Shown piece after piece: positions 1 through 29,240 of a DNA stretch of 29,240 nucleotides. Source of the DNA: a virus; IMG/VR virus record IMGVR_UViG_3300009001_000063, positions 1 to 29,240 of that record; one strand, written 5' to 3'. The notes below the pieces were generated by a model. It searched no databases. It was given only the letters and a program-made list of their open reading frames with translations, and was not told the origin of the DNA. Each line of letters starts with the position of its first letter. Position 1 is the stretch's first letter. The position numbers and the translations under genes were made by a program.

Positions 1-1
1 A

Positions 2-40
2 ATAAAATACTATCAAGATTTGGTAGAAAGGTTATTATAG
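2..40 (+). CDS. 3' end of NinG-like gene (repeat copy, partial)
   Basis: In the frame starting at base 2, the sequence encodes IKYYQDLVERLL followed by TAG at 38-40. This is exactly the C-terminus of the gene at 28756-29157. It is present here only because the terminal repeat duplicates the end of that gene. It is not a separate gene. Confidence 0.95.
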   Translation: MKYYQDLVERLL

Positions 41-87
41 CGTACATTTGTCTAGACTTATTTTTAAGTTTGTTATCATTGTTCAAG

Positions 88-119
88 AGAGAGTGTCCTT
101 AGGGATGCTCTTTTTTTTT
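88..119 (+). terminator. Rho-independent terminator after NinG-like gene
   Basis: The left arm GAGTGTCC (91-98) pairs with GGATGCTC (103-110) around a TTAG loop, with two G-T wobbles. The stem can extend outward with AGA/TTT, and nine T residues follow. It separates the NinG-like gene from the early operon that starts at 182. An identical copy lies at 29205-29236. Confidence 0.85.
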
Positions 120-127
120 GTTATTAT

Positions 128-158
128 TTTGTTAATTAAATATTTTTATGTAGCTTTG
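128..158 (+). promoter_or_regulatory. Bacteroidota-type early promoter
   Basis: TTTG (128-131) is followed 19 bases later by TAGCTTTG (151-158). This is a perfect fit to the Bacteroidota primary-sigma pattern TTTG-N19-TAnnTTTG. Transcription would start near 163-166, giving a leader of about 15-20 bases before the ATG at 182. It follows directly after a terminator and heads the early gene run. Confidence 0.8.
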
Positions 159-181
159 GTAAGAATTTAAATGATAACTAT

Positions 182-388
182 ATGAATTTACTACACAGAC
201 TCAAGCCAGAGTACGTTAAAAGGCTAAACCAAAAATCAGATGACTACACAGAGTTAGTATCTAATACTCTTATAGCTTTAGAAAATGAGCAGTATGTATC
301 ACAGCTAAAATACTATGTTATAGTAGACTTGCAGTTTTTACTAAATAATCCAACAAGTCCTTATAATTTTTTTAGAGATGACTCATAG
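182..388 (+). CDS. Small hypothetical early protein (68 aa)
   Basis: This is the first gene downstream of the early promoter. The 68-residue product is mostly helical by composition, has no signal peptide or membrane segment, and has no motif I recognise. Its end overlaps the next small gene (378-527) by 11 bases, which suggests translational coupling. As a first-transcribed small phage gene it could be a host-takeover or counter-defence protein, but nothing in the sequence shows this. Confidence 0.7.
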   Translation: MNLLHRLKPEYVKRLNQKSDDYTELVSNTLIALENEQYVSQLKYYVIVDLQFLLNNPTSPYNFFRDDS

Positions 389-527
389 TGAAGATATAAA
401 GAGAGTATCTACTCCAGAGACAATAGACTTTTTAAATGCTAGGGTACAAGCTCTAGAAAAAAGAGTCAGACTACTAGAAGCTAAGCTAGAAGTAGAACAA
501 CAAAGAAACCTATATAATAACCTTTAA
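378..527 (+). CDS. Small coiled-coil protein (49 aa)
   Basis: ATG at 378 opens a 49-codon frame ending with TAA at 525-527. The protein starts MTHSEDIKRV, and residues about 15-45 are a charged, leucine-spaced helix (LNARVQALEKRVRLLEAKLE) typical of a short coiled coil. It overlaps the 3' end of the preceding gene by 11 bases and lies just upstream of the SSB-like pair. Codon use matches its neighbours. The function is unknown. The regular heptads and tight packing make it likely to be a real gene. Confidence 0.65.
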   Translation: MTHSEDIKRVSTPETIDFLNARVQALEKRVRLLEAKLEVEQQRNLYNNL

Positions 528-538
528 TATTTTAATTT

Positions 539-919
539 ATGAAAAACGGTAGGATTAAGTACATTGATACTAATGGTCAGTGGAATGGTATGAACAAGTA
601 CCTAGTAACTTTTGCAGATGGAGAGGCTTACACTTTCTTTGCAAAGGGAGATTTTAAAGCATCTATTGGAGATGAGATTAAGTATACAGTCTCTAATCAG
701 CAGATGAAAAATGCTAAACTAGTTAGAGATGACTACTCTAATAAAAGTTATAGTAATAACTCTAGTAGTAATACTAGCAGTAAGGATAGTATACAGACTT
801 CAATTATTAAGCAAACTTGTATAAAAGCATCCTCAGAGCTTCACGCTTCAAGAGGTACAAGTGATGTGCAGTCTGTTATAGAAGATGCAGAGATAATGTT
901 TAACTGGATAACTAAATAA
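539..919 (+). CDS. Putative OB-fold / ssDNA-binding-like protein (126 aa)
   Basis: Residues 1-60 form a compact beta-rich block (GRIKYIDTNGQWNGMNKYLV, then FADGEAYTFFAKG and a GDEIKYTV strand), suggestive of an OB fold. A Ser/Asn-rich flexible linker follows at about 66-85. A helical C-terminal segment ends in EDAEIMFNWITK. The order beta domain, disordered linker, C-terminal peptide resembles phage single-stranded DNA-binding proteins. The adjacent gene, two bases downstream, ends in an SSB-type tail, and a RecA/DnaB-like ATPase follows. I infer a role in replication or recombination. The assignment rests on architecture, not on a recognised family signature. Confidence 0.55.
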   Translation: MKNGRIKYIDTNGQWNGMNKYLVTFADGEAYTFFAKGDFKASIGDEIKYTVSNQQMKNAKLVRDDYSNKSYSNNSSSNTSSKDSIQTSIIKQTCIKASSELHASRGTSDVQSVIEDAEIMFNWITK

Positions 920-921
920 TT

Positions 922-1200
922 ATGAAAGATATAGAATTTTTAAACTTCCTATTCCCTAGAAGCTCTAAGCTAGATTTTATAGTAACTAATGTTTCTTTTA
1001 ATGCTAAAGAGATGGTAGAGTGGATAGAAAAAAACAAGGATAAAGCAGAAGCCAATAAAGGATACTTACAGTTTGATGTATTAAGAGCTTCAAAAGATCC
1101 TAATAAGTTTTATGCTAGAGTGTATGAGTCTCCTAAAAAAGAGCCTGTAACAACTAAAGAGCATATGCCAGATAGAGAAAGTGCTGATTTGCCCTTTTAA
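922..1200 (+). CDS. Small replication protein with SSB-type C-terminal tail (92 aa)
   Basis: The 92-residue product has a mixed alpha/beta body. It ends in an acidic-hydrophobic tip, with DRESADLPF as the last nine residues. Bacterial SSB proteins end in an acidic tail with a terminal D-x-P-F (DDIPF in the classic form), which recruits repair and replication partners. This ending is close to that. The gene starts two bases after the preceding putative OB-fold gene and is followed directly by a terminator, so the two may form one functional unit. The body is much shorter than canonical SSB (about 175 aa), and I do not see a textbook OB fold, so the SSB role is a hypothesis. Confidence 0.55.
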   Translation: MKDIEFLNFLFPRSSKLDFIVTNVSFNAKEMVEWIEKNKDKAEANKGYLQFDVLRASKDPNKFYARVYESPKKEPVTTKEHMPDRESADLPF

Positions 1201-1217
1201 TTTGGATTGTTTAACTT

Positions 1218-1247
1218 GGCTACTCTTAACTGGGTAGCCTTTTTTTT
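1218..1247 (+). terminator. Rho-independent terminator
   Basis: GGCTACTC (1218-1225) pairs with GGGTAGCC (1232-1239) around the loop TTAACT, with one T-G wobble. A run of eight T residues follows (1240-1247). It closes the first early operon (182-1200). The ATPase gene starts only six bases later, so that gene must be read by partial read-through or from a promoter I cannot identify. Confidence 0.9.
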
Positions 1248-1252
1248 GAATT

Positions 1253-2179
1253 ATGATAATAAACTACAGTGAACAACTAGAGAAACTAAGACAGATTAGA
1301 AATGGTAGTGTTAAAGAGGGATTAAAATTAGATATTCCATCTATAGATGAGTATTTGAGATTCAAGCCTAAAGGTTTTAATGTAATATTAGGACAGGCTA
1401 ATGTAGGTAAGACCTCAGCAGTACTATTTTTAATGCTATGCTATACACTAAAACATAAAAAGAAGTGGCTAATATTTTCTAGTGAAAATCAGCCTCATAG
1501 TATAATAAGAAAGCTAGTAGAGTATCTAGCTAAAAAACCTATCCACTTAGTAGAGGAGGAGCAGTTTATAAAATGTACTGACTTTATAGATGAGTACTTT
1601 AAGATTATAGACTCAGAGAAGCTATATACATATAGAGACTTAATAAACTTAGGAGTACAGTATAAAAATGCTTGGGATTATGATGGCTTTATGATTGATC
1701 CTTATAACTCTTTAGCTAAGGATGAGAAGTTAATGAAGAGTTTAGGTGGTCACGAGTATGACTATCAAGCTACTACAGAGTTTAGACTATTCTGTAAAAA
1801 TCATAATGTATCTATATGGTTAAATGTACACGCTAATACAGGAGCTATAAGAATGTTACATAGAGTAGACCATCAGTATGCTGGTTATCCTATACCTCCT
1901 ATGGCTAGTGATGTAGAGGGTGGAGGTAAGTTTGTAAATAGAGCTGATGACTTCTGGGTAGTACATAGATATATACAGCACCCTAGTGATTGGATGTATA
2001 CTCACATCCACGTTAGGAAAGTAAAGGAAGTAGAGACAGGAGGTAAGCCTACTAGTATGGATGAGCCTATACAGTTAAGGTCTATGAAAAATAATGTAGG
2101 CTTTGAAATAAATGGACAGCCTGTGATTAGAATGATAAGTGAGGATGTGAAAGCTAAACAATTCTTAAAAAAAGTATGA
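1253..2179 (+). CDS. RecA/DnaB-superfamily replicative ATPase
   Basis: The 308-residue P-loop ATPase has a Walker A motif GQANVGKT at residues 47-54. A Walker B-like strand YDGFMIDPYN lies near residues 143-152, followed by a sensor-like segment WLNVHANTG. The layout matches the RecA-fold C-terminal ATPase domain of DnaB-like helicases and related phage DNA-handling ATPases. The N-terminal primase-interaction domain of full DnaB (about 450 aa) is absent. It lies in the replication region after the SSB-like genes and overlaps the next gene by four bases (ATGA). Helicase versus recombinase cannot be separated by eye. Confidence 0.8.
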   Translation: MIINYSEQLEKLRQIRNGSVKEGLKLDIPSIDEYLRFKPKGFNVILGQANVGKTSAVLFLMLCYTLKHKKKWLIFSSENQPHSIIRKLVEYLAKKPIHLVEEEQFIKCTDFIDEYFKIIDSEKLYTYRDLINLGVQYKNAWDYDGFMIDPYNSLAKDEKLMKSLGGHEYDYQATTEFRLFCKNHNVSIWLNVHANTGAIRMLHRVDHQYAGYPIPPMASDVEGGGKFVNRADDFWVVHRYIQHPSDWMYTHIHVRKVKEVETGGKPTSMDEPIQLRSMKNNVGFEINGQPVIRMISEDVKAKQFLKKV

Positions 2180-3021
2180 AAACAGTAAATAGTTTAAGTG
2201 GAGGTAAAACCTCAAGCTACATAGCTAAACACTATCCAGCAGATTATAATGTATTTGCTTTAGTTACCACAAGTGATACTAAGTGCATCTTCCCAGATCA
2301 AAAGATAAGACAGATAGTAAGTGATAGAATAGGTAGAGAATTTATAGGAACTTTAGAGGAGGATGCTATAATTTATACTATGCTAGACTTAGAGCAGTTT
2401 ATAGGTCAAGAGATTAACTGGATTACAGGAGATACTTTTGATGATGTAATTATAACAACTAAAAAAAATACTAAGTACTTACCTAATAAAGTAGCAAGAT
2501 ATTGTACTACTCAATTAAAGACTATACCTATATTAAAATGGGTAAAAAACAATATTGACAGTGATATTTATATGAGATTTGGATACAGAGCTAATGAAAC
2601 TAATAGAGCTAAAAAAATGCTAAGTAAAACTGATGCTGATGGATTTACTTCTGTTAAAGCTACTTTTGATAAAGATAAAAATGATAGAAATATATGGAAT
2701 GTATATAGATATTGTAAACCTCAATTCCCTTTAATAGAAGATAATATATACAAAGACCATATAGAGAAATACTGGAAAGATAAGCCAGTTAGATTTGCGT
2801 ACTTAAATAACTGTGTAGGATGCTATTGGAGAAGTCCACTTTTACTAAAAAAGATGTACAATAAACATCCTAATAAAATGCAGTGGTTTGCAGACCAAGA
2901 AACTAAAAACTCTACTTGGAGAAGTGATGTAAGGTATGAAGATGTTATAAAATGGAAAACACAGTTAGAGCTTTTTGAGGATGATTTTAATGAGTGTGAT
3001 AGCGGATACTGTGGTTTGTAA
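2176..3021 (+). CDS. PAPS reductase-like PP-loop ATPase
   Basis: The N-terminus carries the PP-loop SGGKTS at residues 8-13, the signature of the ATP-pyrophosphatase fold. A YCTTQLK motif (109-115) is typical of the phosphoadenosine phosphosulfate reductase family. Cysteines at 110, 180, 213 and 216 (CVGC) could bind a metal or Fe-S cluster. PAPS-reductase-like proteins without a sulfate pathway are common in phages. The related DndC enzyme supports phosphorothioate DNA modification. No other Dnd partner is seen here. A C5-methyltransferase lies downstream, so a nucleic-acid modification role is possible but unproven. Its start overlaps the ATPase stop by four bases. Confidence 0.8.
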   Translation: MKTVNSLSGGKTSSYIAKHYPADYNVFALVTTSDTKCIFPDQKIRQIVSDRIGREFIGTLEEDAIIYTMLDLEQFIGQEINWITGDTFDDVIITTKKNTKYLPNKVARYCTTQLKTIPILKWVKNNIDSDIYMRFGYRANETNRAKKMLSKTDADGFTSVKATFDKDKNDRNIWNVYRYCKPQFPLIEDNIYKDHIEKYWKDKPVRFAYLNNCVGCYWRSPLLLKKMYNKHPNKMQWFADQETKNSTWRSDVRYEDVIKWKTQLELFEDDFNECDSGYCGL

Positions 3022-3050
3022 ATAAATGTTAAAAAAATTTCGTAGCTTTA
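3015..3050 (+). promoter_or_regulatory. Possible promoter before the small membrane protein gene
   Basis: TAGCTTTA (3043-3050) differs from the Bacteroidota -7 element TAnnTTTG at the last base only and resembles TAGCTTTG at 151. A TTTG lies at 3015-3018, but the 24-base spacing is longer than usual. The stretch AAAAAAATTTCGT (3031-3043) is shared exactly with the late-type promoter before 8418. It could therefore be a hybrid site or a weak promoter for the membrane protein/sigma pair. Confidence 0.45.
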
Positions 3051-3065
3051 AGAAAAAATTAAGCT

Positions 3066-3284
3066 ATGATTTTATACATACTAACCAGCTTTATAGTTTT
3101 ATTACTATTTTTGATTGCCTATACTGATAAACACAGACCTGTAATACAATTTACTATTATTACAGGTTTTGGCTTTTTATTCCTATATGATGAAGAGTAT
3201 AAGGAAGAGGGGAAGCAAGTTATATACCAGTTAATGCTTGGGGTACTATTAATATCTTTATCCTATACTAGAGATGCTGAGTAA
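3066..3284 (+). CDS. Small membrane protein (72 aa)
   Basis: A strongly hydrophobic N-terminal segment (residues about 2-19, ILTSFIVLLLFLIAY) is followed by a second apolar stretch (about 27-41). A third, weaker one lies at about 53-67. The charged loop DEEYKEEGK sits between the last two. This predicts an integral inner-membrane protein with two or three passes. It overlaps the sigma-like gene by 11 bases, so the two are probably co-expressed. The function is unknown. An early, small, multi-pass phage protein might act in superinfection exclusion or host-membrane takeover, but there is no specific evidence. Confidence 0.65.
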   Translation: MILYILTSFIVLLLFLIAYTDKHRPVIQFTIITGFGFLFLYDEEYKEEGKQVIYQLMLGVLLISLSYTRDAE

Positions 3285-3786
3285 ACTCTATAAATATCAG
3301 AGACTCTGGATAGGCTATGTTATGGACTTAGGCTGTAATATAGATACTGCAAAAGATATTGTACAGGAGTTTTATATAAAAATGATAGGTAAGGATTACT
3401 CTTATGATGAGAATAGTCCTAATTTCTATGGGTGCTATGTTATTCTTAGGAATATGGTTTTTGATCTTAAGAGGAAAGAAAAAAAGATAGAGCTTCTAGA
3501 CTTAGACTATCTACCAGAGTGTGAAGATGAGGAGTATACAGAGCCTAATAATGTACATAAGATGGAAGCTATCACTAAGTGGCTAGAGTCTAACTATATT
3601 GATTATGATGGAGAGGACTTAGACTATGATAGTGAGGTACTAAAAAAGATATACTATAAGACTATTTATGAGGAGGTCTTTGAGAATGGTAAAAAGATAG
3701 CTCAGCTTAGTAGAGAGACAGGGATAAGTTACTATTCATTATACAATACAGTGAGACATATTAAAAAACAAATAAAAGAACAATGA
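3274..3786 (+). CDS. Phage-encoded sigma-70-family (ECF-like) factor
   Basis: The 170-residue protein has a sigma region 2-like N-terminal half. DIVQEFYIKM (28-37) corresponds to the conserved E-D-x-x-Q-E-x-F core. FYGCYVILRNMVFDLKRK (51-68) corresponds to the region 2.3-2.4 segment that melts and reads the -10 element. An acidic linker follows (about 74-120). A C-terminal helix-turn-helix (about 139-167, KIAQLSRETGISYYSLYNTV) fits region 4, which reads the -35 element. Length and two-domain layout match ECF sigma factors. It is the best candidate to drive the CGTTAT-type late promoters in this genome. It overlaps its neighbours on both sides. Confidence 0.75.
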   Translation: MLSKLYKYQRLWIGYVMDLGCNIDTAKDIVQEFYIKMIGKDYSYDENSPNFYGCYVILRNMVFDLKRKEKKIELLDLDYLPECEDEEYTEPNNVHKMEAITKWLESNYIDYDGEDLDYDSEVLKKIYYKTIYEEVFENGKKIAQLSRETGISYYSLYNTVRHIKKQIKEQ

Positions 3787-4439
3787 AAGTATTAGAATTA
3801 TTTGCTGGTAGCAGAAGCATAGGTAAAGCCTGTGAGAGCTTAGGCTATGAAGTTTTTAGTAGTGATATAACAGACTTTGGAGGTATAGACTATGTGGTAG
3901 ATATACTAGAGTTTGATGTAAGTAAAGTACCTTTTAAGCCAGATATTATATGGGCATCTCCTCCTTGTACTACTTATAGTGTTGCAGCTCTTGGTAGACA
4001 TAGAAATGGTACAGAGCCTAAAACAGAGTTTGCAGAATTAAGTGATAAAATAGTACAAAAGACTTTAGAAATAATTAAGAGCTTTAATCCTAAATATTAC
4101 TATATAGAAAATCCTAGAGGTATGCTAAGAAAGATGCCTTTTATGTTAGGACTTCCTCGTACTACAGTATGGTACTGTAAGTATGGAGATACAAGAGCAA
4201 AGCCAACTGATATATGGACTAATAACCTATATAGTATTTTTAATGTAAATGGCTGGAGTCCTAGACCAGAGTGTAAAAATGGTAATGAAAACTGCCACCA
4301 CGATAAGCAACCGAGAGGATATAATGCAAAGAAACAAGCTGGAGCTTTAGGTAAAGGTACTCAAGGTTTAGCTAATAATCACGAGAGAAGCAAGATACCA
4401 GAAGAGTTATGTTTAGAAATATTAAATAATAGCAAATGA
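3783..4439 (+). CDS. C5-cytosine-type DNA methyltransferase
   Basis: The S-adenosylmethionine-binding motif I is VLELFAGSRSIG (residues 3-14). The catalytic motif IV is ASPPCTTYS, with the nucleophile at Cys62. Motif VI appears as IENP (108-111) in place of the usual ENV. A C-terminal HERSKIPEELCLEIL resembles motif X. At 218 residues it is much shorter than typical bacterial Dcm enzymes (over 300), and the target-recognition region looks reduced. No restriction enzyme is adjacent, so it is an orphan enzyme, likely protecting phage DNA or marking it. The start overlaps the sigma-like gene by four bases. Confidence 0.82.
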   Translation: MKVLELFAGSRSIGKACESLGYEVFSSDITDFGGIDYVVDILEFDVSKVPFKPDIIWASPPCTTYSVAALGRHRNGTEPKTEFAELSDKIVQKTLEIIKSFNPKYYYIENPRGMLRKMPFMLGLPRTTVWYCKYGDTRAKPTDIWTNNLYSIFNVNGWSPRPECKNGNENCHHDKQPRGYNAKKQAGALGKGTQGLANNHERSKIPEELCLEILNNSK

Positions 4440-4570
4440 AAGTAGGGACAATATTAGAGAAGATATTTAAAGCTACAGGAATACAGTGGATAGTAAAAAA
4501 GATTTGGGGAGAGGACTGTGGCTGTGAAGAGAGAAGAGATAAACTAGATAATTATTTTAAAAGAAAATGA
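4436..4570 (+). CDS. Small Cys-containing protein (44 aa)
   Basis: ATG at 4436 overlaps the methyltransferase stop. The 44-codon frame ends at TGA 4568-4570, which overlaps the next start (4567). The product begins MKVGTILEKIFKATGIQWIV and carries CGC followed by EERRDKL near its end. I have the impression that similar short proteins with a KIWGxDCGC segment occur in other Bacteroidota phages. The function is unknown. The double ATGA linkage and matching codon use support a real gene. Confidence 0.7.
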   Translation: MKVGTILEKIFKATGIQWIVKKIWGEDCGCEERRDKLDNYFKRK

Positions 4571-4785
4571 CTTTAGAACAATACAATAACTGGGAGCAGT
4601 TTAGAAATAAAGAGGGGAACAAAGTAACCTCTAAAGAGTTTGAGATGATAGCTAGGTACTACTCAGAGGTATATAAGAGAAAATATCAAAAACCATCTTG
4701 TACCTCTTGTAACTTCAAAACATACCAGAGGTGGATTAATGAACTTAATAAGCACTTTGAAAGCATACAAAAACCAACTGAATGA
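4567..4785 (+). CDS. Hypothetical protein with CxxC (72 aa)
   Basis: The 72-residue basic protein has a central PSCTSCNFKTYQRWINEL segment. Its two cysteines (CTSC) could form half of a zinc site or a redox pair. The rest is helical. It sits in an ATGA-coupled chain between the small 44-aa gene and a PD-(D/E)XK-like gene. No family can be assigned with confidence. Confidence 0.65.
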   Translation: MTLEQYNNWEQFRNKEGNKVTSKEFEMIARYYSEVYKRKYQKPSCTSCNFKTYQRWINELNKHFESIQKPTE

Positions 4786-5231
4786 ATATAGTAGAGAAAT
4801 ATGAGAAAGCTACCATAGGCTTACTTAATCTAGATGGATGGAAGTTAGAATGGTGTGGGAATGAGAATACCTTTTATGATGCACGTGGATATACTCCAAA
4901 GGGTTTAAAGACTGTTGTAGAGATGAAATTTAGAAATAAGTACTATGATACCAAACTACTAGAGAAAGCTAAATACGATAAGCTAATGAGCTTAGAAGAG
5001 GATGTAGTTAAGATATACTTTGTCAATGATCCTAAAGGTAATTATCTCTACTGGCTAAATACTCTAGAGATGCCTAAGATAGATGATAAGGACTGTCCTA
5101 AGACTACTATGTGGGACAGGAGCAAAGTAAAAAAAGAAGTATATATGCTCACAGAGTCTCAAGCTACTCTTATAAATAGGTATGAAGAGGATGAGCCTAG
5201 AGTATGGGATGAGTACTTTAAAAAGAAGTAA
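4782..5231 (+). CDS. Putative PD-(D/E)XK-fold nuclease-like protein
   Basis: The N-terminal half shows the spacing of a minimal PD-(D/E)XK core: a helix (about 4-14), an acidic residue in FYDARG (Asp33), then VVEMKFR with Glu47-x-Lys49, followed by a helix and the strand VVKIYFVND. Holliday-junction resolvase-like and repair nucleases share this layout. At 149 residues the length suits a small phage nuclease. It is the last gene of the chain that begins at 2176, and a promoter for the separate 57-aa gene follows. The fold assignment is by motif only, so a degraded or non-catalytic version is possible. Confidence 0.5.
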   Translation: MNIVEKYEKATIGLLNLDGWKLEWCGNENTFYDARGYTPKGLKTVVEMKFRNKYYDTKLLEKAKYDKLMSLEEDVVKIYFVNDPKGNYLYWLNTLEMPKIDDKDCPKTTMWDRSKVKKEVYMLTESQATLINRYEEDEPRVWDEYFKKK

Positions 5232-5242
5232 TTGTTAATTAA

Positions 5243-5274
5243 TTTGGAAAGTTATAAACAATTTACTATATTGC
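5243..5274 (+). promoter_or_regulatory. Bacteroidota-type promoter of the 57-aa gene
   Basis: TTTG (5243-5246) is followed 20 bases later by TATATTGC (5267-5274), a near match to TAnnTTTG. The predicted start near 5281 would give a leader of about 20-25 bases before ATG 5305. The spacer and leader are non-coding. A hairpin terminator immediately follows the gene, so this is a self-contained transcription unit. Confidence 0.65.
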
Positions 5275-5304
5275 ATCATATTAATTTTAAAACAAGATAA
5301 CAAA

Positions 5305-5478
5305 ATGAAAAAATTAGGTAATAATGATATTATCGAAATTGCAAATGTAAAACTTGAACTTGGTTATTCAGAGTCAAGAGTTTGTGATTGGGTATTTGAA
5401 ATGTGTGAAAATGACAAAAGAGCTTTGATGTTATTGAAATATATTTTAAAAGCAGATGAAGTTTATATAGGGTATTAA
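5305..5478 (+). CDS. 57-aa protein in its own transcription unit (moron-like)
   Basis: ATG at 5305 opens a 57-codon frame (start MKKLGNNDII, end ADEVYIGY) stopping at TAA 5476-5478. The product is slightly acidic and helical, with two cysteines and no recognised domain. Unlike its neighbours it is not overlapped by other genes. It has its own promoter upstream and a strong hairpin terminator directly after. It uses codons rare nearby (CTT, TTG, TCA, and GAA over GAG). This promoter-gene-terminator arrangement is typical of morons, which are late-acquired genes that often act against host defences or rival phages. The specific function is unknown. Confidence 0.75.
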   Translation: MKKLGNNDIIEIANVKLELGYSESRVCDWVFEMCENDKRALMLLKYILKADEVYIGY

Positions 5479-5482
5479 TCTT

Positions 5483-5505
5483 AAAAGGGTTATGCCCTTT
5501 TTTTT
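5483..5505 (+). terminator. Rho-independent terminator of the 57-aa gene
   Basis: AAAAGGG (5483-5489) pairs perfectly with CCCTTTT (5495-5501) around the loop TTATG, and the T run continues to 5505. It begins five bases after the stop of the 57-aa gene. The next gene starts only a few bases beyond it (5509). Confidence 0.85.
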
Positions 5506-5508
5506 ATT

Positions 5509-5754
5509 ATGAATATACTAGAGAAACAACTATTTGAAGCAAACTTTGAGGCTATAGCTAATCAGTTTGTAAAATGGAAAGAGGCAAAGCCAGATAACAA
5601 AACACTAGACTCTTTAGCTAATAGCCTTTATGAGATGTATACCTATACCAATTCTTTAGAGATTAGAGAGATGGTACTAGAGAAGCAGAACAAAAAGCTA
5701 AGAGATGATAACTTTAACTTAAGATTGAATGATGACAGAAGTAAGACTAAATGA
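5509..5754 (+). CDS. Helical hypothetical protein (81 aa)
   Basis: The 81-residue, highly charged and mostly helical protein has a C-terminal coiled-coil-like stretch (EMVLEKQNKKLRDDNFNLRL). It starts just after the terminator of the 57-aa gene and overlaps the next frame by about 23-26 bases, depending on which start that frame uses. No motif identifies a function. It opens the second chain of small early genes leading to the exonuclease. Confidence 0.65.
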   Translation: MNILEKQLFEANFEAIANQFVKWKEAKPDNKTLDSLANSLYEMYTYTNSLEIREMVLEKQNKKLRDDNFNLRLNDDRSKTK

Positions 5755-5941
5755 TGTAACTCTATGGGTAGAGTATGACTTTAATGAGGGAGAAGAGCAA
5801 ACCTATGACTATGTAGGCTCAGCTCCTAGTATAGATTTATACTCAGTATTTGTAGGTACTCAAGATATCTATAACTTATTAAATGTTATTCAATTAGAAG
5901 AGATAAAAGATTTATTAATTAAAAACCATATAGAACAATGA
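5729..5941 (+). CDS. Small acidic hypothetical protein (70 aa)
   Basis: The acidic product (start MMTEVRLNDVTLWVEYDF) has strands followed by a C-terminal helix (LEEIKDLLIKNHIEQ). The first two codons are both ATG, so the true start could be 5729 or 5732. It overlaps the preceding gene, and its TGA stop overlaps the ATG of the next one at 5938. There is no recognised domain. Confidence 0.65.
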   Translation: MMTEVRLNDVTLWVEYDFNEGEEQTYDYVGSAPSIDLYSVFVGTQDIYNLLNVIQLEEIKDLLIKNHIEQ

Positions 5942-6069
5942 AACACAAAGTACTAAAAACAGGATTACACTGTATCACAAACAAAAAAGGTAGAGTATAT
6001 GTCTTTACAGAGAATGAATACCAGCACTTAACTTGGTGGAACTTAGTAAGACTTAGATATGAGATTTAG
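5938..6069 (+). CDS. Micro-gene (43 aa)
   Basis: ATG 5938 overlaps the preceding stop as ATGA. The 43-codon frame ends at TAG 6067-6069, and the next ATG (6059) lies inside it. The product is basic and aromatic (MKHKVLKTGLHC at the start, LTWWNLVRLRYEI at the end). The tight overlaps at both ends support translation. The function is unknown. Confidence 0.6.
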   Translation: MKHKVLKTGLHCITNKKGRVYVFTENEYQHLTWWNLVRLRYEI

Positions 6070-6223
6070 ACTACCAAAACCAATAAGAGATTGGATTAGA
6101 TCTAGAGAAGTAGAGGAGAACTGGGTAGAAGTATCTGAGTGCTGTTTTGCTGATAGATGGATGGATACTGATGTATGTGAGTCCTGTAAGGAGCATACTG
6201 AATTTATGGAAGTAAAATTATGA
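6059..6223 (+). CDS. Micro-gene with possible zinc site (54 aa)
   Basis: The 54-codon frame starts at 6059, overlapping the previous gene by 11 bases, and ends at TGA 6221-6223, which overlaps the next ATG. The product has ECC and, 13 residues on, CESCKEH, giving four cysteines and a histidine that could coordinate zinc in a small zinc-ribbon fold. The N-terminus is basic (MRFRLPKPIRDWIRSREV). It could bind nucleic acid, but this is a guess from composition. Confidence 0.6.
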   Translation: MRFRLPKPIRDWIRSREVEENWVEVSECCFADRWMDTDVCESCKEHTEFMEVKL

Positions 6224-6297
6224 TTATAGTAGGAGTATTAATTGCTTTAGGACTATTTTTTATAGTAGTAGAGCTTAAAAGAATAAACAATGAGTAA
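6220..6297 (+). CDS. Single-pass membrane micropeptide (25 aa)
   Basis: ATG 6220 overlaps the previous stop, and the 25-codon frame ends at TAA 6295-6297, with the next ATG at 6290. The product is one hydrophobic helix (IIVGVLIALGLFFIVVELKR) with a basic C-terminal end, consistent with a single membrane span. It fits the overlap chain on both sides, which is the main reason to accept so short a gene. Confidence 0.5.
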   Translation: MIIVGVLIALGLFFIVVELKRINNE

Positions 6298-6511
6298 ACA
6301 AATTTATATAGACAAAACTGTATCCCTATGGGGAGGTAATAATGGAGAGGTTAATATGGAGCTAGAGGATGGCACTGTATTAACTTTTTATGCTTTTGAG
6401 TTATTTAGAGACTTACCAAGTATTACTGAGATTACTTTTAATGAGGTAGCAGTAGAAAAAGAAATGCTTAGAGATAGGTATAAAGAATTAGCTAAATTTA
6501 TAACAAAATGA
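6290..6511 (+). CDS. Hypothetical protein (73 aa)
   Basis: The 73-residue acidic protein has an N-terminal strand-rich part (KQIYIDKTVSLWGG, then EDGTVLTFYAF) and a C-terminal helix ending LAKFITK. It overlaps its neighbours by eight bases upstream and four bases downstream in the early chain. No domain is recognised. Confidence 0.65.
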   Translation: MSKQIYIDKTVSLWGGNNGEVNMELEDGTVLTFYAFELFRDLPSITEITFNEVAVEKEMLRDRYKELAKFITK

Positions 6512-6678
6512 AATTGAATTTAAGAATAGACTATTTAGGAAAGAAAGAAAGTAAAGGGGATACTGAGAAAGATATGTATCATCTAACCTTTAAGACTTAC
6601 AATGCTGAGATCAGTGGTAAGTTTGAGAGAAGTGAGATAAGGCACTTAATAGAGAAACTAGATAATGCTATAGTATGA
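6508..6678 (+). CDS. Hypothetical protein (56 aa)
   Basis: ATG 6508 overlaps the preceding TGA. The 56-codon frame ends at TGA 6676-6678, which overlaps the DUF3310 start at 6675. The product has beta strands (LNLRIDYLG, MYHLTFKTY, AEISGKF) and a short helix (EIRHLIEKLDNAIV). The alternating pattern looks like a small folded domain. The function is unknown. Confidence 0.6.
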   Translation: MKLNLRIDYLGKKESKGDTEKDMYHLTFKTYNAEISGKFERSEIRHLIEKLDNAIV

Positions 6679-6899
6679 GAGCCACTTATAAACACTATGA
6701 GAATGGTAAGGGATATGATGTAATAGACTTTATCCAAGACTACAAGCTAAACTTCAATAGGGGTAATGCTATCAAGTATTTAGTTAGAGCTTCACACAAA
6801 GGAGCAGAGGAGCAAGATTTAGAAAAAGCTATAGATTATATACAAAGAGAGTTAGAGTATATTAGAGAGGCTAAAAAAGAATATAATCCTCCTTACTAA
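6675..6899 (+). CDS. DUF3310 family protein
   Basis: The 74-residue protein matches the DUF3310 pattern: HYENGKGYDVIDFIQDYKLN at the start, NFNRGNAIKYLVRASHKG in the middle, and EEQDLEKAIDYIQRELEYI near the end. In this family the conserved N-A-I-K-Y and R-A segments form a helical core. Members are widespread in phage early regions, sometimes fused to or near nucleotide-metabolism genes, but the biochemical role is not settled. The full family length is present. It is translationally coupled to both neighbours. Confidence 0.85.
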   Translation: MRATYKHYENGKGYDVIDFIQDYKLNFNRGNAIKYLVRASHKGAEEQDLEKAIDYIQRELEYIREAKKEYNPPY

Positions 6900-7036
6900 T
6901 GAAAAAGAATAAACTAAACCAGTTACAAAGAATAGCTAGACTAGAGAGACTTCTTACTGAGATGTATCTTAAAGTAGAGGCTGTAAAAATAAGAATAGAA
7001 AAAATAGAGAACAATGGAGATAAAACTACTGGATAA
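6899..7036 (+). CDS. Small basic coiled-coil protein (45 aa)
   Basis: ATG 6899 overlaps the DUF3310 stop as TAATG. The 45-codon frame ends at TAA 7034-7036, 23 bases inside the exonuclease gene. The product is a lysine-rich amphipathic helix (QRIARLERLLTEMYLKVEAV). The chain position supports a real gene. It may be a small regulator of the overlapping exonuclease, though nothing proves that. Confidence 0.55.
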   Translation: MKKNKLNQLQRIARLERLLTEMYLKVEAVKIRIEKIENNGDKTTG

Positions 7037-7790
7037 TACTATCCACGAACAAAGTGAATTAATAGACAATGCTTACTCAGATGAGTTTTACTATGGCTAC
7101 TTAGGTAAGACAGCTTTCTCATCTAGTAATTTAAAACTACTTCTAGATAGTCCTAAAAGCTATCACTATGCTATGACCTATGGGAATGAGTCTAGCTCCC
7201 AAGCTCTTCGAGATGGGTGGTTATTTCATACCTACCTACTAGAGCCAGAGAAACTAGAGGATATTGTATTTGTAGATGTACAGAGTAAGAATACAAAAAA
7301 GTTTAAAGAAGCTAAGGCAGAGTATCCAGATGTATTTACAGCTAAAGAAAGAAATGACTGTGAGAGGCTAGTAGATGCAATGAGTAAAAACTCTAGAGCT
7401 ATGGAGCTGATGAGAGATAGTAGAACTGAGATACCAGCAGTAGATAATCTTTTTGGCTATCCTTTCAGAGCTAAGGCTGATATCCTAAAGAACTCTGGAG
7501 GTATTGTAGATTTAAAAACAACTATTGATGTAAGAAACTTTGATAGATCAGCTTACAAGTTTAGATACTTCCTACAAGTGTATATCTATTGTAACCTCTT
7601 CAAGTGTAGTTATAAGGACTTTAAGTTTTTATGTATAGATAAGAAAAATCTAGATATAGCTGTATGGGATGTTTCTAAGGAGTTTTATGAAGTGGGAGAG
7701 GAGCAAGTACAAAGAGCTATAGAAATATATGAAGAGTACAAAAGAGAGGACTTTGATGTTAATGACTTTACTATAACAGGAACACTATGA
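7014..7790 (+). CDS. RecE/exonuclease VIII-like PD-(D/E)XK nuclease
   Basis: The 258-residue protein has the RecE-like layout: TAFSSSNLKLLLDSPKSYHY near residues 33-52, His72 in GWLFH, Glu139, Asp156 in RAKADIL, the catalytic D-x-K in GIVDLKTT (Asp166, Lys168), and QxxxY at 188-192. These are the metal-binding and catalytic residues of 5'-3' exonucleases that generate single strands for annealing. Its partner would be an annealase. No RecT or Erf homologue is recognisable here, although the SSB-like genes at 539-1200 could contribute. It overlaps neighbours on both sides. Confidence 0.85.
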   Translation: MEIKLLDNTIHEQSELIDNAYSDEFYYGYLGKTAFSSSNLKLLLDSPKSYHYAMTYGNESSSQALRDGWLFHTYLLEPEKLEDIVFVDVQSKNTKKFKEAKAEYPDVFTAKERNDCERLVDAMSKNSRAMELMRDSRTEIPAVDNLFGYPFRAKADILKNSGGIVDLKTTIDVRNFDRSAYKFRYFLQVYIYCNLFKCSYKDFKFLCIDKKNLDIAVWDVSKEFYEVGEEQVQRAIEIYEEYKREDFDVNDFTITGTL

Positions 7791-7951
7791 CAAAAAAAGA
7801 ATTATTAGAAATAGAGAAAGAACAAAGAGAGATTGGTAAAAGTATTTATAAAGCACTAAATGAAATGATGCCAGAGGGATTAGAGGGAGGAGCTATATAC
7901 TGGACAGAGGGACTGTGGATATATCCAGATGGTACAACTGAATACTTATAA
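7787..7951 (+). CDS. Small hypothetical protein (54 aa)
   Basis: ATG 7787 overlaps the exonuclease TGA. The 54-codon frame ends at TAA 7949-7951, two bases before the ATG at 7953. The product has a charged N-terminal helix (KELLEIEKEQREIGKSIYKAL) followed by a glycine/aromatic segment that ends in WIYPDGTTEYL. No domain is recognised. Tight linkage on both sides supports translation. Confidence 0.6.
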   Translation: MTKKELLEIEKEQREIGKSIYKALNEMMPEGLEGGAIYWTEGLWIYPDGTTEYL

Positions 7952-7952
7952 T

Positions 7953-8390
7953 ATGACAGAGAGACAACTAAAAGACCTAAACTATATAAAAGACAGAATA
8001 GAGTTTTACAGTGGTTTAGATATAAGAAAAAAAAGCAGAGAGAGAGAGTATGTATATGCTAGGATGGTATTCTGTAAAGTAATGAGAGAAGAGTTTTTAA
8101 TGACTATGAGTGCTATAGGAAAGTACTTAGGTAAGTCTCACTGTACAGTAGTACACTATATGAAAAACTTTGAAACTATAGAAAAATATGAGTACAACTA
8201 TAATAAGATGTATAACTATATACTATTAGAAATGAATGCAGAGCATATGTTTATAGGTACTAGCTTTATGGGTAAGAAGAGAGACATAAGTAAAGATGTT
8301 CTAGAGGTTAATGATAAAATACAAGAAGCTGTAAGATCAGCAGTTAAAGAAGCAGTAAAAGAATATAGGGGTATAACTAGTGAGGTATAA
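7953..8390 (+). CDS. DnaA domain IV-like DNA-binding protein
   Basis: Residues about 20-75 resemble the C-terminal DNA-binding domain of the replication initiator DnaA. A basic helix (KKSREREYVYARMVFCKVM) is followed by MSAIGKYLGKSHCTVVHYMK, where the G-K-S-H-C-T-V-V-H stretch corresponds to the DnaA signature helix that reads the DnaA box (G-R-x-H-S-T-V). There is no AAA+ domain, so this would be a stand-alone DNA binder, perhaps acting at the origin or as a regulator. I chose 7953 rather than the in-frame ATG at 7929 because it avoids overlap with the previous gene. A C-terminal helix ends about residue 140. Confidence 0.65.
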   Translation: MTERQLKDLNYIKDRIEFYSGLDIRKKSREREYVYARMVFCKVMREEFLMTMSAIGKYLGKSHCTVVHYMKNFETIEKYEYNYNKMYNYILLEMNAEHMFIGTSFMGKKRDISKDVLEVNDKIQEAVRSAVKEAVKEYRGITSEV

Positions 8391-8417
8391 AAAATAAAAA
8401 AATTTCGTTATATTAAT
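8389..8417 (+). promoter_or_regulatory. CGTTAT-class late promoter before TerS
   Basis: CGTTATATTA (8406-8415) places its C exactly 12 bases before the ATG at 8418. An A run begins 17 bases before that C, after a pyrimidine. The same arrangement recurs before 9946, 17282 and 22168, with a variant before 18608. If CGTTAT is a -10 element, transcription would start at the ATG itself. Confidence 0.65.
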
Positions 8418-8780
8418 ATGATAGACAACAGAATCCGACATACTAAAGAGAGTTTACTAAATGCCTTAGAGCAGTCTTTAGGAGTAGTTACTACAGCTTG
8501 TAAGAGTGTAGGGATACATAGAAGCACCTTTTATGAGTACTACAATAATGATGAGGAGTTTAGACAAAAGGTAGATGATCTAAACAATGTAGCAAAAGAC
8601 TTTGTAGAGTCTAAGATGTTTGAAAATATTAGAGATAATGATAGTGGACTAATTAAGTTTTATTTAGCTACTAAAGGTAAGGACAGGGGTTATGTACCTA
8701 GAAATGAGATAGCCACAGATGGAATGCCTACTAACTTTCAAATAGAGATAATTGACTCCACTACAGAAGATAAAGACTAA
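8418..8780 (+). CDS. terS: Terminase small subunit
   Basis: The 120-residue protein has an N-terminal helix-turn-helix (TTACKSVGIHRSTFYEYYNN, about residues 24-43) followed by a helical oligomerisation region (FRQKVDDLNNVAKDFVESKM). This is the usual small-terminase layout. These proteins bind the packaging site on phage DNA and load the large subunit. It directly precedes and overlaps the large terminase gene by 29 bases. It is the first gene behind a CGTTAT-class promoter and probably opens the packaging operon. Confidence 0.85.
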   Translation: MIDNRIRHTKESLLNALEQSLGVVTTACKSVGIHRSTFYEYYNNDEEFRQKVDDLNNVAKDFVESKMFENIRDNDSGLIKFYLATKGKDRGYVPRNEIATDGMPTNFQIEIIDSTTEDKD

Positions 8781-9918
8781 TGTAGTTTTTAAGCATCTAC
8801 AAAATTCTACTTCCAAGATAACCATAGAGCAAGGTGGTACTAGGAGTGGTAAGACCTACAATATACTTTTATATATCATCTTTGACTACTGCACCAACAA
8901 TACAGGTAAGACAGTAACTATATGTAGGGATACATTCCCAGCTCTTAGGTCTACAGTGATGAGGGACTTCTTTGAGATACTTAAAAATAATAACTGCTAC
9001 TTTGAACAATTCCATAATAAGTCAAGCTCTGAGTATAGACTCTTTGGGAACTTAGTAGAGTTTATTAGTGTAGACCAGCCACAGAAGATTAGAGGTAGAA
9101 AGAGAGAGCTACTATTTTGTAATGAGGCTAATAGCTTAGACTTTGAAACTTGGCAACAGCTTATATTTAGAACTCAAGAAAAAATCATAATTGACTATAA
9201 CCCTAGTGATGAGTACCACTGGATATATGATAGAGTAATACCTAGAGAGGACTCAGAGTTTTTTAAGACTACCTATATAGATAATCCTTTTTTAGATCAA
9301 ACTATTGTAGATGAGATAGAGAGACTAAAAGAAACAGATGAGCAGTACTGGAGGATATATGGACTAGGAGAGAGAGGGTTTAGTAAGGCTACTATATTCC
9401 AATACAATGAAGTAGACAGCATACCAGAGGATGCAGAGTTTGTGAGCTTTGGTTTAGACTATGGCTATACTAATGATCCTACAGCACTTATAGGAATTTG
9501 GAAGAGAGACTACAGCTTATACTTAAAAGAGTATGTCTACCAGACTATGATGACAGGAGCAGATATACATAAGAAGCTAAGAGAGATAGGAGTAAATAGA
9601 GAAATAATCTTTGGAGACTCAGCAGAGCCTAGACTAAATGATGAGCTGAGGAGAATGGGATGGAATATAAAAAATAGTGTTAAGGGTAGGGACTCAGTAA
9701 ATGCTGGGATAGACCTACTTAAGAGATACAAAATAAATATACTTAAAGATAGCCATAATGCTATACAAGAGTTTAGGAACTACAAATGGGTAGAGGATAA
9801 AAGTGGTAAACTGACTAATAAACCAGTAGATAAAAATAACCACTTAATTGATGCCTGTCGCTATGGATGTTACTCTATAATGAGTAGAGCAAACTTTGGT
9901 AAGTATGCTATCCGTTAA
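8752..9918 (+). CDS. terL: Terminase large subunit
   Basis: The 388-residue packaging motor has an ATPase domain with Walker A GGTRSGKT (28-35) and a Walker B-like LLFCNEA (120-126) with the catalytic Glu. The C-terminal RNase H-like nuclease domain has acidic residues in FGLDYGY (Asp236), IFGDSAEPR (Asp289) and HLIDACRY (Asp367). It looks like the PBSX-type large terminases. No ATG is available before the conserved region. The frame begins at TTG 8752, inside the small-subunit gene, so a non-ATG start with translational coupling is likely. Confidence 0.93.
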   Translation: MTPLQKIKTNVVFKHLQNSTSKITIEQGGTRSGKTYNILLYIIFDYCTNNTGKTVTICRDTFPALRSTVMRDFFEILKNNNCYFEQFHNKSSSEYRLFGNLVEFISVDQPQKIRGRKRELLFCNEANSLDFETWQQLIFRTQEKIIIDYNPSDEYHWIYDRVIPREDSEFFKTTYIDNPFLDQTIVDEIERLKETDEQYWRIYGLGERGFSKATIFQYNEVDSIPEDAEFVSFGLDYGYTNDPTALIGIWKRDYSLYLKEYVYQTMMTGADIHKKLREIGVNREIIFGDSAEPRLNDELRRMGWNIKNSVKGRDSVNAGIDLLKRYKINILKDSHNAIQEFRNYKWVEDKSGKLTNKPVDKNNHLIDACRYGCYSIMSRANFGKYAIR

Positions 9919-9945
9919 AAACTATAAATTTTACGTTATATTATT
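9917..9945 (+). promoter_or_regulatory. CGTTAT-class late promoter before tail chaperone
   Basis: CGTTATATTA (9934-9943) sits with its C 12 bases before ATG 9946. AAAA begins at 9917, 17 bases before the C, after a pyrimidine. The spacing is identical to that at 8418 and 22168. It lies in the short gap after the large terminase and would start transcription of the tail operon. Confidence 0.65.
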
Positions 9946-10584
9946 ATGAAGCTAAAGATTAATGTACCTAATGATTTAGGAGAGATTAAGCTATCAGATT
10001 ATGTTAAGTATCTGAAAGTGCTAGAAGTAAATGAAGATGATGCTAATAGTGAGGTGTTTGTCCATCAGAAAGTATTAGAGATATTTTGTGGAGTGCCACT
10101 AATAGATGCAGTAGAATACAGGATGTCTGATGTCAGAAAGGTAGTAGCTATAATTACTAATACCCTAAACAAACAGCCAGACCTAGTAAGGACTTTTAAA
10201 CTAGGAGATACTGAGTTTGGTTTTATACCTAAGCTAGATGATATGACCTTTGGAGAGTATGTAGACCTAGATAGTAACTTAGGTAACTGGGATAATATGT
10301 ACAAAGCTATGGCAGTACTATACAGACCTATAAAGCAAAAGGTAGGGGATAAGTATATAATAGAAGATTATAAAGGAGACCTGTACTATGATGCTATGAT
10401 ACATACTCCTATGGATGCAGTTATAAGCTCTATGGTTTTTTTTTACAATTTAGGGAAAGAATTGTCAGTAGCTATGATGAAATATTTGGAGGAGGGGAAT
10501 CTGGAGGACTCGATGCTTTCTCAAACTTCTCTAATAAATGGGGATGGTATCAGTCAATACAAGCACTTAGCCAATTTGATGTAA
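9946..10584 (+). CDS. Tail assembly chaperone, zero-frame product (gpG-like)
   Basis: The 212-residue protein starts the tail module. Its central part (KLGDTEFGFIPKLDDMTFGE, about residues 85-104, and a following YKAMAVLYRPI) resembles tail assembly chaperone or tail-neck proteins of Bacteroidota siphoviruses as I know them. In lambda the equivalent gpG binds the tape measure and is made in excess over a frameshifted gpGT. The -1 frame is open from within this gene to 10697 and encodes a typical T-like extension, which supports the call. A poly-T slip site lies at 10436-10444. Confidence 0.7.
   Translation: MKLKINVPNDLGEIKLSDYVKYLKVLEVNEDDANSEVFVHQKVLEIFCGVPLIDAVEYRMSDVRKVVAIITNTLNKQPDLVRTFKLGDTEFGFIPKLDDMTFGEYVDLDSNLGNWDNMYKAMAVLYRPIKQKVGDKYIIEDYKGDLYYDAMIHTPMDAVISSMVFFYNLGKELSVAMMKYLEEGNLEDSMLSQTSLINGDGISQYKHLANLM
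10436..10444 (+). other. Candidate -1 ribosomal frameshift site (nine T)
   Basis: Zero-frame codons read GTT TTT TTT TAC across nine consecutive T residues. A T-TTT-TTT heptamer at 10437-10443 allows both tRNAs to re-pair after slipping back one base, after which reading continues TTA CAA TTT. The -1 frame is then open for 84 codons. Polymerase slippage on the T run would be an alternative mechanism with the same outcome. Confidence 0.65.
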
Positions 10585-10697
10585 TGAGGATAGATGAGGT
10601 TACTAAGCTGAATATACATAAGTGCCTATATGCTCTAGCCTTTATGAAAGATAAAGCAGATTTAGAAATAAAGAATATAAAAAATAAGTTTAAATGA
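10443..10697 (+). CDS. Tail assembly chaperone, -1 frame extension (gpT-like)
   Basis: In the -1 frame relative to the upstream gene, this segment is open without stops to TGA 10695-10697. It contains FSNKWGWYQSIQALSQFDVM and then DEVTKLNIHKCLYALAFMKD. The W-G-W-Y-x-S-I and VTKL...C-L-Y-L pattern is what I expect of the T extension in Bacteroidota siphophage chaperones. It has no good start before that motif. The first ATG (10584) lies after it, so it should be made as a fusion with the upstream product. An independent 37-codon gene from 10584 is the less likely alternative. Confidence 0.75.
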   Translation, partial: LQFRERIVSSYDEIFGGGESGGLDAFSNFSNKWGWYQSIQALSQFDVMRIDEVTKLNIHKCLYALAFMKDKADLEIKNIKNKFK

Positions 10698-11179
10698 CAG
10701 CAATTACTCACAGAGGAGCTATAGCCTATTATGATGTTATGGAAACCTTAAAAGACTTACTACTAGCAGATGTAAATGTTAATACAGTAACTAGAGGGGA
10801 TATAACACAGGTTAATCTAAATAAGGCTGATATGTTTCCACTGTCTCATATAATGCTAAACAATGTATCTGAGAATGGTCAGACTATGACTTTTAGTTTA
10901 AGTATACTAGCTATGGATATAGTAGACTTTAGTAAAGAAGAGACTACAGATATCTTTAGAGGTAATAACAATGAGATGGATGTACTCAATACTCAACTAG
11001 CAGTACTAAACAAGTTTATACAAAAACTTAGAAAGGGTACTACTCATAGAGAGGGTTATCAAGTAGATGGTACTGTAAGCCTAGATGCTTTTAAGGATAG
11101 GTTTGAGAATGAATTAGCTGGATGGAGTGCTACATTTTCTTTAATAGTAATGAACAATATAGATATCTGTGAGGACTGA
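10694..11179 (+). CDS. Putative tail terminator/completion protein
   Basis: The 161-residue protein overlaps the chaperone extension by four bases (ATGA). It has an N-terminal helix (AYYDVMETLKDLLLADVNVN) and beta-rich segments around PLSHIMLNNV and MTFSLSILAMDIVD. The ending is beta-rich (GWSATFSLIVMNNIDICED). This size and helix-then-strand layout fits tail terminator or minor tail proteins that sit at the head-proximal tail end. Position next to an HK97 gp10-like gene supports this. The assignment is by context and fold impression. Confidence 0.5.
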   Translation: MTAITHRGAIAYYDVMETLKDLLLADVNVNTVTRGDITQVNLNKADMFPLSHIMLNNVSENGQTMTFSLSILAMDIVDFSKEETTDIFRGNNNEMDVLNTQLAVLNKFIQKLRKGTTHREGYQVDGTVSLDAFKDRFENELAGWSATFSLIVMNNIDICED

Positions 11180-11735
11180 TAACTTAAAAAAAGCACTAGA
11201 GAATATAAGAGACCAGATAGTAGAGGACTCTAAAAAGAACTTAGCGAATCAAGGTAAGACAGGGAATCTATATAAGAGCATAAAGGGTACACCTATAAAA
11301 GAAGATAAAGCTGGTATGTCCTTTGAGATTGAGATGGATGACTATGGACTCTTTCAAGATAAAGGGGTTAAAGGTAAAGATCCTAGTAAGGTAGTAGGAG
11401 GAGAGAAAGCTATAAGAGGACAGCAAGCTCCTAATAGTCCTTATAAGTTTGGGAGTGGTAATATGAGTGGCACTTTTGATAGCTTCTCTAAGAGTGTAGG
11501 GGACTGGGCAAAGTCTAGAAACTTTAGGCTAAGAGATGAGAAAGGTAGATTTGTTAAAGGTACTTATGAGACTATAGGAAAGATAATAGCTAGAAACATA
11601 TACTACAGAGGATTAAAGCCTAGCTTGTTTTTTACTAATGCTTATGAGAAAGTGCAGAAAGATATGGGTAGCCAATTAGAAAAAGCCTTAAAACTAGATA
11701 CAGAGAAAATGATAAAAATAAAAGCAGAGAAATGA
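11169..11735 (+). CDS. HK97 gp10-like neck/tail protein
   Basis: The 188-residue protein has features of the HK97 gp10 group: an N-terminal helix (KKALENIRDQIVEDSKKNLA), a GNLYKSIKG segment, a YGLFQDKGVKG motif, and a C-terminal RGLKPSLFFTNAYEK. In this group the G-x-(x)-x-G and K-P-x-x-F segments recur. These proteins work at the head-tail junction. The frame begins with GTG at 11169, inside the previous gene by 11 bases, and no ATG is available near the N-terminus. Confidence 0.6.
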   Translation: MRTDNLKKALENIRDQIVEDSKKNLANQGKTGNLYKSIKGTPIKEDKAGMSFEIEMDDYGLFQDKGVKGKDPSKVVGGEKAIRGQQAPNSPYKFGSGNMSGTFDSFSKSVGDWAKSRNFRLRDEKGRFVKGTYETIGKIIARNIYYRGLKPSLFFTNAYEKVQKDMGSQLEKALKLDTEKMIKIKAEK

Positions 11736-12844
11736 GCAAAATAAATTCTAGAAGTCCATACTACATAAATATAACAGCTACTAATTTGAGAAAGGTAGAT
11801 ATGGAGTTATATGTATATACAGGAACTCAGACTACAGATAGAGACAATAAATTTACTTTAACCTCTTTTGCAATAAATGAGAATGTAACTTTTGAGATAG
11901 GGGAGATAGTAAGAGATTATCTTTTACAGACTTTTGATGGAGATTATGAAACTTTAAATGTTTGGGTAGATTATAGAACTAAACTAACTACAACAGTCTC
12001 ACAGGTAGACTATGGAGAGTTTACTCAGTTAGTAGGTTTTGATGGATATGGTTATTATGAGAATGAAGCAAACCCACAGAATGATACAGGTCTACTACAG
12101 ACTAACACTAAAATACTAAAACTAGATGATGCTCCAGCAGTAATACCTGTAGATACTTCTAAGGCTACACAGGTTACTTATGAAAAAGATGGAGAGCTAG
12201 TATATACTTTTGCAGTTAGTAGTAGTGTATATAGTGATAGACAGATTAAGTATGTTACAAATGGGATCAATGGTGCTGATGAGTATGAGGATAGAGTAAT
12301 ACAAGATGGAGGTACTTTTGAGGATAGTGTATGTCTACAAGAGTTTGTGAATGACTTTACTTTATTTGACTTTGATACTATTTATGTAGATACTACTGAT
12401 GGTGTTATAAAGCTAACAGTAGAGAATATAGAGGAGTGTAAGTATCAGCCTTATAAAGTAACATTTGTAAATAAGTATGGAGCTTTACAGGATGTGTGGT
12501 TTTTCAAGAGGACTAATACAGTCTTAGCTACTAACAAAGAAGATTTTAAAAGAAACATTATAGTTAATGGTGCTTATGATAGAAGTAGACATCAGCAAAA
12601 AATATTAACTAAGAATGGTACAGAGAAACTAACTTTAAACACAGGCTTTTATCCAGAAGAGTATAATGAGGTATTTAAAGAGATGCAACTTAGTGAGGAT
12701 TGCTGGATAGAGATAGACTCTAAAACACTACCAATTAATGTAAGCAGTAGTAGTTTAAGCTATAAGACTCACTTAAATGATAAGCTAATTAATTACACTA
12801 TAGAGGTAGACTTTGCTTTTGATACTATAAACAATATACGTTAA
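11732..12844 (+). CDS. Tail structural protein (370 aa)
   Basis: The 370-residue, beta-rich acidic protein has no signal peptide or membrane segment. It lies between the gp10-like gene and the large tail protein, overlapping both by a few bases. The N-terminus (SPYYINITATNLRKVDMELY) and the inner segment YKVTFVNKYGALQDVWFFKR look like those of structural tail proteins found in Bacteroidota siphoviruses. A distal-tail or tail-hub role is reasonable from context. I cannot tell which from sequence alone. Confidence 0.55.
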   Translation: MSKINSRSPYYINITATNLRKVDMELYVYTGTQTTDRDNKFTLTSFAINENVTFEIGEIVRDYLLQTFDGDYETLNVWVDYRTKLTTTVSQVDYGEFTQLVGFDGYGYYENEANPQNDTGLLQTNTKILKLDDAPAVIPVDTSKATQVTYEKDGELVYTFAVSSSVYSDRQIKYVTNGINGADEYEDRVIQDGGTFEDSVCLQEFVNDFTLFDFDTIYVDTTDGVIKLTVENIEECKYQPYKVTFVNKYGALQDVWFFKRTNTVLATNKEDFKRNIIVNGAYDRSRHQQKILTKNGTEKLTLNTGFYPEEYNEVFKEMQLSEDCWIEIDSKTLPINVSSSSLSYKTHLNDKLINYTIEVDFAFDTINNIR

Positions 12845-15390
12845 TGCAGATAATTGAACTTTATATAAAAGGATATAAGAGGTTAAATGGTGCAGTCAAT
12901 TCTACAGCAGTAAATAAACTTATTGATAGCACTGCTAAATTTACAGAAACTATTGAGATAGGAGATTTAGTTACAAACCTAAAGACAGATAGCACAGCAA
13001 CAGTAACAGCTATTGACAGTGATACTCAGCTAACTTTATCTATTGATATATTTACTACAACACAAGAGCCTTATAGAATTACAAGTGATTATTTTAGAGC
13101 TGATATGTTTAAAGATGAAAGTGTAGTAATTACTGATAGCCTATTAAATGTTAGAGATGTGGCTAAAGTATTTACACCTTTTTCTAAGCAGTTTAATCTT
13201 CCAGCCTCTAAGTTAAATAACAAACTATTTAGGCACTATGAGAATACTGATATATTAGATAGTTTTGATGCTAGATATAGGCACGATGCAATAATTAAAC
13301 TAAATGGTATTGATTACAAAATAGGTAAGATACAGTTTAGTAGTGTACAATTAAAAAACAATAAAGCCTATTCATATAAAGTAACATTTTTTAGTGATAC
13401 AGTAGACCTAAAAGAAATACTAGGAGATAGTAAACTGTCTGGTTTAAACTATGGAGATATAAGTGAGTTTATATACAGTCAAGCCAATATACTAGATATG
13501 GCTACTAAAGATGATGCTTACCTAGAAGCTAGTGGGGTTTTAAACAGCTCAGATATTAAAGTGCCTAATATACAGCATAGTAAAAATATGAGGTTTAGTA
13601 ATAGTGGGTATAAAGATAATGCAACAGGAACTAGTTTAGAGTGGACTGATCTTAAACCAGCTATAAGATTAAGAGCAATTATACAAGCTATAAATAGAAC
13701 ATATCCACAAATTAATATAACAGGGTTTTTAGACAGTATACAGATACAAGATATTTATTTATGGTTACATAGAAACGAGGGATATATTACTAATTCTGTT
13801 GAGGGTGGTGGTGTTCAAGTAGTTAGTAATAGATGGGCTTTAGGTATAGATGATTATACACCTGTATCTAATGATGTTAGAGGGGTTTATATGGAGTATC
13901 CACCATCTAGAAACAGATATATTTTTTATGTAGATATTACACCGACAGATTTAACAGCTAGTTATGATGTTACAATAAAGAGAACTCTAACTGATACACC
14001 TTTAGCTACATTTCAAGGCTTAACAGGTGTACAAAATATAAATACAGGTTACTTCACTACACAGCATTATGGTTTTGGAGAGATAGACATAACAGTAGAA
14101 ATACAATCTGAGAATACTCTATCTATGACTCATACAGTAGCCTTAAGGTATGAAAATAGAACATCAATTATTACTCCTTTCACACCTGAGTTTCAATCAA
14201 CATATAACGCTGTAAATTCTGATGTTCAGAATACTTTTTATGTATCTAAACAAGTGCCAGAAATGAAAGTAATGGACTTTTTAAGCGGTTTGTTTAAGAT
14301 GTTTAATCTAGTAGTCTTTAAAGAGGATAACAATATATTTACTGCTTTAGCTTCTCAATATATGAATATCGGCAACGCTTATGATATTACTAAGTATGTG
14401 GATATGGAAAGCTCAACACTAGAAAGGCTGTTTCAGTATAAAGAAATGGACTTTAGATTTAAAAGTAAAAAATCATTTTTAGTTCAATTTGCTGATGAGA
14501 TAAATGGAGTACCTTTTGCAGAGGAAGATTATGGTAGTGAAGAGTGGGATGGTGGAGTATATAATCTAGAAGTGCCTTTTGAGAAAATGATGTATGAAAG
14601 GTTGAGTAATGAAACTACAGGAGCTTTATCTGATATTGGACAGGGTGCTATGATAGATAAAAAGTTTGAAGCTACAATAGGAGAGCCTTTACTTTTATGT
14701 ATGGATTATACAGATAGCAATGGAGATTATGCAATAACAGGTACAACAGCAGATACTTACTGGAGACCTACTCAACTAACTTCTAATAACTGGGGTAATG
14801 ATGTAAATGGTTTAGCTTTAAATTTTGGAGAGGAGATTGATGAGTGGCTACAAGTAAACCCTACTAATTATCAAAACTTATTTAGTGCTAATTACTTTGA
14901 TTATGTAGATAGTGTTTTTGATAGACAGGCTAGAATGCTAAAAGTAAGTGCTTATCTACCTTTAAGTATAATCACTAAGTACAAATTAAATGATAGGTTT
15001 ATAATAGCTAACAAGTCATATAGAATAAATAGTATAAAAACAAACCTACTAACTAATAAAACAGATTTAGAACTTTACAATAAAGAGGAGTTTGCAAGTC
15101 AGTTAGAAAATAGCCAAGTAGCTTATTTAGGTAGGGTAGCACAATTAACAGAAGCAACAAAAGGTACAGATTTTATTACTGTATCTTGGGATAGTGTAAG
15201 TGGTGCAACAGGGTATAATGTTTATTATAATGGTACTTTATTTAGTGCAGAGCCAAACACAACTACAACACTAAAAGTAAATGGTTTAGAGAGTGATACG
15301 TGGTACAATATAGAAGTAAGAGTTAAATACACTATTGATGGTAATGATGTATTCTCTTTTGATACAGGACTAACAGCAAAAACAGATTAA
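12844..15390 (+). CDS. Large tail protein with C-terminal FN3 domain (848 aa)
   Basis: The N-terminus carries a small beta insert (GDLVTNLKTDSTATVTAIDS, then DTQLTLSIDIF) of a kind often seen in phage structural proteins. Next is a conserved block (VVITDSLLNVRDVAKVFTPF, then FNLPASKLNNKLFRHYENTD) characteristic of Bacteroidota siphophage tail proteins. The last about 95 residues form a fibronectin type III domain (FITVSWDSVSGATGYNVYYN, then WYNIEVRVKYT). FN3 domains on phage virions can help surface or carbohydrate attachment. Position before the tape measure suggests a tail-hub or tip role. Confidence 0.7.
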   Translation: MQIIELYIKGYKRLNGAVNSTAVNKLIDSTAKFTETIEIGDLVTNLKTDSTATVTAIDSDTQLTLSIDIFTTTQEPYRITSDYFRADMFKDESVVITDSLLNVRDVAKVFTPFSKQFNLPASKLNNKLFRHYENTDILDSFDARYRHDAIIKLNGIDYKIGKIQFSSVQLKNNKAYSYKVTFFSDTVDLKEILGDSKLSGLNYGDISEFIYSQANILDMATKDDAYLEASGVLNSSDIKVPNIQHSKNMRFSNSGYKDNATGTSLEWTDLKPAIRLRAIIQAINRTYPQINITGFLDSIQIQDIYLWLHRNEGYITNSVEGGGVQVVSNRWALGIDDYTPVSNDVRGVYMEYPPSRNRYIFYVDITPTDLTASYDVTIKRTLTDTPLATFQGLTGVQNINTGYFTTQHYGFGEIDITVEIQSENTLSMTHTVALRYENRTSIITPFTPEFQSTYNAVNSDVQNTFYVSKQVPEMKVMDFLSGLFKMFNLVVFKEDNNIFTALASQYMNIGNAYDITKYVDMESSTLERLFQYKEMDFRFKSKKSFLVQFADEINGVPFAEEDYGSEEWDGGVYNLEVPFEKMMYERLSNETTGALSDIGQGAMIDKKFEATIGEPLLLCMDYTDSNGDYAITGTTADTYWRPTQLTSNNWGNDVNGLALNFGEEIDEWLQVNPTNYQNLFSANYFDYVDSVFDRQARMLKVSAYLPLSIITKYKLNDRFIIANKSYRINSIKTNLLTNKTDLELYNKEEFASQLENSQVAYLGRVAQLTEATKGTDFITVSWDSVSGATGYNVYYNGTLFSAEPNTTTTLKVNGLESDTWYNIEVRVKYTIDGNDVFSFDTGLTAKTD

Positions 15391-15530
15391 TGATAAAAGA
15401 TATTTTAGAAGCTCTAGAGTTTGACTTTAGAGGAGAGTACATAGATATAGCAAAGGGCAAATATAAAATGCCAGAAACTATAAAAGAGGGTATAGAACAA
15501 ATTAAGAATGAGGTATGGCAGAAAAAGTAA
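15390..15530 (+). CDS. Small hypothetical tail-region protein (46 aa)
   Basis: ATG 15390 overlaps the preceding TAA (TAATG). The 46-codon frame ends at TAA 15528-15530, 16 bases into the tape measure gene. The product is charged and helical (MIKDILEALEFDFRGEYIDI at the start). Its overlaps on both sides suggest it couples translation of the large tail protein to the tape measure. The function is unknown. Confidence 0.6.
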   Translation: MIKDILEALEFDFRGEYIDIAKGKYKMPETIKEGIEQIKNEVWQKK

Positions 15531-17251
15531 CAATAGAAGTAGATGCTAAAACTAGTGATGCAGAGAAATCTTTAGAATCTTTAAACAAAAACCTAGACCA
15601 AGTATCTAAGGCTGGAGATAAAAATAGAGAGGGGTTTGAAACTCTAGATGAGGTTACTGGTGGTTATGCTGGTAAGGTAAAAGAGCTATCTGGTAAAATA
15701 TCTGGAGTAACTAAGGCGGCTGGATCTTTTATAAAAAGTTTAAAAGGAGTAAAGGGTGCGTTATTGGCAACTGGTATAGGAGCTATTGTTGTGGCTTTAG
15801 GTACAATAATTTTTTATTGGAAAGAAATTACTGAGTTTTTTGAGGGTGCTGAGGAATCACTACAAGACCAAGCTGATAGTCTAAGGGAAAGTTTAGGTTT
15901 GTTAGATGATCAATTAACCTTATTAAATTTACAAATAAAGATACTAGAACAACAAGGACTTAGCAGTAAGGAATTAGTAAAAGAGAAGAGAAAGTTAATA
16001 ATACTACAACAAGAGGAGAATACACTACTCTTAGAGAAATTAAAACAGCAGTTAGAATTAGAGACCGCACAAGTTAGAGAGGTATCCTTTTTGGAGAAGT
16101 TAAAAATAAAAGCCGCTGAGTCTTTTGGTATTTATAGTTTAGCCGCTAAAGAAAGAGGTAAGGCTGTAGCTGGAACTGAGAAAGAAAGAGAGAATCTATT
16201 AAAGTTAGAGGAGCAAATACAAAAAGCTAAAGAAAGGAGTTTAAGTTTAGAGTTAGATTTAATTAACTTAGATAAACAAGAGACTAATAAAAAAACTAAG
16301 GCTGGAGATGATAAGGTTAAGAAAGAGAAAGAAAAAGCAGATGCTTTAGAAAAAATCAGACAGGGAGAGATAGATACAGAAGCAGAGAGAAGAGCAGAGG
16401 AGAAAAAGAAAATACAAGACCACTACAAAGAGCTAATAAGACTAGCTGAATTATATGAAGAGGATACCTCAGCTTTAAAGGAAGCACAGACTACAAAAGA
16501 AAAAGAGCTACAGGATAAGTTTGATAAAGAGGATGAGGCTAGAAAAAAAGCTAAAGAAGAGAAAAACAAAAAAGACTTACAAGAGGAACAAGATAGAAAA
16601 ATCACACAGCTTGAATTAAATAAAGAGTTTGATAACTTAAAATTTGAAGAGCAAAGAGCTATAATTAATTCTAGAAAGGAGATACTATTAAATGATGAGT
16701 TATTAAGTGATGAGCAAAAACTAGAACTTAAAAGACAATTTTCAGAAGCTACTAAAAAAATAGATGAGTCTGAGAAAGACTTTAAGAAAGAACAATTAGC
16801 TGAAACTATGCAATTAATGGGACAGGTACAGGATCTTGTAGGTAAGCAGACAGCGGCTGGTAAAGCCTTAGGTATAGCTACAGCTACTGTAAACACTTTT
16901 GTGGGTGTATCGGAAGCCTTAAAGCAAAAGAGTACACTTCCATCTCCTTTTGATGTAGTGGCTAAGGTAGCGAATGTAGCTACTGTTTTAGCTAGTGGTT
17001 TAGGAGCTGTAAAAAGTATACAGTCTGTAAATATTCCTGGCGGTGCTGGAGGTGGTGGAGGTGGATCAGTACCAGCAACTCCACAGCCTAGAACTCCAAG
17101 CTTTAATGTAGTAGGTGCTACTGAGACTAGCCAATTAGCAGAAGCAATAGGAGAGCAAACTCAAGAGCCAGTACAGGCTTATGTAGTAGCTAATGATGTA
17201 ACTACAGCACAGAGTCTAGAAAATAACATAGTAGAGGGAGCTACACTTTAA
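15515..17251 (+). CDS. Tail tape measure protein
   Basis: The 578-residue protein is dominated by long charged coiled coils (about 110-450). A hydrophobic segment (GALLATGIGAIVVALGTIIF, 81-100) could insert into the host membrane, and a second apolar stretch lies near 455-500. A glycine-rich linker follows at about 505-515. The C-terminal tail (PSFNVVGATETSQLAEAIGE, then VQAYVVANDVTTAQSL) is of a type I associate with Bacteroidota phage tape measures. At about 1.5 angstroms per residue it predicts a tail near 85-90 nm. It is short for a tape measure but complete. Confidence 0.85.
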   Translation: MAEKVTIEVDAKTSDAEKSLESLNKNLDQVSKAGDKNREGFETLDEVTGGYAGKVKELSGKISGVTKAAGSFIKSLKGVKGALLATGIGAIVVALGTIIFYWKEITEFFEGAEESLQDQADSLRESLGLLDDQLTLLNLQIKILEQQGLSSKELVKEKRKLIILQQEENTLLLEKLKQQLELETAQVREVSFLEKLKIKAAESFGIYSLAAKERGKAVAGTEKERENLLKLEEQIQKAKERSLSLELDLINLDKQETNKKTKAGDDKVKKEKEKADALEKIRQGEIDTEAERRAEEKKKIQDHYKELIRLAELYEEDTSALKEAQTTKEKELQDKFDKEDEARKKAKEEKNKKDLQEEQDRKITQLELNKEFDNLKFEEQRAIINSRKEILLNDELLSDEQKLELKRQFSEATKKIDESEKDFKKEQLAETMQLMGQVQDLVGKQTAAGKALGIATATVNTFVGVSEALKQKSTLPSPFDVVAKVANVATVLASGLGAVKSIQSVNIPGGAGGGGGGSVPATPQPRTPSFNVVGATETSQLAEAIGEQTQEPVQAYVVANDVTTAQSLENNIVEGATL

Positions 17252-17252
17252 C

Positions 17253-17281
17253 AAAATAATAAATAATAACGTTATAATAGT
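17253..17281 (+). promoter_or_regulatory. CGTTAT-class late promoter before head protease
   Basis: CGTTATAATA (17270-17279) has its C 12 bases before ATG 17282. AAAA starts at 17253, again 17 bases before the C, after a pyrimidine. One base pair is swapped relative to CGTTATATTA. It sits in the short gap between the tape measure and the head module. Confidence 0.65.
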
Positions 17282-18190
17282 ATGAGAATTGTAGAACTTA
17301 TTATAGAAGAGGAAGAGGATAGCTTATTTGCTGGTATAGATGCGATTAGTATTGTAGAGCATCCAGCTATAGAGGAGAACTTTGTAGCACTTAATCAGCA
17401 AAAGGAATACAAACTAGCAGAAGCAGATACAGATAAAAGACTACTTACAGGAGCTTTACTGATACCTAATAAAACCATCTATAGAAAGGATGGAGATGAT
17501 GAGTATTATATTTACTTCACTAGAGAGACAGTGAGAAAGGCTAGTGAGATGTTTTTAATGAATGGCTATCAAAACAATTCTACTTTTGAGCATAAGCTAG
17601 AGTTATCTGGACTTACTTTAGTAGAAAGCTGGATAGTAGAAGATGAGGTAAAAGATAAGAGTCAGATGTATGATATGGACTTACCTCTAGGAACTTGGGT
17701 AGGTACTATGAAAGTAACTAATGAGGAAGTCTGGAAAGATTTTGTAAAAACAGGTAAGGTAAAAGGTTTTTCTATCGAGGGGTACTTTGTAGAGAAGAGT
17801 AAAAAGGAAGAGTTAAGCAAAGAGATAGAAGCTGGACTAGAGCTACTAAAGATTAAACAGATGATCTTAGAAGCAGAAACAAATTTAGAGTCTTATACAG
17901 ACTATCCAGAGAGTGCTAGTAATAATGCTAAAAGAGCGTTAGAGTGGGCAGAGAAAAATGGATGGGGTAGCTGTGGAGAGGCAACAGGCAAAAAAAGAGC
18001 CTCACAAATCGCAAGTAAATCTCCTTTAAGTAGAGATACAATTTCTAGGATGGCTAGTTATAAAAGACATCAGCAGAATAAAGATGTACCATACTCTGAG
18101 GGGTGTGGAGGATTAATGTGGGATGCTTGGGGAGGCACTTCTGGTATTGAGTGGGCAATTAATAAACTTAAAAAGCTAGATGAGAAATAA
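17282..18190 (+). CDS. XkdF-type head maturation protease with extra C-terminal domain
   Basis: Residues 1-175 match XkdF-like (S78_2-type) putative serine proteases: GIDAISIVEHPAIEENFVAL at the start, RLLTGALLIPNKTIYR, FEHKLELSGLTLVESWIVED with its conserved His, then GTWVGTMKV and KGFSIEGYF. This enzyme trims scaffold and capsid proteins during head maturation. Residues about 200-302 form an unusual second domain with a cluster of conserved-looking residues (KNGWGSCG, then KRHQQNKDVPYSEGCGGLMW and DAWGG). Its function is unknown. The gene precedes the scaffold and capsid, as expected. Confidence 0.8.
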   Translation: MRIVELIIEEEEDSLFAGIDAISIVEHPAIEENFVALNQQKEYKLAEADTDKRLLTGALLIPNKTIYRKDGDDEYYIYFTRETVRKASEMFLMNGYQNNSTFEHKLELSGLTLVESWIVEDEVKDKSQMYDMDLPLGTWVGTMKVTNEEVWKDFVKTGKVKGFSIEGYFVEKSKKEELSKEIEAGLELLKIKQMILEAETNLESYTDYPESASNNAKRALEWAEKNGWGSCGEATGKKRASQIASKSPLSRDTISRMASYKRHQQNKDVPYSEGCGGLMWDAWGGTSGIEWAINKLKKLDEK

Positions 18191-18560
18191 GAAAGACTTT
18201 AGAACTCCCAGCAGAACAAGTCCAAAGAATAGTAAAAGAGGATGTTTATGTAAAGATAACACTTACTCTAGAAAGTGCTGTGATGGTAGCCTACTAGCAC
18301 AGGGTATAGGTAAAACTAAAGGAGAGGTTATCACTGGGGTTTGGTATGGGTATGTAATAGAAAATTGCTCAGATGCTCATACACATCACGTTCATATACA
18401 CGATACACCTTTAGAGGTAGGTAAAACTTATTACTTAACTCTAGAGAATAATCATAATGAGTGTTATACAATTTTAGAGGAAAGTCAAGCAGAGGGTATA
18501 CATATAAATACAGCTTCTGTTTCTTATGATGACTGTACACAATGTGAGGATGCTAATTAA
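18180..18560 (+). CDS. Conserved Cys-rich phage structural-region protein (126 aa)
   Basis: The N-terminal third is basic and cysteine-rich (RGCLCKDNTYSRKCCDGSLL), with CxC and CC pairs that could bind metal. The C-terminal part is beta-rich, with a His-rich strand (DAHTHHVHIHDTPL) and a CTQCEDAN ending. My recollection is that a CLCKD-x-TYS-x-x-CC segment recurs in Bacteroidota phages near head genes, but no function is known to me. It overlaps the protease gene by 11 bases, so it is likely part of the head operon. Confidence 0.65.
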   Translation: MRNKKDFRTPSRTSPKNSKRGCLCKDNTYSRKCCDGSLLAQGIGKTKGEVITGVWYGYVIENCSDAHTHHVHIHDTPLEVGKTYYLTLENNHNECYTILEESQAEGIHINTASVSYDDCTQCEDAN

Positions 18561-18566
18561 AAATGC

Positions 18567-18595
18567 AAAAAAAAATATAAATACGTTATTTTATT
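18567..18595 (+). promoter_or_regulatory. CGTTAT-class promoter variant
   Basis: CGTTATTTTATTA begins at 18584. An A run starts 17 bases upstream (18567) after TGC, as in the other sites. Twelve bases after the C lies ATA (18596), not ATG. The annotated ATG is at 18608, exactly four codons further in the same frame. The site fits the class, but the start codon relation is altered. Confidence 0.55.
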
Positions 18596-18607
18596 ATAAT
18601 TCAAGTT

Positions 18608-18994
18608 ATGACTATACAGGAAAGAATATTTACACAGCTATCTAAGACTAAAAAAGTAGATTTAGCTGGTGTTAAAGATTTAGAAACTAGAACTAATGGA
18701 GCTGAGTCAGACTTCAAAGTGTTTGATGATATGTTAGCTGATTGGGTTAATAGGTATTTAGATTTACAAAATGAAGTAAGTGGTTTAATTAATATGGGAG
18801 ATATTGCTTCAAATAGCATTTCAGATTTAGAGTATTCTTTAGATGAATTTGGCACTAGTGCTGAAGATTTAGGTATTAATCCTTTTCAATTTGATGAATA
18901 TACTAATGCAACATTAACAGTAGGAAGTTATCAGAATAACTTAGATAATATAAATGAAGTTTTAGATGTTGCTAAGTCAATGAAACAACTATAA
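18608..18994 (+). CDS. Small head-module protein, paralogue 1 of 3 (128 aa)
   Basis: The 128-residue acidic helical protein starts MTIQERIFTQLSKTKKVDLA. Residues about 84-105 contain the pattern EDLGINPFQFDEYTN. It shares its ordering with the next two genes: an I/V-F-(S/T)-x-(L/I) N-terminus, a K-(K/N)-V-x-L motif, a predicted helical middle, an (E/D)-LG-(I/L) segment, and a helical end with Lys-rich tip. This suggests a family of tandem duplicates. It lies between the protease and scaffold, so a head accessory or structural role is inferred. An upstream ATA at 18596 in frame could extend it by four residues. Confidence 0.7.
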   Translation: MTIQERIFTQLSKTKKVDLAGVKDLETRTNGAESDFKVFDDMLADWVNRYLDLQNEVSGLINMGDIASNSISDLEYSLDEFGTSAEDLGINPFQFDEYTNATLTVGSYQNNLDNINEVLDVAKSMKQL

Positions 18995-18995
18995 T

Positions 18996-19448
18996 ATGAA
19001 TACTAAAAATACAGTATTTAGTAGATTATTTGATGAGAAGCTACATAAAAGACTGTTAAAGTCAGAAGCTAAAAAAGTAGACCTGTCTTTAAGAGAGGAT
19101 GTAGGTACTTCTGTAGAAGCTCTAGAAGAGATTGAGAACTTTGCAGAGCCTACTAACTTTGAGGGTGCTATCAATGAACTAAGTGATGCTTTTGATAGAG
19201 TCTTTGAGCTTACTAATGAATTAGAGAGCTATGTAGACCAGTTTAGAGGTCAAGACTACCCAAGTGTAGTAAGCAGAGCAGAAGATAGCTTAAATGCCTA
19301 CAGAAATGGCTTAGATGAGTTAGGATTACCTTTAACTGATGATGCTATCTATTTAGAGGAGCTATTAACTAAGTGGAATGATTATAGAGATATATACAAT
19401 ACTTTGCCACTAGCAGAGGAACTAATTAATAAAGCAAAAAGTTTATAA
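18996..19448 (+). CDS. Small head-module protein, paralogue 2 of 3 (150 aa)
   Basis: It begins MNTKNTVFSRLFDEKL and carries AKKVDLSLRED and, near residue 110, LDELGLPLTDDAIYLEEL. The middle is a long acidic helical region (INELSDAFDRVFELTNELES). The N-terminus MNTK-x-TVFS is shared almost exactly with the following gene. It starts one base after the previous stop. No enzymatic motif is present. It is probably a coiled-coil structural or assembly protein of the head. Confidence 0.7.
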   Translation: MNTKNTVFSRLFDEKLHKRLLKSEAKKVDLSLREDVGTSVEALEEIENFAEPTNFEGAINELSDAFDRVFELTNELESYVDQFRGQDYPSVVSRAEDSLNAYRNGLDELGLPLTDDAIYLEELLTKWNDYRDIYNTLPLAEELINKAKSL

Positions 19449-19449
19449 A

Positions 19450-19863
19450 ATGAATACAAAAAAAACAGTATTTAGCAAGATTGCTAAAGGGATGCCTAAG
19501 AAAAATGTTAAGCTAGGCTTAATAGATAACTTTAATTATGACTATCAGTATTTAGATGATCAAGCTGGATTATTAAGCTATTTAGCTTATGAGTGGCACG
19601 ATGAAGCTTTTGAAGAGTATCGACAAGCTTGGATGAAATTAAATGATGAGTATACTCATAATGGGAGTGCAGTAGTAAGATTTGAAGATGTCGAGGGAGA
19701 TATGCAATTATTACAAGAGATTAGCGTAAAAGCAGAAGAGCTTGGTTTAGATCCTAATGAAGTTTATGATACTTACGATGCTCACTTAGAACTAATAGAG
19801 TCTGTAAAAGAGGCTGATGATCAATACAAAAGAAATGAAATGCAGTTTAGAGACTGGAGTTAA
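19450..19863 (+). CDS. Small head-module protein, paralogue 3 of 3 (137 aa)
   Basis: It begins MNTKKTVFSKIAKGMPKKNV and carries AEELGLDPNEVYDTYDAHLE near residues 96-115, matching the corresponding segments in the two preceding genes. It is acidic and helical. Only one base separates it from paralogue 2. It precedes the scaffold gene. The function is unknown, but the conserved order suggests a multi-copy assembly component. Confidence 0.7.
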   Translation: MNTKKTVFSKIAKGMPKKNVKLGLIDNFNYDYQYLDDQAGLLSYLAYEWHDEAFEEYRQAWMKLNDEYTHNGSAVVRFEDVEGDMQLLQEISVKAEELGLDPNEVYDTYDAHLELIESVKEADDQYKRNEMQFRDWS

Positions 19864-19889
19864 AAATAAACATTAATAAATAAATAATT

Positions 19890-20483
19890 ATGAAAACGAC
19901 AGAGATGTTATCAAAGATTAAAGCTCTATTGAATGCTAATACTAAATTAGCTCAACAGACTTTAGACAATGGTACTATAATTGAAGCTGAGTCTTTTGAG
20001 TCTGGGCAGTCTATTTTTATTGTCACTGATGATGAGAGAGTAGCACTACCCATCGGAAGTTATAAGCTACAAAATGGAAGTACTTTAGTAGTAGAGGAAG
20101 AGGGTGTTATTGCATCTATTTCATCTGAGACTCAAGCTGAGGAAGAGGAAAAGAAAGAAGAGGTAATAGTAGAGGCTGAGGATGAAGTTATCGAGACAGA
20201 AGTACCAGAAGCAGTAGCTCCAGAAGTGGAAGCTATTGTAGAAGCAGTAGTAGAGGTGGTAGCACCAGCTATTGAAGAGGTTAAGGAAGAGCTTAAGAAA
20301 CTCAAAAAGAAATTTGAGGATGCTATGCCTACTGAGGAAGAGAAAAAAGAGAAAAAAGAGGAAATGTCTAGAAAGTTTAAGCATAGTCCAGAAAGAAAGG
20401 CTAACAAAAAACAACAAGTAAGATTTTCTGAAAATAGAAATGAAACTATCCTAGATAGAGTATTAAGACAATTAAATAAATAA
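19890..20483 (+). CDS. Putative head scaffolding protein
   Basis: The 197-residue protein has an N-terminal beta domain (LDNGTIIEAESFESGQSIFI, then DDERVALPIGSYKLQNG). A very acidic Glu/Val/Ala-rich stretch follows at about 78-135, and a Lys/Glu coiled coil and basic C-terminus (about 137-197) end it. This composition, and position immediately before the major capsid gene, fit a scaffolding protein that fills the procapsid and is later removed by the XkdF-type protease. The long charged low-complexity stretch explains the spurious open frames on the other strand here. Confidence 0.75.
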   Translation: MKTTEMLSKIKALLNANTKLAQQTLDNGTIIEAESFESGQSIFIVTDDERVALPIGSYKLQNGSTLVVEEEGVIASISSETQAEEEEKKEEVIVEAEDEVIETEVPEAVAPEVEAIVEAVVEVVAPAIEEVKEELKKLKKKFEDAMPTEEEKKEKKEEMSRKFKHSPERKANKKQQVRFSENRNETILDRVLRQLNK

Positions 20484-20491
20484 TAAAAGAA

Positions 20492-21481
20492 ATGAAAAAG
20501 ACTAATCTTTATGCTGGTAATGGTAGTGTAAATACTATTACTTCAACGTACGCTGGTGAATTTGCTGGTAAGTACATCGCGGCGGCACTTTTGAGTGGAA
20601 AGACTCTTAATGATGGAGCTGTAACAATTAAACCTAATGTAAAATACAAAGAAGTTATTAAGAAAATCGCTTCTACTGGTATCGTAGCTAATGCTTCCTG
20701 TGATTTCACAGAGACTGCTGATGCTTTAACTCTAACAGAGAGAATCCTCGAGCCTACTGAGTTACAAGTAAACCTTGTTTTGTGTAAGGCTGATTTTAGA
20801 AAAGACTGGGAAGCGGTACAAATGGGATATTCTGCATATGATAACCTACCTCCAGCTTTTAGTGATTTCTTAATCGGTCACGTTGCTTCTAAAGTAGCTG
20901 AAAAGACTGAGCAAGATTTATGGGCTGGTGCTTATGATGGATCTAATGGACAGTTTGATGGCTTTACTACTCTTATGAGTGCTGATGCTGATGTAAATGA
21001 TGCATCTAACTTAGTAGGTGGAGTAGCGGCTACTTCTTTTACTAGTGCAAATATTATCGAGCTGTTAGGAAACGCAGTAGACTCAGTGCCTAGTGCTGTA
21101 TATGGTAAAGAAGATTTAACTATCTATTTGCCTACTGTCGCTATCCAAGCCTATATTAGAGCTTTAGGTGGCTTTGGTGCTTCTGGACTAGGAGCGGCTG
21201 GTACAAATGATCAAGGATCACAGTGGTACAATATGGGTAATGCTTTGGCTTTTGAAGGTATTAAAATCCAACACGCACCGGGTATGCCATCTGACCACTT
21301 AGTAGTAGGAGAAGCTTCTAACTTGTTCTTTGGAACTGGTTTGATGTCAGACCACACAGAAGTTAAGCTCGTTGATACAAGTGAGATTTTAGGAGACCAG
21401 AATGTACGTATTATTATGCGTTATACCGCTGGGGTACAGTATGGAATCGGTAGTGATTTAGTACTATTGACTCTTGCTTAA
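20492..21481 (+). CDS. Major capsid protein
   Basis: The 329-residue protein lies right after the scaffold. It has the expected size and content for an HK97-fold capsid: an N-terminal arm (MKKTNLYAGNGSVNTITSTY), a long central helix region around KADFRKDWEAVQMG, and a C-terminal block (GLMSDHTEVKLVDTSEILGD, then NVRIIMRYTAGVQYG). Codon use is distinct. ATC, GCG/GCC-type and CG-containing codons are commoner than in neighbours, consistent with selection for high expression. A strong terminator follows. Confidence 0.88.
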   Translation: MKKTNLYAGNGSVNTITSTYAGEFAGKYIAAALLSGKTLNDGAVTIKPNVKYKEVIKKIASTGIVANASCDFTETADALTLTERILEPTELQVNLVLCKADFRKDWEAVQMGYSAYDNLPPAFSDFLIGHVASKVAEKTEQDLWAGAYDGSNGQFDGFTTLMSADADVNDASNLVGGVAATSFTSANIIELLGNAVDSVPSAVYGKEDLTIYLPTVAIQAYIRALGGFGASGLGAAGTNDQGSQWYNMGNALAFEGIKIQHAPGMPSDHLVVGEASNLFFGTGLMSDHTEVKLVDTSEILGDQNVRIIMRYTAGVQYGIGSDLVLLTLA

Positions 21482-21505
21482 GAAATAGAATATTAACATA
21501 TTAAG

Positions 21506-21539
21506 AGGGTGGGTTGGAATAGTCTTACCTACCCTTTTT
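21506..21539 (+). terminator. Rho-independent terminator after major capsid gene
   Basis: AGGGTGGGT (21506-21514) pairs with ACCTACCCT (21527-21535) with one G-T wobble around a 12-base loop, followed by TTTTT. It lies 25 bases after the capsid stop. It probably trims the capsid message and reduces read-through into the tail and portal genes. Confidence 0.85.
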
Positions 21540-21558
21540 CTTTAAAAAAAATAATAAT

Positions 21559-22083
21559 ATGGCTTGTAATTTATCAACTGGTCGTGCTTTATCGTGTAAT
21601 GATAGCGTAGGAGGTATCAAGTCTGTATACTTTGCTGAATATGGAACTATGGGAACTCTTGGAGTTACTGCTGGAGAGGTTACTACTTTTGGTGGTACTC
21701 CAGACTTCTATGAGTTTGAGGTAAGAGGAGGAAACTCTAGCCTAGAGCAAACTATCACAGGATCGAGAGAGAACGGAACAGTATTTTATGATCAAACTCT
21801 AAATGTAACTTTGCAAAAATTAGATTTGCTTACACAGGAAGAGGTAGTGAAAATAGCTAAGGCTAGACCTCACGTTGTAGTTAAGACTTTCAATGATGAG
21901 TATTTAATGATTGGAGCAGTACACGGAGCAGATTTGACTGGAGGTACTATTGTAACTGGAGCGGCAATGGGCGATTTAACAGGGTTTACTTTGACTTTAG
22001 CTGGTCAAGAGACTCTACCAGCTTACTTTGTAGATAGCAGTGCTTTTGAGGCGTTAATTGACTCTACAAAGATTAATCCATAA
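21559..22083 (+). CDS. Major tail (tube) protein
   Basis: The 174-residue beta-rich protein starts MACNLSTGRALSCNDSVGGI, followed by KSVYFAEYG. It carries a central TITGSRENGTVFYDQTLNVT segment and FTLTLAGQE near the end. I associate this N-terminus (MAC...GR...C-x-D-x-VGGI-K-x-VYF) with major tail tube proteins of Bacteroidota siphoviruses. It is set apart by its own terminator, as befits an abundant protein. It lies between the capsid and portal genes rather than beside the tail chaperone, which is unusual. Confidence 0.75.
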   Translation: MACNLSTGRALSCNDSVGGIKSVYFAEYGTMGTLGVTAGEVTTFGGTPDFYEFEVRGGNSSLEQTITGSRENGTVFYDQTLNVTLQKLDLLTQEEVVKIAKARPHVVVKTFNDEYLMIGAVHGADLTGGTIVTGAAMGDLTGFTLTLAGQETLPAYFVDSSAFEALIDSTKINP

Positions 22084-22102
22084 TAATATTAATGGTTATG
22101 TA

Positions 22103-22134
22103 AGAGGAGTACTTTATAGTACCTCTTTTTTTTT
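22103..22134 (+). terminator. Rho-independent terminator after major tail gene
   Basis: AGAGG and TACT (22103-22113, with an AG bulge) pair with AGTA and CCTCT (22118-22126) around TTAT, followed by a long T run to 22134. Together with the terminator at 21506 it isolates the capsid and tail-tube messages from the portal operon. Confidence 0.85.
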
Positions 22135-22138
22135 GCAC

Positions 22139-22167
22139 AAATTTTAGTAATAGTACGTTATATTAGT
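22139..22167 (+). promoter_or_regulatory. CGTTAT-class late promoter before portal operon
   Basis: CGTTATATTA (22156-22165) has its C 12 bases before ATG 22168. AAA begins at 22139, 17 bases before the C, after CAC. It follows immediately after a terminator, exactly where a new promoter is required to express the structural protein, portal and adaptor genes. This is the strongest positional support for the class. Confidence 0.7.
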
Positions 22168-22524
22168 ATGAAGATTATAGGTACAGGAGGAACTAAGACT
22201 TTTAAAGTAATACCTAGACAGTATGTAGATGGTCAGATAGAAATAAAACTGACTAATGAAAGTACTGGAGGGGTAGTAACTGTATCAGCTACTGCTACAA
22301 CAGACCACGATTATATGAGTTTTGAAGCTGTTTTTGGTACACTAAAAAAGGATGTATACTATACTATGGATGTATTACTTTTTGGTACTAGTACAGTGAT
22401 ATATAAAGATAAAGTATTTTGTACAGATCAAACTGTAGACCAGTCTAATAATGACTACTATACAGTAAATGAAAATGAATACACTACAGAGGATAGTTAT
22501 GATAATGATTATATAATAATATGA
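22168..22524 (+). CDS. Small structural protein (118 aa)
   Basis: The 118-residue protein is beta-rich in its first 85 residues (KTFKVIPRQYVDGQIEIKLT, then GVVTVSATATTDHDY), resembling an immunoglobulin-like or neck-type domain. The end is acidic and Tyr/Asn/Asp-rich (NEYTTEDSYDNDYIII). I associate this ending with short proteins near portal genes in Bacteroidota phages. It is the first gene of the portal operon and overlaps the portal start by four bases. A head-tail joining or decoration role is inferred. Confidence 0.55.
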   Translation: MKIIGTGGTKTFKVIPRQYVDGQIEIKLTNESTGGVVTVSATATTDHDYMSFEAVFGTLKKDVYYTMDVLLFGTSTVIYKDKVFCTDQTVDQSNNDYYTVNENEYTTEDSYDNDYIII

Positions 22525-24317
22525 GTATAAAAATCGTAAATTTAAGCACTTACACTACTCCAGAGATTAAGGAGCATAAGAATGATATGTGGGTGTCATA
22601 TGGTATAGATAATAATTACTACCAGTTTTTAATAGATAGGTATAATGGAAGTCCTACTAACAATGCCTGTATCAATGGAATTAGCCAATTAATATTTGGT
22701 AAGGGGTTAGATGCTACAGATAGCAGTCAGAAGCCTAATGAGTATGCACAAATGAAGTCTTTATTTAAAGATAGCTGTGTCAGAAAATTATCTTATGATC
22801 TAAAACTTATGGGACAGTGTGCTATGCAAGTTATTTATAACTCTAATCACACTAAAATAGTAGAGGTAGCTCACTTTCCTATAGAGACTCTTAGAGTAGG
22901 TAAAGCTAATGAGGAGGGAGATATAGACTCTTACTATTATATGGCGGACTGGTCTGAGGCTAAACCTAATGATGAGCCAGAGAGATTTAGTGCTTTTGGT
23001 ACTTCTAGTGATGAGATAGAGATTTACTGTGTTAAGCCTTATAGAGCTGGGTATTATTACTATTCTCCTGTAGACTATCAAGGAGGTATACAATATGCTG
23101 AGTTAGAAGAGGAGATAGCTAACTATCATCTTAACAATATTATGAATGGTTTGAGTCCATCGATGATGATATCGTTTAATAATGGTACTCCAGATGAAGA
23201 GACTCAAGAGATGATTGAGAATAAGATTAGAGATAAGTTTTCTGGAAGCTCTAATAGTGGGAAGTTTATCCTCGCTTTCAACGACTCTAAAGAGAATGAA
23301 GCTTCAATAGAGCCTGTACAATTAAGTGATGCTCATCAGCAGTATCAGTTTTTAAGTGAGGAGTCTATGCAGAAAGTTATGGTATCTCACAGGATTATCT
23401 CTCCTATGCTTTTAGGAATTAAAGATAAGACAGGATTAGGGAATAACGCTGATGAATTGGCTACAGCTTCTATCCTTATGGATAACACTGTAATTAAACC
23501 CTTTCAAGACCTTTTAATAGGTGCTTTTGAGGATATACTATCCTTTAATGATATCGTGCTTAATTTGTACTTTAAAACGCTACAGCCACTAGAATTTACA
23601 GACCTAGACAATGCTATGACTAAAGAGCAAGTAGAGGAAGAGACAGGGCAAAAGTTAAATACTCACTTAAAAGCTCCTTGCTGGGATGGATATGAGCAAA
23701 TAGGTACTAAGATTAAAGATGGTAAAGAAGTACCGAACTGTGTACCTCTAGAGGAGATAGACAGAATGAAAGAAGACTTATATGAGGCTTTAGAGAATAT
23801 AGAGGATGAGGACTTATCTGACTATGAGCTGATAGATGAGAGACCAGCTAATGAGTATGATGACCTTATACATAAAACTCTAAACTTTGCTAGTGTTGTA
23901 TCTAGCAGTCCTAATAAAGTTAGTGAGCAAGATACTAGTATTTTAAAGATTAGATATAAGTATACTGCTGGTAGGAGTACTGCTGGAGAGAGTAGAGACT
24001 TCTGCAAAAAGATGTTATCTGCTAATAAGGTATACAGAAAGGAAGATTTAGATAAAGAAAGTAGTGATAATAGTGAGTTAGCGGCAAAGGGAGAGTCTAC
24101 GTATAATATTTGGCTTTATAAGGGCGGTGTAAACTGTAGCCACTACTGGATGAGACAGACTTATCTAAGAAAGAATAATGAGAGAATATCTGTAGGAGAA
24201 GCTAGAGCTAAGATTATGGAGTTAGATCCTAGCCTTAGAAGTGAAGCTAAAATTCCTACTAATGAGCCAGAGGTCGCACAGATAGCCTCTGCTAGAAATA
24301 ACTATTGGAGAAAATAA
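22521..24317 (+). CDS. Portal protein with extra C-terminal domain
   Basis: Residues 1-about 360 look like a portal. They include IDRYNGSPTNNACINGISQL near the N-terminus, a stem-region SHRIISPMLLGIKDKTGLG near 291-309, and TASILMDNTVIKPFQDLLIG. The portal forms the dodecameric DNA gate at the capsid vertex. A middle segment (CWDGYEQIGTKIKDGKEVPN) leads to a second domain (about 455-598) containing RDFCKKMLSANKVYRKEDL, WLYKGGVNCSHYWMR and EARAKIMELDPSLRSEAK. At 598 residues it is longer than many siphovirus portals (about 400-500). The tail domain's role is unknown. Confidence 0.82.
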   Translation: MSIKIVNLSTYTTPEIKEHKNDMWVSYGIDNNYYQFLIDRYNGSPTNNACINGISQLIFGKGLDATDSSQKPNEYAQMKSLFKDSCVRKLSYDLKLMGQCAMQVIYNSNHTKIVEVAHFPIETLRVGKANEEGDIDSYYYMADWSEAKPNDEPERFSAFGTSSDEIEIYCVKPYRAGYYYYSPVDYQGGIQYAELEEEIANYHLNNIMNGLSPSMMISFNNGTPDEETQEMIENKIRDKFSGSSNSGKFILAFNDSKENEASIEPVQLSDAHQQYQFLSEESMQKVMVSHRIISPMLLGIKDKTGLGNNADELATASILMDNTVIKPFQDLLIGAFEDILSFNDIVLNLYFKTLQPLEFTDLDNAMTKEQVEEETGQKLNTHLKAPCWDGYEQIGTKIKDGKEVPNCVPLEEIDRMKEDLYEALENIEDEDLSDYELIDERPANEYDDLIHKTLNFASVVSSSPNKVSEQDTSILKIRYKYTAGRSTAGESRDFCKKMLSANKVYRKEDLDKESSDNSELAAKGESTYNIWLYKGGVNCSHYWMRQTYLRKNNERISVGEARAKIMELDPSLRSEAKIPTNEPEVAQIASARNNYWRK

Positions 24318-24318
24318 T

Positions 24319-24819
24319 ATGGCTACAGTACTATTTATAAAAAGGTCGGATATAGTAAAAAACAGTATCATTGATGGTAATGTAGATACTGATAAGTTTA
24401 TTTATTTCGTGAAAATCGCACAGCAGATGCACGTACAGAATTACTTAGGTACTAAGCTCTATGATAAGATTACTAATGATATAGCTTCTGATACTTTAAG
24501 TGGAGATTATTTAAACATAGTTAATGAGTATATACAGCCTATGCTTATACACTTTGCTATGGTAGACTATTTGCCTTTTGCTAGTTATGAGCTAAAGAAT
24601 GGAGGACTAATGAAGCACACCTCAGAGAATAGCCAAAATGCTACTAAAGATGAGGTAGACTTTTTAGTACAGAAACACAGAAATTTCGCTGATTTCTATA
24701 CTAGAAGATTTATAGACTATATGTGCTTTAATAATGCTTTATTCCCAGAATATAACTCTAACCAGAATGATGATATGTATCCAGATAAAGAGGCAAACTG
24801 GGTAGGATGGGTTTTATAA
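24319..24819 (+). CDS. Head-tail adaptor (DUF6712-like)
   Basis: The 166-residue protein starts just after the portal. It shows the DUF6712-type pattern: LFIKRSDIVKNSIIDGNVDT, then DKFIYFVKIAQQMHVQNYLG, then TKLYDKI and a helical end with Tyr- and Phe-rich segments (FADFYTRRFIDYMCFNN). Such helical adaptors dock on the portal ring to form the head completion interface. Position directly after the portal fits this role. Confidence 0.75.
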   Translation: MATVLFIKRSDIVKNSIIDGNVDTDKFIYFVKIAQQMHVQNYLGTKLYDKITNDIASDTLSGDYLNIVNEYIQPMLIHFAMVDYLPFASYELKNGGLMKHTSENSQNATKDEVDFLVQKHRNFADFYTRRFIDYMCFNNALFPEYNSNQNDDMYPDKEANWVGWVL

Positions 24820-24820
24820 T

Positions 24821-24895
24821 ATGGAGTATAAAATAAAGAAAGAGAATCTAAAAAAGATTATTAAGTACATTAAGAAAAAAAAGACTAAGAAATGA
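24821..24895 (+). CDS. Lysine-rich micropeptide (24 aa)
   Basis: ATG 24821 follows the adaptor stop by one base. The 24-codon frame ends at TGA 24893-24895, overlapping the next ATG at 24892. Half of its residues are lysine (MEYKIKKENLKKIIKYIKKK), giving a basic amphipathic helix. It may be a real coupled micro-gene or only a translational bridge. The support is its exact linkage to both neighbours. Confidence 0.45.
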   Translation: MEYKIKKENLKKIIKYIKKKKTKK

Positions 24896-24981
24896 GTTAC
24901 GGAAGCATATATACTAGTACTTGGTGGGGTTATGTAGAGGAGAATGGCTATGGTGGAATTTATTATAATCTTACTGTATGA
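24892..24981 (+). CDS. Small glycine/aromatic protein (29 aa)
   Basis: The 29-codon frame (MSYGSIYTSTWWGYVEENGY, then GGIYYNLTV) is ATGA-linked upstream and overlaps the next ATG at 24978. Very similar short proteins with a GSIY-x-x-TWWG start are, as I recall, found between adaptor and tail-tip genes of other Bacteroidota phages. The function is unknown. Confidence 0.6.
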   Translation: MSYGSIYTSTWWGYVEENGYGGIYYNLTV

Positions 24982-25433
24982 TAACTAAAATAGCATCAGC
25001 TAAACATAGTTTTAAGATAAACAAACAGAAGTCTGTACACAAAGATAAACTTGTAGTCAATTGGAGACATTATCATAGTGGTACTTCTACTTATACTATG
25101 TATGATACAGGAATGACTACAGCGTTTCCTTATGCTTATGGTACTATCCCTGTACCTTTTGATTGCTATGTTTCTAGTGTTACAATGACTGCAAACAAAT
25201 ATAGTAGCTATGGTACACCTACAGGAACAAGTGGAACTGTATATATATATAAGGGTTTAAATACTTTAGTTACTTCTAAAACACTAAGCTATACTGCAAG
25301 TCAAGGAATGGTATTAACATTTGATTTTGGTACTACTGCTCCTATTGATGCAGATGATAAAATTACTTTAAGATGGTATGCTAACGGAATTTGGAGGTAT
25401 ATGAATAGTACAACAATATTAACAGAAAGATAA
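24978..25433 (+). CDS. Putative tail-tip/receptor-binding accessory protein (151 aa)
   Basis: The 151-residue protein has a short basic N-terminus (KIASAKHSFKINKQKSVHKD). It is then beta-rich with many Thr/Tyr/Gly residues (GTIPVPFDCYVSSVTMTANK, then GTVYIYKGLNTLV and MVLTFDFGTTAPI). This looks like a jelly-roll or beta-sandwich tip domain. It shares one base with the large receptor-binding gene that follows. Its base composition begins to shift toward that of the following region. Confidence 0.55.
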   Translation: MITKIASAKHSFKINKQKSVHKDKLVVNWRHYHSGTSTYTMYDTGMTTAFPYAYGTIPVPFDCYVSSVTMTANKYSSYGTPTGTSGTVYIYKGLNTLVTSKTLSYTASQGMVLTFDFGTTAPIDADDKITLRWYANGIWRYMNSTTILTER

Positions 25434-27211
25434 TGAGTAAACCTAAATTAGCACTAATACCAAGCGGATATAAAAGTGGTAAAGTATATTCTATTTTGCC
25501 TAATGATGCTACAGGAGATTTTGACTTTACAAGACAGTCAATAGGTACAAGAGTACGCAAAGATGGTTTAATAGAGGAAGCTAAAACAAGTGGCAGTATT
25601 ACTAATTTACAGCCAAGAAGTGAGGAGTTTGATAATTCTGTTTGGATAAAAACAAGAACAACAATAACCGCAGATCAAGAACTTGCACCAAACGGAACAA
25701 ACACAGCAGATAAATTAACAGGCGATGGCACAGGAACTTCTTATGTTTATGACGCTTTAAATTTTACTGCAAGTCAAAAATATACTATTTCAATATATGT
25801 AAAACCAATAAACGTTACAACGTTTTCAATACAAAAATTTTCAGGAGGATTTGGTGTAGCTTTTTTTGATTTAAGTACAGGTACAATAAGTTCTGCACCG
25901 ACAGGTACAATGTCAAACCCAATTATTGAAAGTTTGCCAAATGGTTGGTTTAGATGTAGCGCAGAACATATACCGACAGCAACAGGGACACAAAATTATG
26001 GATTTGGGATACAAGATTATAACGGAGACCAATTTTATATTTGGGGTGCTATGGTTAGTGAGGGTGCTTTATCTGACTACATAAAAACAGAGGGTGCAAC
26101 AGAAACTAAAAGAGTAGAAACCTTTACAGATGTACCAAGATTAGATTGGTTAAATAGCAACTGTCCAAGTTTACTTTTAGAAAGCCAACGTACAAACGCT
26201 TTTAAATATTCACAAGATTTTAGTAATAGTAATTGGACTAAAACCGATTTCACGATTTCTTCTAATCAAATAACCGCTCCTGATGGCACTTTAACTGCAA
26301 GTGAATTGTTTGAAACTTCTGCAACATCAGGTAAATTTTTACATCAAAATACAAGTGTTGCAACGGGAAATGATTATACAGTTAGCTATTTTATTAAATA
26401 TCAAAATAAACAATATATTCAATTAACAGGTAGTACAGGTTTTAGTACGTCTTATGTAAACTTTGATATATTGAATGGCGAAATAGTAAGAAATTTAGAT
26501 AATGTTGATGCAAGAATAGAAGATTTTGGTAATGGTTGGTATAGAATTTCACTAACTTTAGAAGCAACAAGCACAACAAGTGGTAGAATTTTATTAGTAG
26601 GTATAAGGGCGGCAACTTCTTTTAGAGCAGAAAGTTATACAGGAGATACTTCAAATTCTTATTATATATGGGGAGGTCAAATGGAACAAGGAACATACCC
26701 TACAAGCTATATTAAAACAGAAGCAGGCGCAGTAACAAGATTAAAAGATGACTGCCACTTATTAAATCAAACTTTATTTACTGATTATCCTTTTACAGTT
26801 TATGCAAAGGCAAAAGTAGATAATTTTTCAAATGTTGCTTTTAGTCTTATTGATAGCGTTGCAAGTAATAAATATCTATCTATTCAATTTACTTCATCAT
26901 CACAAATAGGGGTTTTAAGGAGGGATGCTTCTAACAATGATAGTGATTATTATTCTTTTAGCTATTCAATAGGGGATACTTTAAAAATAGCTATTTCTTA
27001 TATTAATAATACATCATATAAATTATATGTAAATGGAACAGAATTAGCAGATATAACAAGCGGATTATCTATACCTTTTGACCATAATGATATTAGTTTA
27101 GGGCAATTTAGAATTGCAAGTGATACAGGCACACGAAACAGTATCGACGATTTTAGGGTTTTTGATTATACACTAACAGATGCAGAATTAACAGAATTAA
27201 CAACACTATGA
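25433..27211 (+). CDS. Receptor-binding/tail-fibre protein with duplicated CBM-like domains and LamG-like end
   Basis: The 592-residue protein starts with a segment I associate with Bacteroidota phage tip proteins (PKLALIPSGYKSGKVYSILP). Two related beta-sandwich domains follow, at about 55-230 and 260-435. Each begins EEFDNSVW or QDFSNSNW, includes NGW-(F/Y)-R, and ends Y-I-W-G-(A/G)-x-(M/V/Q)...Y-I-K-T-E. The last about 155 residues resemble a concanavalin/LamG-like domain (NNTSYKLYVNGTELADI, then SIDDFRVFDYTLTDAEL). These folds bind carbohydrates, so host-glycan binding is likely. CG-containing codons are much commoner here than in most of the genome, suggesting acquisition from elsewhere. 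Confidence 0.75.
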   Translation: MSKPKLALIPSGYKSGKVYSILPNDATGDFDFTRQSIGTRVRKDGLIEEAKTSGSITNLQPRSEEFDNSVWIKTRTTITADQELAPNGTNTADKLTGDGTGTSYVYDALNFTASQKYTISIYVKPINVTTFSIQKFSGGFGVAFFDLSTGTISSAPTGTMSNPIIESLPNGWFRCSAEHIPTATGTQNYGFGIQDYNGDQFYIWGAMVSEGALSDYIKTEGATETKRVETFTDVPRLDWLNSNCPSLLLESQRTNAFKYSQDFSNSNWTKTDFTISSNQITAPDGTLTASELFETSATSGKFLHQNTSVATGNDYTVSYFIKYQNKQYIQLTGSTGFSTSYVNFDILNGEIVRNLDNVDARIEDFGNGWYRISLTLEATSTTSGRILLVGIRAATSFRAESYTGDTSNSYYIWGGQMEQGTYPTSYIKTEAGAVTRLKDDCHLLNQTLFTDYPFTVYAKAKVDNFSNVAFSLIDSVASNKYLSIQFTSSSQIGVLRRDASNNDSDYYSFSYSIGDTLKIAISYINNTSYKLYVNGTELADITSGLSIPFDHNDISLGQFRIASDTGTRNSIDDFRVFDYTLTDAELTELTTL

Positions 27212-27540
27212 TAAAAGTAGGAAAATATATTTTTGATAGCGAGGCACAAGCTGAAACTAAAATAAAAGGTTTAGGAGTAGATACTGATGAAAATGGTAAT
27301 GAATACCCAACGCATAACCACGCAATAGTAAGACTTGGGCACGAAGTAATAGAAGAGGGTGAAACTGATGCAGATGGTAATGTAATTAAAGAAACTGTAT
27401 TGAGTGAAAAATACTTAATTGATGTAGTATGGAATGGAATAGAAGAGCATCCTTATGGTTGGAAGAGTTATGCAGTAACCCCAAGTGGAGAGCCTTTACA
27501 TAACTTTTATGGTGTAGATTATTTAGAAAATAAAATGTAA
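27208..27540 (+). CDS. Conserved tail-tip-associated protein (110 aa)
   Basis: The 110-residue protein overlaps the receptor-binding gene by four bases. It contains TDENGNEYPTHNHAIVRLGH in the middle and ends EEHPYGWKSYAVTPSGEPLH, then NFYGVDYLENKM. The P-T-H-x-H and HPYGWKSY segments are, as I recall, conserved in proteins next to tail-fibre genes in Bacteroidota phages. It may be a fibre chaperone or tip component. It shares the unusual base composition of the gene before it. Confidence 0.6.
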   Translation: MIKVGKYIFDSEAQAETKIKGLGVDTDENGNEYPTHNHAIVRLGHEVIEEGETDADGNVIKETVLSEKYLIDVVWNGIEEHPYGWKSYAVTPSGEPLHNFYGVDYLENKM

Positions 27541-27713
27541 TGAGTGTACAAGATTTGAGAATAGCTTTTTTTAATGCCATAAGTTTAGGGGTAAGTTTTA
27601 CTGCAATAGAAAATAGTCTAAAGATTATACTTTTACTTGCATCTATTATATATACTTTACAGAAGATATATGAAACTCATAAAAAGAAAAATGAAACTAA
27701 CAAAGAACTTTGA
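27540..27713 (+). CDS. Single-span membrane protein, holin candidate (57 aa)
   Basis: ATG 27540 overlaps the previous TAA as TAATG. The 57-codon frame ends at TGA 27711-27713. The start is MSVQDLRIAFFNAISLGVSF. A hydrophobic helix (about 28-40, KIILLLASIIYTL) is followed by a Lys-rich tail (KKKNETNKEL). Small membrane proteins like this beside an endolysin act as holins or regulators of lysis timing. It overlaps the endolysin start by 23 bases. Confidence 0.65.
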   Translation: MSVQDLRIAFFNAISLGVSFTAIENSLKIILLLASIIYTLQKIYETHKKKNETNKEL

Positions 27714-28071
27714 TCTAAAAGAGTTTGAGTGTAAGTGTGGATGTAAGATGCCTCTAGAGGTTTATGAGAATGTAATTAAACTAGCTGGAGAGTTACAGAA
27801 ACTAAGAACTTACTTAGATAGACCTATAAAAATAAATAGTGCTTACAGGTGTGAGTCTCATAATTATAAGTCTGGAGGATCTAAAACCTCACAGCATCTA
27901 CTAGGTAAAGCTAGTGATGTGGTAGTAGACAGTTTAAAACCAGCAGAAGTACATAGAATAGTAGAGGACTTAATAAGTATGGGAGAGATGCTACAGGGTG
28001 GTTTAGGTTTGTATGATACTTTTTTACATTACGATATAAGAAAGAGTAAAGCTCGTTGGGATGCCAGATAA
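27691..28071 (+). CDS. Endolysin, M15-family L,D/D,D-type peptidase
   Basis: The 126-residue zinc peptidase shows the M15_3 layout: INSAYRCESHNYKSGGSKTS, then SQHLLGKASDV with zinc ligands His69 and Asp76, and FLHYDIR with the third ligand His113. It cleaves peptide crosslinks in peptidoglycan to release progeny. I chose ATG 27691 because its upstream context is A-rich and the protein then starts MKLTKNFDLKEFECKCGC, as usual for the family. Earlier ATGs at 27637 and 27670 would only add residues encoded inside the membrane-protein gene. Confidence 0.88.
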   Translation: MKLTKNFDLKEFECKCGCKMPLEVYENVIKLAGELQKLRTYLDRPIKINSAYRCESHNYKSGGSKTSQHLLGKASDVVVDSLKPAEVHRIVEDLISMGEMLQGGLGLYDTFLHYDIRKSKARWDAR

Positions 28072-28546
28072 AAAGACTTATAAAGAAAGAAATGGTACTA
28101 CTAGAATAGGGGATGCTCTAAGATGGTTAGTAAAACAGGGGAAAGAAGTAGCTCCAGAGATACTAGATATAGCTGGTAATATAACTGGTATAGAACAATT
28201 AAAAGACCTAGCATCTAAAATAGAGGGAGATACTAAACTCTCTGAGACTGATAAGCAAATTCTACTAGAGGAGCTTAGGTATGATATGTTAGAGATGCAA
28301 GAGACTACTAAGAGATGGGTAGCTGATATGACTAGTGATAGCTGGTTAAGTAAAAATATAAGACCTCTAAGCCTCGCTTTTTTGACTCTTAGCCTCTTTG
28401 TATACATAATATTAGATAGTGCCTTAGATGGCTTTAAAATAGCTTCTGGGTGGATAGATTTACTATCTAGTTTACTGCTATTAGTTTATGGTGGCTATTT
28501 TGGTATGAGAAGTGCTGAAAAAATCACTAGGTACTGGAAAAAATAA
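28061..28546 (+). CDS. Holin-like protein (3TM holin family type)
   Basis: The 161-residue protein has a hydrophilic N-terminal half and then two or three membrane helices: about 107-120 (LAFLTLSLFVYIILDS) and about 130-150 (GWIDLLSSLLLLVYGGYFGM). It ends in basic RSAEKITRYWKK. The pattern R-P-L-S-...-Y-G-G-Y-F-G-M-R-S-A-E-K matches the 3TM holin group seen in phages and gene transfer agents. It overlaps the endolysin by 11 bases, completing the lysis cassette. Confidence 0.7.
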   Translation: MPDKKTYKERNGTTRIGDALRWLVKQGKEVAPEILDIAGNITGIEQLKDLASKIEGDTKLSETDKQILLEELRYDMLEMQETTKRWVADMTSDSWLSKNIRPLSLAFLTLSLFVYIILDSALDGFKIASGWIDLLSSLLLLVYGGYFGMRSAEKITRYWKK

Positions 28547-28570
28547 TTTCAAGTGGAAAACATATGATAT

Positions 28571-28690
28571 ACTATAGAGTATCTACTATATAGTATCTAC
28601 TATAGAGTTAATATATATATAATTTTCTATATAGTAATAGCTATATAGTATCTACTATAGAGTAGTATCTATATAGTACTATATAGTATA
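28571..28690. repeat. Iteron/palindrome array in AT-rich intergenic region
   Basis: AGTATCTACTATA occurs at 28578-28590, 28592-28604 (period 14) and 28647-28659, with a shorter copy at 28664. The palindrome CTATATAG occurs five times (28586, 28627, 28641, 28669, 28679), and the longer TACTATATAGTA occurs at 28584-28595 and 28677-28688. The whole 28547-28755 gap has no gene and is extremely AT-rich. It could be a replication origin, an operator array, or a bidirectional hairpin barrier. Confidence 0.8.
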
Positions 28691-28720
28691 GAATATAGAA
28701 TAACTTTTTTAATATCCTAA

Positions 28721-28751
28721 TTTATTTTTAAAAACTTTAGATTTACTTTTG
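28721..28751 (+). promoter_or_regulatory. Bacteroidota-type promoter of NinG-like gene
   Basis: TACTTTTG (28744-28751) is a perfect TAnnTTTG -7 element. TTTA (28721-28724) lies 19 bases upstream in place of TTTG. The ATG is at 28756, only five bases after the element, so the transcript would start at or just before the start codon. This would give a leaderless or nearly leaderless mRNA. Confidence 0.65.
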
Positions 28752-28755
28752 CGTT

Positions 28756-29157
28756 ATGCCTAGAAAAATGACTAGAAAAAATATAGTAAAGAAACTAGAT
28801 ACTGTATTTAGTGAGTATATAAGGAGAAAGTATGCTGATAAGAATGGTATAGTAAAGTGTTATACCTGTAATAAGAGAGCTTACTGGAAAGGAGAGGGAA
28901 TGCAGAATGGACATTTCATAAGTAGATCATCTAGGATACTAAGATGGGATGAGGATAACTGTAGACCTCAGTGTTATGGCTGTAACTGTATGAGATATGG
29001 ACAGCAGTATGTTTTTGCACAGAACTTAAATGAGGAGTTTGGATATGATAAAGCCAATGAATTACTACAAAAATCTAGAGAAACAATTAAACAAGCAGAT
29101 TTTGAGTTACTAGACTTAATAAAATACTATCAAGATTTGGTAGAAAGGTTATTATAG
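28756..29157 (+). CDS. ninG: NinG/Rap-like recombination nuclease
   Basis: The 133-residue protein matches the lambda NinG family: CYTC at 35-38, MQNGHFISRSSRILRWDEDN (49-68), and CRPQCYGCNC (69-78), giving paired cysteines that bind zinc in an HNH-like core. Lambda NinG (Rap) helps phage recombination and Holliday-junction processing. The lambda protein is longer (about 200 aa), so this is a compact version. It is the only gene between the palindromic region and the early operon. Its last 12 codons lie in the terminal repeat. Confidence 0.85.
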   Translation: MPRKMTRKNIVKKLDTVFSEYIRRKYADKNGIVKCYTCNKRAYWKGEGMQNGHFISRSSRILRWDEDNCRPQCYGCNCMRYGQQYVFAQNLNEEFGYDKANELLQKSRETIKQADFELLDLIKYYQDLVERLL

Positions 29158-29240
29158 CGTACATTTGTCTAGACTTATTTTTAAGTTTGTTATCATTGTT
29201 CAAGAGAGAGTGTCCTTAGGGATGCTCTTTTTTTTTGTTA
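29118..29240. repeat. Direct terminal repeat, right copy (123 bp)
   Basis: Identical to bases 1-123 over all 123 positions. It begins inside the NinG-like gene and ends just after the terminator's T run. Joining the two copies gives a continuous genome in which the NinG-like gene, its terminator and the early promoter at 128-158 are in series. Confidence 0.97.
29205..29236 (+). terminator. Rho-independent terminator after NinG-like gene (right copy)
   Basis: Same hairpin as at 88-119: an 8-bp stem with two wobbles, TTAG loop, and nine T residues. It lies 47 bases after the NinG-like stop codon. The duplication is due to the terminal repeat. Confidence 0.85.

Follow-up and report, generated by a model that had tools for sequence, protein, structure and literature searches.

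A predicted, mostly leaderless late promoter class and a self-encoded ECF-type sigma factor in a family of marine phages

In the virus record IMGVR_UViG_3300009001_000063, whose 29,240 nucleotides were analysed as a whole (hereafter the window), a short element recurs upstream of several start codons. This raises the questions of whether the element is part of a promoter, which sigma factor would read it, and where the resulting transcripts would begin. An earlier note on this DNA had proposed a late promoter class giving leaderless mRNAs, with the element 12 nt before the ATG of four genes, a fifth site that keeps the element and its upstream A run, and a terminator directly before the last of the sites. 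The corresponding features are:

8388..8417, + strand: predicted promoter 1 (-30 to -1), A run from 8389, CGTTATATTA at 8406; predicted leaderless start of 8418-8780
9916..9945, + strand: predicted promoter 2, CGTTATATTA at 9934; predicted leaderless start of 9946-10584
17252..17281, + strand: predicted promoter 3, CGTTATAATA at 17270; predicted leaderless start of 17282-18190
18566..18607, + strand: predicted promoter 4, CGTTATTTTA at 18584; predicted +1 at A18596, with a 12-nt leader to the ATG at 18608
22103..22134, + strand: intrinsic terminator directly upstream of promoter 5, folded as a GAGGAGTAC..GTACCTC hairpin and then a T run
22138..22167, + strand: predicted promoter 5, CGTTATATTA at 22156; predicted leaderless start of 22168-22524

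The layout that had been described is borne out, terminator included. Only three exact copies of CGTTATATTA exist in the whole window, the other two sites carrying variants, and the A of the ATG lies 12 nt from the C of the element at 8418, 9946, 17282 and 22168. At the fifth site the ATG is 24 nt from the C and ATA occupies +12, so that the element is kept there and the spacing is not. The A run starts exactly 17 nt before the C, with a pyrimidine just before the run, at all five sites. CGTTAT, said to occur about eight times, has 8 occurrences on the + strand, or 12 when the two strands are counted together (shuffles 4.0 +/- 2.0, none reaching 12), and its presence at -12 of 4/45 starts has a binomial P of 8e-10, a post hoc but extreme value. 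The ten-letter motif with up to two mismatches is not enriched by itself (40 found vs 59 expected), and the signal therefore consists of the exact core together with its position. A scan for consensus sigma-70 promoters gave no excess over shuffles, and Rfam and tRNA scans found nothing.

The same arrangement is widespread among relatives. In 21 genomes, CGTTA precedes an open-frame ATG at a spacing of 12 in 65 cases (next commonest spacing, 10 cases; minus strand, 0), and the codon at +12 is ATG in 65, ATA in 2 and GTG or TTG in 0, a preference for AUG. This count was repeated without the filters of the first dialect scan, which demanded TA at -9/-8, T at -1 and the A run; the logo from that first scan overstates those columns because the scan filtered on them. 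The genes that would be served by the five promoters are:

8418..8780, + strand: terminase small subunit-like gene, target of promoter 1
9946..10584, + strand: conserved gene after TerL (phrog_32199), target of promoter 2
17282..18190, + strand: XkdF-like prohead protease gene (PF14550, E=2.6e-17), target of promoter 3
18608..18994, + strand: target of promoter 4, the one with a leader
22168..22524, + strand: small-protein gene, first of the portal operon and before the portal gene, target of promoter 5

The predicted regulon thus covers packaging and virion operons (TerS-like, protease, pre-portal and post-TerL genes); within the window, the likely capsid gene (20492) lacks a motif of its own. 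Among orthologues, CGTTA stands at -12 in 48/91 distinct upstreams of the protease gene, exactly at -12 in 31/70 of the post-TerL gene and at -12 in 27/79 of the pre-portal gene, compared with 1/90 for the internal portal gene. The TerS-proximal site at 8406 is conserved in few relatives only, including the close relative L087, and the site of promoter 4 is retained in G001 and G002 with leaders of 11-12 nt. The motif is accordingly present at orthologous starts of close relatives, where its absence would, by the terms of the earlier note, have refuted the proposal. Five relatives with the sigma gene (G006, G013, G014, G016 and G019) gave no clear site set in the dialect scan. The intergenic gaps in front of motif starts have lengths clustering at 26-39 nt, which barely accommodates the promoter, and conservation at packaging and virion starts supports the proposed late class, the gene content suggesting late timing.

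A candidate reader is encoded by the phage itself:

3274..3786, + strand: gene of an ECF-type sigma factor, 170 aa, proposed to read the promoters (phrog_1740, E=1.3e-6)

The protein is divergent and has two domains, the AlphaFold2 model showing region-2-like helices and a C-terminal HTH domain; with the family alignment, this fits the ECF build of regions 2 and 4 alone in about 160-200 aa. It scores 16.7 bits against Pfam Sigma70_r2, below the gathering cut-off of 24, and the homologue gp33 of the Nonlabens phage P12024S scores 25.2 bits, above it. A profile of the family gave weak matches to PDB sequences (E about 0.6). In a structure search with the model (pLDDT 81, pTM 0.41), the best PDB matches were nearly all ECF sigmas, led by SigL (6dv9_F, E=3.9e-5, probability 1.00); whole-chain TM against ECF sigma structures is about 0.35, this and the pTM being low because the domain arrangement is not fixed in the model. 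A homologue was found in 30/30 of the long relatives checked. A scan of genome contigs yielded a single distant MAG contig. Like the group 4 ECF sigmas (M. tuberculosis SigH and SigL, E. coli SigE, B. subtilis SigW), which it matches in fold, it combines region 2 with region 4, and the promoters share their G-11 T-10 T-9 register and a -35/-10 spacing of about 17. It differs from them in being phage-encoded, very divergent and proposed for virion genes, with (C/T)AAA as the -35 in most members. The window promoter has C or T at -30 and CGT at -12, in keeping with ECF-type promoters, which combine an AAC-like -35, a spacer of about 17 nt and a CGT -10.

These patterns make it probable that the element serves as the -10 for host polymerase carrying the phage ECF-type sigma, with starts mostly at the ATG. 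Host RNA polymerase would take up the sigma factor, read the (C/T)AAA -35 from -30 together with C-12 G-11 T-10 T-9, and open the packaging and virion operons; the first transcribed base would be the A of a T/A step, at C+12. In most cases this A would be that of the start codon, so that the mRNA would begin 5'-AUG without a leader, and at the others, where the ATG lies 2-13 nt downstream, a short leader would result. Several observations point to such a start. With the A of the ATG as +1, the element takes the register known from the solved complex of SigH with its promoter, in which G-11 T-10 T-9 are recognised in transcription-start numbering (PMC6411747). A pyrimidine occupies -1 in 57/59 sites vs 38% at other ATG starts (P=2e-20); non-motif starts favour A there, and motif starts avoid it. 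Moreover, 44 non-redundant sites without an ATG at 12 have T at position 11 in 29 and A at position 12 in 35 (P=1.5e-7 and 9e-6), neither of which is seen at CGTTATA without the A run. This T-1/A+1 signature stays at C+12 when the ATG is farther downstream, and so appears to belong to the start of the transcript, not to the codon. A similar arrangement is known from TA-led leaderless bacterial genes, where a -10-like signal some 12 nt upstream of the start codon is taken as a mark of leaderless transcripts, but those signals are of the sigma-70 type TANNNT; Bacteroidota genes were classed as atypical in that study, which by its authors' own account would overlook non-Pribnow promoters (PMC3160421).

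The same promoter could in principle fire a few bases upstream, leaving leaders of 1-5 nt and mRNAs that are not strictly leaderless. Polymerase may shift its start site by a few bases, and the ATG is 2-4 nt farther down in some relatives; this is nevertheless unlikely, as the ATG and non-ATG classes alike have the pyrimidine/purine step concentrated at C+11/C+12, spacings of 11, 13 or 14 are far rarer than 12, and the SigH register puts +1 at C+12. What stands of the leaderless claim is the dominant 12-nt spacing and the initiator at C+12, and the mRNA appears to begin on the A of the start codon at most of these promoters; a minority, including 18584, would have short leaders, which makes the predicted regulon mostly, not wholly, leaderless.

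That the phage sigma is the reader is indicated by the relatives, which use alternative -10 trinucleotides, one dialect per genome (agreement at -12 to -10 within contigs in 194/232 site pairs; shuffled mean 72.5, maximum 94). The dialect tracks sigma residues 60 and 64, whose aligned counterparts in SigH read -10 and -11 (N60 and D64 of the window sigma align with SigH N88 and N92). The covariation comprises about 3 and 5 independent changes, with which a sign test cannot reach significance; the tree test excluded contigs G006 and L384, whose sites are doubtful, and L340, L342 and L350 were moved to CGT once a 2-nt shift had been noticed, L342 (Asn64) being an exception to the CGT association. 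For new contigs, the forecasts of Gly60 and Asp64 for CGA (built after one CGA case, L375) and of Ser60 and Gln64 for TAT were borne out, and that of Asp64 for TGT failed (His60 and Asn64 were found). The earlier suggestion of an ECF-type reader is supported by the phage's own sigma gene and by the association of -10 variants with its residues. Bacteroidota genomes encode many ECF sigmas, and binding by the phage protein is a prediction here, so a genuine promoter might instead be read by one of the host's ECF sigmas, or by host polymerase aided by a different phage activator. This is improbable given that the sigma is present in every long relative checked, that the -10 variants follow its residues at the SigH -10/-11 reading positions, and that the motif is missing (0/36) from FPSV-S2, a phage whose TerL is related but which gave no sigma match.

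There is much less to be said for a translation-initiation signal, i.e. a Kozak-like context of SD-less Bacteroidota mRNAs. A at -3 occurs in 42/59 motif sites, in line with the A-rich start contexts of Flavobacterium, where A at -3 is favoured (PMC6847099), but the motif is confined to a handful of genes per genome, those with upstream room for a promoter, it has a second element at a fixed distance, A at -1 is avoided and not preferred, and the initiator signature stays with the motif as the ATG shifts; on the last two grounds this reading was rejected. Finally, an ordinary host promoter (TTTG / TANNTTTG) or chance matches in a genome of about 67% AT, in which TATA-like strings are common, can be dismissed almost entirely, as 0/5 sites fit the Bacteroidota -7 TANNTTTG and the CGTTAT shuffles, the spacing count and orthologous conservation go far beyond chance.

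The family, one of small marine phages related to those of Bacteroidota, seems to switch on its packaging and virion genes with its own ECF-type sigma. With somewhat less assurance than for the promoter itself, we think it likely that a large, mostly uncultured lineage combines such a sigma with a clade-specific -10 dialect and leaderless late mRNAs, dialect and residues having changed together; one sigma would then set both gene choice and translation mode. Phage late sigma factors that redirect host polymerase to phage late promoters, as proposed here, are familiar from T4 (gp55) and SPO1 (gp28 and gp33/34); to our knowledge none of these is of the ECF type or has promoters fused to start codons, whereas the promoter here adjoins the ATG. 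In Flavobacterium johnsoniae most mRNAs are leadered, with 87% of leaders longer than 10 nt (PMC6847099), and a 5'-AUG phage regulon translated by host ribosomes would therefore be a new translation strategy in Bacteroidota. If true, the system would also (i) provide studies of the ECF recognition code with a series of naturally occurring sigma/promoter pairs and (ii) assign a promoter class to many uncultured marine phage genomes. The open-access literature searched contained no description of such a phage promoter/sigma system.

A cultured counterpart exists in the Nonlabens phages P12024S/L (Inhavirus). Searching isolate phages with the window sigma (tblastn) gave no match, and P12024S was reached through the protease match only. 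It has 7 coding-strand sites and the sigma gp33, and its -35 AAAACAA, with AAC 17 nt before CGT, is again of the ECF type. Leaderless starts are predicted for its ATGs at 179, 3031, 5412, 23961, 25201 and 26802; it is grown on Persicivirga sp. IMCC12024. These phages share with the window a homologous protease, portal, post-TerL gene and sigma, as well as the spacing, and differ in the -35 and in the -10 (CGTTAATATA), with proteins 25-45% identical over the matched parts. The annotation of the P12024S/L sigma goes no further than a hypothetical protein with a Sigma-70 region 2.

Inspection of the window sequence agrees with the earlier note's description of five sites with a CGTTA-type -10 core: at all five, 18584 included, an A run preceded by a pyrimidine begins 17 nt before the C, and the A of an ATG lies 12 nt after that C at 8418, 9946, 17282 and 22168, the distance to the ATG at 18584 being 24 nt. 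That note's reading of these sites as ECF-type late promoters giving leaderless mRNAs is also correct in substance. It is highly probable that they are sigma-dependent promoters and, if so, very likely that transcripts would begin at the A of the ATG at most of them. An ORF listing that allowed GTG and TTG starts offered no earlier in-frame start for the four genes with the 12-nt spacing, and the promoter targets are packaging and head genes.

Promoter targets (start position, gene)
8418, TerS-like gene
9946, gene following TerL
17282, XkdF-like protease gene
22168, gene preceding the portal gene

The main genes of this 29,240-base record all lie on a single strand, and a direct terminal repeat of 123 bases (1-123 and 29118-29240) suggests a complete, circularly assembled genome. 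The promoters occupy gaps of 27, 27, 30, 47 and 84 nt, and a terminator precedes the promoter of the 22168 gene. In 21 genomes the intergenic distance ahead of motif-bearing starts clusters at 26-39 nt, with a median of 36.5, as against a median of 10 ahead of other starts. A strong GGGTGGGTT..CCTACCC hairpin with a T run (21482-21558), 3' of the likely capsid gene, is a candidate leaky terminator; many relatives retain it, and no late promoter follows it.

Among hundreds of relatives from IMG/VR searches, CGTTA stands exactly at -12 in distinct orthologous upstreams of the protease (48/91), post-TerL (31/70) and pre-portal (27/79) genes, and in those of TerS (2/61) and the internal portal gene (1/90). 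In 21 CG-form genomes, an open-frame ATG follows a coding-strand CGTTA at a distance of 12 nt 65 times, of 10 nt 10 times and of any other length less often; the opposite strand has none at 12.

The proposed reader is encoded at 3274-3786 (+), which matches phrog_1740 (RNA polymerase sigma factor, E=1.3e-6) and, below cut-off, Pfam Sigma70_r2. The family model (pLDDT 81) finds as best PDB matches nearly exclusively ECF sigmas, in initiation or anti-sigma complexes, and a homologue occurs in 30/30 long relatives checked. The cultured Nonlabens phage P12024S carries one over the Pfam cut-off (gp33), together with seven sites on the coding strand that place the ATG at 12, e.g. at the gp05 start (AAAACAA..CGTTAATATAGT-ATG); by analogy, the host of the window phage would be a member of the Bacteroidota. 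FPSV-S2, a Flavobacterium phage whose TerL is related, gave no sigma match and 0/36 CGTTA with ATG at 12. Directly 3' of the sigma gene lies a short C5 cytosine methyltransferase-like gene (3783-4439, PF00145). One phage contig (G044) carries two different sigma homologues (L399, L402), and a distant one (L394) sits on a contig of a Bacteroidia MAG, perhaps a phage contig.

In relatives, CTA, TTA, TGT, CGA, TAT or AGT takes the place of CGT at -12 to -10 with unchanged spacing to the ATG. Sites on one contig share their trinucleotide in 194 of 232 pairs, as against a mean of 72.5 and a maximum of 94 after shuffling.

Trinucleotide and sigma residues 60 and 64 (62 non-redundant sigmas)
CGT: Asn/Thr/Ser60, Asp64 (40/40)
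CGA: Gly60, Asp64 (3/3)
CTA: Gly60, Ala/Gln64 (4/4)
TTA: Gly60, Asn64 (4/4)
TGA: Gly60, Asn64
TGT: His60, Asn64
TAT: Ser60, Gln64
AGT: Asn60, Ser64

Thus Gly60 pairs with A at -10, and Asp64 with CG at -12/-11, one relative (L342) excepted. In a HMMER alignment to 1h3l these residues align with SigH N88 and N92, which read T-10 and the -11 pair, respectively (PMC6411747). Part of the pattern is due to shared ancestry: on the sigma tree, which has few well-supported branches, these traits change just ~3 and 5-6 times, and significance is out of reach for a sign test.

Numbered from the start site, SigH complexes have G-11 T-10 T-9 as their -10 element, with T-9 flipped (PMC6411747); the phage element reads C-12 G-11 T-10 T-9 if +1 is the A of the ATG. 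Base -1 at 59 non-redundant sites is T in 54, C in 3, A in 1 and G in 1, as against A in 51% and T in 38% of 655 other ATG starts (P=2e-20). An independent check comes from 44 non-redundant sites without ATG at 12, of which 29 have T at position 11 (P=1.5e-7) and 35 have A at position 12 (P=9e-6). This T/A step is absent from CGTTATA lacking the A run (n=110, ATG at 12 in 3) or on the opposite strand (n=199, ATG at 12 in 1), which argues that the step belongs to the promoter and that the ATG has been placed onto it. Where the ATG lies off the step, as at 18584, leaders of ~2-13 nt are predicted.

Early genes are probably served by a host sigma, for whose use the presence of TAGCTTTG at 151, which is 31 nt 5' of the first gene, gives a weak indication. 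The phage sigma, made early, would then guide host polymerase to the late promoters, the majority of late mRNAs would start with AUG, and the advantage may lie in a compact layout and in not depending on leader sequences. Phage sigmas, ECF sigmas and leaderless genes are already known; a phage regulon that is run by an ECF-type sigma and has its promoters fused to start codons is not described in the open-access literature searched. In F. johnsoniae, 87% of transcripts have leaders >10 nt (PMC6847099).

Elsewhere, the gene that precedes the sigma gene starts at 3066, and 23 nt ahead of this start stands TAGCTTTA (3043-3050), which nearly matches the -7 element of the host. Upstream of the NinG-like gene, the gap contains about nine near-palindromic CTATATAGTA / CTACTATAGAGTA repeats (28562-28715, spacing ~14 nt), a possible replication origin or regulator array.
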